Of a stretch of DNA of 64,000 nt, positions 1 through 64,000 are shown piece after piece. Both the position numbers and the translations under genes were made by a program. The stretch's first letter is position 1. Each line of letters begins with the position of its first letter. The notes beneath the pieces are model-generated. The model was not told the origin of the DNA. It worked only from the letters and a program-made list of their open reading frames with translations, and made no database searches. Source of the stretch: Bacteroidota bacterium (GTDB lineage Bacteria; Bacteroidota; Bacteroidia; JAHEXY01); assembly GCA_023251875.1 (NCBI GenBank), contig JAHEXY010000001.1:1-64000 (forward strand). The letters are read 5' to 3'.

Positions 1-2190
1 ATTTATTGTTACAGTAGCTGTTGCTGTGCATCCATTTTTATCGCTTACAGTTACTGTATAATTTCCTGCTGCCATATTGGTGGCTGAGCTTGTCGAAGCC
101 CCATTGCTCCACAAATAAGTGTATGGAGAAGTACCGCCTGTTGCAGTAACGCTTGCTGTGCCATTGCTGTTTCCGCATGTAGCGTCTGTTCCACTTGCAG
201 TAGCACTTGGCCCACTTACATTATTTATTGTTACAGTTGCACTTGCTGTACATCCATTTTTATCTGTTACAGTTACTGTATAACTTCCTGCTGCCATATT
301 GGTGGCTGAGCTTGTCGAAGCCCCATTGCTCCATAAATAAGTGTATGGAGAAGTGCCGCCTGTTGCAGTAACGCTTGCTGTACCATTGCTGTTTCCGCAA
401 CTAGCATCGGTGCCGCTTGCAGTAGCTGTGGGGCCACTTACATTTTTTATTGTTACAGCAGATGTTGCTGTACATCCATTTTTATCGCTTACTGTTACAG
501 AATAACTTCCTGCTGCCATATTGGTGGCTGAGCTTGTCGAAGCCCCATTGCTCCACAAATAAGTATAAGGAGATGTACCGCCTGTTGCCAAAACTGTAGC
601 TGTGCCATTGCTGTTTCCGCATGTAGCGTCTGTTCCACTTGAGGTAGCCGTAGGCCCGCTTACATTATTTATTGTTACAGTTGCGCTTGCCGTACATCCA
701 TTTTTATCGCTTACTATTACAGAATAATTTCCTGCTGCAAGAGCAGTAGCTGAGCTTGTCGAAGCCCCATTGCTCCACAAATAAGTATAAGGAGAAGTAC
801 CAGCTGTTGCAGTAACGCTTGCTGTGCCATTACTATTTCCACAACTAGCATCGGTACCGCTTGCAGTAGCTGTAGGCCCACTTACATTATTTATTGTTAC
901 AGTTGCGCTTGCTGTGCATCCATTTTTATCTGTAATACTTACAGAATAATTTCCACTAGCAAGATTGCTAGCTGAGCTTGTCGAAGCCCCATTGCTCCAT
1001 AAGTAAGTATAAGGAGAAGTACCGCCTGTTGCGGTAACGCTTGCTGTGCCATTGCTATTTCCGCAGCTTGCATCGCCTGTAGTTGTAGTAAGCGTTGCTC
1101 CACCAATGTCATTTATATTTACACTTGCACTTGCTGTACAGCCATTGGCATCAGTAAGTGTTACAGAATAATTTCCTGCTGCCATATTGGTGGCTGAGCT
1201 TGTCGAAGCCCCGTTGCTCCACAAATAAGTATAGGGAGATGTGCCGCCTGTTGCAGTAACTGTAGCTGTACCATTACTATTTCCGCATGTAGCATCGGTG
1301 CCGCTTGCAGTAGCACTTGGCCCGCTTACATTATTTATTGTTACAGTTGCGCTTGCCGTGCATCCATTTTTATCGGTTACAGTTACTGTATAATTTCCTG
1401 CTGCAAGAGCGGTGGCTGAGCTTGTCGAAGCCCCATTGCTCCACAAATAAGTATAGGGAGAAGTGCCGCCTGTTGCGGTAACTGTAGCTGAACCATTGCT
1501 GTTTCCGCAACTAGCATCTGTAGCACTTGCTGTAGCACTTGGCCCACTTACATTATTTATTGTTACAGTTGCGCTTGCTGTGCATCCATTTTTATCTGTT
1601 ACTGTTACAGAATAATTTCCTGCTGCAAGAACGGTAGCTGAGCTTGTCGAAGCCCCATTGCTCCACAAATAAGTGTATGGAGAAGTACCGCCAGTTGCAG
1701 TAACGGTGGCTGTACCATTGCTGTTTCCGCAACTAGCGTCTGTTTCATTTGAAGTAGCTGTGGGCCCACTTACATTATTTATTGTTACAGTTGCGCTTGC
1801 TGTGCATCCATTTTTATCTGTTACAGTTACTGTATAACTTCCTGCTGCTATATTGGTGGCTGAGCTTGTCGAAGCCCCATTGCTCCATAAATAAGTATAG
1901 GGAGAAGTACCAGCTGTTGCGGTAACTGTAGCTGTGCCATTGCTGTTTCCGCATGTAGCATCGGTACCACTTGCAGTAGCACTTGGCCCACTTACATTAT
2001 TTATTGTTACACTTGCTGTTGTTGTACATCCATTTTTGTCTGTAATAGTTACAGAATAATTTCCTGAAGAAAGATTGGAGGCTGAGCTTGTCGAAGCCCC
2101 ATTGCTCCACAAATAAGTATAGGGAGAAGTACCTCCTGTTGCGGTAACTGTTGCTGTTCCATTGCTACTTCCGCAGCCTGCATTGGTTGT
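1..2190 (-). repeat. Tandem array of exact 222-bp (74-residue) SprB-type coding repeats
   Basis: The anchor GCTGAGCTTGTCGAAGCCCC (plus strand) occurs at 83, 305, 527, 749, 971, 1193, 1415, 1637, 1859 and 2081. All ten spacings are exactly 222 bp, and the 20-mer is identical in every copy while flanking bases vary. Each unit encodes one PYTYLWSNGA...GNYTVTVTDKNGC module with one conserved Cys pair. The array continues past the left edge. Confidence 0.95.
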
Positions 2191-3906
2191 AGTTGTTGTA
2201 AGCACTACTGTATTTACCGTTACATTTAATGTTTGTGCGGCTGATGTGTCGCAGGAATTATTTGCCTTTACAGAAATAGTGCCACCGGTTGAACTTGCTG
2301 TTGTAGTAATAGAAGTAGTTGTTGAAGAACCCGTCCATCCTGAAGGCAATACCCATGTATAGCTTGTTGCACCACTTACGGCTGTGATGCTATACGTATT
2401 TGAACTTGCCGAACAAATAGTTGTGTTGCCAATGATGGTATCTGGTGGTGTGAGTGTAAGATTGTATTTTGAAATAAAAGCGTCAAGACTTCCAGCAGCA
2501 GTTAAATTGAATATTCCTGAATCCGGATCAAAGTCCCCTGTTCCAGAAAACCATCCTGTTGTATACACATTTTCTGCTGCGTCTGTAGTGATCTCCATGC
2601 CCAAAGATGTGCCGCCAAATTGTTTTGCCAAGATAAAATTTCCAGAAGGGTCTAATTTGGAAATGAACGCTTCAACAACTCCAGCCGGAGCTGTTAAATT
2701 GAAAATCCCCAATCCCGGGTCAAAGTCAACTGTTCCATAAAAATACCCTGTAGTATATACATTTCCACATGCATCAGTGACAATAGACCAACCCTCATCC
2801 TCAGATATTCCACCCAATTGTTTGGCATAGATAAAATTTCCCGAAGCGTCTAATTTAGAAATAAAAATATCTTTTCCAGCAGCAGTTAAATTGAATGTTC
2901 CTGCGCCCAGGTCAAAGTCTACCGTACCATCAAACCATCCTGTTGTATATACATTTCCAGCTGCGTCTGTGGTAATAGATTGATTCCGACCGGTAATTGA
3001 TGTTCCGTCCATTGCTTTTGCCCAAACAAAATTACCCGAAGCATCTAATTTGGAAATGAAGCCATGATAACCTCCGACCGCAATGGCAGTTAAATTGAAA
3101 GTTCCAACACCTGGATCAAAGTCTACTGTCCCCACAAAATTTCCGCATGTATAAATATTTCCGGATGCGTCTACAGCAATGGAGTATCCACTACTAGACT
3201 CGGCAGATGTTCCGCCCCATTTTTTCGCCCAAACAAAATTGCCCGAAGCATCTAATTTAGAAATGAACGCACCCAGAGTTGAAAGCGCAGCAGTTAAATT
3301 AAATGTTCCCACTCCAGGATCAAAATCGACCGTACCATTAAAAAAACCTGAGGTATACACATTTCCTGCTGCATCTGTAGCGATGTCCGTACTTATGTCG
3401 GCAGAAGTTCCGCCCCATTGTTTCGCCCAAATAAAATTTCCAGAAGCATCTAATTTGGAAACGAAAACACCATAACCTCCTACCGAAGTTAAATTGTAAG
3501 TTCCTGGGCCGGGATCAAAATCCGCTGTACCCCAAAACCATCCTGTTGTATATATATTTCCTGATCCATCTATGATAATAGTGCAGTAAGAATCGTTAGA
3601 AGTTCCGCCCAATTGTTTCGCCCAGATAAAATTTCCGGAAGCGTCTAATTTAGAAATAAAAACATCCTGACCTCCAGCCGAAGTTAAATTGAAAGTTCCT
3701 GAGCCAGGATCAAAGTCTATTGTTTCAAGAAAAACCCCTGCGGTATAAACATTTCCTACTCCATCTGTTGCAACAGACATCCCCCAACAATTGGTACTTA
3801 CTCCCCCCAATTGTTTCGCCCATTGGAGTGATTGTGCAAGGGATAAAATTGGCAGCAGAGATGTTGCAATCATCAATAAAAAAAACGCAGGTAGTTTTTT
3901 TTTCAT
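1..3906 (-). CDS. Giant secreted adhesin-like protein, SBBP repeats then SprB repeats (partial, 3' end outside window)
   Basis: The frame stays open from an ATG at 3906 to the left edge (1302 codons, no stop seen), so the gene continues outside the window. Residues 1-25 are a signal peptide ending near LPILSLAQ. Seven beta-propeller-type (SBBP) repeats follow, each with FDPG, NLT, FISKLDASGNF and WAK motifs, to about residue 490. Next is an Ig/PKD-like segment with TPPDTIIG, and from about residue 572 an array of SprB-type repeats (SPYTYLWSNGAS, YTVTVTDKNGC). SprB repeats are known from Flavobacterium gliding adhesins; I infer a cell-surface adhesin exported by T9SS, with the sorting domain beyond the window. 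It starts 20 bp after the stop of the paralogue at 3927-5675 on the same strand, so the two may be co-transcribed. Confidence 0.85.
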   Translation of the reverse strand, partial: MKKKLPAFFLLMIATSLLPILSLAQSLQWAKQLGGVSTNCWGMSVATDGVGNVYTAGVFLETIDFDPGSGTFNLTSAGGQDVFISKLDASGNFIWAKQLGGTSNDSYCTIIIDGSGNIYTTGWFWGTADFDPGPGTYNLTSVGGYGVFVSKLDASGNFIWAKQWGGTSADISTDIATDAAGNVYTSGFFNGTVDFDPGVGTFNLTAALSTLGAFISKLDASGNFVWAKKWGGTSAESSSGYSIAVDASGNIYTCGNFVGTVDFDPGVGTFNLTAIAVGGYHGFISKLDASGNFVWAKAMDGTSITGRNQSITTDAAGNVYTTGWFDGTVDFDLGAGTFNLTAAGKDIFISKLDASGNFIYAKQLGGISEDEGWSIVTDACGNVYTTGYFYGTVDFDPGLGIFNLTAPAGVVEAFISKLDPSGNFILAKQFGGTSLGMEITTDAAENVYTTGWFSGTGDFDPDSGIFNLTAAGSLDAFISKYNLTLTPPDTIIGNTTICSASSNTYSITAVSGATSYTWVLPSGWTGSSTTTSITTTASSTGGTISVKANNSCDTSAAQTLNVTVNTVVLTTTTTNAGCGSSNGTATVTATGGTSPYTYLWSNGASTSSASNLSSGNYSVTITDKNGCTTTASVTINNVSGPSATASGTDATCGNSNGTATVTATAGTSPYTYLWSNGASTSSATNIAAGSYTVTVTDKNGCTASATVTINNVSGPTATSNETDASCGNSNGTATVTATGGTSPYTYLWSNGASTSSATVLAAGNYSVTVTDKNGCTASATVTINNVSGPSATASATDASCGNSNGSATVTATGGTSPYTYLWSNGASTSSATALAAGNYTVTVTDKNGCTASATVTINNVSGPSATASGTDATCGNSNGTATVTATGGTSPYTYLWSNGASTSSATNMAAGNYSVTLTDANGCTASASVNINDIGGATLTTTTGDASCGNSNGTASVTATGGTSPYTYLWSNGASTSSASNLASGNYSVSITDKNGCTASATVTINNVSGPTATASGTDASCGNSNGTASVTATAGTSPYTYLWSNGASTSSATALAAGNYSVIVSDKNGCTASATVTINNVSGPTATSSGTDATCGNSNGTATVLATGGTSPYTYLWSNGASTSSATNMAAGSYSVTVSDKNGCTATSAVTIKNVSGPTATASGTDASCGNSNGTASVTATGGTSPYTYLWSNGASTSSATNMAAGSYTVTVTDKNGCTASATVTINNVSGPSATASGTDATCGNSNGTASVTATGGTSPYTYLWSNGASTSSATNMAAGNYTVTVSDKNGCTATATVTIN

Positions 3907-3926
3907 AACAAATTTTTCATACTAAA

Positions 3927-5675
3927 TTATTTTTGAATAATGAGTTTTTGATTTGTGCTCCCTTGCTTTGTATTTATTTGTAGGAAATAAATACCTGCAG
4001 GCAGTGCAGAAAAATCAATGCTTAGTTCTTTATTATTTACCGGCTGCCAACTACCTATTCCCAATTTTTGTATTTGCTCTCCAAGCGCATTGTAAATTTC
4101 TATTTTGTTTATGCTGCCGGCAGTTGATGCCATTGTAACTTTTCCTGTTGAAGGGTTGGGGTAAATGGTAACTGCATTTCTGCCTTCATCAGCTGTATTA
4201 TTAATGCCGGTAGTTAAATTTTGCCCCATCTTTTGCACAAAAATATCTTCGGCAGCAGCCGAACTTAAATTGAATATTCCTGCATCCGGATCAAAATCTA
4301 CTGTTTCAAAAAAATACCCTGTGGTGTACACATTTTCTGATGCGTCTGTAGCGATGGACATGCCATAATCGTAATATGTTCCGCCCATTGCTTTTGCCCA
4401 ACTAAAATTTCCCGAAGTATCTAATTTGGATATGAACACATCGTAATATCCAATCGAACTTAAATTGAATGTTCCTGCGCCCAAATCAAAATCTACTGTA
4501 TCAGAAAACATACCTGTGGCATATACACTTCCTGCTGCGTTTGTGGCAATGGAAAAACCAAAATCATCAGATTTTCCGCCCATTGCTTTTGCCCAAACAA
4601 AATTTCCCGAAGTGTTTAATTTGGAAATGAAAATATCAGTAGCTCCAATCGAAGTTAAATTGAACGAAGCTGTGCCCGGATCAAAGTCTGCTGTTCCATA
4701 AAAATGCCCTGTGGTGTAAACATTTCCTGCTGCATCTATAGCTATGGAATTACCTAAATCATGAGATGTTGAGCCCATTGCTTTTGCCCAACTAAAATTG
4801 CCTGAAGCGTCTAATTTAGAAATGAACACATCATAACCACCAACCGAAGTTAAATTGAACGAAGCTGTGCCCGGGTCAAAGTCGGCTGTTCCATAAAAAT
4901 GTCCTGTGGTATAAACATTTCCGCTTGCGTCTGTGGCAATAGAAAAACCTTCATCGTAATCTGTTCCACCCATTGCTTTTGCCCAAACAAAATTTCCCGA
5001 AGCATCTAATTTTGAAATGAAGATATCATAATAATTTCCAGACGAAGTTAAATTGAACGAATTTGCACCCGGATCAAAGTCTACTTTACCACTAAAAAAA
5101 CCTGTGGTATAAATATTTCCGGCTTCGTCTGTGGCGATGGAATTTCCCCTATCATCGGCTGTTCCGCCTATTGCTTTTGCCCATACAAAATTGCCTGAAG
5201 CATCTAATTTTGAAATAAACACTTCATAACCTCCGGCCGATGTTAAATTAAATGTTCCTGTGCCCGGGTCAAAGTCGGCTGTGCCCTGAAAATAACCTGT
5301 GGTATACACATTTCCTGCTGCATCTGTGGTAATTGAGTAACCATAATCGTTAGATGATCCGCCCATTGCTTTTGCCCAAACAAAATTACCTGAAGCGTCT
5401 AGTTTGCAAATGAAAATATCAGCACTATATCCGGTTGAATGAGTTAAATTGAAGGTTCCGGATGAATCTGGATCAAAGTCAGTCGTTAACGTAAAGCTCC
5501 CTGTGATATACACATTTCCGGCTTCGTCTGTGGAGATGGAATTACTTCTTTCAGAATCTATTCCACTTATTGCTTTTGCCCATTGTAGGCTTTGGGCGTT
5601 TACAATAGTATTTCCACCAATGCCAATTAAGGCAGTAAGAGCCATTACAAATTGAATAAATTTTGTTGCTTTCAT
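3927..5675 (-). CDS. T9SS-sorted secreted protein with seven SBBP beta-propeller repeats
   Basis: 582 residues starting MKATKFIQFVMALTALIG, with a signal peptide ending near IVNAQ. Seven repeats of about 65 residues (about 195 bp) share GNVYTTGYF, ADFDPG, FNLTS, ISKLDASGNF and WAKAMGG, the SBBP type that folds as a beta-propeller. The last 80 residues are a T9SS type A sorting domain (TIYPNPSTGKVTM, IEIYNALGEQI, LPAGIYFLQI, LIIQK), so the protein is exported across the outer membrane and probably anchored there. Its repeats closely match the N-terminal half of the next gene (1-3906), 20 bp downstream, so the two arose by duplication. Ligand unknown. Confidence 0.9.
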   Translation of the reverse strand: MKATKFIQFVMALTALIGIGGNTIVNAQSLQWAKAISGIDSERSNSISTDEAGNVYITGSFTLTTDFDPDSSGTFNLTHSTGYSADIFICKLDASGNFVWAKAMGGSSNDYGYSITTDAAGNVYTTGYFQGTADFDPGTGTFNLTSAGGYEVFISKLDASGNFVWAKAIGGTADDRGNSIATDEAGNIYTTGFFSGKVDFDPGANSFNLTSSGNYYDIFISKLDASGNFVWAKAMGGTDYDEGFSIATDASGNVYTTGHFYGTADFDPGTASFNLTSVGGYDVFISKLDASGNFSWAKAMGSTSHDLGNSIAIDAAGNVYTTGHFYGTADFDPGTASFNLTSIGATDIFISKLNTSGNFVWAKAMGGKSDDFGFSIATNAAGSVYATGMFSDTVDFDLGAGTFNLSSIGYYDVFISKLDTSGNFSWAKAMGGTYYDYGMSIATDASENVYTTGYFFETVDFDPDAGIFNLSSAAAEDIFVQKMGQNLTTGINNTADEGRNAVTIYPNPSTGKVTMASTAGSINKIEIYNALGEQIQKLGIGSWQPVNNKELSIDFSALPAGIYFLQINTKQGSTNQKLIIQK

Positions 5676-5744
5676 ATTTTGGAGATTAAATTATTTGTAT
5701 TAAACTAAAGGAAGTAGCTTGCGTATTTTTCTTTATAACGTGAG

Positions 5745-5866
5745 CAAAATTAAACCTCCTTTACAACTATATCAAAATCATTTTTGCCTCAAAATGGATT
5801 TCATCTCTACTAATTATTTATGTTAAATATCTTTTTATAAGATGATTATCTATTCGAAAAGTGGGA
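5745..5866 (-). promoter_or_regulatory. Promoter P1 (three-part class) for the SBBP gene at 5675
   Basis: Reading the minus strand: TCCCAC at 5866-5861, 53 bp, GAGATGAAATCCATT at 5807-5793, 16 bp, TTTG at 5776-5773, 20 bp, TAATTTTG at 5752-5745. The last two are the Bacteroidota -33 and -7 boxes. The two upstream boxes recur at the same spacing elsewhere in the window. Confidence 0.8.
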
Positions 5867-5943
5867 AACATCATTGAATTTTACATTATGAAAATAAATA
5901 GCGAATGATATAATTATTTAAAAAAAATAAGTCCAATCATGAA

Positions 5944-6065
5944 CCCAACACATTGAAAGCCATAAAAGCTTATAGCGAGCTGTTTAGTTATAATAAGCAA
6001 TAGAGATAAACTACAATTACTGGTAGAATTGATTTTGTTATATGGGAAAAAGCACATTAATTTTG
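5944..6065 (+). promoter_or_regulatory. Promoter P2 (three-part class) for the YcxB-like gene
   Basis: CCCAAC at 5944-5949, 53 bp, GAGATAAACTACAAT at 6003-6017, 16 bp, TTTG at 6034-6037, 20 bp, TAATTTTG at 6058-6065, then ATG at 6082. The block from about 5941 also resembles the upstream regions at 13435 and 14748, apparently as a copied cassette. Together P1 and P2 fill the divergent gap 5676-6081; nothing else was recognised there. Confidence 0.8.
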
Positions 6066-6081
6066 ATGAAAAATTGATTCA

Positions 6082-6579
6082 ATGCAAAATATAGATTTGA
6101 ATTACAACTATTCTAAACAACAAATAAGAAGGGCGTATCAATTTCATTATAATTCTATTTTTCATCCTAAAAGAGATACGATAATTGCCTTGGTATCATT
6201 AGGTATTGCCATATATTTTCAGAATAAAAATGGGTTAAGTTATTTATGGACAACAGCAATTGTTATTTCGATTTTGTTTATGACACTCCTAGGATATGTT
6301 TGTTATCTTTTGCCATATATAATTTATCAGCTAAATAATAAATTCAAAGAGGAATATCATTTAACGCTTACAAACGAAAGTCTTTTTTTTAAAACGAATA
6401 CCATTGATTCTGAAATCAAATGGAGCTTATATACTAATGTTAAAGAAAATAAGGATTTTGTATTTTTGTATTATGGGAAACACTCATTTACTATTATACC
6501 AAAAAAAGAATTTAATTGTAAAGCAGATTTGGCCGCATTTATAAAATTAATCGAAGAAAAAATACCGAGAAAAATTTAG
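6082..6579 (+). CDS. YcxB-like integral membrane protein
   Basis: 165 residues. Two membrane segments lie at about 32-46 (TIIALVSLGIAIYF) and 55-85 (WTTAIVISILFMTLLGYVCYL). A C-terminal cytoplasmic domain follows, with the YcxB pattern: SLFFKTN, then IKWSLYTNVKE, FVFLYYGKHSFTIIPKKEF and a closing hydrophobic helix. YcxB-like proteins are widespread and have no established function. The start fits promoter P2, 17 bp upstream. The gene stands alone, and the remnant of a lipoprotein gene follows it. Confidence 0.7.
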   Translation: MQNIDLNYNYSKQQIRRAYQFHYNSIFHPKRDTIIALVSLGIAIYFQNKNGLSYLWTTAIVISILFMTLLGYVCYLLPYIIYQLNNKFKEEYHLTLTNESLFFKTNTIDSEIKWSLYTNVKENKDFVFLYYGKHSFTIIPKKEFNCKADLAAFIKLIEEKIPRKI

Positions 6580-6621
6580 TGTTATAGAAAAAATTTTAAA
6601 ATAAAATTTCCAATTTTGAAA

Positions 6622-6691
6622 TCTACCAATAGTATTTGTGCGATCCGGATAAAAAATGACAAATATAAAGGTTTCATGGGAAAAATAATTT
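6622..6691 (+). pseudogene. 3' fragment of the CGNGVYY-type lipoprotein family
   Basis: This stretch matches the last 70 bp of the lipoprotein gene at 9138-9500 (CTACCAATA...GATCCGGAT...GGTTTCATGGG, stop, then ATAATTT) with one A missing from a homopolymer. It is a decayed tail with no start, left beside an unrelated gene. Related pieces lie at 10919-11041 and 41233-41592. Confidence 0.7.
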
Positions 6692-6816
6692 CATTCTTAT
6701 TTCTTTCAATTCAATTTTACCATCAGGCATGGAAAATTTATCAAAAGCTTTAATTAGATCATTTATATTATTAATCATCGTTTCAATTTATTTAAAATCG
6801 TAAACTTCTTTCTTTA

Positions 6817-7890
6817 CTATTTTGCTTGTATTGATAATTCGTAAATTTTATACCAATAGAAAAACGCTTCCGGATTGGATTTTTTAAATTTATTCAGTTT
6901 TGTATTCATTGGTTCTTCAATTAACCAATCTTTTAATTCTAATGGATCTGTGAATTTTTCAACTGCTTTTGCATCATATAAAATCAATGCAGATAAATAA
7001 GCTGCTTTAGAAGCATGTAATATTGCTTTTTCTAAGTGGAAGCTTTCAGAGAAAATAAAACCGCTTACTCGTTGTATACCGAGTAGTAATTGTTCAAATT
7101 CTCCTTTTCCGTCTGTGCCTCTTGTAACAATACATAGCGAGGTTTGCATAATATCATCCAGTACATCCTTTTCGTTCATCCCGCTTTGATTTCGGTAAGT
7201 TAATTCGGTTGCTACGAAACGGAAAAATGTAGATTTAATAGTTTTCGCTTCATTCACCACATCCAATAAATTACCAATATCATAGAGTTGTTTCATTATT
7301 TCCATACTCATACTGTCTTCTTTTTTGAAGTATGGAATTCCAGTTGTGTTCGGAGCAAATGCTGTTAGTTTATCACCTAATATGCCTTCTAAACAAGGCA
7401 CATCCACTAAAAGTGATTCTCCTTTAATTGGGATAAACGTTGATTGAATTGGTATTTTTAAAACTCGTTCATAATTTACTTTTTCGAATACAATATCGAG
7501 CAAAACATATTCTTCCTCTTTATTTGATTTATGAATGGGGGTGTAGAAAAATTTATAATGTTCCTTTTTAATTTTGGATGCAGTATTTCTGTGCTGCAAT
7601 TCTTTGCGGATAAAACCTTGTTCTTTTGCAACTGCATCAAGAATATCTTCTAAGTTTTTTGGCGCAGTAGGTAAAATAATATCGATGTCAATGGATAATC
7701 TCTTGGTGGAATTCAAATGAAGCATTAATGCCGTACCACCTTTAAAAACAAACGGTAGTTTCTCTTTTACAATTCCTTCTAATAAAAGCAAAGCACGAAT
7801 TACTTTCTCCACGAGGATTTTGTCCGCATTGCGGTTTTCCTTCGAAAGCTTGTTAATCCAGTCTATTGATATTTCTTTTTGACTAATCAT
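6817..7890 (-). CDS. abiEii: AbiEii/AbiGii-type nucleotidyltransferase toxin
   Basis: 357 residues. The nucleotidyltransferase signature is clear: FVFKGGTAL at about 48-55 (K50, GG51-52), then KRLSIDIDIIL with D68 and D70 as the likely metal-binding pair. PF08843-type toxins in type IV toxin-antitoxin systems transfer nucleotides, in characterised members to tRNA, and cause growth arrest or abortive infection. A LEGILGDKLTAF motif typical of the family follows near residue 170. The gene lies 21 bp downstream of the putative AbiEi antitoxin on the same strand, the usual antitoxin-then-toxin order. The activity is inferred from motifs only. Confidence 0.85.
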   Translation of the reverse strand: MISQKEISIDWINKLSKENRNADKILVEKVIRALLLLEGIVKEKLPFVFKGGTALMLHLNSTKRLSIDIDIILPTAPKNLEDILDAVAKEQGFIRKELQHRNTASKIKKEHYKFFYTPIHKSNKEEEYVLLDIVFEKVNYERVLKIPIQSTFIPIKGESLLVDVPCLEGILGDKLTAFAPNTTGIPYFKKEDSMSMEIMKQLYDIGNLLDVVNEAKTIKSTFFRFVATELTYRNQSGMNEKDVLDDIMQTSLCIVTRGTDGKGEFEQLLLGIQRVSGFIFSESFHLEKAILHASKAAYLSALILYDAKAVEKFTDPLELKDWLIEEPMNTKLNKFKKSNPEAFFYWYKIYELSIQAK

Positions 7891-7902
7891 TTTCTATAAG
7901 TT

Positions 7903-7925
7903 GGCAGCAAATCACTTTTGCTGCC
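7903..7925. promoter_or_regulatory. Perfect inverted repeat at the abiEi/abiEii junction
   Basis: GGCAGCAAA (7903-7911), 5 bp, TTTGCTGCC (7917-7925). It overlaps the last codons and stop of the antitoxin gene and lies just before the toxin start. The GGCAGCAAA half-site matches the palindrome over the operon promoter at 8699-8723, so both may bind AbiEi. It could instead form an RNA hairpin that tunes toxin expression. Confidence 0.6.
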
Positions 7926-8523
7926 GTAAATTTGATATTGAATTTAAGTATTTTGTAAAACTTTCTTTTTTTCTTCTTCTGTCGGCATAGCGAAGCATTC
8001 TGTTTTTATTGACAGAATATTTATTTAAGGCTTCTTTAAACAATGTTCGCATTTCATTTCCTTGTTGTGCCGAAAAAATTACATCATCGCAAAAAACATC
8101 AACCAACATTTTTTCTAATGATGCGGTATTAATTCCTTTTATGTTTTGAAGTGGTGCTTCAGAAACGAGCGACCTTATAATCAATGATTCCTTTTCACTT
8201 GGTAAATATTTTTCTAATAGATCACTTGTCGGGTCAATGAAAACGGAATGTTTAGCTTCCTTTAAAAAGTAAAATATGGATTGGGTAGCTTCTTTTTCAA
8301 CTTCAATAAGCAAATAGAACCGTCCAGGTTGATGTATCATAAACTCATTTAGAGCAGAGGTGTTCCAAATGCAAAATTTTAAGTAGGGAAATTTTTTTTT
8401 AAGTCTACTATTAATCGCTTTCATTTTTGGTGATACTTCGGGGATGAAATTTTTCCCTTCACCAATAATAAATTTCCCTCTCCCAATGCGGTTAAGTAAG
8501 CCCATTTGAACAAAAGAATACAC
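7912..8523 (-). CDS. abiEi: AbiEi-like antitoxin (type IV TA), true N-terminus unresolved
   Basis: From the only usable start (GTG at 8523) this gives 203 residues: VYSFVQMGLLNRIGRGKFIIG, a body with a LEKMLVDVF motif, and a basic C-terminus. The same frame stays open upstream to a stop at 8667-8665 and encodes 47 plausible extra residues (DKLKSHFKSGKSFETKDIVAF, then TAVNWR). These complete a winged-helix DNA-binding domain of the antitoxin type, yet contain no ATG, GTG or TTG. The promoter at 8677-8708 lies right before this extension, so the real protein probably begins near 8660, on a rare start codon or with the start lost by mutation. AbiEi proteins neutralise the toxin and repress their own operon. 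Confidence 0.7.
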   Translation of the reverse strand: MYSFVQMGLLNRIGRGKFIIGEGKNFIPEVSPKMKAINSRLKKKFPYLKFCIWNTSALNEFMIHQPGRFYLLIEVEKEATQSIFYFLKEAKHSVFIDPTSDLLEKYLPSEKESLIIRSLVSEAPLQNIKGINTASLEKMLVDVFCDDVIFSAQQGNEMRTLFKEALNKYSVNKNRMLRYADRRRKKESFTKYLNSISNLRQQK

Positions 8524-8676
8524 TCGCCAATTTACAGCAGTTTGTGTTATATCTGATTCGTTTTTTTTGTAAAATGCAACAATGTCCTTTGTTTCAAAGC
8601 TTTTTCCGCTTTTAAAATGGCTCTTTAATTTGTCGATATTTAGTTTGTCTGTTGCGATTGGGTCTTAATATGTGAG

Positions 8677-8723
8677 CAAATATACAAAAACTATAATACG
8701 GCAGCAAATTTAATATGCTGCCG
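8677..8723 (-). promoter_or_regulatory. abiE promoter with overlapping palindromic operator
   Basis: On the minus strand TTTG (8708-8705), 20 bp, TATATTTG (8684-8677) is a perfect Bacteroidota promoter. The palindrome CGGCAGCA...TGCTGCCG (8723-8699) covers the -33 box, as expected for repression by AbiEi. It lacks the 15-bp upstream box of the other promoters here, so it belongs to a different class. Confidence 0.75.
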
Positions 8724-8754
8724 ATAATTAGAATTAGTAGGGTGGGGAGGAAAA

Positions 8755-8815
8755 TAGGCTCTTTGGACTTTGCCAGTGTAGGATACATTGGGTAATGTTG
8801 TAAGTAAAGAGCCTA
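8755..8815. repeat. Small inverted-repeat element
   Basis: TAGGCTCTTT (8755-8764) and AAAGAGCCTA (8806-8815) are perfect 10-bp inverted arms around 41 bp. The site lies between two divergent promoters, so it terminates neither gene and may be a small mobile or relic element. Nothing else was recognised in 8724-9030. Confidence 0.5.
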
Positions 8816-9036
8816 AATATCTTTTATATAAGTATACGTTTTACCTGAAAATGTATTAAATTTTGGAACTATTAAAATATGTTTTTACCAGGCTTCCGAA
8901 AAAAGAATTGTTAACTTATATTCTATAACGGTTTGTATGGGTAATAAATAAAATGAGTAGTTTCTTTTATTCTTTAACTTTTCTTTTGCATGCCCAAAAG
9001 AAAATCATAGTTTAATTTTATCCACATAAAACACTA

Positions 9037-9099
9037 GAGATAAACCCCAATTACAAGTAGAATTGATTTTGTTATATAGGAAAAAGCACTTTAACTTTA
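9037..9099 (+). promoter_or_regulatory. Promoter P3 for the lipoprotein gene at 9138
   Basis: GAGATAAACCCCAAT (9037-9051), 16 bp, TTTG (9068-9071), 20 bp, TAACTTTA (9092-9099). The 15-bp box is in consensus form. No C-rich box sits 53 bp upstream here. Confidence 0.75.
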
Positions 9100-9137
9100 A
9101 TGAAAGATTTTAAACAACAACTAATAAAATTACATAC

Positions 9138-9500
9138 ATGAGTTCATGGATAGTATTGTTTTTTCTTTCATCCTTTTTTGTTGGATGCGAAAATGGTGTT
9201 TACTATAATGAAATGCCTATACAACCTCTATTGATAATTAAAGGCAATGTATTAACAATCAAATCCTCAAACTCAATAAAAAATTCAGCCCAATTGATTT
9301 ATAAAGTATATATTATTTCGGTAGATCAGAACAAAAAAATAGTTTACATAGCTGCCAAACAATCTATCGGGATGCCTTATAGAGATACATTCAGAATTAA
9401 CCTTGACGATTATAAAATTTTCAATACTGAAGCCTACCAATATTATTGGTGCAATCCGGATAAAAAAATGACAACTATGAAGGTTTCATGGGAGAAATAA
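9138..9500 (+). CDS. Small lipoprotein, paralogue of 41233-41592
   Basis: 120 residues with a short hydrophobic leader and lipobox FFVGC (Cys 17), then a body of about 100 residues that I cannot assign. It shares NSIKNSAQLIYKVYI, QNKKIVYMAA-like, IGMPYRDTFRINLD and YQYYWC with the protein at 41233-41592. One Cys in YYWC could pair within the fold. Fragments of the family lie at 6622-6691 and 10919-11041, so it has been copied at least four times. Transcribed from P3. Function unknown. Confidence 0.75.
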   Translation: MSSWIVLFFLSSFFVGCENGVYYNEMPIQPLLIIKGNVLTIKSSNSIKNSAQLIYKVYIISVDQNKKIVYIAAKQSIGMPYRDTFRINLDDYKIFNTEAYQYYWCNPDKKMTTMKVSWEK

Positions 9501-9576
9501 TTTTTTTCATACTATTTCCAATTGAATAAAAATGGATATGTCGCGCAAAAAATAGTTTTAATTTCAAATTCAAATA

Positions 9577-10071
9577 ATGAATTCAAATATTCCTTTCGTA
9601 CGACAAGTAGCTTGGATTTCACTCCTCCCTCAATTGGTACTTGGGGGAATCTTTATTGTATTGTGGAACATCCTTGATGCAGAGATGCCCATTATTAATG
9701 GATCTTTGACTTATTTAGTGCTTTCCTTCGGGTTGCGAATGCTAATTCCTCACAGCCATAAACACGGAATAATATTACTCAAGCAAGAAAAATATTTAGA
9801 TGCGATAGTGCATTTTGAAAAAAGTTATAATTTTTTTACCCGCAATAACTGGATCGATAAATATCGTTACCTAACACTTCTCAGTTCTTCTAAAATAAGT
9901 TACAAAGAGATGGCATTAATCAATATTGCCTTTTGTTACGGACAATCAGGTAATGGAATAAAATCAAAAGAGTACTATGAAAGAACTTTAAAAGAATTTC
10001 CAACTAGCACCTTAGCAAAAACGGCAATAAAATTAATAAATGCCATAGATCATTCACCTATAAAAAAATAA
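9577..10071 (+). CDS. Membrane-anchored TPR-like protein
   Basis: 164 residues. Two N-terminal membrane segments (WISLLPQLVLGGIFIVLW at about 12-29 and a second at about 40-58) are followed by a helical region with tetratricopeptide-like pattern: HGIILLKQEKYLDAIVHFEKSY, then ALINIAFCYGQSGNGIKSKEYYERTL with the typical small residue and Ala positions. TPR units bind proteins, so a membrane-tethered scaffold is possible. Partner unknown. It lies 76 bp after the lipoprotein gene and could share its transcript. Confidence 0.65.
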   Translation: MNSNIPFVRQVAWISLLPQLVLGGIFIVLWNILDAEMPIINGSLTYLVLSFGLRMLIPHSHKHGIILLKQEKYLDAIVHFEKSYNFFTRNNWIDKYRYLTLLSSSKISYKEMALINIAFCYGQSGNGIKSKEYYERTLKEFPTSTLAKTAIKLINAIDHSPIKK

Positions 10072-10094
10072 AAGTACATTAGTTAGCAAACATT

Positions 10095-10643
10095 TTGAAA
10101 ACCAAAACCATGACAGCATTTTTTACTTCGACAGTTGCGCTTGCCCTGACAGCGGTTTCTGTTTTCGGACAGACGGTCAAAGAGGAAATAATAAATATAA
10201 ATTCAATTCTCATCAACAATAAAGTTCCATATCTGACAACGGTAAAAGTTTTAGAAGACAATTTTGGTAAACCAGACAGTATCGTAAATGAAACGCAGGC
10301 TTGCGGTGGATACTTTGAGGCGGGTTATGAACCTATTTACTTTTACGGGAAGACAAATTTTGAAACGAATGGAGAAACTGCCGTTTTCCGAAAGATTGAT
10401 TTCAGTGAAGGACAGTTTAAATTAACGACTACTCATCTCACGCTCGATAACCATACAACTCTAAACGACTTTAGACAGTTTTTCCCTTACTCGACAGCGA
10501 AATCATACGATTGGACTAACCCAACAGATAAAAAAATTTACAAACTTGTTAGAGTGAGGCGTCAAGCGAACTTTGTTGACGAATGGATATTAAAATTTTA
10601 CAACGACATACTAATTGAAATTGAATATTCGGTTCATTGTTGA
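10095..10643 (+). CDS. Secreted protein of unknown function
   Basis: 182 residues from a TTG at 10095. An ATG at 10110 is the alternative, but it would remove the Lys residues that make a normal signal-peptide N-region, so I favour the TTG. The signal peptide ends near AVSVFGQ. The mature part has VKVLEDNFGKPD, two N-terminal Cys-containing stretches and a C-terminal Cys (YSVHC). It resembles no family I can name. Codon use looks somewhat richer in G and C than its neighbours, and a palindromic repeat follows directly, so recent arrival is possible. Confidence 0.6.
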   Translation: MKTKTMTAFFTSTVALALTAVSVFGQTVKEEIININSILINNKVPYLTTVKVLEDNFGKPDSIVNETQACGGYFEAGYEPIYFYGKTNFETNGETAVFRKIDFSEGQFKLTTTHLTLDNHTTLNDFRQFFPYSTAKSYDWTNPTDKKIYKLVRVRRQANFVDEWILKFYNDILIEIEYSVHC

Positions 10644-10661
10644 CAATTAGTAACAAGTATT

Positions 10662-10765
10662 AAATAAGCTCCTACTGCGTTGCTATAAAAATTTTAAATC
10701 CTCATCCCGATACGATCATCGGGACTGCGGTTTAAAATTTTCATGCGCCTTGTAGGAACTTATTT
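10662..10765. repeat. Palindromic intergenic element (MITE/REP-like)
   Basis: Outer arms AAATAAGCTCCTAC (10662-10675) and GTAGGAACTTATTT (10752-10765) pair with one mismatch. Inside are AAAATTTTAAA facing TTTAAAATTTT, and a central CCCGAT...ATCGGG. The nested arms would fold into one long hairpin. It sits just after the gene at 10095-10643. Similar nested palindromes are common between genes in Bacteroidota. Confidence 0.75.
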
Positions 10766-10918
10766 TCTACACATTACTAAGTAATGAACTAAACCAAATA
10801 CTAACAGACTCTTAAGCGGTTTTATAGTTGGACTTATACTTTATCCGGCACTGAAAAAAAAACTTGAAAATGAAACGACCGAAAAATAACGGAGGTAATA
10901 TCGAACTATTAAGGCCCA

Positions 10919-11041
10919 TATAGAGATACATTCAGAATTAACCTTGATGATTATGAAATTTTCAATACTGAAACGTATCAATATTATTGGTGCGATCCGG
11001 ATAAAAAAATGACAACTATGAAGGTTTCGTGGGAAAAATAA
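10919..11041 (+). pseudogene. 3' fragment of the CGNGVYY-type lipoprotein family
   Basis: Forty codons encode YRDTFRINLDDYEIFN, then YQYYWCDPDKKMT and VSWEK with the proper stop. This is nearly identical to the C-terminal third of the protein at 9138-9500, but the rest of the gene is missing. Sequence after the stop (11041-11095) also matches that after the paralogue at 41592. Apart from this fragment and the palindrome, 10644-11117 holds nothing recognised. Confidence 0.75.
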
Positions 11042-11117
11042 TTTCTCCAATATTATTGCCTACCTAATATTGGAATAGGTTATACATAATTAAGAATTAA
11101 CGCTCATTGTCAAAATA

Positions 11118-11759
11118 ATGAATAGCGATATATTAAAATGGAGAATTATCATATTGGGAGGTGTTGGTTTAATACTCTTTTTCATTTACACAATTACTAT
11201 GGATTTTTATAAAACAAGAGATGAATTACAGGGCAAAGCCTATTCGACAGCTGAGCTTATAGAAGTATTTTATGACAAAAAAGTAAAAATATACGAACTG
11301 AAAAAATATTTTAATGAAATTATTCCTAAAGACAGAAAAATAGAAATTGAGTTCGAGAATGATAACCTTCTTAGCCGATTGGGTATTTATTTTGATACTA
11401 TAGCAGTTAATCAAGTTTATGGCCCAACGGAGTTACATCCAATTTTTTTGGGATGGGATTTAAGAATAAATTCGCCAAAAACAGATTCATTAATTTCAAT
11501 ACTTGGCTGGAATCAAACAACACTCAAAAAATTGAAAGAAAAATTAGATGATGCAAACTGTATTTCTATTAGCAATTGCTCTTTAATCGAACCCAATAAA
11601 CCTATAGATATTGGTTTTGAGAGAAATTTTATGGGATTATATTATTTCAAAATATTTGACAAACATATTCCAGATAGTTTGAAAAATTATTATAATAAAG
11701 GGCACTACACATTTATTAATGATACACTTGTTTTGGAATGCGCTACAGGCGCAATTTAG
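11118..11759 (+). CDS. Membrane-anchored protein of unknown function
   Basis: 213 residues. One N-terminal membrane segment (IIILGGVGLILFFIYTITM at about 10-28) with a short cytoplasmic start is followed by a charged periplasmic body. The body contains YDKKVKIYELKKYF, an IGFERNFMGLYYFKIF stretch and a C-terminal LVLECATGAI; Cys residues cluster at CISISNC. No known domain recognised. The leading MNSD at the ATG fits the gap after the upstream fragment; no clear promoter was found. Confidence 0.6.
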   Translation: MNSDILKWRIIILGGVGLILFFIYTITMDFYKTRDELQGKAYSTAELIEVFYDKKVKIYELKKYFNEIIPKDRKIEIEFENDNLLSRLGIYFDTIAVNQVYGPTELHPIFLGWDLRINSPKTDSLISILGWNQTTLKKLKEKLDDANCISISNCSLIEPNKPIDIGFERNFMGLYYFKIFDKHIPDSLKNYYNKGHYTFINDTLVLECATGAI

Positions 11760-11815
11760 TAGGTAGGTTTTTTTTATAAACAGTTTGGCTCATTACCCCA
11801 ATTAAAAATGAACAA

Positions 11816-12163
11816 ATGAAAATAGTACGGCTTCCACTACTCATTTTTTTCTCTTTTATTTTTAATAGTTGCAATCGAGTTCAAAAAATAAATGAAGAAA
11901 AAACTTTAACAAAAACAAGCATGAAAGATGCCTTACCATTCAATGAAGGACTTTCTTTCGTCACCCATTCAACTGATTATACCGACTATTTTATTATTGA
12001 TACAATGGGCAATGTTATAAATAAAGGGCCATTTGATGAAATTTTTGGCAATGGGTTTAGAAATGGAGAAGCCGAAGTTCGTAAAAATGGTAAATGTATT
12101 GGCATTGATAAAAGCGGAAAAAAAATACGCAACTTAGAGAATGGTTGCCAAGGAGGCCGTTAA
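11816..12163 (+). CDS. Lipoprotein: shared leader plus WG-repeat-like body
   Basis: 115 residues. The leader and lipobox FIFNSC (Cys 19) and the next 25 residues (RVQKINEEKTLTKTSMKD) match the N-termini of the proteins at 44945 and 47405 at DNA level. After that the three proteins are unrelated. The body here (FNEGLSFV, FIIDTMGNVINKGPFDE, GFRNGEAEVRKNGK, GIDKSGK) has the pattern of WG beta repeats, in which short strands carry IDxxGK turns. It is probably a truncated repeat protein on the periplasmic face of a membrane. Function unknown. Confidence 0.7.
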   Translation: MKIVRLPLLIFFSFIFNSCNRVQKINEEKTLTKTSMKDALPFNEGLSFVTHSTDYTDYFIIDTMGNVINKGPFDEIFGNGFRNGEAEVRKNGKCIGIDKSGKKIRNLENGCQGGR

Positions 12164-12178
12164 GGATTTATATCATCA

Positions 12179-13198
12179 CTAATCCCATACTGGAAAATGA
12201 TATATGTTCTCAACATAAAAATCACCATACATATTAAAAATTCCATAGAGCCTGAAATCTTGACCGGGAGAATATTCATTTTTCAGATAGTCATAAAAAT
12301 ATACTTCTCCTGATTTTTTATGCCAATCATACCGTATGGCATTTTCAGTTTTTTGATTATAATATGACTTCGATTTTCTTATGCATACCAAAATAGGTTG
12401 AAAACTGTTAAAACAATACATTACCCTCACATAATCTGATACCGTATCGGGATAATTAAACGTTGATAAACTAAAATGTCCATCTAAATAAAATAAATGG
12501 TCTTTCTTCATCCCAAAATTATTTTTTGCTTCTTTTATTTTTAAATCAATGTTCACATTTGTTAGTTCCTCTGCATGCTTATAAACTAATAGTTCATCGG
12601 TATCATGAACTCTTTTTATATCAACAACCATTATATTTTGTGATCTAGGGCATCCAATAATAGCTACTTTTATTTTTGATAAAGAGTCGTTGGATTTACT
12701 ACCTGGATAAGCATTAAAAGGCAAATTTTCTTTGTGTAAAAGTGCTATTAACTTTTCATCAATCTCAGATGCTGAAATAAAACTATTTCTATTAGGATTA
12801 AACCAAGTGCATTTTACCGCGTTTGATGCAAACCCCAATTGATTTATTCTTTCTTCTAACTGAAAATAAGGGCCATTCGTACTCTCCCCAACCAACTTAT
12901 TATTGTTATAAGTTTTTGTAGTCATTTGCATGGGGCTAATATATTTTAAATACCCTTCTATAATTATTCTTGAATTGTCATTGCTATAAATGCAAGCAGT
13001 ATCTAATTCATTAAATGTTATAGGTACAGGCACAGAATCATTTCCTCTAATAAGTTTAGAATCATCATGTTTTTTAATAGTAGGCTTATCCTTTTTTTGA
13101 TTGCCTATATTGCAGGAAGATAAAATTGAAATGAACAATAGTAAGCCGATTGGCGGTAAAAAAATGCGGAAAAATAAATTTAATGATGTAGATTTCAT
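12179..13198 (-). CDS. Lipoprotein of unknown function (full-length copy)
   Basis: About 339 residues from ATG 13198; an extra TTG codon just upstream would add one residue. The leader FFRIFLPPIGLLLFISIL precedes lipobox LSSC. The mature part has STNGPYFQLEERI, ANAVKCTWFNP and KIKVAIIGCPRSQNIMVVDI with several Cys. No known domain recognised. Its 5' third and upstream region are repeated at 14177-14953, where the gene is cut short. It faces the lipoprotein gene at 11816 convergently, 15 bp apart. Confidence 0.7.
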   Translation of the reverse strand: MKSTSLNLFFRIFLPPIGLLLFISILSSCNIGNQKKDKPTIKKHDDSKLIRGNDSVPVPITFNELDTACIYSNDNSRIIIEGYLKYISPMQMTTKTYNNNKLVGESTNGPYFQLEERINQLGFASNAVKCTWFNPNRNSFISASEIDEKLIALLHKENLPFNAYPGSKSNDSLSKIKVAIIGCPRSQNIMVVDIKRVHDTDELLVYKHAEELTNVNIDLKIKEAKNNFGMKKDHLFYLDGHFSLSTFNYPDTVSDYVRVMYCFNSFQPILVCIRKSKSYYNQKTENAIRYDWHKKSGEVYFYDYLKNEYSPGQDFRLYGIFNMYGDFYVENIYHFPVWD

Positions 13199-13436
13199 CA
13201 ATTCAAAATTGAGTTCTTGTATTTGATTTCCATTAAGGATTATATACCTTCAAAATTATCTTTGATTATCTCGATAAACAAATTCAATTTTAGCCATTTT
13301 GGTGAAGCATCTCAATCCAACTAAAATATAAAATAATAAATTTCAATGCGCTACGCGTTTCTTATCTGTGAAGCATCTGTAAAAATTGTATTGATGCATT
13401 TTTTTGTTAGCTACTAAAGTAAATTCAATAAATGTA

Positions 13437-13558
13437 CCCAACATATTAAATGCCATAAAAGCTTATAGTGAGATGTTTGGCAAAAATAAGCGATATAGAT
13501 AAGCTCCTATTACGGATAGAATTGATTTTGGTATGCCGGAAAAGGCAATGTAAATTGG
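13437..13558 (+). promoter_or_regulatory. Promoter P4 (three-part class), now driving a gene stub
   Basis: CCCAAC (13437-13442), 53 bp, TAGATAAGCTCCTAT (13496-13510), 16 bp, TTTG (13527-13530), 20 bp, TAAATTGG (13551-13558). Copy of P5. It now points into the 3' end of the convergent gene at 13641-14090, so it could make antisense RNA. Confidence 0.65.
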
Positions 13559-13590
13559 TGAAAAATTTGTTGTAAACGAATTTATAATTT

Positions 13591-13633
13591 ATGAAAACAC
13601 ATCTAAATAGCATTATTTTTGCATCAGCAATAG
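13591..13633 (+). pseudogene. 5' stub of the SIMPL-domain gene
   Basis: Starts MKTHLNSI like the intact gene at 14913; homology stops after codon 14 at the edge of the duplication. The frame then runs through unrelated DNA to a stop at about 13725. Confidence 0.8.
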
Positions 13634-13640
13634 TCAATAT

Positions 13641-14090
13641 TTACTTTTTTATTAAAATGTCTGTGTACCATAGATTAGTTGCAATCCCATTAATCCAATC
13701 ATTTAATAGTTTTTCCTTGTCGTAATTTTCCGATACTTTACAGCCAGCACGGAAATATATATTCTTTTCATCTTTAATTGAAAGGAAGTCTGTTTTATAT
13801 TTTTCATAATCAGTGTCTTTAAGCAGATATAGTCCAATTATGCAATAGAATTTACCACAAACATTTGCGTTTTTGTATATGTCCTTATATTCTTGAGATG
13901 CATTTGGCAAATGGTAAATAATATTAAACGCAAGCACTTCAGCAGGCGTTCCTTTATCTCCACCCGATACAACTTGTTTGGTTTCCAGCAAAACCATCAC
14001 AGCTAAAGTTTTTCCTAAACTGTCTTTTTCTTCTTGTCCGAAGACAAGTAGCCAACTCTGACTGAAAAGTATAAGAATAATGTTTTTCAT
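13641..14090 (-). CDS. Secreted protein of unknown function
   Basis: 149 residues with signal peptide IILILFSQSWLLVFGQ. The body contains LGKTLAVMVLLETKQVVSGG, AFNIIYHLPNASQEYKDIY and three Cys (CGKFYC, AGCKV). It has no motif I can assign. It sits exactly between the two copies of the 777-bp duplication, so it was either inserted with that event or is the spacer trapped by it. No homologue elsewhere in the window. Confidence 0.6.
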   Translation of the reverse strand: MKNIILILFSQSWLLVFGQEEKDSLGKTLAVMVLLETKQVVSGGDKGTPAEVLAFNIIYHLPNASQEYKDIYKNANVCGKFYCIIGLYLLKDTDYEKYKTDFLSIKDEKNIYFRAGCKVSENYDKEKLLNDWINGIATNLWYTDILIKK

Positions 14091-14150
14091 GTCTTTGAAT
14101 TTTTATTGTGTTTTTGTCTTGGTGTGTTTAAAGTCAAGTGTAATTATTGT

Positions 14151-14519
14151 TTATTTCTGACGTTCTCTAATGATCGCTAACTGAAAATAAGGACTATTTC
14201 TACTCTCCCCAACCAACTTATTATTGTTATAAGTTTTTGTAGTCATTTGCATAGGACTTATATATTTTAAATACCCCTCTATAATAATTCTGGAATTATC
14301 GTTGCTATGAATGAAAGCAGAATCTAATTCATTAAGTGTTATAGGAACAGGTAAAGAATCGCTACCTCTAATAAGTTTAGAATCATCATGTTTTTTAATA
14401 GTGGGCCTGTCGTTTTTTTGACTGCCTATATTGCAGGAAGATAAAATTGAAATGAACAATAGTAAGCCGTTTGGCGGTAAAAAAATGCGGAAAAATAAAT
14501 TTAATGATGTAGATTTCAT
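14151..14519 (-). pseudogene. Truncated second copy of the 12179 lipoprotein gene
   Basis: From ATG 14519 the first 115 or so residues match the intact protein (same leader and LSSC lipobox), up to SPYFQL. Homology ends at 14177 and the frame stops at 14151. About two thirds of the protein is lost. The remaining ORF could still be made and lipidated, but it lacks the conserved core. Confidence 0.8.
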
Positions 14520-14953
14520 CAATTCAAAATTGAATTTGATTTCCATAGTGGAATATAAATCTTCAAAATTATCTTTGATTATCCCGATAAACAAATTCAA
14601 TTTTAGCCATTTTGGGGAAGCATCTCAATCCAACTAAAATATAAAATAATAAATTTCAATGCGCTACGCGTTTCTTATCTGTGAAGCATCTGTAAAAATT
14701 GTATTGATGCATTTTTTTGTTAGCTACTAAAGTAAATTCAATAAATGTACCCAACATATTAAATGCCATAAAAGCTTATAGTGAGATGTTTGGCAAAAAT
14801 AAGCGATATAGATAAGCTCCTATTACGGATAGAATTGATTTTGGTATGCCGGAAAAGGCAATGTAAATTGGTAAAAAATTTGTTGTAACCTAATTTGTAA
14901 AAAAAAATAGTTATGAAAACACATCTAAATAGTATTGTTATTGCGTCAGCAAT
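14177..14953. repeat. 777-bp duplication, copy 2
   Basis: Second copy of 12857-13633, offset by about 1320 bp. Here the SIMPL gene is complete and the lipoprotein gene is truncated, the mirror image of copy 1. The gap 14520-14912 holds only this duplicated upstream region and promoter P5. Confidence 0.9.
14750..14871 (+). promoter_or_regulatory. Promoter P5 (three-part class) for the SIMPL gene
   Basis: CCCAAC (14750-14755), 53 bp, TAGATAAGCTCCTAT (14809-14823), 16 bp, TTTG (14840-14843), 20 bp, TAAATTGG (14864-14871). The -7 box is weak at its 3' end. Confidence 0.7.
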
Positions 14954-15644
14954 AGTATTAGCAGCTCTGGCATTCTCTACTGCATTTAAAAATAGAAATA
15001 AACCATATAATTCTATTTCAGTAACCGGCCTTGGCAGTAAAGATTTTGTTTCTGATCTAATCGTATGGAGTGGGTTATTTAGTAAAAATAGGCCGAATTT
15101 GAAAGATGCATATACAGACCTTGACAAGGACAGAGAAAAAATTAAAAATTATTTGATTTCAAAAGGAATAAAAACCGAAAATATTATTTTTTCTGCTATT
15201 GATATAAACAAGAAATTTGAAGATGAGTACAATTCTTCCGGTTACAAAACAAAATCTGTATTTACAGGATACCAACTTCAACAAAGTGTACAAATTGAAT
15301 CAAGCGATGTAGACAGGATTGAAGATGTTTCAAGACAAGTAAGTGAATTAATAAATTCTGGGGTTGAATTTTACTCTTATAAGCCGCAATATTATTATAC
15401 TAAATTGGCAGCACTAAAAATAGAAATGATTGCAGAGGCAACAAAAGATGCCAATATGCGGGCTCAAAAAATAGCTGAAAATGCAGAGAGCCAAGTTGGG
15501 CCACTGAAAAATGCCAGTATGGGAGTTTTTCAAATTGTTGCACAAAATTCTTCTGAAGACTATTCATGGGGCGGTTCATTTAATACATCATCTAAAAGAA
15601 AAACAGCTACCATTACTGTAAAACTTGAGTATGAAACTGAATAG
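14913..15644 (+). CDS. SIMPL-domain periplasmic protein
   Basis: 243 residues. An N-terminal signal or anchor (IVIASAIVLAALAFSTAF) is followed by the SIMPL/DUF541 pattern: ISVTGLGSKDFVSDLIVW at the start, AALKIEMIAEATKDANMRAQKIAENAE in the second half, and the closing strand TATITVKLEYE. SIMPL proteins are envelope proteins that form oligomers; their role is poorly defined and has been linked to oxidative stress and to OMP-type complexes. Length is normal for the family. It overlaps the next gene by 14 bp, so the two are probably translated together. Confidence 0.85.
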   Translation: MKTHLNSIVIASAIVLAALAFSTAFKNRNKPYNSISVTGLGSKDFVSDLIVWSGLFSKNRPNLKDAYTDLDKDREKIKNYLISKGIKTENIIFSAIDINKKFEDEYNSSGYKTKSVFTGYQLQQSVQIESSDVDRIEDVSRQVSELINSGVEFYSYKPQYYYTKLAALKIEMIAEATKDANMRAQKIAENAESQVGPLKNASMGVFQIVAQNSSEDYSWGGSFNTSSKRKTATITVKLEYETE

Positions 15645-16434
15645 CTCTTTGCATACAAAAAGATGCCTGACAATACTATTGTTTTTGGGAATTTGTATCT
15701 GTGAACCAGTAAATGCTCAAAATCAACATGAACTAGAAACCTATTTCAACAAGAACCAACTTGATCAAATACAAAAATATGTAACAGATTATAAGAATAT
15801 AAAAACGGCCCATGATCTTCATACTGTTTATCTGGAAATAGTTCAAATGAGTCGTAATTTAGAGGATACTTTATCCGCTAAGCAAGAAAAGACAGTTGGA
15901 TGGAATTTGGAGTTTAGTTGGATGGATACCATCATTTCCGGTTTAAGTTTTAATCGCTATGAGGGAACCGCTGTCTCTATCAAACCGAAATTGCAAATCT
16001 TTAAATCCATAGCAAAATCTACTCCTGAAAAATGCGATGATGATTTTATTGAAATAATTATTTCAACTTATGGAGAGGAGTACTTTTTCCCAAAGTGGAT
16101 ACATCAAACATGGGATTATGGGGGTACGAGCTTACTTGGAGATGAAACTGAATTAAATATCTTAATAAAAATACAAACAACTCTCTCTTCTAATAAGGAA
16201 TTTGAAATGGAGCTTAATAAAATTAAGCAAGATATCTTATCTGACATTGTAGGTTCGGGTTGGTATAATTACAATAGTCAAAAAATTATTGCGGAAATAA
16301 ATAAAATATTGGCATATATAAAGTTAACCGAAGAAGAAAAAAATAGGCTAATGAAAAGAATTGAAGAATTTAAAAATCCACCGCAAAACCTCCATATTGA
16401 CTGTGAGCATAAAGAATGTAAGTGCGGAGGATAA
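15631..16434 (+). CDS. Secreted protein of unknown function coupled to the SIMPL gene
   Basis: 267 residues from ATG 15631, inside the end of the SIMPL gene. Signal peptide CLTILLFLGICICEPVNAQ. The mature part is mostly helical and charged, with Trp-rich stretches (WNLEFSWMDTI, WIHQTWDYGG, VGSGWYNYN) and an unusual Cys/His tail (HIDCEHKECKCGG) that could bind a metal. No family recognised. The overlap with the SIMPL gene suggests a shared envelope job. Confidence 0.65.
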   Translation: MKLNSSLHTKRCLTILLFLGICICEPVNAQNQHELETYFNKNQLDQIQKYVTDYKNIKTAHDLHTVYLEIVQMSRNLEDTLSAKQEKTVGWNLEFSWMDTIISGLSFNRYEGTAVSIKPKLQIFKSIAKSTPEKCDDDFIEIIISTYGEEYFFPKWIHQTWDYGGTSLLGDETELNILIKIQTTLSSNKEFEMELNKIKQDILSDIVGSGWYNYNSQKIIAEINKILAYIKLTEEEKNRLMKRIEEFKNPPQNLHIDCEHKECKCGG

Positions 16435-16528
16435 TTAAATTATTATTGATGTGATCCGGCCGTCTTGTTTCTTTTTCGGAAAGCGTTAAATAGGCTCAAT
16501 TACAATAACCTGCATTAGTTTATTGCTC

Positions 16529-16617
16529 GAGATAAACCCCAATAAGCGCATAAAATAAAGTTGAACCCAATTTAGTATTCCAATACATTTGCTATAAATC
16601 TCAAGAAAATATTTTTG
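16529..16617 (+). promoter_or_regulatory. Promoter P6 for the T9SS gene at 16642
   Basis: TTTG (16588-16591), 18 bp, TATTTTTG (16610-16617). The -33 box is preceded at 16 bp by AAAGTTGAACCCAAT (16557-16571), a weak form of the 15-bp box, and a full GAGATAAACCCCAAT lies at 16529-16543. The block 16491-16605 is nearly the same as 23129-23250. Confidence 0.65.
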
Positions 16618-16641
16618 GTAAACCTTTAAAATTTATATAAC

Positions 16642-17745
16642 ATGAAAACAAATTTACGGCCTTCATTAGTAATGGCAACTGTAATGTTAGCTGCATTAAA
16701 TGTAAGTTCTCAAAATGCTGTAGTTATTAACGAAGCAGACATTATTCAGCTAAGCCAGCAAGGCCAAATTATTAGCGATACTGCTGTTAGCAAATATTCA
16801 AACGATGAAGCTGTAAAGTATGGAGCAAACATTAGTTGGGACCTCTCTCAGCTTACATCAGATAAAGTGGATCCGGTTGAATTCGTATCTCCTTCTGCAA
16901 CTTCTAATGGAAATATGTATCCCCAATCAAATTTATGTGCCGCTACACCGCTTAGTCAATATTCTGTTTATTTCGAAAAAACAGCCACTGATTTATCTAT
17001 AGATGGCATTGTTGGTGATGTGCTTGGTTTAGGAGTCGCATTAAATGTAACAATGACACCAAGCCAAACATTGTTAACTTTTCCTTCAACGTATCAAACC
17101 GGTTTTGCCGATACCAGTGTGGCAACAGCAAGTATTTATTATGGCCAAAACGAAACTTTTGTATACAATAATATTACGTATACATTTTTTATAGATTCAA
17201 TGAAAACCAAACGCACATTTCAAATAAACAGCGAAATTGATGGTTATGGAACACTAACAACCCCAGCCGGAACTTTTGATGTGTTGCGACAAAAAGTGCA
17301 GGAAGTACAAGTAGATACCGACTATGCCTACGTACAAGGTACCGGATGGTATCCTTGGCAGTATGGAACAGTTACGCAATATAAATTAAGATGGTGGGCA
17401 AAAACGATAGGTTATCCGGTATTGGATTGTGAATATAATCCTACAAATAATAAAGCCTCTAACTTTAATTATCTTACGATACCTACGGTAGTTTTAACTA
17501 CAAGCATAAATGATATTAATTTGGCAAACGCATTAAAAATATATCCAAATCCATCTACAGGAAAATTTAGTATTGAATCAAACGGGATAGCATACAACCG
17601 AATTGAAATTTACAATATAATGGGAGAAAAAGTTTTACAGCAAACCTCAAAAGATATAGATATTACTAATTCTCCCAAAGGAATCTATTTTGTAGAAATT
17701 TATGATGGAGATAAAATGTATACCGAAAAAATTATCGTTCAGTAA
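16642..17745 (+). CDS. T9SS-sorted secreted protein
   Basis: 367 residues. Signal peptide LVMATVMLAALNVSSQ. The single globular body (about 25-285) contains ISWDLSQLTSD, YGTLTTPAGTFDVLRQK and RWWAKTIGYPVL, a pattern I have seen in uncharacterised Bacteroidota secreted proteins but cannot name. The T9SS type A sorting domain occupies about the last 75 residues (KIYPNPSTGKFSI, IEIYNIMGEKV, SPKGIYFVEI, EKIIVQ). Exported to the cell surface or medium; function unknown. Stands alone, driven by P6. Confidence 0.8.
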   Translation: MKTNLRPSLVMATVMLAALNVSSQNAVVINEADIIQLSQQGQIISDTAVSKYSNDEAVKYGANISWDLSQLTSDKVDPVEFVSPSATSNGNMYPQSNLCAATPLSQYSVYFEKTATDLSIDGIVGDVLGLGVALNVTMTPSQTLLTFPSTYQTGFADTSVATASIYYGQNETFVYNNITYTFFIDSMKTKRTFQINSEIDGYGTLTTPAGTFDVLRQKVQEVQVDTDYAYVQGTGWYPWQYGTVTQYKLRWWAKTIGYPVLDCEYNPTNNKASNFNYLTIPTVVLTTSINDINLANALKIYPNPSTGKFSIESNGIAYNRIEIYNIMGEKVLQQTSKDIDITNSPKGIYFVEIYDGDKMYTEKIIVQ

Positions 17746-17860
17746 TAATCGATGAACCAATTTGGGAATGGCACTCAAAGTTAATTTATTAAAACACTCG
17801 TTTGTATTACCGCACTATACAAATTAATTATAATGAAATAATAAGAATCTTTATACTTTA

Positions 17861-17922
17861 TAGATGAAGACCATTTGGATATAAATTGATTTTGTTATAC
17901 AAGGAAAAGCACTTTAACTTTG
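17861..17922 (+). promoter_or_regulatory. Promoter P7 for the small membrane protein at 17949
   Basis: TAGATGAAGACCATT (17861-17875), 15 bp, TTTG (17891-17894), 20 bp, TAACTTTG (17915-17922). The 15-bp box is one base closer than in the other promoters. Its position rules out the longer reading frame that begins at 17886, inside the -33 box. Confidence 0.7.
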
Positions 17923-17948
17923 CTGAAAAATTGGTTGTAAACTATGAT

Positions 17949-18251
17949 ATGAAAAATATTTTATTTTCAACAATTAGTGCTGCTCTTATAATTGTAATAG
18001 CAGCCGGCATATCTGTTTTTGCAAGCTATTATTTACGAGGGAAAAACTACTCAGATTTGGGAGTGGGTATGTATATGCATTCCGATTGGGCATTTTTTGT
18101 TGGCGTTATAATCTATATGGGAATACTATTTTCAGGATATCAATTTGTAAAAAATTATTTACCCAAAGAATTCAAATCAATATTGATAATACTTGCCTTA
18201 GCCACATTAGTACCATTGCTTTGTTTAGTCAGCTTTACAGTAAGCTTTTAA
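17949..18251 (+). CDS. Small three-helix membrane protein, copy 1
   Basis: 100 residues from ATG 17949. Three membrane segments: ISAALIIVIAAGISVFASYY, FFVGVIIYMGILFSGYQF and ILIILALATLVPLLCLVSF. A charged loop (RGKNYSDLGVGMYMHSDW) sits between the first two. Almost identical to 23296-23598. No family recognised. Both copies are followed by a convergent family B gene, so the pair was duplicated as a unit. Confidence 0.7.
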   Translation: MKNILFSTISAALIIVIAAGISVFASYYLRGKNYSDLGVGMYMHSDWAFFVGVIIYMGILFSGYQFVKNYLPKEFKSILIILALATLVPLLCLVSFTVSF

Positions 18252-18321
18252 GCGTGTACAAATTGTTTTGAGAAAAGCATGGGTGAATAAAATTAATCCG
18301 GAAGGGCTAATGAGATGAATA

Positions 18322-19068
18322 TTAATATCCCTTAGGATAAAACCGAACATCCACAATTTTATCCGGATTTTTCTTTTCAAATTCAATCACAATGTTGTAT
18401 AAATTGTATTCTACATTGTGAGCCGAAATATCTTTAGGAAGCTTACATTGCCCATTGTAATTAGTGGATTCATACGTAAAATTAAATTTTACTATTTTTT
18501 CTCCTGCACTATCTGCAAGCGATATATTGTTTGCTATATCAAATGCGGTAAGCTCATTCATAGTATAGCTTGCAGTGGTTTCGTCAATTGACTGTTGTGA
18601 CAATAAATCTTCGTTTTTAATTATAATTCTTTCATTTCTTTGTTTGCTTTTTTTTATACAATTGTCGCTTTCATAATTTATATCATATCGACCTTTTTTA
18701 AATAGCAGGGAATCGGCATACAACTTAGTTGCACTATATTTTCGAAAAATAATATTCATTGTATCTCCATCATAAATAATCTCTATTTTACTTTTTAAAC
18801 CTTCAATAATATCGCAACAAATATACTTTTTTTCAAAAGTATTGTTTTCACTTTTTATAATCATGTAAAAAGCTGCTGACTTGTTCTCTGCTTCACCAAT
18901 GGAATACACCTCAATATCTTCTCCTAAGGCAAGTTGTTTTCCTGCTGAATCATATATTAAAAAACAAAACCTATTAGGGCCGGGTTGCGCAAATAGAGAT
19001 TGGGTTAAAAATAAAATGGTAAAAATAATGACCGTAACAAACATGTATGAGGATGGAAATAATTTCAT
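18322..19068 (-). CDS. Secreted protein family B, copy 1
   Basis: 248 residues. Signal peptide VIIFTILFLTQSLFAQ. The body has FCFLIYDSAGKQLALGEDIEV, a KKYICCDI pair of Cys, and a C-terminal ISAHNVEYNLYNIVIEFEKK followed by VDVRFYPKGY. Close paralogue of 23664-24371; an N-terminal fragment of a third copy is at 25227-25388. No known domain. Arrangement with the small membrane protein and family C genes is conserved between the two copies. Confidence 0.7.
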   Translation of the reverse strand: MKLFPSSYMFVTVIIFTILFLTQSLFAQPGPNRFCFLIYDSAGKQLALGEDIEVYSIGEAENKSAAFYMIIKSENNTFEKKYICCDIIEGLKSKIEIIYDGDTMNIIFRKYSATKLYADSLLFKKGRYDINYESDNCIKKSKQRNERIIIKNEDLLSQQSIDETTASYTMNELTAFDIANNISLADSAGEKIVKFNFTYESTNYNGQCKLPKDISAHNVEYNLYNIVIEFEKKNPDKIVDVRFYPKGY

Positions 19069-19137
19069 TTAAAATAAGTTATTTTTAATTTATTCCTATA
19101 TTTTTCATTCATTTGCAGAAACGTTTTTGAAAAACTA

Positions 19138-19164
19138 ACTTATTGGTTGAACAAACCTATAAGT
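19138..19164. promoter_or_regulatory. Inverted repeat upstream of the 19192 gene
   Basis: ACTTATTGGTT (19138-19148), 5 bp, AACCTATAAGT (19154-19164), one mismatch between arms. It lies 27 bp before the start at 19192, where an operator or a 5' hairpin would be expected. No -33/-7 pair was recognised here. Confidence 0.45.
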
Positions 19165-19191
19165 TGACAATCTTTAGCATAATAAAAGTTT

Positions 19192-19668
19192 ATGAACGAT
19201 GAGTTAGTTAAACAAGTACGATATGGCGCATGGATTTCCATTTTAATAGGATTTCCAATTTACTTTTTTTTCCTATTCATTTTTTTGGTCTGTGTTTCGT
19301 TTATTCTATGTAATGACATCTCATTTTTATTATGTGAAGAGGCATATATTTATATTTGGTCTGGCTTATATGGAATTATTGCACTTCTTATTTCATTATT
19401 AATTACTTTATGAATTTCAGGAAAAAACATTGTTAGAAATCTATCGAAAGGAGACCCATTGTTACTGGTCGCATTGAAACATTCCTATTGTATCAATTTT
19501 TCGGTTTGGTTAGTTTATGGAATCGTAAATAGTATACTAATTCCGGGTTTGGCATTGTACACGATAGGTTTTTCTATAATAAGTTTTTTCATTTTCGCTA
19601 TTTCATCTACTTTTACGATCAGTATATTAATATGCTATTTGATAAAAAAAAATCAACCAAAGAGTTGA
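19192..19668 (+). pseudogene. Multi-pass membrane protein gene split by one in-frame TGA
   Basis: The frame from ATG 19192 runs 73 codons, meets TGA at 19411-19413, and continues open in the same frame to a stop at 19666-19668. Both halves look like parts of one protein: two hydrophobic segments before (ISILIGFPIYFFFLFIFLVC, IYIWSGLYGIIALLISLLI), then ISGKNIVRNLSKGDPLLLVAL and two more membrane segments after (YGIVNSILIPGLALYTIGF, ISFFIFAISSTFTISILICY). Without the TGA the protein would be 158 residues. Probably a recent nonsense mutation; readthrough is the less likely alternative. A downstream TTG at 19459 could restart translation. Confidence 0.65.
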
Positions 19669-19680
19669 TTTTCTCTTTTC
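19651..19680 (+). terminator. Intrinsic terminator after the 19192 gene
   Basis: AATCAAC (19651-19657) pairs with GTTGATT (19664-19670), followed by TTCTCTTTTC. It overlaps the stop codon at 19666-19668. The stem is short and AT-rich. Confidence 0.55.
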
Positions 19681-19736
19681 AAGAACCCAATTGTTATTTA
19701 TAAATTTCATCTACTTACTAATTTCATCGTATCAAT

Positions 19737-20507
19737 TTAGTACCCAAATCCGGTTCCACTCTTATTAATTACTACATCTCCCATTGATTGAGAAACGGTA
19801 GTACATGAAATTGGATTATCTGATGCATCCACTATACATATTTGATCTCCTACTTTTGCTGTTCTTCTTTCTACGGAATTACCACTTACATTTCCTGTAG
19901 TTCCACTCCCATACTTTGGGGTATCGCCTATAAATATTCTTACATTTTCAGCGGAGGTATTTGTAAGAGAAAAACTAACTGATATAGGAGTCGGAGAAGT
20001 ACTTGTATTTTGTGTATTTGCTCCGGAATAAGAGGAAGGAGTATATGTTACTGCGTTATCTGGAGTTTTTAGGGTAGCAAGTTTTGACAAGGATTGTAAA
20101 TATATGCCTCTCGTTTTTGCGTATGATTCCAATGCGCTTTTATTCACCTTTAAATCTGCTTCAATAATTTTATTATTTATGTATGAAGTAACAATCTCTT
20201 CAATACTTGCATTGCCATAATTTACTTCAAAATAAGTATCAATAGAAGAGAAAGTAATTCTAAAACTTTTCATTCCAAAGTAAGCTGTTTTTATTGCATC
20301 AAACACTTGCGTTTTATCTTCACGGCTAAACTCATAGTAGGTAGTTATTTTATCAATTTTTTGTTCATTGTACAGGCAAAATTCTTTTTCCGCATTATAC
20401 ACTTTCCCTTTTTTTATGCTTACCTGTGCATAAATATTTGCAACTGAAAATGAAATTAGAAATGAAATGATAAAAATAATTTTTATGTAATATTGCTTTG
20501 TGTTCAT
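19737..20507 (-). CDS. Secreted protein family C, copy 1
   Basis: 256 residues. Signal peptide IIFIISFLISFSVANIYAQ. The first domain (about 25-150) has FCLYNEQKIDK, FRITFSSIDTYFEVNYGNASI and a helical YINNKIIEADLKVNKSALESYA. A Ser/Thr-rich linker (PSSYSGANTQNTSTSPTP) leads to a conserved C-terminal beta domain (SFSLTNTSAENVRIFIGDTP, GSVERRTAKVGDQI-like, VVINKSGTGFGY). Paralogues at 24380 and 25397 differ mainly in the first domain and linker. Function unknown. Downstream on the same strand is a family B gene after an unrelated insert. Confidence 0.7.
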   Translation of the reverse strand: MNTKQYYIKIIFIISFLISFSVANIYAQVSIKKGKVYNAEKEFCLYNEQKIDKITTYYEFSREDKTQVFDAIKTAYFGMKSFRITFSSIDTYFEVNYGNASIEEIVTSYINNKIIEADLKVNKSALESYAKTRGIYLQSLSKLATLKTPDNAVTYTPSSYSGANTQNTSTSPTPISVSFSLTNTSAENVRIFIGDTPKYGSGTTGNVSGNSVERRTAKVGDQICIVDASDNPISCTTVSQSMGDVVINKSGTGFGY

Positions 20508-20736
20508 AGAATTGAATTTGCTTGTTTACTTCATAATAAATAAATATTGTTTGTATAAAATTATCTTGCAACAACAAAAGCCCTGGATATCAAATTTTAT
20601 CCATTGTTTAGCTGTAAAAAATACAGGCCATTATCGTAGTCATTCACCTCTAAAAAAAATCTTTGACTGAATTATTATACGTATGCTCTGAAATAAGTGC
20701 ACCTTGAATATTGGTTGGAAATTTCGACCTTTATTT

Positions 20737-21315
20737 CTATTTGACTTTTGCACTTTTGGCAGCTTCCCACATAAGTTTTATATCATCATTAGGGTAATCG
20801 GTAAATTGATCAGGTGAAATATCATATGGCATGCCTTCAGTTATTACCACAGATTTTCCACCGGCCTCTAATCCATAAATAAAAGAAAGGTATCCGCTGG
20901 TGTTTTTCGCCATAAAACCATTTGCTTCTTCAGTCTCTAATTTTTCAAAACTTGGATTCATTTCTTTATCTGTTTTCATTGACTTGTACATGCTCATGTT
21001 ATCAGCAAGTGCTCCATCTATCTGTTTAAAATTTACTTTAAAAAATTTTCCCCCGTAAACAGAAATACTGCCATCAACATCATACTTTAATACTTTTGAA
21101 CCTTTAGGTGCTTTTATAACCACAGGTATACCGTTAGCGCTTAGATCAAGATCTACCAGATCAGCGGTTTTGTAATGGGTATCATTTTGAACTGAAGCTT
21201 CGGCTGATACCTGACCATCTGCGTTTGATGAAGTGTTAGTATCGGCCGATCCGCATGATTGTAATAATGTTGCAAATAAAATTGCACAAGCAAAAAATTT
21301 AGTTAGATTTTTCAT
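20737..21315 (-). CDS. Lipoprotein of unknown function
   Basis: 192 residues with leader and lipobox ATLLQSC (Cys 21), then a Ser/Asn/Ala-rich tether (SADTNTSSNADG). The folded part carries DLDLSANGIPVVIKAPKGS, YDVDGSISVYGGKFFKV, FEKLETEEANGFMAKN and YDISPDQFTDYP. I know no named family. The gene is single-copy in this window, and 20508-20736 shows no clear promoter or gene. Confidence 0.7.
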   Translation of the reverse strand: MKNLTKFFACAILFATLLQSCGSADTNTSSNADGQVSAEASVQNDTHYKTADLVDLDLSANGIPVVIKAPKGSKVLKYDVDGSISVYGGKFFKVNFKQIDGALADNMSMYKSMKTDKEMNPSFEKLETEEANGFMAKNTSGYLSFIYGLEAGGKSVVITEGMPYDISPDQFTDYPNDDIKLMWEAAKSAKVK

Positions 21316-21374
21316 GTTTATTATTTATTAGATTTTCCTAATAACATGTAGGAAGTACAACAACAAAAATTCAC

Positions 21375-22829
21375 TTATTTTTCAATAACAATTTTTTTGG
21401 AAATTTGATTATCTCCAATTTGCAGATTGATTGTATATATGCCTTTTGCATAGGCCGACAAATCAATTTTATTTTGGTAATATGTGCCTGATACTTTAGA
21501 TGTTTGAAATAATAATAGGTTACCACTTACATCATACATTCTTAATATTACATTCACATTATTTTCTGTAATACAGTTAATGATACATTGTTCTTGAGCA
21601 GGATTAGGGAAAATACTAACTTTAATTTCCGATTTATACAAGTTTTTTATGCCTGCACTTAAATAAGCACTATAATATCTGTAACTGGAATCTGTATTAT
21701 CCCAATTGTTACCATTCCAAGCTTGTCTTAATTCACTTGTTAAATTATTGTTTAAATCGTAGCTATTAAGGTACCGAAAGTCATCTGCCCAACTGTTAAT
21801 TTCCCAATATTGTGTTAGGTTAATTGTTAAATTATTATTTGAATCGTAGGTACAAAGACCCTGATAATCATTATCCCAACTGCTGCCATTCCAATGTTGG
21901 TAAAGGCCAGATGTTAAATTATTGTTTGTATCGTAGGTATAAAGATGCTGATAATCATTATCCCAACTGCTGCCATTCCAATATTGGTAAAGGTCAGATG
22001 TTAAATTATTGTTTGAATCGTAGGTATAAAGATTTCGGGTGCAATTTCTCCAACTGCTCCCTACCCATGGTTGGTATTTATAACAGGTTTTATTATTATT
22101 TGAATCGTACGTATAAAGATACCGAGAGTGATTATCCCAACTGCTGCCGTTCCAATTTTGGTATATGTTAGATGTTAAATTATTATTTGAATCGTAGGTA
22201 TAAAAATCTTGAGCACTATTATCCCAACCGTTTCCATTCCAAGATTGGGATAAACATGTTGTTAAATTATTGTTTGAATCGTTGGTGCAAAGTTTCTGAG
22301 AATAATTATACCAACTGCTGCCGTTCCATAATTGATATATATCAGATATTAAATTATTACTTGAATCGTAGGAATAAAAATCTTGAGCGTTATTATCCCA
22401 ATCGTTTCCATTCCATATTTGGTGTAAGTCTGTTGTTAAATTATTGTTTGAATCGTAGGTGTTAAAATTTTGATAACAATTTCCCCAACTGCTGCCGGTC
22501 CAAAATTTGACTAAGAAAAATGTTTTATTGTTATTTGAACCATAACCATAAAAATATTTACCATATAATTCCCAATTATTGGTATTATCCAAGTGCCAGT
22601 TATATATGCTGTCAAGCAAGTCGCTAGATGATGCTACATTTAGGGCAGAATTATTTCCAGATATTTTTTCTTCCGCATTAAAAATATTTATTTTATTTGA
22701 CATGAAAACTTCTTTGTTATCAGATAGCTGTACCAACTTGCTTAATTGATTTTCTTGTTTGGTTTGAGCATAACAAACATTCACAATTGTAAAAGTGGGA
22801 AAAGTCAAAATCATTAAAATAGTTTTCAT
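21375..22829 (-). CDS. T9SS-sorted protein with 29-residue YDSNNNLT/WNGSSWDN repeats, copy 1
   Basis: 484 residues. Signal peptide ILTFPTFTIVNVCYAQ. After a leader region come about eleven repeats of 29 residues (87 bp) of the form YTYDSNNNLTSDLYQYWNGS plus SWDNDYQHL, to about residue 385. The Tyr, Asp, Asn and Trp positions repeat strictly, like YD repeats of Rhs proteins but shorter. A T9SS type A sorting domain ends the protein (SIFPNPAQEQCII, MYDVSGNLLLFQ, YAKGIYTINL, KKIVIEK). The array probably folds into a long beta structure exposed at the surface. Paralogue at 28719-30170. Confidence 0.85.
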   Translation of the reverse strand: MKTILMILTFPTFTIVNVCYAQTKQENQLSKLVQLSDNKEVFMSNKINIFNAEEKISGNNSALNVASSSDLLDSIYNWHLDNTNNWELYGKYFYGYGSNNNKTFFLVKFWTGSSWGNCYQNFNTYDSNNNLTTDLHQIWNGNDWDNNAQDFYSYDSSNNLISDIYQLWNGSSWYNYSQKLCTNDSNNNLTTCLSQSWNGNGWDNSAQDFYTYDSNNNLTSNIYQNWNGSSWDNHSRYLYTYDSNNNKTCYKYQPWVGSSWRNCTRNLYTYDSNNNLTSDLYQYWNGSSWDNDYQHLYTYDTNNNLTSGLYQHWNGSSWDNDYQGLCTYDSNNNLTINLTQYWEINSWADDFRYLNSYDLNNNLTSELRQAWNGNNWDNTDSSYRYYSAYLSAGIKNLYKSEIKVSIFPNPAQEQCIINCITENNVNVILRMYDVSGNLLLFQTSKVSGTYYQNKIDLSAYAKGIYTINLQIGDNQISKKIVIEK

Positions 22830-22879
22830 TTACTAAAAAAATTAGGGTTAAAATATTACTCGCTAATTTTAGCGTGGTG

Positions 22880-22942
22880 CAAAATTAAATGATACAACGA
22901 TAAGTAGCAAAATCAATTTTTATAGTTTTTGTGGTTTATCTA
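22880..22942 (-). promoter_or_regulatory. Promoter P8 for the repeat protein at 22829
   Basis: Minus strand: TAGATAAACCACAAA (22942-22928), 16 bp, TTTG (22911-22908), 20 bp, TAATTTTG (22887-22880). The core boxes match the consensus fully. The region 22943-23128 beyond it holds no gene I can support. Confidence 0.8.
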
Positions 22943-23128
22943 ATACATGAAAAAATCATACAGCAATACTATTCATTGTGATAGCATTGTATTTTAAAGG
23001 ATATATCTATAGAAAAGTTTTTTTGCTAGCTACAATTATAGTTTGTATGAGAGAGAAATATATTTACACTTCAGGCTTAATATTATTTTCAACGAAAAAA
23101 TCATTTACAGCAATCTTGTTTCTGTTTC

Positions 23129-23269
23129 AGCAAGCGCTAAATAGGCTCAATTACAATATCCTGCATTAGTTTATAGATCGAGATAAACCCCAAAAATCAG
23201 ATATAATAAAGTTGAACCCAATTTAGTATTCCAATACATTTGCTATAAATATCAAGCACTTTAACTTTG
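23129..23269 (+). promoter_or_regulatory. Promoter P9 and copied upstream cassette for the membrane protein at 23296
   Basis: TTTG (23239-23242), 19 bp, TAACTTTG (23262-23269). AAAGTTGAACCCAAT (23208-23222) lies 16 bp upstream of TTTG, and a full box GAGATAAACCCCAAA lies at 23180-23194. The block 23129-23250 is nearly identical to 16491-16605, which drives an unrelated T9SS gene, while the -7 box and 5' leader match those of P7. Confidence 0.65.
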
Positions 23270-23295
23270 CTGAAAAATTGGTTGTAAACTATGAT

Positions 23296-23598
23296 ATGAA
23301 AAATATTTTTCTTTCAACAATTAGTGCTGCTCTTATAATTGTAATAGCAGCCGGCATATCTGTTTTTGCAAGCTATTATTTACGAGGGAAAAACTATTCT
23401 GATGTGGGAGTGGGTATGTATATGCATACCGATTGGGCATTTTTTGTTGGCGTTATAATCTATATGGGAATACTATTTTCAGGATATCAATTTGTAAAAA
23501 ATTATTTACCCAAAGAATTCAAATCAATATTGACAATACTTGCTTTAGCCGCACTATTACCATTACTTTTCTTAATCAGCTTTACAGTAAACTTTTAA
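23296..23598 (+). CDS. Small three-helix membrane protein, copy 2
   Basis: 100 residues from ATG 23296, differing from the copy at 17949-18251 at only a few positions (for example MHTDW for MHSDW). Same three membrane segments and loop. Its upstream region is different beyond the -7 box, so the coding copy was joined to another promoter. The convergent family B gene follows, as in copy 1. Confidence 0.7.
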   Translation: MKNIFLSTISAALIIVIAAGISVFASYYLRGKNYSDVGVGMYMHTDWAFFVGVIIYMGILFSGYQFVKNYLPKEFKSILTILALAALLPLLFLISFTVNF

Positions 23599-23663
23599 GT
23601 GGAGACAAATACTCTTGAGAAAAGCATGGGTGAATAAAATTAATCCATACTGATGAAATTGTA

Positions 23664-24371
23664 CTAATATCCTTTAGGATAAAACCGAACATCTACAATT
23701 TTATCCGGATCTTTCTTTTCAAATTCAATCACAATGTTGTATAAATTGTATTCTACATTGTGAGCCGAAATATCTTTAGGAAGCTTACATTGTCCATTGT
23801 AATTCGTTGATTCATACCTAAAATTATATTTTACCATTTTTTCTCCTGCACTATCTGCAAGCGCTGTTTTGTTTGCTAGGGCAAATGCTGTAAGCTCATT
23901 CATAGTATAGCTTGCAGTGGTTTCGTCAATTGACTGATGTGACAATAAATCTTCGTTTTTAATTATAATTCTTTCATTTCTTTGTTTGCTTTTTTTTATA
24001 CAATTGTCACTAGCATATTTTATAGCATATTGCCCTTTTTTAAATACCAGGGAATCGGCATACAACTTAGTTGCACTATATTTTTGAAAAAAGATATTCA
24101 TTGTATCCAAACCATAAATAAACACAATTTTACTGTTTAAGCCTTCAATAATATTGCAGCAACTATATTTTTTTTCAAAAGAATTGTTTTCACTTTTTAT
24201 AATCATGTAAAAAGCTGCTGACTTTTCTGCTTCACAAATGGAATACACCTCAATATCTTCTCCTAAGACAAGTTGTTTTCCCTCCGAGTTATACATTATA
24301 AAGCAAAACCAATTTGGGCCTGGCTGCGCAAATAGAGATTGGGTTAACAATAATACCAAAACTAATTTCAT
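23664..24371 (-). CDS. Secreted protein family B, copy 2
   Basis: 235 residues, starting MKLVLVLLLTQSLFAQ, a shorter signal peptide than the copy at 18322-19068; otherwise the two are closely similar through VDVRFYPKGY. Differences concentrate in the first 80 residues (CEAEKSAAFYM for GEAENKSAAFYM) and around YGLDTMNI. It begins 8 bp after the stop of the family C gene at 24380, so the two are an operon. Confidence 0.7.
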   Translation of the reverse strand: MKLVLVLLLTQSLFAQPGPNWFCFIMYNSEGKQLVLGEDIEVYSICEAEKSAAFYMIIKSENNSFEKKYSCCNIIEGLNSKIVFIYGLDTMNIFFQKYSATKLYADSLVFKKGQYAIKYASDNCIKKSKQRNERIIIKNEDLLSHQSIDETTASYTMNELTAFALANKTALADSAGEKMVKYNFRYESTNYNGQCKLPKDISAHNVEYNLYNIVIEFEKKDPDKIVDVRFYPKGY

Positions 24372-24379
24372 CCTGTCAA

Positions 24380-25180
24380 TTAATATCCAAAGTCTGTTCC
24401 ACTTTTATTAATCACCACTTCTCCCATTAATTCAGTAACTGTAAAGCATGAAATAGGATTATCAGATGCATCTAATATACATATTTGATTACCTACTTTT
24501 GCTGTTCTTCTTTCTACTGAATTACCACTTACAATTCCTGTTGTTCCACTCCCATACTTTGGCGTGTCTCCTATAAATATTCTTACATTTTCACCGGAGG
24601 TATTTGTAAGAGAAAAACTAACCGATCCAAGAGCTGATGAAGTAGTTGTATTGTGTGTATTTGTTCCGGAAGAAATGGCGGGTGTATAAGTAGTTGCATT
24701 TGCTGAAACTTTCAAGGTAGTAAGTTTCAAAATTGATCGTAAACGTATTTCTCTGGTTTCGGCATAAGCTTCAAGCGCACTTTTGTTTACCTTTAAATCG
24801 GCTTCTATAATTTTATTATTTATGTATGAAATAAGAATCTCCTCTATGCTTAAATTACCATAATTTACGTCAAAATAAGTATCAATAGAAGGGAAGGTAA
24901 TTCTGAAGCTTTTAATTTCAAAGTCAACAGTTTTTATTACATTAAATAGTTGTACTTTATCATTTCGAGTAAATTCATAATAGATTGTCCATTTATCTAT
25001 TTTTTGTTCTTTAAACAAACAAAATAAATTATTTTCATGATACACTTTTCCGTCTTTTAATGTTATCTGGGAATGTTGTTGCAATTTCCCAAAAGTAGAA
25101 ACGGAAGGGGTTGAGAAAATTGTTTTTAGGATTGAATTATTTTTTACAATTAATTCTTTGAATTGACTAAGTAAATTCAT
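24380..25180 (-). CDS. Family C paralogue with a replaced N-terminus (copy 2)
   Basis: 266 residues. From about residue 37 it matches the family C proteins at 19737 and 25397 (KDGKVYHENNLFCLFKEQKIDKW onward in conserved pieces, same C-terminal beta domain). The first 36 residues (MNLLSQFKELIVKNNSILKT, then FSTPSVSTFGKLQQHSQ) are not a signal peptide and match neither paralogue. Either the 5' end was exchanged and secretion lost, or export uses another route. Operon with the family B gene 8 bp downstream. Confidence 0.65.
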   Translation of the reverse strand: MNLLSQFKELIVKNNSILKTIFSTPSVSTFGKLQQHSQITLKDGKVYHENNLFCLFKEQKIDKWTIYYEFTRNDKVQLFNVIKTVDFEIKSFRITFPSIDTYFDVNYGNLSIEEILISYINNKIIEADLKVNKSALEAYAETREIRLRSILKLTTLKVSANATTYTPAISSGTNTHNTTTSSALGSVSFSLTNTSGENVRIFIGDTPKYGSGTTGIVSGNSVERRTAKVGNQICILDASDNPISCFTVTELMGEVVINKSGTDFGY

Positions 25181-25226
25181 TTTTTCTATTTTATTTTGTT
25201 AGTATCAAATTTACGTGATTGAAATA

Positions 25227-25388
25227 GGCATGCTGACTTCTTCTCTACTTTACCAATGGAATATTCCTCAATATCTTCTCCTAATGCAAGTTATTTTCCC
25301 TCCGAGTAATACATTGTAAAACAAAACCTATTAGGCCTGGCTGTGAAAATATTGATAAGGGTAAAAATAATATGAATACTAATTTCAT
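25227..25388 (-). pseudogene. 5' fragment of a family B gene
   Basis: Begins with ATG 25388 and MNTNFI-like codons, followed by DNA that matches the first 160 bp of 23664-24371 (TCTTCTCCTAATGCAAGTT region), with frame-breaking changes. It stands just downstream of the family C gene at 25397, as the intact family B gene follows the family C gene at 24380. A third C-B pair has therefore decayed here. The rest of 25181-25396 shows nothing else. Confidence 0.75.
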
Positions 25389-25396
25389 TATATCCA

Positions 25397-26170
25397 TTAG
25401 TACCCAAATCCGGTTCCACTCTTATTAATTACTACATCTCCCATTGATTGAGAAACCGTAATGCATGCAATTGGATTATCAGATGCATCTACTATACATA
25501 TTTGATCTCCTACTTTGGCTGTTCTTCTTTCTACTGAATTACCACTTACATTTCCTGTTGTTCCGCTCCCATACTTTGGTGTGTCTCCTATAAATATTCT
25601 TACATTTTCAGCGGAGGTATTTGAAAGAGAAAAACTAACCGATGTAGGTGCTGAAGACGTTGTTGTATTTTGTGTATTTGTTCCGGAAGAAGAGAAAGAA
25701 GTAGTATAGGTTTCTGCATTTGCTGAAGTTTTTAGGGTAGAAAGTTTTGACAAGGATTGTAAATAGATGCCTTTGGTTTGAGCATAAACTTCAAGGGCTT
25801 TTTTATTTAATGATAAATCCTCTCCGATAATTTTATTATTAATATAAGAGGTAATAATATCTTCAATACTTGCATTGCCATAATTTACTTCAAAATAAGT
25901 ATCGATAGAGGAGAAGGTAATTCTAAAACTCTTCATTCCTGAGTAAGCTGTTGTTATTACATTAAATAGTTGTACTTTATCAATTCGAGTAAATTCATAA
26001 TAGTTTGTCCATTTATCTATTTTTTGTTCTTTATACAGGCAAAATTCTTTTTCCGAATTATATACTTTCCCTTTTTTCATGCTTACTTGTGCATAGAGAT
26101 TTGCAATTGAAAATGAAATTAGAAATGAAATGATGAAGATAATTTTTATGTAATATTGCTTTGTGTTCAT
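25397..26170 (-). CDS. Secreted protein family C, copy 3
   Basis: 257 residues. Signal peptide IIFIISFLISFSIANLYAQ is nearly identical to copy 1. First domain with FCLYKEQKIDKWTNYYEFTR, FRITFSSIDTYFEVNYG; Ser/Thr-rich linker (SFSSSGTNTQNTTTSSAPTS); C-terminal beta domain ending VVINKSGTGFGY. The linker and the segment around residues 100-150 differ most between copies, which would fit variation under selection for surface exposure. Followed by the decayed family B fragment. Confidence 0.7.
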   Translation of the reverse strand: MNTKQYYIKIIFIISFLISFSIANLYAQVSMKKGKVYNSEKEFCLYKEQKIDKWTNYYEFTRIDKVQLFNVITTAYSGMKSFRITFSSIDTYFEVNYGNASIEDIITSYINNKIIGEDLSLNKKALEVYAQTKGIYLQSLSKLSTLKTSANAETYTTSFSSSGTNTQNTTTSSAPTSVSFSLSNTSAENVRIFIGDTPKYGSGTTGNVSGNSVERRTAKVGDQICIVDASDNPIACITVSQSMGDVVINKSGTGFGY

Positions 26171-26201
26171 AGGATTATATTTTTTGTATTTATTATTAAA
26201 A

Positions 26202-26225
26202 GGAAAAGACTATACCGTCTCTTCC
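26202..26225 (-). terminator. Hairpin between the 26264 and 26170 genes
   Basis: On the minus strand GGAAGAGAC and GTCTTTTCC (26225-26202) pair with one mismatch, followed by TTTTAATAA. Position fits the end of the lipocalin-like gene. Strength modest. Confidence 0.5.
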
Positions 26226-26263
26226 TCTTATTGTTTAACCAATCTAACTTTTATAAAAAAAAA

Positions 26264-26680
26264 TTATTTCACATAATAGAATGTTGTAAAATTTCCTGTT
26301 TCATCCTTACTTTTTACGGTAAATTTGTTTTCGTTTAGTTCCACAACATCTCCTACCTCTTCTTTTCCCTGAAGTACGGTAGTGAGTTTTTTTCCATCTT
26401 CACTTAATTTCCATGTACCCTTCTCAACTTTTGGATCTCCGCCAATAGACATGGTAGAACGCACAACTTCCCCATTGCTGTTATAATCACATGAAGTTGA
26501 TTTTTTCATTTCTTCAACAACGGCTTTTAGAAATTCCTTATCAGCTGCAGAGGCTGATGCGGTTTCCAAATTGTCGAACTTCCATTTTCCTTCTACCAAT
26601 TTTGCCGGTGTTTGTTCGGAACATGAATTTAAAACAGTTGCAGCAAAAATAGCCACAGCAGCATACTTGAGATTTCTCAT
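26264..26680 (-). CDS. Lipocalin-like lipoprotein
   Basis: 138 residues with leader and lipobox ATVLNSC (Cys 20). The mature protein has LVEGKWKFDNLE at the start, a mid-region Cys, and strands GTWKLSEDGKKLTTVL, DVVELNENKFTVKS and NFTTFYYVK. This order (GxWxx at the N-terminus, then Lxxxxxx-FTVKS strands) is that of small Bacteroidota lipocalin-like domains, which probably bind lipids or other hydrophobic ligands at the envelope. Single gene. The ligand cannot be told from sequence. Confidence 0.7.
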   Translation of the reverse strand: MRNLKYAAVAIFAATVLNSCSEQTPAKLVEGKWKFDNLETASASAADKEFLKAVVEEMKKSTSCDYNSNGEVVRSTMSIGGDPKVEKGTWKLSEDGKKLTTVLQGKEEVGDVVELNENKFTVKSKDETGNFTTFYYVK

Positions 26681-26735
26681 AATTGAATTGATTTAAGTAG
26701 TTAATAAAATTGATTGTGGTTAACGAAATATGATT

Positions 26736-27530
26736 CTAACATAATAAACTATTTTCTACTTTCATATATCGAAAATCGTATCCATAAGCTTCTGTAGCTT
26801 GGGATGTAAGCTCATAAAATTCTGGCGATACTATTTTTTTTCTAGCACAGGTAAGTGTTTTACTCCATGGGTAAAGTGCTTCATAGTTTTTTTGAGAAAA
26901 ATCAATGATTTTATAATTGCCATCACTGCCTCGAGACAACATATGTAAACGAGTTGTTAATCCAGCAGTTGCTAAGCACAATTCAAAATAACTAGCTACT
27001 GTAATAGGGTGTGAATCTGTGATACATGCATCATAACTTTTTGATATCAATAGTAGATTCTCTTTAGAATGATAATATACTGCCGTATATCTCCCCGAAT
27101 CGTGCCATTCGTTAAAACGATCAAAACAATACATATTTTGCCTTAACTCATAATCATCATGCCCTCCTAAAGTTTCAATATCATAATCTCCGGGCTCGCT
27201 ATCACAAGATATTTTATAATCCATTATTTCTTTTAAAGAGGGTATGCGAATAGCGCCTAAAAAGTATTGTTTAAAGTATCCTTCTTCCTCGCTTTCAAAT
27301 GCTTTAAATTTGTATTGTAATTCATATCCATTTGATTCCTTAAAATAAGCAAGAAAGTCTTCAGGTAATTTCATTTTTAATTTTTGTTCTACTTCTTCAA
27401 TTTCCTCATGAGAAACGGGATCGGAAGTTTTAAAATTCTGAATAATTATATCTTTTTCGGTTTTTAAATAATCGTGCAAATCATGAAACCGTTTTAAAAA
27501 TTGATTTGTCATTTCACTAGCTGTTTTCAT
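26736..27530 (-). CDS. SMI1/KNR4 (SUKH) family protein
   Basis: 264 residues. The SUKH core is visible at about 38-85: PVSHEEIEEVEQKLKMKLPE, DFLAYFKESNGYEL, followed by RIPSLKEIMDYK and YCFDRFNEWHDSG. In bacteria SUKH proteins often act as immunity proteins against nuclease or other polymorphic toxins. No toxin gene is adjacent, so this may be an orphan immunity gene or have another role. No signal peptide: cytoplasmic. Driven by P10. Confidence 0.75.
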   Translation of the reverse strand: MKTASEMTNQFLKRFHDLHDYLKTEKDIIIQNFKTSDPVSHEEIEEVEQKLKMKLPEDFLAYFKESNGYELQYKFKAFESEEEGYFKQYFLGAIRIPSLKEIMDYKISCDSEPGDYDIETLGGHDDYELRQNMYCFDRFNEWHDSGRYTAVYYHSKENLLLISKSYDACITDSHPITVASYFELCLATAGLTTRLHMLSRGSDGNYKIIDFSQKNYEALYPWSKTLTCARKKIVSPEFYELTSQATEAYGYDFRYMKVENSLLC

Positions 27531-27565
27531 AATAATTTGTTTAAAGTGTTAATTAATTTCCTCCG

Positions 27566-27687
27566 CAAAATTATTTCTTATTACAACAGTTTGCAAAATC
27601 AAATAATGAGGTTTATGTGGTTTATCTCCATCAAATTAAAATTATAAAACAGTATGTTTCATTATTTTAGGATCATTGCAGATGGGA
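27566..27687 (-). promoter_or_regulatory. Promoter P10 (three-part class) for the SUKH gene
   Basis: Minus strand: TCCCAT (27687-27682), 53 bp, GAGATAAACCACATA (27628-27614), 16 bp, TTTG (27597-27594), 20 bp, TAATTTTG (27573-27566). The upstream block resembles those at 30250-30350 and 56750-56843. Confidence 0.8.
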
Positions 27688-27804
27688 ATCTGTTTCTGAA
27701 AAATATTTTTTTGAGAAAAAATTAACTTACCTAATTTATGTTATATCGAATTATTATCTGTTATTGTTCCATATAATGTAAGGAGATTTTAAATTTCATT
27801 CAGC

Positions 27805-28185
27805 CTAAATTTTATAAAACTTTTCCCCTTGTGTATTTATCAAAAAATATTCGCCAACATAAAATGTTTCGGGGCTTATGGCCTTTTTTGCATTGGGGCT
27901 TGTAGTAAGAACTTCGTTGGTGTTAGGACTTAAAGTAAGAGAATCGTTATCCATAAACCATTTTCCTTTACTGATTGAATGTTCATAGTTCGTTTTGATT
28001 TCTTTACTATAGCTTTTATCTTTATTTATAGTAATATCAATTCTTGTACTTTGGCAACCACCAATTTTCATTTTTAAATTAATTTGATAATAATAAACTC
28101 CACAAATTTCAGCCGGTTTATACGTAAAGAATGGATTTAAAAACAGTAAATAAATGGATAGTGAAATAAATTGAATCAGCGTCAT
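27805..28185 (-). CDS. Secreted or anchored small protein, lipocalin-like pattern
   Basis: 126 residues. Hydrophobic N-terminus ISLSIYLLFLNPFFTY, then AEICGVYYYQINLKMKIGGC, RIDITINKDKSYSKEI, GKWFMDNDSLTLSP and a closing YFLINTQGEKFYKI. The order GKWF-DSLTL-YFLI resembles small lipocalin-like envelope proteins, but the match is weak. Third gene of a probable operon with 28198 and 28719, 12 bp after the previous stop. Confidence 0.6.
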   Translation of the reverse strand: MTLIQFISLSIYLLFLNPFFTYKPAEICGVYYYQINLKMKIGGCQSTRIDITINKDKSYSKEIKTNYEHSISKGKWFMDNDSLTLSPNTNEVLTTSPNAKKAISPETFYVGEYFLINTQGEKFYKI

Positions 28186-28197
28186 TTTTATTAAAAT

Positions 28198-28707
28198 TTA
28201 AGAATATTTTTCAATCCAATCGTTTTGTTCTTTTTGAAGTCGCATATCTATCCAATCAATAGCGCTAAAATTTAAGCTCGCCCACTTAAAAATTCGTACG
28301 TGATCAAATAGTATTTGTTTCTCGTATGTTAAATTCATGTTTAATTCCTTGTTTATATTTTTAAAGTACTTTTCTTCTTCTAGATGTTCAGGCCGAAATG
28401 AAAGTAACTGAAGTCGATTATTGAAAAATGAAGCATGCAATTCTCCTCCACATCCTAAATGTTTGAAATGAGGAATTGAAATGGTATAAATAGTAAACGG
28501 AGGCCTTTTATCATCATCAGCTAATTTTGAATTTTCAAGTATTGTAATTGTATCGCAGCTATATCTGATTTCCTTTTCAAAATCTGATATAGATTGATAA
28601 CTATAAAAATTACCCATTAGCATTGCCGGTTCAATTTTTGAATTATTTTTGCAGCTGCAAAATAAAAATTCAGATAAGAAGCTATATAGGATAAAAAGTC
28701 GTAACAA
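28198..28707 (-). CDS. Lipoprotein of unknown function (TTG start)
   Basis: 169 residues from TTG 28707; no ATG is available upstream before a stop. Leader LFILYSFLSEFLFCSC contains a lipobox (FCSC). The body has YSCDTITILENSKLADDD, a CGGELHASFFNNRLQLLSF strand pair and WIDMRLQKEQNDW near the end. No family recognised. The start lies 11 bp after the stop of the T9SS repeat gene, and 12 bp precede the next gene, so the three are one transcript. Confidence 0.65.
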   Translation of the reverse strand: MLRLFILYSFLSEFLFCSCKNNSKIEPAMLMGNFYSYQSISDFEKEIRYSCDTITILENSKLADDDKRPPFTIYTISIPHFKHLGCGGELHASFFNNRLQLLSFRPEHLEEEKYFKNINKELNMNLTYEKQILFDHVRIFKWASLNFSAIDWIDMRLQKEQNDWIEKYS

Positions 28708-28718
28708 AAGTTTTATTA

Positions 28719-30170
28719 TTATTCAACAACAATTAATTTGGAAATTTGATTGTCTCCAATTTGCAGATTGATTGTATATATGCCTTTTACATAAGCCATC
28801 AAATCAATTTTGTTTTGGTAATATGTACCTGATACCTTAGTTGTTTGAAATAACAATAGTTTGCCACTCTCATCATACATTTTTAATATTACATTCACAT
28901 TATTTTCTGTAATACAATTAATGATACATTGGTTTTGAGCAGGATTAGGGGAAATACTAACATTAATCCCAGATTTATACAAATCTTTTATGTTTGTGTT
29001 TAAATGTTCACCATAATAATTGTAACAAGAATCTGTATTATCCCAACTGCTACCATTCCAATTTTGAGATACGAAGCTTGTAAAATTATTGTTTGAATTG
29101 TATGTATAGAGAGATTTACCGTAATTATTCCAACTACTACCGCTCCATATCTGAACGGTGCCAGTTGTAAAATTATTATTTGAATCGTACGTATAAAGTG
29201 CTTGAGAGCCATTGTACCAACTGCTGCCATTCCAATTCGTCAATTTCATAGATGTTAAATTATTATTAGAATCATAGGTATAAAAATTTTTCCAGTAATT
29301 ACTCCAACTGCTCCCACCCCACATCTTGGATGCACTACTTGTGTTATTATTGTTTGAATCATACATATAAAGAACCTGCAAGGAGTTATCCCAACTGCTT
29401 CCGTTCCATGATTGATATAATTTAGTTATTATATTATTGTTTGAATCATAGTTCAAAGAATCTTGAGAGGCATTATCCCAACTGCTGCCATTCCAATTTT
29501 GGGATAGGACATATGTTAAATTTTTATTTGAATCGTAAGCACAAAGATACCGGGTTGTATAATCCCAACTGCTACCATTCCAATTTTGGGATGAATGGTC
29601 AGTTAAATTATTATTTGTATCGTAGGTGTAAATATCCTGAGAATAATTATCCCAACTGCTACCGTTCCATGATTGGAGTATTACCGATGTTTGATTATTG
29701 TTTGAATCGTAGGTATAGAGAGACTGATAAGTATTATTCCAATTGCTACCATTCCAGGTTTGGGATAGGTCAGATATTAAATTATTGTTTGAATCATAGG
29801 TATAAAGATTCTGAGAATAGTTATCCCAACTGCTGCCGTTCCAAGATTGGCTTAAGAAATATGTTTTATTGTTATTTGAATCATATCCATAACTAAATTT
29901 TAAATAAATTTTCCAATTTTGAGTATTATCCAAATTCCAATAATTTGTACTGTCAAGTAAGGCGGTAGATGATACTACTTTTAGCGGAGAATGATTTTTG
30001 GATATTTTTTCTTCAGCATTAAAAATATTTATTTTATTTGGCATGGAGGCTTCTTTGATATCAGATAGCTGTACCAACTTGCTTAATTGATACTCTTGTT
30101 TGGTTTGAGAGTAACTAACATGAATAGTTGTAAAAATCAGAAAAGTAAAAATCATTAAAATATTTTTCAT
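28719..30170 (-). CDS. T9SS-sorted protein with 29-residue repeats, copy 2
   Basis: 483 residues, paralogue of 21375-22829 with the same layout: signal peptide to SYSQ, about eleven 29-residue repeats (YTYDSNNNLTS with QNWNGSSWDNYSQ), and a T9SS sorting domain (SISPNPAQNQCII, MYDESGKLLLFQ, VKGIYTINL, KLIVVE). The ends of the two proteins are nearly identical, whereas the repeats have diverged in the residues between the Asn and Trp landmarks. First gene of a three-gene operon. Surface exposed by inference; ligand unknown. Confidence 0.85.
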   Translation of the reverse strand: MKNILMIFTFLIFTTIHVSYSQTKQEYQLSKLVQLSDIKEASMPNKINIFNAEEKISKNHSPLKVVSSTALLDSTNYWNLDNTQNWKIYLKFSYGYDSNNNKTYFLSQSWNGSSWDNYSQNLYTYDSNNNLISDLSQTWNGSNWNNTYQSLYTYDSNNNQTSVILQSWNGSSWDNYSQDIYTYDTNNNLTDHSSQNWNGSSWDYTTRYLCAYDSNKNLTYVLSQNWNGSSWDNASQDSLNYDSNNNIITKLYQSWNGSSWDNSLQVLYMYDSNNNNTSSASKMWGGSSWSNYWKNFYTYDSNNNLTSMKLTNWNGSSWYNGSQALYTYDSNNNFTTGTVQIWSGSSWNNYGKSLYTYNSNNNFTSFVSQNWNGSSWDNTDSCYNYYGEHLNTNIKDLYKSGINVSISPNPAQNQCIINCITENNVNVILKMYDESGKLLLFQTTKVSGTYYQNKIDLMAYVKGIYTINLQIGDNQISKLIVVE

Positions 30171-30229
30171 TTGCTTAAAATTTAACTGTGGTTTTCGACC
30201 TCCATTTTTTGTATAAAAAAATTACGCTG

Positions 30230-30351
30230 CAAAATTATTTTCTTTTGTTACAGTTTGCAAATTCAAATAAAGCGCTTATTGTGGTTTATCTCCATCAAAA
30301 TAAAATTATAAAGCAGTATGTTTCATTATGCTAGGATCATGGCAAGTGGGA
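30230..30351 (-). promoter_or_regulatory. Promoter P11 (three-part class) for the 28719-30170 operon
   Basis: Minus strand: TCCCAC (30351-30346), 53 bp, GAGATAAACCACAAT (30292-30278), 16 bp, TTTG (30261-30258), 20 bp, TAATTTTG (30237-30230). All four parts match the consensus. Confidence 0.85.
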
Positions 30352-30402
30352 AAGGTTTGTAGAAAAATAATATTGTTTTTTGAAAAATATTATTTTAGTA
30401 TT

Positions 30403-30554
30403 AGAGCCTGTTTAAATTTTATATTTTCTTAAATCAGGCACGCGCTCACACTTCGACTTTCCTCAGTGTGACATACGCACGAAGTCAGGCTGAGCATAGT
30501 CGAAGCCTCAAAAAGGCTTAAAAACAGATTTTTTATAAAATTTAAATAGGCTCT
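30403..30554. repeat. 152-bp palindromic element with 21-bp terminal inverted repeats
   Basis: AGAGCCTGTTTAAATTTTATA (30403-30423, 21 bp) is matched by its inverse at 30534-30554 with one mismatch. A second inverted pair inside has CTTCGACT...CTCAG facing GCTGAGCATAGTCGAAGCC (30490-30508). The element lies between divergent promoters P11 and P12 and encodes nothing. MITE-like; the inner motif is of the CTTCGAC...GCTCAG type common in Bacteroidota intergenic repeats. Confidence 0.8.
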
Positions 30555-30577
30555 TAATGTGAAGTTCAGAAGATGTT

Positions 30578-30699
30578 CCCCACTTTTGTTCTATTCAAAT
30601 TACTCATACAGAAATAATAAATACCGCTAAACGCTATAGATGAAGCCTCATTTAACACTAAATTGATTTTGATAAAATTGTAATGATGCTTTAATTTTG
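30578..30699 (+). promoter_or_regulatory. Promoter P12 (three-part class) for the VCBS-type gene
   Basis: CCCCAC (30578-30583), 53 bp, TAGATGAAGCCTCAT (30637-30651), 16 bp, TTTG (30668-30671), 20 bp, TAATTTTG (30692-30699). The upstream 80 bp are similar to those of P13. Confidence 0.85.
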
Positions 30700-30756
30700 T
30701 TGCCTAACAAAATGGCATTTAATAATGAATAAAATATTTCAAACAAAAAAATCTTC

Positions 30757-32874
30757 ATGAGAATTACATTTTTACTTTTTTGCTTACTATTTACTTTCCT
30801 TTATAAAAGCTATGGTCAATGCGAATTTATTATTGAAGATTCTGTATTATCAAATATAGTTAATGGTAATAATTTGAAACTGATCTTTATAGATATTGAC
30901 AATGACGGGGATCAGGATGCTTTTATCGGAGAAGAATACGGGATCGTTAATTATTACAAAAATACAGGGGATAATACCATTCCTGTATTTAGGATGCAAG
31001 TGGGAAGCAACAATCCATTTGATGGGGTTGATGTGGGATGGTATAGTTCACCAAATTTTGTAGATATTGACAATGATGGGGATGAGGATGCTTTTATTGG
31101 GGAAGCCAGTGGAAAAATTAATTACTATAAAAATATCGGCACTTCTACCAATGCAGAATTTAGTTTGCAGACGGGAAGTGATAATCTATTCGATGGAGTT
31201 TATGTTGGAAATTATAGTACACCAACTTTTGTAGACGTAGACAATGATGGAGACCTGGATGCTTTTATTGGGGAGTATAGCGGAAAAATTTATTATTATA
31301 AAAATACCGGAACACTAGTCAATGCAGCATTTAGTTTACAGACCGGAAGCAACAATCCACTTGATGGGGCATATAATTACTTGATAAATGATATTGCACT
31401 AACTTTTGTAGACATAGATAATGATGGGGATCAGGATGCTTATATTGGAGATATTGGGGGGCAAGTTTATCATTATAAAAATACCGGGACATCAAGCAAT
31501 GCAACATTTAGTTTGCAGACTGGAAGCAATAATCCATTTGATGGAGTTATAGTGGGTACTAGTAGTACGCCAACTTTTGTAGATATAGATAATGATGGTG
31601 ACCAGGATGCTTTTATTGGGGAATACGCAGCGAATATTGAATATTATAAAAATATCGGAACACTAAGCAATGCTATATTTAGTTTACAGGCCGGAACCGA
31701 TAATCCTTTTGATGGAATAAATGTTGGAGAGAGTAGTACACCAAATTTTGTGGACATTGATAATGATGGAGATCAGGATGCTTTTATTGGAGAAGGTGAT
31801 GGAACTATTAATTATTATAAAAATACTGGCACTTCTGCTAATTCTGTATTTAGTTTGCAAAGCGGAAGCAGTAATCCATTTGATGTGATTGATGTGGGAG
31901 TTAACAGCAAACCAACTTTTGTAGATATTGACAATGATGGTGATCCAGATGCTTTTATTGGGGAAAAAACCGGAAATATTAATTACTATAAAAATGTCGG
32001 CACTACTACCAATCCTGTATTTAGTTTGCAAACAGCAAGCAGTAATCCATTTGATGGGGTTGATGTGGGTACAGATAGTTCGCCAACATTTTTTGATATA
32101 GATAATGATGGAGACCAGGATGCTTTTATTGGTGAAGAAGAAGGGCCGATATATTATTATGAAAATACCGGCATTTCCACCAATTCTGTATTTAGTTTAC
32201 AAAGTGGAGTCGGCAATCCATTTGATGCGGTTAAACAGAAATATAATAGTGTACCAACATTTGTAGATATTGACAGCGATGGGGATAAAGATTTATTTAT
32301 TGGTAATAGTTTTGGGGAAATTTATTTTATTCAAAACAACTCAGCAGATCAAATAGCAAATCTATCTGTATACATCTCAGTAAGCACTTATGAAATAGGA
32401 GATACGGTGCAATTATTTGTAACAGGACAAATGAGTGGGCATGTCTATTCATATAATTGGATGCCTTCTACAAATTTATCTTCTTCTACGATAGCTAATC
32501 CTTATGTAAATGGAGTAAGTAAAACAATGTATTATGTCGCAGTAAAAGATACATCTTCCAATTGCGAATATACTGATAGTATAATAGTGGATCCCCAAAT
32601 CTTTGCAGCAATTCCTGAAACCGATGGTTATACTAATTTATTTGAGCTATACCCAAATCCCTGCCGGGATAAATTTACAATTAACTTATCTGATCCGGAA
32701 AACAAACAATGTCAACTTCAAATTTTAGATGTGGTAGGAAAAATTGTACACGAAGAGCAAATAGAGCAAAACAGCCTTACTATAAATGTAAGTGTATATA
32801 AAAAAGGATTGTATTTCATTAAAATCACTACTACAAATGGTGAAACAAAGGTACATCCATTAATACTACATTAA
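30757..32874 (+). CDS. T9SS-sorted FG-GAP/VCBS-type repeat protein
   Basis: 705 residues. Signal peptide FLLFCLLFTFLYKSYGQ. Nine repeats of about 57 residues (to about residue 525) carry FVDIDNDGDQDAFIGE followed by NYYKNTGT and FSLQTGSNNPFDG. The DxDNDGDxD stretches are calcium-binding loops, as in FG-GAP/VCBS beta-propellers. A PKD-like domain follows (about 535-615), then a T9SS type A sorting domain (LYPNPCRDKFTI, ILDVVGKIVHEE, KGLYFIKI). Known relatives are cell-surface adhesins or matrix proteins. Monocistronic under P12. Confidence 0.85.
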   Translation: MRITFLLFCLLFTFLYKSYGQCEFIIEDSVLSNIVNGNNLKLIFIDIDNDGDQDAFIGEEYGIVNYYKNTGDNTIPVFRMQVGSNNPFDGVDVGWYSSPNFVDIDNDGDEDAFIGEASGKINYYKNIGTSTNAEFSLQTGSDNLFDGVYVGNYSTPTFVDVDNDGDLDAFIGEYSGKIYYYKNTGTLVNAAFSLQTGSNNPLDGAYNYLINDIALTFVDIDNDGDQDAYIGDIGGQVYHYKNTGTSSNATFSLQTGSNNPFDGVIVGTSSTPTFVDIDNDGDQDAFIGEYAANIEYYKNIGTLSNAIFSLQAGTDNPFDGINVGESSTPNFVDIDNDGDQDAFIGEGDGTINYYKNTGTSANSVFSLQSGSSNPFDVIDVGVNSKPTFVDIDNDGDPDAFIGEKTGNINYYKNVGTTTNPVFSLQTASSNPFDGVDVGTDSSPTFFDIDNDGDQDAFIGEEEGPIYYYENTGISTNSVFSLQSGVGNPFDAVKQKYNSVPTFVDIDSDGDKDLFIGNSFGEIYFIQNNSADQIANLSVYISVSTYEIGDTVQLFVTGQMSGHVYSYNWMPSTNLSSSTIANPYVNGVSKTMYYVAVKDTSSNCEYTDSIIVDPQIFAAIPETDGYTNLFELYPNPCRDKFTINLSDPENKQCQLQILDVVGKIVHEEQIEQNSLTINVSVYKKGLYFIKITTTNGETKVHPLILH

Positions 32875-33080
32875 AACTTCCACACGAGATACCAACCATC
32901 TCCACCAAAACATCCACTCGCAAGCCAATGTGTAAAAAAGATTGTAAAATCTGCTGCAATTGAACCTGAAGTAACGTCTCCATCGCATACTGATAAATAA
33001 ATACCATGTTCATTAAGTGATGAATTTGCGTCAAAAATTAAGGAAGGTTCGTCACGACTTAAAAGAACACCTTTAACATC
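32871..33080 (-). pseudogene. 3' fragment of an unidentified gene
   Basis: One minus-strand frame reads like real protein: DVKGVLLSRDEPSLIFDA, then NEHGIYLSVCDGDVTSG, IAADFTIFFTHWLASGC and GGDGWYLVWKF with stop at 32873-32871. No start codon fits, and a stop lies upstream at about 33107. Its stop overlaps that of the VCBS-type gene on the other strand. I cannot name the family. The rest of 32875-33272 is the P13 cassette. Confidence 0.5.
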
Positions 33081-33096
33081 TAATTCGAAAGATGTT

Positions 33097-33218
33097 CCCC
33101 ACTTTTATTCTATTCAAATTACTCATAAAGAAATAATAAGAATTCCTATACTTCATAGATGAAAAACCATCTGGAGGCAAGTTGATTTTTATAAGCCGGA
33201 AGAAAGAGTGTAAATTGA
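33097..33218 (+). promoter_or_regulatory. Promoter P13 (three-part class) for the HExxH-PDZ protease
   Basis: CCCCAC (33097-33102), 53 bp, TAGATGAAAAACCAT (33156-33170), 16 bp, TTTT (33187-33190) in place of TTTG, 20 bp, TAAATTGA (33211-33218). Spacing is exact though the core boxes are weak. Confidence 0.7.
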
Positions 33219-33272
33219 TAAAAAAATATTGCAAAATATAGATTTGAATTACAAAAATTTAAACATGGCATT

Positions 33273-34601
33273 ATGCAAAAATTTATAGGATGGACTTGTG
33301 GTTTTATTTTAATGGCAATGAGCGCAACTGCCATGAATATTTCTTTTCATTCATCAGAAAAAATAGATGCACTCTTATTATTGAATGTGCTTTCTGACGA
33401 TAAAAACTTTAATGGTCCATATCAAAAAGTGCAGCAATACTGGCTGCCATTGATTAAAAATAATCCATTGGCATTGGAAGGTTTTAATACTTGGAAAAAC
33501 TCGGCAACTGCTTTATGTTATCTGCTTTCAACAGAGCATTCAAATAATCTGGATGGGCTTATTAAATTCCTAAAAAATAACACATTCATCCAATTGGGTT
33601 CAGAAAAAAACATCGAAGCTGCATATTTTCCCTACATAAAAACATTGCAATTAAACAGTAATTCCTTATTAAAATTTCTTGAATTTTTGCAAAATCAAAA
33701 TTTTACAAATTATTGGAAAACTGAGTTCCATCCACAATTGGATTCAGTTATTAAAAATTTAACGAAAACATTCAATATAGACGCATATAAAAAAATGAAG
33801 CCAATGATAACTGATTTACTGGGAATCAACATCGATAGCTTAAAAATTTATATTTCTTGTTTAAGCAATGATATTTCATTCACATTACTTAATAATTCCA
33901 TGTGCATTTCTATTCAAAAATTAGATGAACTAAACTACCTTATACCGCATGAACTGTCACACCAATATAATCCTTCTCCTCAAAATATTGCCTCACTTAA
34001 ATATATTGCTGATAGTAGCAGTTATTATAAAGCCTGCTACGATAGAATATACAACTCATATAATGAGGGAACGGAAGAAGAATTTGTTATGGCATTAGGA
34101 CTTTGGATATCAGTACAAAGCGAGCTTATGACTAAAACAACAGCATTACGGAAAATAAAAAACAGTTATATGCTGGATATTCAAAATAGGGGAGCACCGA
34201 TTGCAGGAATTATTTTTGATGTGCTTTATACTACTAATTTCAAAGGTACTTTAAATGATTATGACAAATATGTAAAAAATATTATGAATGATTTAAAAGC
34301 CAAGCCCAATGTCATACAATCTTCTTACAATGAAATATTGACGGATATAGCAGGAACAGCAGGTATGCTTGTTCAATTAAAAAATAATCAGCTTGTTGTT
34401 ACTAAAACAATCGATAATTATCCCGCTAAATTATCCGGAATTATGGAAGGAGATGTAATAATTAAAATCAATAATACCGAAATAAAAAATAGAACACTTG
34501 ACGCTGTTCTCGATTTGTTATCGGGAAAACAAGGAGATAAAAAAGAAATTGAATACAAGCATGGCGAAGCAAATAAGTACAGCATACTTATATTAAAATA
34601 A
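33273..34601 (+). CDS. Secreted zinc metalloprotease-like protein with C-terminal PDZ domain
   Basis: 442 residues. Signal peptide GFILMAMSATAMN. A HExxH motif (HELSH, residues 226-230) predicts a zinc site; E265 or E268-270 in NEGTEEEF, about 35 residues on, is a fit third ligand of the gluzincin type. The region before it is helical. A PDZ domain covers about 355-442 (LVVTKTIDNYPAKLSGIMEG, DVIIKINNTEI, LLSGKQGDKKEIEY) and would bind C-terminal peptides or regulate the protease. A copy of this gene was destroyed by the ATPase gene at 41879-43297. The substrate is unknown, and the protease role rests on the motif. Confidence 0.75.
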   Translation: MQKFIGWTCGFILMAMSATAMNISFHSSEKIDALLLLNVLSDDKNFNGPYQKVQQYWLPLIKNNPLALEGFNTWKNSATALCYLLSTEHSNNLDGLIKFLKNNTFIQLGSEKNIEAAYFPYIKTLQLNSNSLLKFLEFLQNQNFTNYWKTEFHPQLDSVIKNLTKTFNIDAYKKMKPMITDLLGINIDSLKIYISCLSNDISFTLLNNSMCISIQKLDELNYLIPHELSHQYNPSPQNIASLKYIADSSSYYKACYDRIYNSYNEGTEEEFVMALGLWISVQSELMTKTTALRKIKNSYMLDIQNRGAPIAGIIFDVLYTTNFKGTLNDYDKYVKNIMNDLKAKPNVIQSSYNEILTDIAGTAGMLVQLKNNQLVVTKTIDNYPAKLSGIMEGDVIIKINNTEIKNRTLDAVLDLLSGKQGDKKEIEYKHGEANKYSILILK

Positions 34602-34634
34602 GAAAATAGTTTTAGGGCTTATGTAATAGATCAT

Positions 34635-34756
34635 ACCCAAACCCATCATTCATATAAGCAAGAATAGACGAATGTTATAACTGAATATAGCATGAGATGC
34701 ACCACAAATAGTACACGAATTGATTTTTTAATACACTGAACTAAACTCTATTTTTG
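34635..34756 (+). promoter_or_regulatory. Promoter P14 (three-part class) for the large adhesin gene
   Basis: ACCCAA (34635-34640), 53 bp, GAGATGCACCACAAA (34694-34708), 16 bp, TTTT (34725-34728), 20 bp, TATTTTTG (34749-34756). The segment from 34602 to here is copied at 43690-43866 as P15. Confidence 0.75.
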
Positions 34757-34781
34757 CGGTGAATTATAAAAAAACACTTCC

Positions 34782-37700
34782 ATGCACAACTTGAAATTTT
34801 GTTCTCTCATTCAACTGTTCGTTATATTTATCTGCATATTCTCTAACCTACTCATCAGCATATTCTCTTTTGCCCAAGAACCGAATTATAAGTGGGTGGT
34901 AAGTGCAAGCGGAAATCGTGACGATGTGCCGTATTCCATTTGTACAGATGCTAATGGGAATACCTTTGTAGCAGGGTACTTTACTAGTACCAAAACCAAT
35001 TTTGGAGGCATCGTTCTAACCAATTCGAGTACTACAGGTTCTAATGAAGCGTTCCTTGCCAAATACAATGCTTACGGAAATCTACTATGGGCGAAAAGTG
35101 TAGGAGGAAGCACGTATGAAATATCGTATTCTATTTGCAGCGATGTCAACGGAAATGTATTTATGTCAGGAACTTTTTCCGCCTCTTACATCACCATTGG
35201 ATCTACGAAACTAACCAATAATACTCCTGGTAAGGATGATATGTTTCTTGCCAAATACGATGCCTCCGGAAATGTACTATGGGCTAAAAGTGCAGGGGGA
35301 AGTTCTATTGATCGTGGCTGCTCCATTTCTACTGATGCTAGCGGAAATGTTATTGTAGCAGGATTTTTTGTCAGTCCAACTATCACCTTTGGCTCCACTA
35401 CCCTTACCAGTACCGGTTCTATTGATATATTCCTTGCTAAATACGATGCCTCCGGAAATGTGCTTTGGGCTAAAAGTGCAGGGGGAACAGATACTGATGA
35501 AGCAAATTCCGTTTGTACCGATGCTAATGGAAATATTATTGTGGCGGGAAACTTTGAAAGTTCCAGCATTACCTTTGACTCTACCACCTTAACAAATATG
35601 AATGCTAGTTGGGGTGACGAAGATATATTTCTTACTAAATATGATTCATCCGGAAATGTGATTTGGGCTAAAAGTGCAGGGGGAACTTATAAAGATTACA
35701 CGAACTCCGTTTGCACCGATGCTAATGGAAATATTCTTTGCGCGGGCTATTTTAAGAGCCTCACAATTAGTTTTGACTCTATCACTTTGGCTAATGTGAA
35801 AAATACCGGTTATGCTGATATATTCCTTTCTAAATATGATGCTTCCGGAAATGTTCTTTGGGCTAAAAGTTTAGGGGGAACTGATGATGATTTTGCAAAT
35901 TCCATTTGCAGTGATGCTAAGGGAAATATCACAATTGTAGGAGATTTTTTGAGTTCCTCTATTGTTTTTGGCTCAACCACCCTGTACAACACTGCATATA
36001 GTCTTTCGTTTGATGAAGCCCAATTATTCATTGCTCAATACGACTCCTCCGGAAATCCACTCTGGGCTGAAAGTGCAGGTGAAGACGGTGATGATATTGC
36101 GTATGCCGTTGCTTCCCACACTGACGGAAGTTTTGTTGTAACAGGAACGTTTAAAGACGAAACCATTACCTTTGGCTCCGCCACCCTTACTAATACCGAC
36201 CCCATCCTGTATGAAGTTGGGGGTTGTGATATTTTTATCACTAAATTTTTTGCTCCTTTTTCAGTAACAATATCCCAAACCAGTGTAAGCTGCAATGGAG
36301 GTAGTGATGGAACAGCTACAGCCACAGCAGCAGGAAGCAGCAACCCTCCTTATACTTATTTGTGGAATACAAATCCGGCCCAAAGCACCCAAACTGCAAG
36401 CGGCCTTATGGGAGGTAATTATACGGTTACTGTTACAGATTCAAAAGGTAATACAACTACAGCTAATGTTAGTATATCACAACCATCGGCTGTTACACCT
36501 ACTATTACAGCATCTGGTTCCACAACTTTATGCCAGGGAGATTCCATTACACTTACTGCCAGTTCTGCAACTTCTTATTTATGGAGCAACAATGCAATTT
36601 CACAGAGTATTACCGTTTCCTCAGCAGGTAACTACGCGGTAACTGTTATTGATGCCAATGGTTGTACAGGAACATCGGCACAAAAAAAAGTTACGGTTAA
36701 TACAAACCCAAGCCCAACAATTACAGCAAGTGGAGCCACCACTTTTTGTCAAGGTGATAGCGTAACACTTACAGCAAGTTCAGGGGCTTCTTATTTATGG
36801 AGCAATGGTGAAACTTCAAAGAGTATAGTTGTTTCAACAAGCGGTAATTACTCTGTAGCGGTTACCAACTCTAAGGGATGTACCGGAAGTTCGACTACAA
36901 CAACGGTTACAGTCTATTCAAATCCGCTATCGGTAAATTTGGGTGGGGATGTTGTTTTATGTAATGGTACTTCTGCAACACTTTCGGTAGCATCCGGATT
37001 TACGACTTATTTGTGGTCTACCGGATCAAATACTAATTCCATTACAGTAAGCTCTACCGGCACTTATTATATTAGCGTTACAGATATGAATGGTTGTTCT
37101 GCGAGTGATACAGTTGTAGTTTCTGCAAATGCAACTTCGGGATGTAATGAACTATTTATTTCTGAATATGTAGAAGGGAGTTCCAATAATAAAGCCTTGG
37201 AAATTTACAATCCTACTTCTGCAACTGTTACTCTTTCTGATTACAAAATTGTAGAGTACAACAATGGTGGCACAACCGCAAGTTCTACCATTACCTTAAG
37301 CGGAAGTATTGCCGCTAAAGATGTTTATGTAATATGCCATACCTCTGCTTCAAGCTCACTCTTAAGCTTGGCCAACCAATCTTCAGGCTCTTTAAACTTT
37401 AATGGAAACGATGTAGTAGCTCTTTCAAAAAACGGAAGCATTATTGATGAGATTGGTGAAATAGGACAAAGCACTACATGGACAGTAGGAACAGGAAGTA
37501 CAGAAAATTATACGCTTGTTAGAAAAAGTTCAGTTACGGCCACACAAACCAATTGGACAACAGGCGCCACAGAATGGGACGTATATGCAATGGATACTTA
37601 TTCTTATTTAGGTTCGCATACTTCTTCATGCACCAATGGCAATTCATCAAGTGCCGGTGCAGGCGCTGATGTTAGTATTTGCCAAGGTGAAAGTACTACA

Positions 37701-39185
37701 TTAAATGCCAGCGGTGGTTCTTCTTATTTATGGAATACCTCCGGTACATTAAGTAGTTTAACAATTGCCAGCCCAACAGCTACACCTGCTTCAACTACTA
37801 CTTATGTTGTTACTATTACCGATGGAAATGCTTGCACTACTACCGATGAAGTTACGGTTACGGTAAATTCCATTCCAAGCATAACTACTACTTTAAATGG
37901 AATTGTTATTACTGCAAATCAAAACGGAGCCGATTATCAATGGTTAGATTGTAACAATAGCTATTCGCAAATAACAGGCGCAAGCAATCAAAGTTATTCG
38001 GTAACAGCAAATGGAGATTACGCAGTAATGGTAACACAAAATAATTGCCGTGATACTTCTGCTTGTATAAATGTGGTAACGGATAGTATTAATGCTGATT
38101 TTTCAGCCGGCTCAACAACTATTTATGAAGGAAACTCGGTAACATTTACTGATGCTACTTCAGGTAATCCAACTTTATGGCAGTGGACATTAAGTGGAGG
38201 AACTCCATCATCATCCACTTCTCAAAATCCAACTATAACCTATAATACAGCCGGAACCTATGCGGTAACACTTTATGCAAGTGATGGAACATACAACGAT
38301 ACAGAAACAAAATCATCTTATATAACTGTACTTGCTACAACAACAACGAATGGAGCTTGTGATACGATTACTAATGTACCTGCGGGTAGCTCTGCGCTTA
38401 TATACTCAACGAGTAAGGGTGGCTATATTACCGGCCATAATGGATATAGCGATAAAGCTTTTGCAGATTATTTTAGTTCATATTCTGCCGGCTCACAATT
38501 ATCGGGAGCCATAATGTATTTTGGTGTGGCCGAATATAGCACAAGCAGTAAAAAAATTGCAGTTAAGGCCTGGGATAATACAGGTAGTAGCGGAAGTCCG
38601 GGATCAGTATTATCAACGGCAAATGTAAAAATTTCAGACATTGCAACAGATATTTCTAATCAAACCTATACGCTGGTTACTTTTGCTAATCCGGTTACCA
38701 TAAGCGCCCCATTTTATTTAGGATTTGAAGTAAGCTATGCAGCGGGTGATACCGTTGCCATTTATCAAAATGATGATGGAGAAACTGCCTCATCAACAGC
38801 TTGGACTAAATTCAGTACTAATACCTGGTATAACTTTAACTCTACAAGTAATTGGGATATGGAAGTTTCCTTATATATATCTGCTATTTTATGTCCTACC
38901 TCTCCAATAACATCAATTAATGAACATAGTGTATTATCAAACGTATTGTTGTTTCCCAACCCCTCAAGTGGAAATGTAAATTTAAAAATTGAGCTTACAC
39001 AAAATGAAGATATAGCTATTGAAATTTATAATGCGCTTGGCGATAAAATAAAAAGTGATGTGTTGGTAAATTCAAATGGAGGCACTTTTAATTTAGACTT
39101 GAAAAACTCTTCAAAAGGAGTTTACTATGTTAAAGTTAAAACGGCAACCGACTTTTGGGAACAAAGGCTTGTTTTAATAAACTAA
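34782..39185 (+). CDS. Large multidomain T9SS surface protein (SBBP, SprB, lamin-tail, PKD)
   Basis: 1467 residues. Order: signal peptide (to about 32), seven SBBP repeats (to about 490; DASGNVLWAKSAGG, STDANGNI), one SprB-type repeat (about 493-570; SCNGGSDGTATATAAG), three Ig/PKD-like modules (TFCQGDSVTLTASS, SAGNYAVTVIDANGC), a lamin-tail domain (about 786-946; NELFISEYVEGSSNNKALEI), another Ig-like module, a PKD domain (about 1104-1183), an unnamed beta domain of about 180 residues (1192-1370; [29 protein letters not shown]) and a T9SS type A sorting domain (LFPNPSSGNVNL, KGVYYVKV). The unnamed domain also occurs three times in the protease at 52051. Probably adhesive; the target is unknown. 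Confidence 0.85.
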   Translation: MHNLKFCSLIQLFVIFICIFSNLLISIFSFAQEPNYKWVVSASGNRDDVPYSICTDANGNTFVAGYFTSTKTNFGGIVLTNSSTTGSNEAFLAKYNAYGNLLWAKSVGGSTYEISYSICSDVNGNVFMSGTFSASYITIGSTKLTNNTPGKDDMFLAKYDASGNVLWAKSAGGSSIDRGCSISTDASGNVIVAGFFVSPTITFGSTTLTSTGSIDIFLAKYDASGNVLWAKSAGGTDTDEANSVCTDANGNIIVAGNFESSSITFDSTTLTNMNASWGDEDIFLTKYDSSGNVIWAKSAGGTYKDYTNSVCTDANGNILCAGYFKSLTISFDSITLANVKNTGYADIFLSKYDASGNVLWAKSLGGTDDDFANSICSDAKGNITIVGDFLSSSIVFGSTTLYNTAYSLSFDEAQLFIAQYDSSGNPLWAESAGEDGDDIAYAVASHTDGSFVVTGTFKDETITFGSATLTNTDPILYEVGGCDIFITKFFAPFSVTISQTSVSCNGGSDGTATATAAGSSNPPYTYLWNTNPAQSTQTASGLMGGNYTVTVTDSKGNTTTANVSISQPSAVTPTITASGSTTLCQGDSITLTASSATSYLWSNNAISQSITVSSAGNYAVTVIDANGCTGTSAQKKVTVNTNPSPTITASGATTFCQGDSVTLTASSGASYLWSNGETSKSIVVSTSGNYSVAVTNSKGCTGSSTTTTVTVYSNPLSVNLGGDVVLCNGTSATLSVASGFTTYLWSTGSNTNSITVSSTGTYYISVTDMNGCSASDTVVVSANATSGCNELFISEYVEGSSNNKALEIYNPTSATVTLSDYKIVEYNNGGTTASSTITLSGSIAAKDVYVICHTSASSSLLSLANQSSGSLNFNGNDVVALSKNGSIIDEIGEIGQSTTWTVGTGSTENYTLVRKSSVTATQTNWTTGATEWDVYAMDTYSYLGSHTSSCTNGNSSSAGAGADVSICQGESTTLNASGGSSYLWNTSGTLSSLTIASPTATPASTTTYVVTITDGNACTTTDEVTVTVNSIPSITTTLNGIVITANQNGADYQWLDCNNSYSQITGASNQSYSVTANGDYAVMVTQNNCRDTSACINVVTDSINADFSAGSTTIYEGNSVTFTDATSGNPTLWQWTLSGGTPSSSTSQNPTITYNTAGTYAVTLYASDGTYNDTETKSSYITVLATTTTNGACDTITNVPAGSSALIYSTSKGGYITGHNGYSDKAFADYFSSYSAGSQLSGAIMYFGVAEYSTSSKKIAVKAWDNTGSSGSPGSVLSTANVKISDIATDISNQTYTLVTFANPVTISAPFYLGFEVSYAAGDTVAIYQNDDGETASSTAWTKFSTNTWYNFNSTSNWDMEVSLYISAILCPTSPITSINEHSVLSNVLLFPNPSSGNVNLKIELTQNEDIAIEIYNALGDKIKSDVLVNSNGGTFNLDLKNSSKGVYYVKVKTATDFWEQRLVLIN

Positions 39186-39430
39186 TTTTTAGAATAAAAT
39201 TTAATTGAGACTGTAAAATTTTAACCGCATAGAAACATAGATTTTAAATATTATCTGCAAAGAACGGAGTAAAGAAATTACATTAGAAAAATAATTTTTT
39301 CACATAGTGTTCGGAAATGGAAAAATTCCAACTTCAAAACAGATAACTTTTAAGCCCTCACCCTGCCCCTCTCCCAAGGAAGAGGGTAAGATTGGAATTT
39401 TTAATAATCTCTTAACTTATATAATCTCTA
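39186..39430. other. Non-coding gap with a repeat remnant
   Basis: A C-rich block at 39353-39390 (CCCTCTCCCAAGGAAGAGGG centre) is a short palindrome of a type frequent between Bacteroidota genes, followed by a segment (TCTTAACTTATATAATCTC) that recurs in altered form at 49205-49230. No promoter of the three-part class is seen before the gene at 39431. Confidence 0.45.
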
Positions 39431-40696
39431 ATGAAAATCATATACCAAATAAAAACAACAGAAAACGGTATTCTATCCGTACTCTTTACTTTATCGCTTA
39501 TGCTTTATTGCATGCCTGGATTTACTCAAACTGCCTACATCACCAATTACTATGACAACACCGTATCTGTTATTGATGTTGCCAGCAACATGGTTTCATC
39601 TACTCTTTCAGTTGGCTCAGGTCCTACGGCTGTAGCAGTAAGTCCTGATGGATCGAAAGTGTATGTTTCGGATTGGCCGGGTGATGATGTGAATGTAATC
39701 AATACATCTACCAATACGGTTTCAGCTACAATTACAGAGGGTTCTTCACACAGAGGAATAGCTGTGAGCCCCGATGGATTAAGCTTATATGTTACCAATA
39801 GATATGATTATACGGTAAGCGTAATAAACACAACTAACAATATAGTTACGGATACAATTACTGTAGGCAAGCAACCCGAAGGAATAGCGGTAAGCTTTGA
39901 CGGATCAAAAGTATATGTTGCAAACCAAGGCAGTAATACCGTAAGTGTGATAAACACTACTACCAATACTGTTTTGGCTACAATTTCTGTTGGCTCTTAT
40001 CCGGAGGGAATATGCATTAGCCCGGATGGTTTGTGGGTGTATGTTGCCAATTATGCCGGTAAATCGGTAAGCGTAATAAACGCAAATACCAATAAAGTTT
40101 CAGCTACTATTTCCGTTGGCAAGTATTCACGTGGAATAGCAATAAGCCCCGATGGATTAAAAGTGTATGTTGCCAATTATGGAGATAATACAGTAAGTGT
40201 AATAAATACATCTTCCAATACCGTTTCAGCTACTGTAACAGTTGGTGCAGGCCCACACGGTGTATGTGTAAGCCCCGATGGAAGTATGCTATATGTTGTA
40301 AATTCGAATGATAATACAATAAGTGTAATTAATACGGCTACCAATACTGTTTCTACTTCTGTTACTGTTGGTTCTACGCCAAGTCTGTTTGGAAATTTTA
40401 TTTCTACCTATTCAAAAACGATTACCGAGATTGCTTCTAACAATATTAAACCTGACATTTCAATTTATCCGAATCCTGCCACAACTTCACTAACAATTTC
40501 TTTTCCTGCCACAAATCCCGAAACTATTTCTCTTGAACTTTATAACTGGCTTGGGCAATCGGTAAAACAACTATCAATGGCTCATTGTCAATCGCCAATA
40601 GTTTTAGATATAGCTGAATTGCCTAATGGAATTTATTTTCTTTCTGTAAAAGGAAAAGATAAGATGAGAATTGAGAAAATTATTAAAAGGGAATAA
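39431..40696 (+). CDS. T9SS-sorted YVTN beta-propeller protein
   Basis: 421 residues from ATG 39431. Signal peptide SVLFTLSLMLYCMPGFTQ. About seven YVTN repeats of 42-43 residues follow, each with SPDGSKVYVANYGDNTVSVI, NTATNTV and SVGSYPEGI-type motifs. They form a beta-propeller (about 32-330). A T9SS type A sorting domain closes the protein (SIYPNPATTSLTI, LELYNWLGQSV, LPNGIYFLSV, KIIKRE). YVTN proteins bind ligands on surface layers. Twelve bp before the lipoprotein gene at 40708, so co-transcription is likely. Confidence 0.85.
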   Translation: MKIIYQIKTTENGILSVLFTLSLMLYCMPGFTQTAYITNYYDNTVSVIDVASNMVSSTLSVGSGPTAVAVSPDGSKVYVSDWPGDDVNVINTSTNTVSATITEGSSHRGIAVSPDGLSLYVTNRYDYTVSVINTTNNIVTDTITVGKQPEGIAVSFDGSKVYVANQGSNTVSVINTTTNTVLATISVGSYPEGICISPDGLWVYVANYAGKSVSVINANTNKVSATISVGKYSRGIAISPDGLKVYVANYGDNTVSVINTSSNTVSATVTVGAGPHGVCVSPDGSMLYVVNSNDNTISVINTATNTVSTSVTVGSTPSLFGNFISTYSKTITEIASNNIKPDISIYPNPATTSLTISFPATNPETISLELYNWLGQSVKQLSMAHCQSPIVLDIAELPNGIYFLSVKGKDKMRIEKIIKRE

Positions 40697-40707
40697 TTCA
40701 ATTTAAC

Positions 40708-41208
40708 ATGATAAAATATCTACTATACTTGGTTCTGATTGTTGTATCATGCAAACAAACTAATGATGAATCTATACAAATCAGTAAAAACTATCTTGAC
40801 AATAATTTAAGTTTAAAACTCGAGAACGAGAACATTCAAACTTTTTTTAACCAACACAAACTTGATATATCGCTTACCAATACTGAAAATGTAAACCCGT
40901 ATAGAATTTTTCTTCATGAATTTAATGCCTCAGAAAATCAAATAGCACAACTAATAAACATCTTAGAACTTGAGAGTGTTACCCAAAAAGATTTTTTTGA
41001 AATTCACATGAATAAATATGTTAATGCAGACTTTCAAATACATAGTTCCATAGGGCTTGACTATATAAAAAATCCGGCAATATTATTCTATAAAGAAAAA
41101 ATTGGCAACGAAACTGCCCAAAAAGAATTAAAAGTTTCTAAAGTTTATCTCTATTATAATAAAGAAAATAAGAAAACATGCTTTCAAGTTTATTATGAAT
41201 GGGGGTAA
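40708..41208 (+). CDS. Lipoprotein of unknown function, copy 1
   Basis: 166 residues. Leader LLYLVLIVVSC with lipobox IVVSC (Cys 15). Body: FFNQHKLDISLTNTENVNPY, RIFLHEFNASENQIAQLINI, KDFFEIHMNKYVNADFQI, ELKVSKVYLYYNKENKKTC. No family recognised. Copy 2 at 43874-44371 is nearly identical except for residues 20-42, where the two differ strongly. The next gene, 41233, follows at 24 bp. The tight spacing suggests an operon from 39431 to 41592. Confidence 0.75.
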   Translation: MIKYLLYLVLIVVSCKQTNDESIQISKNYLDNNLSLKLENENIQTFFNQHKLDISLTNTENVNPYRIFLHEFNASENQIAQLINILELESVTQKDFFEIHMNKYVNADFQIHSSIGLDYIKNPAILFYKEKIGNETAQKELKVSKVYLYYNKENKKTCFQVYYEWG

Positions 41209-41232
41209 AATAATTAATGAAAAGCAAATTAC

Positions 41233-41592
41233 ATGAAAACATTCTTATTACTGTTACTTTCTCCTTTTTTCTCAAGCTGTGGTCCCGGTGTTTTTTATGG
41301 GGAGATGCCGGTAAAGCCTGTGTTAACAATTAACGAGAATGTATTAAGCATTAAAACTACAAACTCAATAAAAAATTCAGCTCAACTTATTTATAAAGTA
41401 TATATTGTTTCCGTAAATCAGAACAAAAAAATAGTTTACATGGCGGCCAATCAGTCTATCGGTATGCCTTATAGAGATATATTTAGGATCAATCTAGATT
41501 ATTATAAAATGCTTAATCCCGAAACGTATCAATATTATTGGTGCGATCCGGATCAGAAAATGACAAAGATGACGGTTTCATTGCAAAAATAA
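41233..41592 (+). CDS. Small lipoprotein, paralogue of 9138-9500
   Basis: 119 residues. Leader LLLLLSPFFSSC with lipobox FFSSC (Cys 13). Body parallels the 9138 protein throughout: GVFYGEMPVKPVL, NSIKNSAQLIYKVYI, IGMPYRDIFRINLD, YQYYWCDPD. The mature N-terminus GPGVFYGEMP differs little from ENGVYYNEMP. Sequence after the stop resembles that after the fragment at 11041. Function unknown. Confidence 0.75.
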   Translation: MKTFLLLLLSPFFSSCGPGVFYGEMPVKPVLTINENVLSIKTTNSIKNSAQLIYKVYIVSVNQNKKIVYMAANQSIGMPYRDIFRINLDYYKMLNPETYQYYWCDPDQKMTKMTVSLQK

Positions 41593-41643
41593 TTTCTCCT
41601 ATATTATTGCCAACCAAATAATGCAAGAGGTTGCACATATTTA

Positions 41644-41855
41644 AGTGATAGCAGCAAGGCAATAAAAGACCTCTGCATATTAAAACGGGAGATTTTTCAA
41701 AGAATAGGTTTACCCATGAAAATTTATAAACTTACAGGAGACTCTCTTGTCTTTTGGCACTGGGAATATTGCACTAAAAAATATGTACGTTACTATAAAA
41801 AAATTATTGCAAAATATAAATTTGAATTACAAAATTTTAAACTTGGCATCATGTA
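41644..41855 (+). other. Short open frame and decayed 5' region of a protease copy
   Basis: One frame encodes about 70 residues without an upstream start (SDSSKAIKDLCILKREIF, GLPMKIYKLTGDSLVFWHWE). An internal ATG gives 46 residues. I cannot tell whether it is made. From about 41800 to 41878 the DNA matches the promoter-proximal region and first codons of the protease gene at 33273 (TTGCAAAATATA, AATTTAAAC, GGATGGACTT), but the ATG is followed at once by TAA. This is the left remnant of the interrupted protease copy. Confidence 0.5.
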
Positions 41856-41878
41856 AAAAATTATAGGATGGACTTTTT

Positions 41879-43297
41879 TTATATAGTTTCAAATAAAACA
41901 TTCATTTTTAAATCATTCGATACATTTAATGAATACGAATTTTCCTTTAAACCAAAAGTAGAAATCATAGTAAGAAATAAAGTTTTCTTAGTATGAGTTT
42001 CAGCTCTAAAGGTTCCAATTTTATTTCGCAGTTCTGTATCATATTTTTTATCAATACTGAATTGTTCAATGGAAAATTTCATTTCACATAAATTAATAAC
42101 CCCATCTCTACGATCAATAACAAGATCAATTTGCGCTCCGTCTTTTGATTGAGTACTTTTCCAGGCAGATTCTTCCGTACCTACACCATTTATTCCCAAC
42201 GCTTTTTTTATTTGTTCTGTGTGAGCAAGGCATACCTGCTCAAACGCATATCCGATCCACGCCTTGTATTTAGGATTATCAATCATTTTTATCCAATGAT
42301 TCTGATCAGCCGTTTTTTGTCCTTTCATCCATTTAATGTGGAATAAAGAAAAGAAATCGCTTAGTTGATATAAACTACTTTTAGTCCTTTTACCAAAAGG
42401 CATATATCTTCTAATAAAGCCGCTTTCTTCCAGCTCATCCAATAATCTGGTTAAACCTCCTCCATTAGCCAGTTTACTGTCACTGCTTATTTCATCACGG
42501 GTAAGACCTTTACTTTTTTTAGCGAGTGTAGATATAACAGCTTCGTGTCGCTCAGCTTTGGCAAAAAGAGATTTAAACAAATTGTCAAACTCTTTTGTAA
42601 GTAATCCGTTTCTTGCAAAACAAAGCTTATCAATATTCTGAACTGCACTAAAGCCTTTTTCCACAGCATCCCAATAGAATGGAATGCCGCCTAAAGTCAT
42701 GTATAACTGAACAAGTTGATAATGCTCCAAATTAATCTTTTTGCTTATTAGCAGTTCATTACACTCTTTTAAAGTGAAGGGTTCTATTCTTATTTTTTGT
42801 GTTACTCTGTTATGAAGCCCCCCTTTGTTATTAATAAGTTTATTAATCATCCAAGATGCAGCCGACCCACATACGATAAGTAAAACATCTTTTCTTGCAG
42901 ATGCCCAACTGTTCCAAAAATGTTCCAATGCAGGAACGAAGCCTGAGTGCATTGTATCGAGCCAGGGAAGTTCATCAATGAAAATAATTTTTCTCTTTTG
43001 TCTTGATTTTTCAACTATATGTCCAATTTGTCTGAAGGCTTCCTTCCAGTTCTCTGGCTTTTTAAGGTCAGGATTAGGATATTGATCCTGCATAGCATCG
43101 TTAAAGTTGGTTAGCTGATCCTGCAAACCAACTTGAGCCATACCCGTAAGACGAAACGTGAAGTTTCCGTCAAAAACACTCCTTACCAAAAATGTCTTTC
43201 CAACCCTGCGCCTTCCATAGAGAGCAATAAACTCTGATTTAGAAGACTCAAACTTGCTTTTCAGTATTTTTATTTCTTCTCCTCTACCTATTATCAT
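41879..43297 (-). CDS. AAA-type ATPase with winged helix and nuclease-like C-terminal domain
   Basis: 472 residues. Walker A GRRRVGKT (28-35), Walker B IIFIDELPW (D108, E109), then a winged-helix segment (KGLTRDEISSDSKLANGG, LDELEESGFIRRY, about 262-300) and a C-terminal PD-(D/E)xK-like motif: D391 in QIDLVIDR, then E405 and K407 in CEMKF. This order is that of the ATPase_2/DUF234 family, common in prokaryotes, with no agreed function and often near mobile or defence genes. No signal peptide: cytoplasmic. It occupies the place of a protease copy whose two ends flank it. Its promoter overlaps palindromes at 43336-43460, suggesting self-regulation through the winged helix. Confidence 0.85.
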   Translation of the reverse strand: MIIGRGEEIKILKSKFESSKSEFIALYGRRRVGKTFLVRSVFDGNFTFRLTGMAQVGLQDQLTNFNDAMQDQYPNPDLKKPENWKEAFRQIGHIVEKSRQKRKIIFIDELPWLDTMHSGFVPALEHFWNSWASARKDVLLIVCGSAASWMINKLINNKGGLHNRVTQKIRIEPFTLKECNELLISKKINLEHYQLVQLYMTLGGIPFYWDAVEKGFSAVQNIDKLCFARNGLLTKEFDNLFKSLFAKAERHEAVISTLAKKSKGLTRDEISSDSKLANGGGLTRLLDELEESGFIRRYMPFGKRTKSSLYQLSDFFSLFHIKWMKGQKTADQNHWIKMIDNPKYKAWIGYAFEQVCLAHTEQIKKALGINGVGTEESAWKSTQSKDGAQIDLVIDRRDGVINLCEMKFSIEQFSIDKKYDTELRNKIGTFRAETHTKKTLFLTMISTFGLKENSYSLNVSNDLKMNVLFETI

Positions 43298-43335
43298 GAA
43301 TATATATTTGTTGACAAAGATAATAAAAATAAATA

Positions 43336-43460
43336 TTTAGCCAAAGTGAAATTATTTCATTATGGCTAAATGTGTATTTTAAATCTACTATTTAGCCAAA
43401 GTGAATTTGATTTACTTTGGCTAAATATATGATAAAAATTGGAGATTTAGCCAAAGCTAA
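43336..43460 (-). promoter_or_regulatory. Promoter and three operator-like TTTAGCCAAAG sites for the ATPase gene
   Basis: Palindrome 1: TTTAGCCAAAGTGAAA with its inverse, 43336-43370 (two mismatches). Palindrome 2: TATTTAGCCAAAGT with perfect inverse, 43389-43427. A third half-site lies at 43445-43460. On the minus strand TTTG (43345-43342) with TATCTTTG 19 bp on forms the promoter, so palindrome 1 covers the -33 box. No 15-bp upstream box here. Confidence 0.75.
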
Positions 43461-43499
43461 TTGATGATTAAGATAATCATAAGTGGTCATAAAGAGTCA

Positions 43500-43690
43500 A
43501 TTTTACAATTGTCCGGATAAATTATCCGGAATTATGGAAGGAGATGTAGTAATTAAAATCAATAATACCGAAGTAATAGAACACTTGATGCGGTTCTCGA
43601 TTTGTTATCGGGAAAACAAGGAGATAAAAAAGAAATTGAATATGAGCATGACGATGCCATCAAGTACAGTATACTTATATCAAAGTAAAA
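43500..43690 (+). pseudogene. 3' fragment (PDZ end) of a HExxH-PDZ protease copy
   Basis: Matches 34425-34601 closely (KLSGIMEGDVVIKINNTEV, LLYRENKEIKKK-like frameshifted part, final codons and stop region). A small deletion breaks the frame near 43580. Together with the start remnant at 41800-41878 it brackets the ATPase gene. The homology continues beyond the gene to 43866 (matching 34602-34784). Confidence 0.85.
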
Positions 43691-43720
43691 AATAGTTTCA
43701 GAGCTTGTTTCACAGATTAT

Positions 43721-43842
43721 ACCCCAGCCCCTCATTCATATAAGCAAGAATAGCTGAATGTTATAACTGAATATAGCATGAGATGCACCACAAACAGTAC
43801 ACAAATTGATTTTTTAATGCTCTGAACTAAGCTATATTTTTG
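43721..43842 (+). promoter_or_regulatory. Promoter P15 (three-part class) for the lipoprotein at 43874
   Basis: ACCCCA (43721-43726), 53 bp, GAGATGCACCACAAA (43780-43794), 16 bp, TTTT (43811-43814), 20 bp, TATTTTTG (43835-43842). A copy of P14, now in front of a different gene: P14 drives the large adhesin. Confidence 0.75.
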
Positions 43843-43873
43843 CCGTGAATTATGAAAAACACTTCAATTTAAC

Positions 43874-44371
43874 ATGATAAAATATCTACTATACTTGGTT
43901 CTTATTGTTGTATCATGCAAACAAACTAATGATAAATCGCAGTATAGTAGAAGCTATTTAAATACTTTTTTAAGTACAAGACTCGAACAAAAAAATATTC
44001 AAACTTTTTTTAACCAACACAAACTTGATATAACGCTTACCAATACTGAAAATGTAAACCCGTATAGAATTTTTCTTCATGAATTTAATGCCTCAGAAAA
44101 TCAAATAGCACAACTAATAAACATCTTAGAACTTGACAGTGTTACCCAAAAAGATTTTTATGAAATTCACATGAATAAATATGTTAATGCGGACTTTCAA
44201 ATACATAGTTCCATAGGGCTTGACTATATAAAAAATCCGACAATATTATTCTATAAAGAAAAAATTGGCAATGAAACTGCCCAAAAAGAATTAAAAGTTT
44301 CTAAAGTTTATCTCTATTATAATAAAGAAAATAAAAAAGCATGCTTTCAAGTTTATTATGGATGGGGGTAA
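43874..44371 (+). CDS. Lipoprotein of unknown function, copy 2
   Basis: 165 residues, the same leader and lipobox as 40708-41208, and the same sequence from FFNQHKLDI to the end (with GWG for EWG). Residues 20-42 (DKSQYSRSYLNTFLSTRLEQ) are clearly different from copy 1. Copy 1 follows a YVTN gene; this one has its own promoter taken from the adhesin cassette. Homology with the copy 1 region ends at about 44394, where the lipoprotein gene that follows copy 1 is replaced by the L,D-transpeptidase gene. Confidence 0.75.
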   Translation: MIKYLLYLVLIVVSCKQTNDKSQYSRSYLNTFLSTRLEQKNIQTFFNQHKLDITLTNTENVNPYRIFLHEFNASENQIAQLINILELDSVTQKDFYEIHMNKYVNADFQIHSSIGLDYIKNPTILFYKEKIGNETAQKELKVSKVYLYYNKENKKACFQVYYGWG

Positions 44372-44419
44372 ATAATTAATGAAAAGCAAATTGTATAAAT
44401 AGGAGTTACTTTAATAAAA

Positions 44420-44941
44420 ATGACAATACTAAAAAAATTACGACTATTATTTATTGGGACATTCGTTGTTCTCATAGCTTATTATTGTTTTCCACAAGGC
44501 AAATTTCCTGCCACCGTTACCATTGACAACATACTGGTTTTAAAATCTAAAAGGCAACTTTTGGCATATTCAAACGGGCAACTTATTAAAACTTACAAAA
44601 TTTCTCTTGGCCGTAATCCAAAAAGACAAAAGGAATACGAGGGTGACAAAAAAACACCCGAAGGAAAATACACTATCAACGAAAAAAATTCAAAAAGTGA
44701 TTTCTATAAAAACTTAGGAATTTCATACCCAAATCAAGCAGATATTGAAAGAGCAAGAAAAATGAAACAGCCTACAGGTGGCAGCATAAAAATACACGGA
44801 CTTAAAAATGGTTTTGCCTTTATTGGTAAATTTCAAAGATGGATAGACTGGACTGCAGGCTGCATAGCCTTGACTAACGAAGAAATTGACGAATTATATG
44901 AGCACACCCCCATAGGCACCCAAATTGAAATCAAACCTTGA
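44420..44941 (+). CDS. L,D-transpeptidase (YkuD family)
   Basis: 173 residues. One N-terminal membrane anchor (LLFIGTFVVLIAYYCF, about 8-23), then a YkuD domain: VLKSKRQLLAYSNGQLIKTY, SLGRNPKRQKEYEGDKKTPE, IHGLKNGFAF with catalytic His126, and DWTAGCIAL with catalytic Cys148. Such enzymes cross-link peptidoglycan peptides or attach proteins to peptidoglycan in the periplasm, through a Cys acyl-enzyme. Size is that of a minimal catalytic domain. Three bp before the lipoprotein gene at 44945, so the two are likely co-translated. Confidence 0.85.
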   Translation: MTILKKLRLLFIGTFVVLIAYYCFPQGKFPATVTIDNILVLKSKRQLLAYSNGQLIKTYKISLGRNPKRQKEYEGDKKTPEGKYTINEKNSKSDFYKNLGISYPNQADIERARKMKQPTGGSIKIHGLKNGFAFIGKFQRWIDWTAGCIALTNEEIDELYEHTPIGTQIEIKP

Positions 44942-44944
44942 AAT

Positions 44945-45751
44945 ATGTACTCACGTTTTTCACTCATTTTTTGCTTTTTTATTTTTAATAGTTGCGATCG
45001 AGTTCAAAAAATAAATGAAGAAAAAACGTTAACTGAAACAAGCATGAAAGATTCTATATTAGAATTAGACATACACATTCTTAAAATGCTTCCTGTTGGC
45101 TGGGGTTATCTTTATAGCGCCCATATTCAAAATAAAACGGCTGATTATACGCCTTACTTTGGAGATACAATTCAAATTGGATTTACAAAAGAAGTGTTAG
45201 AAATTGGGGAGCAGTTACATATTAGCCTCAAACCATCTGAAAATAAAAACAAGCAAGCCTATCTTCCGCCAATGAATGGAGCCGTTTTAAGTAAGCAAAA
45301 TAATATTTGGCTAATTGGTAAAATCGAAAAAAATCAACAATCATATACATTAACAATCAAACAAGGCAAGTATGAAAAATCTGACGAACAAACATTTTTA
45401 GTTGTACCCACAACATTAACCAATAACACCGATGATACTTTAAAATATTTAAGTATGTCGTGTTCATGGTTGCAATTTTACTGCCTTAATAGCAACAAAA
45501 TGAATTTTAACACATGGCTGTGTTCAAAAAATATTCCAATTATGCTAACCTTAGCGCCACATAAATGTATTGATACTGAAATAAAACTTGTAGCCCGGCA
45601 AGCAATAACAACTTCTGATAAAATAAGTATTCAAATAGGAATGTATTTAGTAAAAGTAGAGAACGAACATAATCTTTTTAATCTCTATAATACGTTTCTC
45701 GAAAATGAGTTGAAGAATGGTATCATTTGGTCAAACATCATTGAAATGTAG
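44945..45751 (+). CDS. Lipoprotein: shared leader plus unrelated body
   Basis: 268 residues. Leader and lipobox FIFNSC (Cys 17) with RVQKINEEKTLTETSMKD match the proteins at 11816 and 47405. The body is unlike both: VGWGYLYSAHIQNKTADYTP, GEQLHISLKPSENKNKQAYL, PTTLTNNTDDTLKYLSMSCS and IKLVARQAITTSDKISIQIG, a beta-rich pattern. No family recognised. Placed directly behind the L,D-transpeptidase. Confidence 0.7.
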   Translation: MYSRFSLIFCFFIFNSCDRVQKINEEKTLTETSMKDSILELDIHILKMLPVGWGYLYSAHIQNKTADYTPYFGDTIQIGFTKEVLEIGEQLHISLKPSENKNKQAYLPPMNGAVLSKQNNIWLIGKIEKNQQSYTLTIKQGKYEKSDEQTFLVVPTTLTNNTDDTLKYLSMSCSWLQFYCLNSNKMNFNTWLCSKNIPIMLTLAPHKCIDTEIKLVARQAITTSDKISIQIGMYLVKVENEHNLFNLYNTFLENELKNGIIWSNIIEM

Positions 45752-45794
45752 CCATTTTTAGTTACGATAATATAATTAAAATGCAATGATGAAA

Positions 45795-45914
45795 CCCATT
45801 TTCACGACATTTTAAATGCTTACAAAAATATTGTTGGGATAGTTGAAGCGAAAATCAATCCTAAATTCAGACGTAAATGATTTTGATAAAATAATGTAGG
45901 CGTTTTTAATTTTA
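45795..45914 (+). promoter_or_regulatory. Promoter P16 before the 34-codon ORF
   Basis: CCCATT (45795-45800), AAAATCAATCCTAAA (45851-45865), TTTG (45882-45885), 21 bp, TAATTTTA (45907-45914). The segment 45780-45890 is similar to 47250-47360 (P17). Box matches are weaker than in the other promoters. Confidence 0.55.
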
Positions 45915-45918
45915 TTGC

Positions 45919-46023
45919 ATGAAAAAAAATTTTAAAGTAATGATAACAAGCGAAAAACTTAAAGTATATCAATTATACAATGGAGATAGATTAAAGCTAT
46001 TTAAAACAGGCAGACTAGTCTAG
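45919..46023 (+). CDS. Small ORF of 34 codons, possible gene remnant
   Basis: MKKNFKVMITSEKLKVYQLY then NGDRLKLFKTGRLV and stop. It begins 5 bp after the -7 box of P16, so if made its leader is very short. The motif LKVYQLYNGD resembles PMKIYKLTGD in the open frame at 41644-41855. Its end overlaps the minus-strand gene at 46001 by 23 bp. Probably the 5' end of a broken gene; a short peptide cannot be excluded. Confidence 0.35.
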   Translation: MKKNFKVMITSEKLKVYQLYNGDRLKLFKTGRLV

Positions 46024-46903
46024 TCGCAAAACCTGGAGCTTTTAATAATGTTGGTTCATGATCATTTGTATCTAATAGTAGTTTCAAGTTTTCCAGCTTA
46101 ATTTTTTTGTCGCTAGAATCACTGGCAAATAATTTACCATCAATGGCTGCAATGAGCCGTCCTTTGTGATCCCAGTCGGCCCATTGCCCATTATGAATTT
46201 CAATAATTTTCTCGTTTTGTTTTAAGTAAAATTTTGCTTGATATTTATCATTATTCGATGAACGCTCCATTAAAATTATCGATTTTGATTTTTTCTCTGT
46301 CCGTTCCCTTATTTCAGGCTGTCTGGTTTTATTATATGCGTCATTTCCGTATTTATTTTTTAATTTTTTAAATTCTTGTATTAGTTTCCAACCATCCCTA
46401 TCAAGCCTGCTTGAAAAAATAGATTTGCATTCTTTTTTTACATCATTTGTATGTGGTATAATTTTTATTGCTTTGGCTTGAAAATTTGGATGAGGTTCTA
46501 TAATGCTATGGTTTAATAGTAAGGTATGATTATCTATAAATAATCCGCCACCGCCATAAGTAGTGCCACCATTTGGCCATAAACCAATAGCGGTAAAATA
46601 GGGCGGCTTGCTTATTGCTGTCCAAGTAGAAGATATTGCTGACTGCATTTGTTTTTTTGTATATTTTGATGCAAAATAAACAAGCAAGCTTCCATCCGGA
46701 TTCAAATCGCATTTTCTTTCATCAATTCTTCCGTGAAACCATTGTCCAAACTCAAAATAATCTTTATTTAAATTCCATTTTATTAGTTGTATCCAATTTG
46801 ATGGACCCCTTCTAAATAGTACTGCCACATTTGCTTCTCTAGCTACAATAAAGAAAAGCCTTGCAGGATTTTTTATTTGTTTTTCTCCTGAGAGTTGAAT
46901 CAT
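46001..46903 (-). CDS. Conserved hypothetical protein
   Basis: 300 residues, no signal peptide. N-terminal PARLFFIVAREANVAVLFRR, GPSNWIQLIKWNLNKDYFEF, GQWFHGRIDERKCDLNPDGS, LLVYFASKYTKK: this block follows a pattern I recall from uncharacterised proteins in many bacteria (a C-x-L-S/N-PDG turn after a GRIYE-like stretch). The later part is charged with NGQWADWDHKGRLIAAIDGK like a beta-propeller blade. No function known. It stands alone; 46904-47260 holds no recognisable gene. Confidence 0.65.
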   Translation of the reverse strand: MIQLSGEKQIKNPARLFFIVAREANVAVLFRRGPSNWIQLIKWNLNKDYFEFGQWFHGRIDERKCDLNPDGSLLVYFASKYTKKQMQSAISSTWTAISKPPYFTAIGLWPNGGTTYGGGGLFIDNHTLLLNHSIIEPHPNFQAKAIKIIPHTNDVKKECKSIFSSRLDRDGWKLIQEFKKLKNKYGNDAYNKTRQPEIRERTEKKSKSIILMERSSNNDKYQAKFYLKQNEKIIEIHNGQWADWDHKGRLIAAIDGKLFASDSSDKKIKLENLKLLLDTNDHEPTLLKAPGFATRLVCLF

Positions 46904-47260
46904 TTTAGTTGAGTTTGCATAATGAATTCTGGTTTCTGTATTTTATATCCCTTTGCTCAAATGATCAGTAGGATGACTTAAGCAAGCAGTATAGCAAAAA
47001 AAATATCATGAAATTTGATGGTAGTATTCGAACCGGCCTCATGGAATAATATAATATAAATTTTGTAAAGTTAGCATTAACTCTAAAATGAAACAATATC
47101 AAGTAAAGGCCTTTAAGGAGTTTATCTCACAGCATTGCAAACAAAAATGCACTAACATTCATACTTGTAGTAGCATATTTAATGGGAAACATCCTTAAAA
47201 TATTTTTTGATAAACCACTATTGAATAGTCTTTAACTAGAATTAAAAATGTAATGATGAA

Positions 47261-47382
47261 ACCCATTTTTACGATATTTAAGATACTTACAAAAAGATAG
47301 TTGGGATAGTAAAAACGAAAAGATCAATCCTAAATTCAAGCATAATTGATTTTGATAAAATTGAAAATATGGTTTATCATTG
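47261..47382 (+). promoter_or_regulatory. Promoter P17 (three-part class) for the lipoprotein at 47405
   Basis: ACCCAT (47261-47266), 53 bp, AAGATCAATCCTAAA (47320-47334), 16 bp, TTTG (47351-47354), 20 bp, TATCATTG (47375-47382). This excludes the ATG at 47369, which lies inside the spacer. Confidence 0.65.
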
Positions 47383-47404
47383 TTATTTAAACAATTATGA
47401 TGAA

Positions 47405-47941
47405 ATGAAAAATAAATCAATGGCTAAATTACAAATTAATCAGATGAACTCATTACTACTTCCATTACTCATTTTTATCTCTTTTAATTTTAATAGTTGT
47501 GATCGTGTTCAAAACACGAATGAAGAAAAAACTTTAGCTGAAACAAGCTTGAAAGATTCCATTATAGAATTAAAATCAAATAAAACAATTGAAACAGATA
47601 ATTTCATTACTACCCCATGTGCAATTATTGTTTCACCTACCGCCCATAAAGTAGATAGTTTAAAAAAAATAAATGAAGAAGATTTTTATACTGTTGCAGA
47701 CGATAATCAATTTTATATTGCTGTGGCAAGAAAATATTTAGACTCAACAAAAGCTACTATCATTAACAAAGAATCAATTGGGTCATTAAAATTTAAAATC
47801 AATGATGGAAAAATTGTTGAAAGCAATTTATCAGAATTGTGCTGGGGTATTTTATTATTCAACGGACAAGCAGCACCCATTCAGGCCGACATAAGCGTTT
47901 TTAGTTCTGAATACAAAAAGTATATGAATATAAAAAAATAA
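47405..47941 (+). CDS. Lipoprotein: shared leader plus unrelated body
   Basis: 178 residues from ATG 47405; ATG 47444 (MNSLLLPLLIFISF) is an alternative that gives a cleaner leader. Lipobox FNFNSC, then RVQNTNEEKTLAETSLKDS, the same leader segment as at 11816 and 44945. The body (FITTPCAIIVSPTAHKVDSL, EDFYTVADDNQFYIAVARKY, SLKFKINDGKIVESNLSELC) is unrelated to the other two. No family recognised. Confidence 0.7.
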   Translation: MKNKSMAKLQINQMNSLLLPLLIFISFNFNSCDRVQNTNEEKTLAETSLKDSIIELKSNKTIETDNFITTPCAIIVSPTAHKVDSLKKINEEDFYTVADDNQFYIAVARKYLDSTKATIINKESIGSLKFKINDGKIVESNLSELCWGILLFNGQAAPIQADISVFSSEYKKYMNIKK

Positions 47942-47964
47942 GCGGAGATGAAGAATACTGCATT

Positions 47965-48459
47965 TTATACTCCCAACTCATCTGCCAAATCAATATATTT
48001 TCCCAGATAAACAGGTTGAGATCGAATTTTATCGAGTCCAAGCGTATCAAATTCATCTAAATTTTCTTTTGCTAATACCCCCAAATAAGACAAAGCTTGA
48101 TTTATGGTTGAAACTGTTTTGCTTGCCAATTGTTTTCCGCAAAACACATTGGCGCATTGATCTCCAACTCCTCCAAAATAATGCGTTACAAGTATAGCAT
48201 ATTCAGGTCTTTCACACTTTGATATTTTACACATTAAATCGGCTAAAACCATTTCTGAGGGAAATAGTCTGTTTTTAATTGTAGCAAGTTCCAAATAACC
48301 GGATGTGCCTAATTTTGCTTGCCAATAAGCAGCATAATAATGGTCAATATGAAATAATGTTAAATTAAATTCAAGTGAAATTCCAAACAAATCAAATTCT
48401 TCAGCAAGCGTTTTATCGTATTCATTTTTTAATAGAATGGCTGTGATGGAATGTCCCAT
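47965..48459 (-). CDS. Conserved hypothetical cytoplasmic protein
   Basis: 164 residues starting MGHSITAILLKNEY, no signal peptide. Motifs: FDLFGISLEFNLTLFHIDHY, YAAYWQAKLGTSGYLEL, THYFGGVGDQCANVFCGKQL, INQALSYLGV. I believe similar MGHxxTAxxLK proteins exist in other Bacteroidota, but I know no function. It starts 4 bp after the stop of 48464-49078, with which it shares its first 12 codons. Confidence 0.65.
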   Translation of the reverse strand: MGHSITAILLKNEYDKTLAEEFDLFGISLEFNLTLFHIDHYYAAYWQAKLGTSGYLELATIKNRLFPSEMVLADLMCKISKCERPEYAILVTHYFGGVGDQCANVFCGKQLASKTVSTINQALSYLGVLAKENLDEFDTLGLDKIRSQPVYLGKYIDLADELGV

Positions 48460-48463
48460 AATT

Positions 48464-49078
48464 TTATCCCCCCATCTTCTTAATATATTTTCTTGCTTCG
48501 GCTTCTGTTATTGGTATTGGGACTGTGTATTTATATCCATTGTAAAGCATTTGTGTGGTAGCTGTGCCACATAGTTTAACTCCACTTTCAATTCTTTCGC
48601 GAAGTATTCGGTGGTTTTGTGCCAGTTTAAAATCAGAAAGAGTAGTATCAATAGTGGCTTTAAATTCAGCTGTTGGGTAATTATATGCCAATGTTATTTT
48701 TTGAACCAAATCATTTTGCAAGCTTTTTATGTAAATATCTTCTTCGTACATAACTTTTTTTTCAGCAACAGCATACTGAACTATTTTCTTAATTTCTAGT
48801 TTACTGTTTTTAACAAATGCCCACTGTTCAATTACACAAACGGCTTTATTGTATTGAGTAGTATCGGTTATTATATAACTATTCGAATCGCTAAATGTTC
48901 TCGTTTCAAGTACCCAATTACTGTTTATTGTTTGCAAACCTATACTATCGCTTTTCAAAACATTTTGGTATATGGTATTATGATTATTGCCCTGGCTCAA
49001 AACAAAAAATGGAAATTTTAAAAATAAAAATAACAGGATATAATTTTTCAATATTATTGCTGTATTGGAGTGCCCCAT
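48464..49078 (-). CDS. Secreted protein with a transplanted start
   Basis: 204 residues. It begins MGHSNTAIILKN, matching the first 12 codons of the next gene (47965-48459), and then continues as a signal peptide (YILLFLFLKFPFFVLSQG) and a body with GLQTINSNWVLETRTFSDSN, VCVIEQWAFVKNSKLEIKK and a TonB-C-like end (GVKLCGTATTQMLYNGYKY, PIPITEAEARKYIKKMG). The leading 12 residues make an odd N-region for a signal peptide and look like a foreign piece joined to the gene. Function unknown. Confidence 0.6.
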   Translation of the reverse strand: MGHSNTAIILKNYILLFLFLKFPFFVLSQGNNHNTIYQNVLKSDSIGLQTINSNWVLETRTFSDSNSYIITDTTQYNKAVCVIEQWAFVKNSKLEIKKIVQYAVAEKKVMYEEDIYIKSLQNDLVQKITLAYNYPTAEFKATIDTTLSDFKLAQNHRILRERIESGVKLCGTATTQMLYNGYKYTVPIPITEAEARKYIKKMGG

Positions 49079-49446
49079 ACTAAATTATATTTCTTATACT
49101 TTTCCTCATATAATAGAGATTATATAAATTAAGTAACATGTCTATTTTTTTAAAACCTTACCCCAACCCTCCCCAAAGATGATGGCGAGCTTGGAATTCG
49201 GATAATTCCTTAACTTATATAAACTCTAATACTTTCAATTTATTCTTGGTATTATGCCATTCTTTATCAATAACGAAGAAGGGATTAATGAAGTTTTAAA
49301 AAAGGGGAATTAGAAACAAAACTGTTTGAATAACCACAACTGTTTGATAGATGCCCCACTGTTCGGTTTACGGTCAATGCCCCCTTTTTTTTAATTTCTT
49401 TTTAATCTTATGTTAGTGCCCAGTGCTTTTTTGTCGTCTGTATATG
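49079..49446. other. Gap with decayed repeat, no gene
   Basis: Contains a C-rich degenerate block (49158-49185, ACCCCAACCCTCCCCAAAG) and a segment (CTTAACTTATATAAACTC) like that at 39412-39430. The two gaps share ancestry. No ORF or promoter is supportable in the remainder. Confidence 0.4.
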
Positions 49447-50661
49447 TCAGTCGGTGATTATTATTTTTTTAGTCGAGATGGTTTTATTGTCTTGTGACAG
49501 CCTGACAAAGTAAACTCCGCTTGGTAAATTATCCCGACTTAATTTGATTTCTTTTCCTGAAATATTTGGTAGTTTTTTAATTTCTTCTCCAAGCAAATCA
49601 TAAATCACTATCTCCATTTCCCCTATTCCTATATCTTCATTTATTTTAATTGTTGCTGTGGTACAGAAAGGATTGGGATAAATACCAATTGTGAGTGCGA
49701 GCATTTCCGTTGATATAGTTTCATTAATATTTGTAATAAGATCACTTAAAGCTCTAATAAATACTCCGCCACCACCATTAATTCCTGCAAAAATGTTTGA
49801 TCCACTTATGACAAGTGACCAAACATCAGGCGTTAATGGCAAGCCTGTATTAACCTCAGTCCAAGAGCTTCCATTGTTGGTTGATAAAAACACACCACCT
49901 CCATTAGTACCTGCAAATATGTTTGATCCGCTTATGGCTAATGTCCAGACAGTAGCATTTGTTAAACCAGTATTTATGGCTGTCCAGGTGTTTCCATTAT
50001 TGGTTGATAAAAACATACCACCACCATCAGTTCCTGCATAAATATTTGTCCCGCTTATGGCGAATGAACGAACAATACTACTTGTTAAACCCGTATTAAC
50101 CGCAGTCCAAGAGCTTCCATTATTGGTTGATAAAAACGCACCACCTCCGTTAGTACCTGCAAAAATATTTGCCCCACTTACGGATAATGAGACTACTTGA
50201 AAATTTGTTAAGCCCGTATTAACCGCTGTCCAAGTGTTTCCATTATTATTTGATAAAAATACACCGTCCAAAGTGCCCGCAAAAATACTCGTTCCACTCA
50301 CGGCTAATGAATAGACATTAAGATTAGTCAAGCCTGTATTAATCGCAGTCCAAGAGCTTCCATTGTTGGTTGATAAAAACATACCACCACCATAAGTTCC
50401 TGCAAAAATGTTGGTTCCACTCACGGCTAATGAAAAGACATTAAGATTAGTCAAGCCAGAATTAACGGCAGTCCAAGAACTTCCATTGTTGGTTGATAAA
50501 AACATACCACCACCATAAGTTCCTGCAAAAATATTTGTTCCGCTCACAACTAATGGAATAACATTAAGATTAGTCAAACCTGTATTAACGGCAGTCCATT
50601 GAGCATTAGCCTTCCATCCGAATAAGGCGAGCATAATCATTAAAAGTATTTTTGTTTTCAT
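49447..50661 (-). CDS. T9SS-sorted propeller protein with about 42-residue repeats
   Basis: 404 residues from ATG 50661 (MKTKILLMIMLALFGWKANAQ is a signal peptide). An in-frame upstream ATG at 50742 gives MKMKIKDYGI, which belongs to a copied start of the 52011 gene and is not the real N-terminus. About seven repeats of 42 residues (WTAVNTGLTN, LAVSGTNIFAGT, GGGMFLSTNNGSS) form a beta-propeller of the BNR/two-component-regulator kind. T9SS type A domain at the end (GIYPNPFCTTATI, IVIYDLLGEEI, PSGVYFVRL, KKIIITD). Confidence 0.8.
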   Translation of the reverse strand: MKTKILLMIMLALFGWKANAQWTAVNTGLTNLNVIPLVVSGTNIFAGTYGGGMFLSTNNGSSWTAVNSGLTNLNVFSLAVSGTNIFAGTYGGGMFLSTNNGSSWTAINTGLTNLNVYSLAVSGTSIFAGTLDGVFLSNNNGNTWTAVNTGLTNFQVVSLSVSGANIFAGTNGGGAFLSTNNGSSWTAVNTGLTSSIVRSFAISGTNIYAGTDGGGMFLSTNNGNTWTAINTGLTNATVWTLAISGSNIFAGTNGGGVFLSTNNGSSWTEVNTGLPLTPDVWSLVISGSNIFAGINGGGGVFIRALSDLITNINETISTEMLALTIGIYPNPFCTTATIKINEDIGIGEMEIVIYDLLGEEIKKLPNISGKEIKLSRDNLPSGVYFVRLSQDNKTISTKKIIITD

Positions 50662-50739
50662 TGTCTTGTCGTCAGTGATTAAAGTGCTGACACTGCACTT
50701 TTTAGTTTGTAAAATGCCATAATCCTTTATTTTCATCTT

Positions 50740-51062
50740 CATTTCGTTTAATCCTTTAAATTGTTTTCGACATTTTTTAATTTATCTCATCACAATTCTT
50801 TTCATTAGGCTGTTGTTAAAACTATCTTGAACCTGTAACATATAAACCCCACCGGAAAGATTGCCAAGCAATATTTTGCCACTAAAATTATTTTCTTTTA
50901 AAAAGTGAATCGTATTTATTTTTTTTCCTACCACATCATACAACATAACATCAGTAATCATTTTTTCTGAAACATCTTCAATAAAAATTTCATTTGATAC
51001 AGGATTTGGATAAACTAAAATGGTATTTGCATATTGTGTTTCTGAAATTGCAGTTATTAGAT
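50740..51062 (-). pseudogene. Duplicated T9SS sorting-domain end and following start region
   Basis: Closely matches 52010-52330. It holds, in frame, the last 90 codons of the big protease gene ([53 protein letters not shown], stop at 50784-50782), then the intergenic spacer and the first codons of the next gene. No body is attached: only the C-terminal sorting domain of a lost gene survives. Together with the copy it frames the gene at 51073-52011. Confidence 0.85.
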
Positions 51063-51072
51063 TATTACCTAA

Positions 51073-52011
51073 TTAGTTAATAAAAACATTTTTTAGAAAA
51101 ACTCCTCTGTTAGTGGTAATTTCCACTAAATATATTCCGGTAGTTAAAATTGGGTTTAATACAGTTTGAATTTTATCAGTCGTTGTTTCATAAACAACTT
51201 TTCCTAACAAATTTACAATGCTGATTTGAGATACAAACGCACTCTTGTCTTTGGAGTAGATGTATACTTTCTTATCAAAGGAATATACTGTAAATAAGTT
51301 TTCTGTTTTTTTTGCTAATTCATTTTCATTAACACTAGTTAGCATTTCTCCTGTTGTTATTGGAGCATAGGCTTGATCATTATAAGCGTAATCATGAATA
51401 GTGATTTGATTATGTTTAATAGTTTTATTTTGAAAATATTTTTTCGAACTATAATTTACTGATAGCCTCATCCATCCGTAATAATCTCCCGCATTTTTAG
51501 TAATGGCAAATCCTAAATATTTTTCTATTTTCCCATTCCATCCATTTATCCAATTAGTTGAAGCAAAAGAATACCTTTCGCATAACATTATAGGCTCAGG
51601 GAGTTTATTCAACCAACCGGCTGATGAATTTATGGTTTTATTTGATGAAAGAATGGTGGCGCCATAATATGGTACATTACTACTAAAAAAAGAATTAGCT
51701 GTTAAAGTGTCTCCTAAAACTTTATTTTGGCCCAATGGCATTAATGTCATTTGTTCAAACTCCCATGCGGCTGTTCCAATATATCCTTTATCTAATAACT
51801 CAAACCTAAAATCATTCGCACCATCATTATCAATATCTAAATTGTAGGATAGGGTATCATAAAATGATGAAAATTTGGATACAGTATCATCAATATTAAT
51901 TTCCTTATCCGGATTAAAATCATGATACATAATAGTTCCTTGTGCTTTTGCATAAGATGTTGCTAATAAAGATGCAGCAAAAATGCTATATTCCTTTATT
52001 TTCATATTCAT
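51073..52011 (-). CDS. T9SS-sorted secreted protein of unknown function
   Basis: 312 residues. Signal peptide IFAASLLATSYAKAQ. The body has MYHDFNPDKEINIDDT, LDIDNDGANDFRFELLDKG (a calcium-type DxDxDG loop), AGWLNKLPEPIMLCE, KYLGFAITKNAGDYYGWMRL and the conserved HDYAYNDQAYAPITTGEM. This is the pattern of uncharacterised Bacteroidota secreted proteins whose end reads YGWxRLxV...DYAYN. The sorting domain is short (TVYSFDKKVYI, SIVNLLGKVVYE, TTGIYLVEITT). Lies 39 bp after the protease gene, likely the same transcript. Confidence 0.75.
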   Translation of the reverse strand: MNMKIKEYSIFAASLLATSYAKAQGTIMYHDFNPDKEINIDDTVSKFSSFYDTLSYNLDIDNDGANDFRFELLDKGYIGTAAWEFEQMTLMPLGQNKVLGDTLTANSFFSSNVPYYGATILSSNKTINSSAGWLNKLPEPIMLCERYSFASTNWINGWNGKIEKYLGFAITKNAGDYYGWMRLSVNYSSKKYFQNKTIKHNQITIHDYAYNDQAYAPITTGEMLTSVNENELAKKTENLFTVYSFDKKVYIYSKDKSAFVSQISIVNLLGKVVYETTTDKIQTVLNPILTTGIYLVEITTNRGVFLKNVFIN

Positions 52012-52050
52012 TTCCTTTAATCCTTTAAATTGTTTTCGACATTTTTTAAT

Positions 52051-55000
52051 TTATCTCAGCACAATTCTCTTCATTTGGCTGTTGTTAAAACTATCTTGAA
52101 CCTGCAGCATATAAACCCCACCGGAAAGATTGCCAAGCAATATTTTTCCACTAAAATTATTTTCTTTTAAAAAGTGAATAGTATTTACTTTTTTTCCTAC
52201 CACATCATATAAAATAATGTTTGTAATATTTTTTCCTGAAACATCTTCAATAAAAATTTCATCCGATGCAGGATTTGGATAAACTAAAATGGTATTTTCA
52301 TTTTGTGTTTCTGAAATTGCAGTTATCGGATTTATGTATTCATTGCTGCAAACCATGGGCATTATATAATGCGCAATATCTCTGCCCCATCTAAAAGAAT
52401 AATTATACCAAGAGCCATTGTTCCATTGTTCCCAGGCTGTTCCGGGAGAGGTTTCTCCATCATCATTATGAATAATTGCTATTGTATCACCGGCAGTAGT
52501 TGGTAATTGTATTCCCGCATAATAGGTAGTTGTTAAAACAACAGGAGAAAAATTTACATAGGTATAAGCCTGATTACTTATATCTTTTGAAATGGTTGAG
52601 ATTAATACATCTTTTGATGCAATAATATTTCCGGGCGTACCTTTGCTGCCTGTATTATCCCACAAACAAACTTTTACAGTTGATGTAGAGGATGAATAGC
52701 TGGCTTTTCCGAATTTAATTTTTAAACCTGAAAGTAAAACCGCTGAAGTATCTAATACAAATACATCGGCTTTAGCCATATCTCCATACGCATTAGTTCC
52801 AGAAATATAACCACTGGAGCCAAGCGATAAAATACTTTCTGCATCGGCTCCTTCATCAACATTACTAATCGTATCGCAATAATAAAAATTCGATTCCAGT
52901 ACGGTAATATATTCTGTTTTTGATTCGGTATCAAAGCTGTTTAGATTAAGCGAAGTTAAAACTACTGCATATTTACCGGCTGTGCTGTAACTAATTCCCG
53001 ATGGATTTTGATCGCTCGATGAGGATGGGCTTCCTCCTACAAATGTCCAAGCCCATGAAGTAGGATCTCCTGTTGATAAATCTGTAAAGTCAATGGATTG
53101 ACCAGACACAATTGTTGTATTACTTGCGCTAAAATTTGTGTTAACAGGAACAACTGTATCTCCTTTTACAGTAATGTATGCCGTTTTAGTTTCCACATCC
53201 CATGTATAACTATTATATGCAATTAAAGTTACAGCATAGGTGCCGGGTGTGTTGTATAAAATAGCTGTTGGATTTTGATCGCTCGACATAGATGGACTAC
53301 CACCATCAAACGACCATTGCCAATTGGTTGGATTGCCCGATGACAAATCAGTAAATGCAATTGAATTTCCGGAAACAATGCTTGTTGAATTGGCCAGGAA
53401 ATTTGTATTTACTACATAGTTGGCGCCAGGTAAAACTGTAATGTAATTTACTTTGGTTTCTACATCTGATCCATTGGTATTTGATGCAGTAAGGCTAATA
53501 GTATAGGTTCCGGGTGTACTAAAAGTTACTTTGTTGGGATTTTGTTTTGTTGATGATGAAGGACTGCCTCCACTAAAACTCCATTTCCAGGCAGTAGGCG
53601 TTCCGCTTGAAGCATCATAAAATTGAACCGTAGAGCCTGATGTAACAGTTGTAGTATCTGATGTAAAATCGGCAGAAACAATAGTTGTAGTGGCAGAAAC
53701 AACCGTTATATAATTTGTTTTTGTAAGCGTATTGCTTCCATTAAAGTTAGATGCAATGAGGCTTACGGAATAGGTTCCAACGGTATTGTAAATGATTCCT
53801 GATGGATTGGCTACAGTAGAAGATGTTGTATTTGCTCCTGTAAAACTCCATTGCCAACTGTTGGGAGAGCCACTTGATAAATCAGTAAAGTTAACTGTAT
53901 CACCCACATTTATAAGCGTAGAGCTGGCTGCAAAATCTGCCGTAGGCGCTACCGATACAGTAGATGAATTACACATAACAGGCACGATCAAATTCGTCAA
54001 TTCATAAGTATACACTTCAGAATAAGAATGCCAGCTTTCATCATACCATTGCTCCCAGCCTGTTCCCGGATGGGCAGATGCTGTTGTATTGCTTAGCAAG
54101 GCTACCGTATCACCCGCTTGTGTTGGCAATTCTACGCCAACATAAAAAGGAGTAGTTATATTTACCGGAGATGAAAAAGCAACTCCTGTATAATCCCCAT
54201 TTGATATATCGGTTGCGATGGAACTTATGTACACATCTTCAGATGCCAATTCAATACCCGGGCTTCCATCTATCCCTGAATTATCCCACACTTTAATTTT
54301 TATTTTTGAACTTGCCGAAGAATAATCAGCACGCAAAAAATACAAATACACTCCGCTTAATTCTTTTCCCGAAGGGTAGGTATAAAAATAATCTGCTTTA
54401 GCACGATCGAGAAATCCATTGTTTCCGGATAGGTAGCCTGAACTTCCCGGCATATAATATAAAACAGGCTGATCATTGTTAAAATCATAATTCGACAAGG
54501 CAAAACATTCATCATCGGTATTGGGCTGTACCGTTATTTGCCGAACAGCAGTATCTGTGCCTATGCTATTACTTGCCCACAAATAAACCTTGTATACGCC
54601 CGGATTATAAAATGTAACCGAAGGATTTTGCAGGGAAGAGCCGGAAGGCGATCCATTGCTAAATGCCCAAAACCATGATGTGGGCGATCCGGTACTTAGG
54701 TCTTGAAAAGTTACCGTTTCTCCGGCTTTTATTGTGGATGAGTTGGCTGTAAAATCTGCATCAATTTCTTGCTGACATAAAACGGGACGAATAAGAAATG
54801 ATGAATTAATGCCCCAATTATCCTGATCTGAAAACGCATGCCAGGTATTATCACTTCTTTTATTCCATGCAGTAGCCGGACTTGCAGTGTACATTGTATT
54901 AGTATATAAAACAACGGTATCTCCTGCCGAATATGTTATTTCTATTCCAACATAAAAATTTGTAGTTATTTGTACAGGACTTGAAAAATTTACGACAGTA

Positions 55001-56697
55001 TAATAACTGTTGAGCACGTCATTATAGATAGAACTTAATAAAACATCTTGAGAATACAATTCATTTCCCGGAGCACCACTGCTACCTGTATTATCCCATA
55101 CTTTTACTTTTAATTTAGATGTAGATGATGCATATTTTGCATAGCCAAATGCCAGCATTACGCTTGAAATTGACGAGCCTGAAGGATAGGCATAAAAATA
55201 ATCTGCAAAAGATAAATCGCCATACGAATTATGGCCTGAAATAAAACCTCCGGAACTTTTATATAGTGTAATAGAATCATTATTTAAATCCACATTCGAA
55301 AGTGTATCGCAGCTTAATGTTGTTTGGGGATAAACCGTTATGTAGGCTGTTTTGCTAATGCTATCTGTGGTACTTCCTTTGCTTACTGATAGACTTACTT
55401 CATAATTTCCGGCAACATAATAGGTAACTGTTGGGTTTTGTAAACTTGAAGAATAGGGTTGTGCGTTAGAAAAACTCCAATTCCACTGATTTGGCGATCC
55501 ACTTGAGGCATCATAAAAAGTAATACTTTCTCCGGCATATATGGCGGTTGTATTGGCTGTAAAATCTGCGGTTAAGCTTGAAGACGTAGAACTTGAGCAT
55601 CCCTTTGAAGTAAGTAAAGAAGCTCTTGTTGTATTTAAAGTTGCCAACATACGGCTGACCTGGCCCGAAGTAAACATATTCGCACAATCATCATCTGCAT
55701 AATCCATGTAATTCATAAACATAATTCCCGGAGAAGTAGTACTGCATGCATCAGTATATGGAAATGAAGGACAACCATAGGTGTAATTGGCTTGATCGGG
55801 AGTATCTGTAACATAATCTGTACCGGTGCAGGCTCCGCTATCATCACCCCAAATATGGCGTAGATTAAGCCAGTGCCCTATTTCATGTGTAGCAGTGCGT
55901 CCCAGGTGATAGGGAGCCACAACTGTTCCTGTTGTTCCAAAGGCAATATAATTTATTACAACGCCATCGGTTTCATAATTTCCGGTTCCGGGAAATTGCG
56001 CATAACCCAATAATGATGAGCCCAAATTACACACCCATATATTTAAATATTGATCCGTTGGCCAGGCATCAATGCCGCCTGAGCTTGTATATTTCATATC
56101 TTCATTGTAGGGAAAAGAAGTTGTGCTGGTGCTGGTTCTTGTAATTCCACTTGTGGCATTTCCATTTTCATCTGTTGAGGCCAGGCAAAATTCTATTTGT
56201 GCATCGGCTGCATAACTGCTAAAGGCAGATGGAACATTAACTGCATTTGCATTTAATTTTCTAAAATCTTGATTCAATACATCTAGTTGAGATTGTATTT
56301 GAGTGTAACTAATATTTTCTGTACTTGTATTATACAACACATGCACCACTACCGGTATGGTAATTATGCTGTTTTGTTTTTTGCTTACATTTTTTAAAAT
56401 CCAATTGTTTGTATTTTGCTCTTGCAAATCAAGCTCGTTTTGTAAAGCCGGATTTTTAGCAATTTGTTCCACTAATTTTTCGTGAGAATAGCATCTTATT
56501 TTGGAAGAAGCTGATGCTATTTTTGTTTGCTGTTGTGCATCACTGCCTCTTTGTATGCTAGTTGTAGTGCTTAATTTTTTAGTATTGATTGGAGTTTGCG
56601 CATGTATATTATTGATCAAGCCAATAATGCAAATAACAATTGCCATAATGATGGCATACAACAATCTTGTTTCTTCGATTTCATTTCTTCGATACAT
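52051..56697 (-). CDS. M43-family (cytophagalysin/pappalysin-like) metalloprotease with PKD domains, T9SS-sorted
   Basis: 1548 residues. N-terminal membrane-type signal ([22 protein letters not shown]), propeptide, then an M43 catalytic domain with [18 protein letters not shown] (zinc ligands in [11 protein letters not shown], about 269-279) and the downstream [11 protein letters not shown] Met-turn. After it alternate PKD domains ([20 protein letters not shown]) and an unnamed beta domain of about 180 residues at about 462-641, 729-907 and 1273-1449 ([25 protein letters not shown]). A run of four PKD domains lies between the second and third. A T9SS sorting domain ends it ([20 protein letters not shown]). 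Predicted extracellular protease, substrate unknown. Confidence 0.9.
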
Positions 56698-56721
56698 TTT
56701 TTTATAGTTTAGTTTTTAATG

Positions 56722-56843
56722 ACAATTTATTTCTCATTCACGCCTAATACAAATTCAAATAAAGTACTGATTGGGGTTTATCTCCATCAAAATAAAATTA
56801 TAAAGCAGTATGTTTCATTAAGCTATGATTATAACATGTCGGA
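56722..56843 (-). promoter_or_regulatory. Promoter P18 (three-part class) for the M43 protease
   Basis: Minus strand: TCCGAC (56843-56838), 53 bp, GAGATAAACCCCAAT (56784-56770), 16 bp, TTTG (56753-56750), 20 bp, TAAATTGT (56729-56722). The 15-bp box is perfect. Confidence 0.8.
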
Positions 56844-56993
56844 AGTATATCTACAAAAATTATTCTTTGCAAGATGAATAAAGAACAATTAATAACGGTT
56901 TGCAGTATAATTTTTTCACTTACAATTCCTATAACGAGCATAAAAATTTTAGCTATAATTTATATCTTGTTGTTCACAACCTTTAACATACGC

Positions 56994-58550
56994 ATGAGCG
57001 ATACATTATTCAGCCTTATAAAGGCATTGAGTACGGGAGAGAAAATTCATTTTAAACGCAATGCCAAAAGGCAGGCCGGTGATAAAGATCCAGCCTATCT
57101 GCAATTGTTTGATGTGATTGACAAAATGGATGATTATGATAAAGATGCCATTCTAGCAAAACTGAAAAATAAAAAATTTACATCTGATTATGCTGAAATA
57201 AGAAGCTATTTGCGTGAATTATTAATAGAATTTATACAAGAATACAATACAGAGAAAAGTATTCCCAGAAAGGCGATTAAGCAATTTCGAAAAGCACAGG
57301 CATTATATGAAAAGGGATTGTTTGCTGATGCACATGAATTATTAAAAAAATCAAAAGAACTTGCCGAAACCTATCAATTACAGGATGCATTGTATTACAT
57401 ATACACACAAGAAATTCAACTTTGTTCGGGTAGTGAAACAACCAATCGCATTGAAAAACTTGCTTTAAAACATCATGAAAGAAAAAAAACAATTGAGAAC
57501 CTTGGCTTAATTAATGAAGCAGAAACAGTTTTTAATATACTTCATTTTTTGTACATGGAAACCCCATCGTCAAGAGATGAAGAAATTATTGCTCAAGCAG
57601 GGGGGCTGTATAAGCAATTACAACAACTCCCCCAAAGTGACATTTTCTATCCTCAATTACTTAAGCAATTATCAGCTTCATTATATCATAATTTAACACA
57701 AAATTATGCTGAAATGTATGAAAGCTATAAAACTGCTTTGCAATTATATGAGGCAAATATACAGATGAAAGAAAGATATGGTTCTTTATATCTGAATACA
57801 CTTAAAAATTATCTGGCAAGCTCTCATTACTATCGCAATTATAATGAGTATCAATATTTGTTAAACAAGCTTTCTGAATCGATCCGGCATTTAAAAGGTA
57901 TGTTTAAAATTTTCCCACAATTATTTTTATGCTACCTCAAACTTGATATTTTAATTACCAGGGGAGAGGCAGATGTTGCAATCCATTACATGCTTGAAAA
58001 TAAAAAGAAAGAATTAAGAGCTAGCCAAAGCATATTTAATATAAGTATTCAATTTAAACAACTCCATCAATACGCTTTTTTATTTTTTTTGAATGCTGAT
58101 TATAAAAACGCCAATCAATACCTCAATATTATTCTCAATAAATTTGATTTGCAAATGAAAGGAAGGTCTGATTTGTTTTTTACGGCCAAACTCATGAAAC
58201 TAATGATCACCTTTGAACTTGGAGACTTTTTATTGTTGAATGATTTATTACTATCAATACAGCAATATTTTGCACGTCATAATAAATTATATGAACTTGA
58301 AAAAATTTTATTTTCTCATTTTAAAACGCTCGAAAAAAATACTGCTGTAAAATCAAATGCTACTGCTGATTGGAATCAATTAAAAAATTTATTACAAAAA
58401 TTTGATCCTTACTTTTTATTAGAATTTATAGGTTTTGATATAATGGCATGGGTAGATAGTAAAATCCATAATCGCCCAATGAAAGATATTATAAAAGAAA
58501 AAGCCCAACAATACTACCCTGATATTTTTAAAGTGGAAATAATATTGTAA
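56994..58550 (+). CDS. Helical-repeat (TPR-like) protein
   Basis: 518 residues from ATG 56994 (MSDTLFSLIKALSTGEKIHF). An earlier ATG at 56874 would add 40 mostly hydrophobic residues, but the family I recognise starts near LFxLIKSLTxxEKRxFK, so I prefer 56994. The body is an all-helical solenoid: QFRKAQALYEKGLFADAHEL, YESYKTALQLYEANIQMKER, YLNIILNKFDLQMKG. No signal peptide, so cytoplasmic. Such proteins occur in many Bacteroidota and are of unknown role. Converges with the next gene, 15 bp apart. Confidence 0.7.
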   Translation: MSDTLFSLIKALSTGEKIHFKRNAKRQAGDKDPAYLQLFDVIDKMDDYDKDAILAKLKNKKFTSDYAEIRSYLRELLIEFIQEYNTEKSIPRKAIKQFRKAQALYEKGLFADAHELLKKSKELAETYQLQDALYYIYTQEIQLCSGSETTNRIEKLALKHHERKKTIENLGLINEAETVFNILHFLYMETPSSRDEEIIAQAGGLYKQLQQLPQSDIFYPQLLKQLSASLYHNLTQNYAEMYESYKTALQLYEANIQMKERYGSLYLNTLKNYLASSHYYRNYNEYQYLLNKLSESIRHLKGMFKIFPQLFLCYLKLDILITRGEADVAIHYMLENKKKELRASQSIFNISIQFKQLHQYAFLFFLNADYKNANQYLNIILNKFDLQMKGRSDLFFTAKLMKLMITFELGDFLLLNDLLLSIQQYFARHNKLYELEKILFSHFKTLEKNTAVKSNATADWNQLKNLLQKFDPYFLLEFIGFDIMAWVDSKIHNRPMKDIIKEKAQQYYPDIFKVEIIL

Positions 58551-58565
58551 TTCCTACACCGGTTC

Positions 58566-61085
58566 TTACTTAAGTATTGTAATATGTTGCGTAAAAATAT
58601 TATTTCCATCATATACTTTTAAAAGATAGGTTCCGGAAACCAAATGCGATGTGTAAATTACATTGCCAGCAAGTCCATTTAAAATAGTAATATTCGTTTT
58701 TAACACTTCATGCCCAAGTAAATCAAATATTCTTACATCAACAGGTGCTGAATAATCTACAGAAAATTTAATAGAAAATCCGGATTGAACAGGATTAGGA
58801 AATATTTTCATCTTTGGTTGTTCCCTTTTATCAATTTCCGTATTAGTAGTAATTGTAATCTCATCAATATCTCCAAAACCAAAAAAACCGGTAGAGGTGC
58901 CAACTAATATAGAGCCAAAGGCAATGTCTTGAATTTCTTCAGAGGGCAAACCTCTATGGAGTACTTTATTTTCATCTGTAATAGCAGCATAACAAAAAAT
59001 ATATTCTCCAAAAGAAGCAAAGACGGTATCCGGATTTTCCGGATATATTTCTACGGCAAATGCATGGCCGGCTGATTCGCTAGTAAACTGAGAAAACAAA
59101 TATTGATAGGATTGTCCACCATCTATCGATTTTACAAATTCGCATTTATCAGTAGGGCCACCGGAAGCTACTACATAAATAGTATCATTGTTTCTTGGGT
59201 CAATAGCAATATCAAAAATTAATAATCCTTTTAAAATTGTATCGGTAGCATGTTTTATAGTTGTATTTAATTTTATCCAATTTAACCCAAGGTTATCAGA
59301 TCTCCATATATAGCCATAGCCTTCTCCTTCTTTGCCCGTTCCAACATATATAACTGTATCGGTATTATCATATCCAACTTCAATAGTATTGCCAAAAGCA
59401 AAGCCGGTAGGTTTAATTACCCCCCAACTATGGCCTCCATCGGTCGACCTCCAAATGTAACCGCTATCAGAAGTAGTATTGTTATTGTATTTGTTTCCGC
59501 CACTTACAGCTAATACAATATTAGAAGTTACAAAGGCAATATCATTTATTGGCGCTGTTCCTCCAAGTGAATTTGTATTTGAATAAGCAAAGCCATAAGG
59601 CCCCGTTTCAGATACCATAAATTTTCCAAATCCGGTTGAATCATAATTAATATTGGCAACTACTATGTGTGATGAATCAAACGGATCCATTGCAATGGAA
59701 TGAGCTTGCACATAAGCAGCATGTGTACTATCATACAAAGGAAATGCACCATAAGAAGTGTGCCATTTATTATATGAATTGATAGAATCAATGCCATAGG
59801 CAGTAGTATAAGCAACATAGCCGTCTTTTGTAAGAAGATAAACTTGAGACTGATGGTAATTTTTAGCAATCTGTTTTATTGTAATGGCCGATAAATCTTT
59901 ATTTTGGGCCAAGGTATAAGGCCCTTGTTCTCCATTAAAGCTAATATACGCACCTAAATAAGAGGGATTAACTACAGTATTCAAAAAACTATCAGGAGCT
60001 ACTGCAACCAAGTCTTGCGTACCACTCATTCCATTGATTACTTGCCACGAATTTCCCATATCATACGAAATAAATCCTTTGGCAGTAAGAATTAATCCAT
60101 TGCTTGAACTTAAGGTCGATTTCCATTTTGGCGAATAATCAATATCTGAAAGTTCTTTCATAATGCCGCCTGAAATATCTGTCCAAGAATTGCCCCCATC
60201 AAATGAACGATATATTTTTAAATCCGCATTATTCTGTGTACGCCCTGTAATAAATAAAGTATCGCCACTATTTTGGCCCGGATGGGTAAATACATCGCTT
60301 ATATAATAGATGTTTGGCGGAATAGTAACAGGCGACATGCTTATTCCATCAAATTGATATAAAAGATGTGCTAAGATTTCATCGCCACTGCCACTTGTGT
60401 CAACTAAAAAATATAGTGGATAACCGTTACTTTTATTAGAAGCCGCTAAATGCGAAACAAGAGATTGAGAGGGAAGGCTTGGAATAAGAGAAAAAATATC
60501 TGTTATTTTGCCGGAGTCCAATGGAAGAGAATCTATTTTTATGATATAATGATCAAAGGAAATATATAAATAGTAATCACTAAGCCAAATTCCGTTGATA
60601 AGATTTCCGCTTTGGCCGGTTAGCTTTTCAAATATATATTTATCAAAAGCTGTAAAAAAAGTTCCACTATCACCTCCTTGATAACTAATTTCTACCGCTC
60701 CCATTTCCTTAGCTTCTGTTCTTGTGGCTATCCAACCTACTGTATTTGCTACAATTTGTCGGCAACCTCCCGCCCAACCCCTCAATCCCTCACAAGTCAT
60801 TTGAAGTGAGTCTTTCGAAAAGGGTGCTGTCCAATTATTGGCAAGATTATCAGAATAAAAAAGTCCATTAGGCGCATCAACAGATAAAAATAAGCGTTCG
60901 TTATAGGGTGAAAATTCTACTTCTATTGTTTGTCCACCAAAAATGCCAAGGTTATATCTGTTATTAGTAAGCTGATCTGTACAAGAATCAGGTTGAGCAT
61001 ACAATACTGATAAGGGCATCAATAAGCCAATTAAGCTTATACGTATAATGAATCTACTACCCTTAAGAAAAAATAAAACTTTCAT
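58566..61085 (-). CDS. T9SS-sorted sortilin/BNR-type beta-propeller protein
   Basis: 839 residues. Signal peptide ISLIGLLMPLSVLYAQ. Asp-box (BNR) motifs recur through the protein: SFDGGNSWTD, STDGGHSWGV, SDNLGLNWIK, SIDGGQSYQY, each at a blade end, as in VPS10/sortilin-type and sialidase-type propellers. No sialidase catalytic set was seen. The C-terminal 75 residues are a T9SS type A sorting domain (IFPNPVQSGFSI, VRIFDLLGHEV, VSGTYLLKV, QHITILK). Extracellular; ligand unknown. It is followed on the same strand by no gene within the window (58551-58565 is the convergent gap). Confidence 0.85.
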   Translation of the reverse strand: MKVLFFLKGSRFIIRISLIGLLMPLSVLYAQPDSCTDQLTNNRYNLGIFGGQTIEVEFSPYNERLFLSVDAPNGLFYSDNLANNWTAPFSKDSLQMTCEGLRGWAGGCRQIVANTVGWIATRTEAKEMGAVEISYQGGDSGTFFTAFDKYIFEKLTGQSGNLINGIWLSDYYLYISFDHYIIKIDSLPLDSGKITDIFSLIPSLPSQSLVSHLAASNKSNGYPLYFLVDTSGSGDEILAHLLYQFDGISMSPVTIPPNIYYISDVFTHPGQNSGDTLFITGRTQNNADLKIYRSFDGGNSWTDISGGIMKELSDIDYSPKWKSTLSSSNGLILTAKGFISYDMGNSWQVINGMSGTQDLVAVAPDSFLNTVVNPSYLGAYISFNGEQGPYTLAQNKDLSAITIKQIAKNYHQSQVYLLTKDGYVAYTTAYGIDSINSYNKWHTSYGAFPLYDSTHAAYVQAHSIAMDPFDSSHIVVANINYDSTGFGKFMVSETGPYGFAYSNTNSLGGTAPINDIAFVTSNIVLAVSGGNKYNNNTTSDSGYIWRSTDGGHSWGVIKPTGFAFGNTIEVGYDNTDTVIYVGTGKEGEGYGYIWRSDNLGLNWIKLNTTIKHATDTILKGLLIFDIAIDPRNNDTIYVVASGGPTDKCEFVKSIDGGQSYQYLFSQFTSESAGHAFAVEIYPENPDTVFASFGEYIFCYAAITDENKVLHRGLPSEEIQDIAFGSILVGTSTGFFGFGDIDEITITTNTEIDKREQPKMKIFPNPVQSGFSIKFSVDYSAPVDVRIFDLLGHEVLKTNITILNGLAGNVIYTSHLVSGTYLLKVYDGNNIFTQHITILK

Positions 61086-61324
61086 ATTTCTATTTCAACA
61101 TTATTAATGTATACCACGAATGGTTAAATTGCGATGCATAGTTAAATTGTTATCTTACAAATATTATTAATTGATACATAGCAATTAAACAATAAAGCAA
61201 TTGTACTTAAATAAAAGCGCAATTAGCAACCATTTGCAGTATAAGCCCTATGGTATTTGCTTTTATACTAGCAAAATCATAAAAAGGTTACAATTAAATT
61301 GAAATAAAAATACAGTATGCTGAT

Positions 61325-62761
61325 TTAGCAGAATAGGTTTTCTTTACGAGTAATATAATGCGAAAAGTTAAGTAATGTATCTTCCTGCAACATAGATCCC
61401 ATCAATTGAAATCCGAAAGGCAAACCATTAGAATGTTTGCCTAAAGGAAGTGAAATAGCAGGTAAACCGGCAAGAGGTGCCTGAACGGTAAAAATATCTT
61501 CTAAATACATGGTAAGAGGGTCGGTAGTTTTTTCTCCTAATTTAAACGCAGTTGTAGGAGTAGTAGGTGTTAAAATAAAATCGTATTGCGATAAAATTTC
61601 ATTGGTTTTGATACGAATAAGGTTACGTACTTTTTGGGCTTTTGCATAATAGGCATCATAATAACCTGCACTTAAAACAAAAGTACCCAGCATAATTCTT
61701 CTCTTTACTTCTTTCCCGAAACCTTCGGTTCGAGATCTTTTATAAGTACTTTCTAAATCTATCGCATTGGGACTTCGATAACCGTAATGAACACCATCAT
61801 ACCTTGATAAATTTGATGATGCTTCAGCAGTTGTTAAAACGTAATAGGTAGGAATTAAAAAATTCAGCAAATCGAAACTAACCGGCTCAACAATATGTCC
61901 TTCTTTTTTTAGGTTTTCAATAAAGGCATACATCTGTTTTTGAATTTCAGAATCTAGGCCTTTACTTTCAAGACATTCTTTTATATATGCCAATTTTATT
62001 TTTTTATTCATACCCAGCTCTTGAGAATAATTAGGAACAGGCTTGGATGAAGCTGTGCTATCAAAACCATCTTTACCTGCCATAACTTCCATCATAATGG
62101 CAATATCTTCTACACTTTTTGTAATGGGGCCAATTTGATCAAATGAAGATGCGTAAGCAATGGCTCCCCAACGAGAAACCCTTCCGTAAGATGGTTTTAA
62201 ACCTACTGTTCCACAAAAGGATGAGGGTTGACGAATAGAGCCTCCTGTATCAGTTCCTAAAGCTGCTAAACATAAATCGGCACAAACAGCAGCAACAGAA
62301 CCACCAGATGAACCTCCGGAAACACGAGTAGTATCAAGTGGATTAAGAACGGGTCCATAAGCAGAATTTTCGTTAGAGCTTCCCATTCCAAATTCATCGC
62401 AATTTAAACGACCTATAATTATTGCATCTTCGTTAAGCAAACGCTCAACAACAGTTGCACTGTACAATGAAGTAAACCCTTCTAAAATTTTTGAACCTGC
62501 AGAGCATTTATGATTTTTGTAGCAAATGTTATCTTTTATTCCAATCACCATTCCGGCTAATTTGCCTGCTTTGCCTTGAGCAATTTTTTGATCTAGTTGC
62601 TCAGCTGCTTTCAAAGCTTCATCTTTATATACTTCTAAAAAAGCATTTAGATTTTTATGTTGTTCAATTCTATTGAGATAATAGTTTACCAATTCAAGGC
62701 AACTAACTTTTTTAGCTTTTATATTTTCTTGAATTTGTATTAATGAAGTATAGGTTTGCAT
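61325..62761 (-). CDS. gatA: Asp-tRNA(Asn)/Glu-tRNA(Gln) amidotransferase subunit A
   Basis: 478 residues, usual length. The amidase signature is complete: GIKDNICY with Lys76, RVSGGSSGGSVAAV with Ser151, and TDTGGSIRQPSSFCG with Ser175, the catalytic Ser-Ser-Lys triad. In the GatCAB complex this subunit releases ammonia from glutamine to convert mischarged Glu-tRNA(Gln) or Asp-tRNA(Asn) in the cytoplasm. gatB and gatC are not in the window. It begins 2 bp after the stop of the hydrolase gene, so the two are an operon. The gap 61086-61324 upstream of 61085 has no gene. Confidence 0.95.
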   Translation of the reverse strand: MQTYTSLIQIQENIKAKKVSCLELVNYYLNRIEQHKNLNAFLEVYKDEALKAAEQLDQKIAQGKAGKLAGMVIGIKDNICYKNHKCSAGSKILEGFTSLYSATVVERLLNEDAIIIGRLNCDEFGMGSSNENSAYGPVLNPLDTTRVSGGSSGGSVAAVCADLCLAALGTDTGGSIRQPSSFCGTVGLKPSYGRVSRWGAIAYASSFDQIGPITKSVEDIAIMMEVMAGKDGFDSTASSKPVPNYSQELGMNKKIKLAYIKECLESKGLDSEIQKQMYAFIENLKKEGHIVEPVSFDLLNFLIPTYYVLTTAEASSNLSRYDGVHYGYRSPNAIDLESTYKRSRTEGFGKEVKRRIMLGTFVLSAGYYDAYYAKAQKVRNLIRIKTNEILSQYDFILTPTTPTTAFKLGEKTTDPLTMYLEDIFTVQAPLAGLPAISLPLGKHSNGLPFGFQLMGSMLQEDTLLNFSHYITRKENLFC

Positions 62762-62763
62762 TC

Positions 62764-63627
62764 TTATTTTTTATCTTTTAAAAATTCTAAAATGTATTGA
62801 TTAACTAATTCCGGTTTTTCATGTTGAACGAAATGGCCGCACTGTGGTACATATTTAATGAGCGGAGCTTTTTCGCAATATTGATGGGTATTACCTATGA
62901 GTTCTTTTCTAAAAGCGGGGTCATTTTCTCCATAAATAAGCAAGACATTATTTTTTATTAAAGGAACATTATCTGTTTTTTCATATAGAAAATACTTAAA
63001 CAATGCTCTATAATAATTTAGGGCTGCTTTATAATTTTGGGGATATTGAAATGCTTTTACATATTCATCAATTTCTTGTTCAGAAATGGTTTGCTTGTTA
63101 TAACATAGGTTTTCAAAAACGCGTTTAAAAAATTTTCTTGGATTCATTCTAAAAAGCAATTCAGGCAAAAAGGGTATTTGAAAAAAATACATATACCAAC
63201 TTCTTTTACGCTGCTTTTTATTGGTAAGTACTTGTTTTTTTAATTCATGCGTTACGGGCATGTTTAAAATAATGAGTTGATTCACTACATCGGGATAATA
63301 AGCCGACAAATACCAAGCAATGGCAGCTCCCCAATCGTGTGCTACAATGGTAGCTTTTTCATAACCAAGTGCATTAATAAATTCTTTAATATCGTTGGCA
63401 AGAATATCTATTTTATAATCTTTAATTTTTGAAGGAACTTCACTTTTATTATAGCCACGCAAATCAAGTGCAAATACTTTATAATGTTTGGCTAATTCAG
63501 GGATTTGATTGCGCCACGAATACCAAAAATCAGGAAAACCATGAAGGAGTATAAGAGGCTCGCCTTCGCCATGCTTTACATAATGTAGTTGAATACCGTT
63601 GGCTTTTATAAAATGGCTATCATACAT
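62764..63627 (-). CDS. Alpha/beta hydrolase, epoxide hydrolase-like
   Basis: 287 residues. HGFPDFWYSWRNQIPEL (oxyanion hole HGFP, 29-32), nucleophile Asp98 in VAHDWGAAIAW, acid Asp236 in YGENDPAF and His265 in QCGHFVQHEKPE. An Asp nucleophile in HDWG with HGFPxxWYxWR is typical of epoxide hydrolases and haloacetate dehalogenases, which form a covalent ester and hydrolyse it. Cytoplasmic, no signal peptide. Substrate cannot be told. Lies between tatA and gatA, all on the same strand. Confidence 0.85.
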   Translation of the reverse strand: MYDSHFIKANGIQLHYVKHGEGEPLILLHGFPDFWYSWRNQIPELAKHYKVFALDLRGYNKSEVPSKIKDYKIDILANDIKEFINALGYEKATIVAHDWGAAIAWYLSAYYPDVVNQLIILNMPVTHELKKQVLTNKKQRKRSWYMYFFQIPFLPELLFRMNPRKFFKRVFENLCYNKQTISEQEIDEYVKAFQYPQNYKAALNYYRALFKYFLYEKTDNVPLIKNNVLLIYGENDPAFRKELIGNTHQYCEKAPLIKYVPQCGHFVQHEKPELVNQYILEFLKDKK

Positions 63628-63686
63628 ACAACCTGAAGGGTATATGATTTGTGAAGAAATAGGAAATTAGAACAGAAAAAAATAGA

Positions 63687-63848
63687 TTAACTTTTTTTCT
63701 CTTCATCTAAAGTTTCTCCTTTTGAAGCTGCTTTAAATTCTCTAATTCCCTGACCAAGACCTTTCATTAGTTGAGGTATTTTTGTGCCTCCAAAAAGAAG
63801 TAATAAAACAGCAAGAATTAAAACAATTTCAGTTCCACCTAGATTCAT
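63687..63848 (-). CDS. tatA: Twin-arginine translocase subunit TatA/TatE
   Basis: 53 residues, too short for ordinary ORF lists. [20 protein letters not shown] is the membrane helix, [20 protein letters not shown] the conserved FGxxKLPxLxxxLGxxxxxFK-type amphipathic helix, and ETLDEEKKS the charged tail. It forms the pore of the Tat system for folded proteins. The tail is short, so it may be TatE-like. Followed 59 bp later by the hydrolase gene. Confidence 0.85.
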
Positions 63849-63950
63849 AATATTAGTTTTAGTTGTTAGTAATTTGTTGTTAACCTAAATAACAAGCAAA
63901 TATCTTTTACAAAGATAGGAAAGAATTAGCGAGAATGACAGTTTTTGAAC

Positions 63951-64000
63951 TTAAAAGTGATAGGTAATGCCACAATTTATTCCCACCGAAAATGGATACG
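63951..64000 (-). CDS. C-terminal end of an outer-membrane beta-barrel protein (partial)
   Basis: Fifteen codons enter from the right edge, YPFSVGINCGITYHF, with stop at 63953-63951. A final alternating strand ending in Phe is the outer-membrane insertion signal of beta-barrels. Too short to name. It lies upstream of tatA on the same strand, with about 100 bp between. Confidence 0.5.
   Translation of the reverse strand, partial: YPFSVGINCGITYHF

Follow-up and report, generated by a model that had tools for sequence, protein, structure and literature searches.

Why does one control sequence stand before so many unrelated genes of a single genome, and does it mark the binding site of a dedicated regulator or only the copying of promoters? 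The question is raised by the first 64,000 nucleotides of contig C11 of a Bacteroidota bacterium (GenBank assembly GCA_023251875.1), the stretch analysed here and called the window, for which a first-pass annotation had described a rigid three-part promoter in front of at least fifteen surface-protein genes. The GAGATRAANCCC box keeps a constant distance to a Bacteroidota −33/−7 promoter at 21 sites in the window and at 6 more on contig C7. These approximately 27 promoters with a rigidly spaced common control sequence, all within one 82-kb stretch, probably constitute an island-specific regulon.

The 14 main boxes listed by the first-pass annotation are all correct in position and strand, and its extent of at least fifteen promoters is real but an undercount, since the minus-strand copies at 13301, 14614 and 47116 and those on C7 were missed. 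Two sites given there as looser forms (16557 and 23208) also exist, but the boxes in fact begin at 16529 and 23180 and are complete or nearly so. The count of 27 is made up of 19 window copies and three C7 copies found by a sequence model, R1, which was trained on 16 window sites; the boxes at 16529 and 23180, counted as full or near-full with the −33 TTG in register; and three diverged copies at C7:312253, 318706 and 322261.

Anatomy of the promoters

The operator is 13 bp long, asymmetric and non-palindromic, GAGATRAANCCCA. When 18 window sites were aligned without forcing, the AGAT, TTGATTTTG-like and TA..TTT columns were invariant or nearly so. In 24 of the 25 tabulated copies TGA follows AGAT at an offset of 26 bp, and in 22 of them the TA of the −7 box is offset from AGAT by 54 bp; conservation at exactly the AGAT and TGA bases is inflated, partly by construction, because some sites were added via patterns containing them, while the CCC part, the −7 box and the copy at 67 bp lie outside the search pattern. 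Nearly all 25 copies carry a TTTG-like −33 element and TA..TT at fixed spacing, as is expected of a Bacteroidota −33/−7 promoter, in which TTTG precedes TAnnTTTG by about 19-21 bp. The spacing within this core is fixed at 20 bp, and the −33 element is extended to TTGATTTTG. With the transcription start taken approximately 6-7 bp past the −7 box, the downstream operator would be centred near −62 and the upstream one near −129.

A −7 consensus of TAnnTTTG is cited for Bacteroidetes (PMC5682007). The island promoters have the same core as the canonical Bacteroidota promoter (−33 TTTG, −7 TAnnTTTG), and differ from it by the conserved TTGA extension, by a spacing that is fixed at 20 bp, and by the 13-bp operators upstream, of which there are one or two.

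A second operator 67 bp upstream

The C-rich box, which the first-pass annotation took for a different element and counted as a separate part of the promoter, repeats the GAGATRAANCCCA operator in direct orientation and in weaker form, 67 bp upstream of it in most copies. This identification follows from scanning the main-box profile across the DNA upstream of every copy, with each subfamily given equal weight. A single peak stands out, at exactly −67; its score is −6.2, whereas the mean is −15.9 and the next-best position scores −11.9, and 2 of 2000 random rotations score as high. At lag 67 the self-match is 0.44 (mean 0.063), and the sequences found at this offset include AAGATGTTCCCCA, TAGATCATACCCA, ATGATGAAACCCA and GAGACGAAACCAG.

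The spacing of the C-rich box is not as exact as first described. The 67-bp pitch holds in most copies, but it shortens to 66 bp at 13301 and 14614 and to 65 bp at 45851, and extends on C7 to 87 bp at 312253, where the upstream copy is near-perfect (GAGATAAAACCCA), and to 91 bp at 318706. No upstream copy at fixed spacing is present at 9037 or 17861; in total, 7 of the 25 copies scanned either lack the upstream operator or have it at another distance. An earlier proposal that the two boxes lie on the same face of the DNA is unsupported, since 67 bp at 10.5 bp per turn corresponds to 6.38 turns, about 137 degrees off.

Confinement to one island

Contig C7 (337,636 bases) ends within a minus-strand gene, its last. 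C11 in turn opens with a minus-strand gene that is truncated at base 1 and shares its repeats with the C7 gene (80-87% over 410 bp). The simplest reading is that the two contigs adjoin via a common broken repeat gene, in which case the elements would all fall within a single segment of 82 kb or more, 1.7% of the genome. The base composition of this island is not distinctive.

R1 scores the 19 window copies at 27-72 bits and recovers the three C7 copies, on which it was not trained, with E values of 4e-17, 7e-15 and 1e-12; in the rest of the 4.8-Mb genome nothing exceeds 19.4 bits and no copy is credible. A genome search with the pattern AGAT-N19-A-N-WTGAWWTT gave 37 matches, versus 5 for the reversed control. 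They cluster in C7 from 312 kb to its end and in C11 from 5.7 to 57 kb, and the exceptions, approximately 12 outside these segments and one inside (C11:42075), are without the RAANCC part. The genome-wide count, which had been suggested as a check, greatly exceeds chance. All credible copies, by model and by pattern, nevertheless fall within the single stretch of at least 82 kb, and a genome-wide regulon was rejected in favour of an island-specific one.

A credible relative of the element was found neither in same-class genomes, nor by a species-wide pattern scan, nor in viral contigs, phages and plasmids. Searches of 60 and of 395 same-class genomes (455 genome searches in all) returned only weak or partial matches (best E 5e-5, 25 bits), which were judged to be chance, and a 119-base pattern run on 84,980 species genomes gave 28 contigs with a single match each, near the ~7-18 expected by chance under simple composition models. 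Run on viral contigs, the pattern gave 6, and the best of the pattern matches rescored at only 14.6 bits. BLAST of one divergent promoter pair against phages and plasmids matched nothing, and a full-text literature search with the operator letters found no paper in a relevant context.

Target genes

Nearly every promoter is oriented toward a gene, with a distance from box to ATG of mostly 78-151 bp. A T9SS-type tail motif was detected by script in about 8 downstream proteins, most of which are also matched by Pfam Por_Secre_tail, and the other targets mostly start with signal-peptide-like, lipoprotein-like or membrane sequences. The earlier description as a surface-protein regulon holds for these genes but not for all, as a SUKH-domain protein and one resembling YcxB are among the targets outside the exported pattern. 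Its statement that the abiE and ATPase promoters lack the element was borne out by a strand-specific scan, which found no strong box upstream of these genes.

The window promoters described below are predicted from sequence, and operator pairs have a pitch of 67 bp unless stated otherwise. Genes with a T9SS tail would be driven by minus-strand pairs at 5745-5874 (downstream copy at 5795-5807, then −33 and −7; gene 3927-5675), 22880-23009 (gene 21375-22829), 30230-30359 (gene 28719-30170) and 56722-56851 (gene 52051-56697, with M43 peptidase and PKD domains), and by plus-strand pairs at 30570-30699 (gene 30757-32874, with FG-GAP) and 34627-34756 (gene 34782-39185). A further T9SS-tail gene, 16642-17745, lies downstream of the plus-strand promoter at 16529-16591, which has a full 15/15 box, with the −33 TTG and TACATTTG in register, and is without the TTGA extension.

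Lipoprotein-like products (a lipoprotein in the case of 12179-13201) are predicted for 9138-9500, behind a plus-strand promoter with the downstream operator only (9037-9099); for 12179-13201, behind a minus-strand pair at 66-bp pitch (13251-13379) that is new relative to the first-pass annotation; for 43874-44371, which is followed by a YkuD-domain gene, behind the plus-strand pair 43713-43842; and for 47405-47941, behind the plus-strand pair 47253-47382. Membrane products are predicted for 17949-18251, downstream of a mosaic plus-strand promoter with the downstream operator only (17861-17923), and for 23296-23598, downstream of a plus-strand promoter with a 14/15 box and the −33 in register (23180-23242).

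The YcxB-like gene (6082-6579) would be under the plus-strand pair 5936-6065 (downstream copy at 6003-6015, then −33 and −7), the SUKH-domain gene (26736-27530) under the minus-strand pair 27566-27695, a SIMPL-domain gene (14913-15644) under the plus-strand pair 14742-14871, and a PDZ-domain gene (33273-34601) under a mosaic plus-strand pair at 33089-33218. The plus-strand pair at 13429-13558 precedes a shortened duplicate of the gene at 14913, and a minus-strand pair at 66-bp pitch (14564-14692), also newly found, is predicted to drive a truncated paralogue at 14151-14600. Another addition is a diverged minus-strand pair at 47066-47195, in front of 46001-46903. A weaker plus-strand pair at 65-bp pitch (45786-45914) has no ORF of at least 60 aa close downstream. 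Two of the C7 copies precede giant genes encoding 3,314 and 2,043 aa, with an RHS-repeat match in part of the 3,314-aa product.

Constraint, copying and the proposed mechanism

The promoters fall into twelve subfamilies at an average distance of 42%. Between subfamilies, the spacers are only 0.32-0.36 identical, close to the 0.30-0.33 of shuffled sequence, whereas the main box reaches 0.64, the extended −33 element 0.75 and the −7 box 0.66. As the boxes and their spacing hold while the spacers approach shuffled identity, recent copying alone is insufficient, in agreement with the earlier preference for function over copying, and the pattern argues for selection on the boxes and spacing. It is also a difficulty for an explanation mainly by copying, in which one promoter was duplicated with gene cassettes across an island prone to recombination and the boxes persist by descent, not as a dedicated operator, because neutral decay does not predict it. 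Copying has nevertheless occurred. Near-identical subfamilies exist, 1.3 kb are duplicated in tandem at 13.2-15.1 kb, one type of divergent promoter pair recurs at 30.2 kb and C7:326 kb, and the promoter at 33157 is a mosaic, with its left half like 30638 (0.72) and its right half like 13497/14810 (0.61); 17862 is similar. Since local duplication and mosaic recombination also made copies, the boxes are not fully independent, but as an account of the whole set we consider copying unlikely. The first-pass annotation mentioned neither this partial copying and mosaic recombination nor the confinement to one island.

The reading that we prefer, with a probability of roughly two in three, is an island-specific regulon of about 27 units with a class-I-like activated promoter, in which a dedicated activator would act on the operators near −62 and −129. 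Such a DNA-binding protein, which may be encoded nearby, would probably occupy both operators; at the downstream one, the bound protein may touch RNA polymerase, and the upstream one may add cooperative binding or looping. The block of mostly exported proteins would thereby be switched on together. The rigid and constrained element is probably a regulator site, as had been proposed, but no evidence was found for the phase-dependent regulator that was also suggested.

A centre near −62 is the position of a class-I activator, and both operators lie wholly upstream of −33, which speaks against the box being a repressor or silencing site that holds the surface-gene block off. Long-spaced paired operators can support looping repression, however, and the −33/−7 core is complete in many copies; on the other hand, several copies have a decayed −7 box, and we regard repression as quite improbable. 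The mosaic promoters and the many unrelated downstream genes in one island could also suggest a site of recombination or cassette exchange, for example for switching gene expression, that merely coincides with promoters. The orientation of the sites toward genes, their fixed spacing to −33 and −7, and the absence of any recombinase family among the Pfam-scanned ORFs make this very hard to believe. An invertible promoter system would place promoters inside inverted repeats with a recombinase nearby, and the Pfam-scanned ORFs included no recombinase.

With the activated regulon as the preferred reading, the strict operator on about 27 unrelated, mostly exported genes suggests that genes arriving in the island come, or stay, under a private switch. 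An operator of 13 bp, present twice and 67 bp apart, is also a precise bait for finding the binding protein.

Comparison with known systems

CRP bound at −61.5 is an example of a class-I activated promoter, and the downstream operator of the island is likewise centred near −62 from the inferred start. It differs from the CRP type in that the site is asymmetric and non-palindromic, is repeated directly at a distance of 67 bp, and has only a candidate regulator. The PorXY-SigP system of Porphyromonas gingivalis likewise controls secretion-related genes in Bacteroidota. SigP targets genes for T9SS components, with a different proposed motif, C(T)AAA(G/C/T)A(T)A(C)T(A/G)A (PMC4800418). The island targets, in contrast, include T9SS cargo, and the island core looks to be of the primary-sigma type.

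Candidate regulators

Two island genes, 56994-58550 on the plus strand and C7:322550-324112, encode paralogues with 28% identity that match NCBIfam NF058569 (BT2802 family) over its full length (profile positions 4-501 and 4-502 of 502), with 156 and 100 bits and E values of 1.9e-45 and 1.4e-28. Neither reaches the family cut-off of 550 bits, nor does any paralogue in the genome. We take RusR to be BT2802 from the family name and the locus numbering; the island candidates are full-length distant relatives of this family, far below its cut-off. Each adjoins and diverges from an operator promoter (the operator at 56772 in the case of 56994-58550), and by this location the two BT2802/RusR-like genes are the leading candidates for the regulator.

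The regulator of the Rus locus BT2803-2809 for ribose utilisation in Bacteroides thetaiotaomicron is reported to be RusR (PMC12596196). Its target is one catabolic operon, compared with approximately 27 units of unrelated, mostly exported proteins in the island. No DNA-binding domain was recognised in the RusR-like proteins with the libraries searched, and the scanned island ORFs contain no recognised HTH regulator. A PDB search with the candidate gave no match, homologues were not found on viral contigs, and an AlphaFold model computed without an alignment was unusable (pLDDT 45).

The genome encodes about 23 BT2802-like paralogues, most of them without such an operator nearby. The other RusR-like loci show no comparable repeated promoter set, and a lag-67 test upstream of RusR-like genes in general, itself crude and weak, gave no signal. 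These approximately 23 proteins may form a large and unstudied group of local regulators in which every member has an operator and a private gene block to itself, and of which this island would be the first case readable from sequence in operator, direct-repeat geometry and regulon; we put this forward as a rather improbable extension. The BT2802-like family is present in 64 of 119 same-class genomes, and the operator makes it possible to ask directly if the RusR-like proteins, frequent as they are in the class, act as DNA-binding activators.

Four operators (13-bp boxes upstream of the promoter core, usually two per promoter) stand in a row at the divergent promoter pairs of the window, which are named here by their box coordinates: 13301/13496, 14614/14809, 47116/47320, 5795/6003, and 30280/30637. 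The gap between the two upstream operator copies, calculated by hand from the coordinates, is ~52 bp in both of the first two pairs and ~60, ~64, and ~213 bp in the other three, respectively. A tandem duplication with a period of 1,313 bp is located at window positions 13200-15100, in which a divergent operator pair recurs and is accompanied by truncated copies of both flanking genes.

A single giant repeat gene is split by contig ends into window 1-3915 and C7:336679-337636, and contig C7 probably adjoins C11, the contig of the window, at this gene. Two giant genes (3,314 and 2,043 aa) occupy C7:302190-318640, with diverged copies of the operator promoter upstream of both and an RHS repeat match in the first. 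Giant genes adjoin several members of a large paralogous family of ~520 aa proteins, distant relatives of BT2802/RusR (NCBIfam NF058569) that are encoded at C11:56994-58550, C7:322550-324112, and ~21 further places in the genome.

Short AACTTTGAAC/TTTAAAC repeats were also observed directly 5′ of the start codons of unrelated genes, at C8:34058, 62063, 69602, 79070, and 79759, C22:488999 and 490541, and C11:75902 (C8 and C22 being other contigs of the assembly). A dispersed repeat, GGGCTAAAGCCCGTATCTTTGATTGATTTTTAACCCCAGACTTAAGTCTGGGG, is found in two apparently identical copies at C7:325827 and C11:77390.
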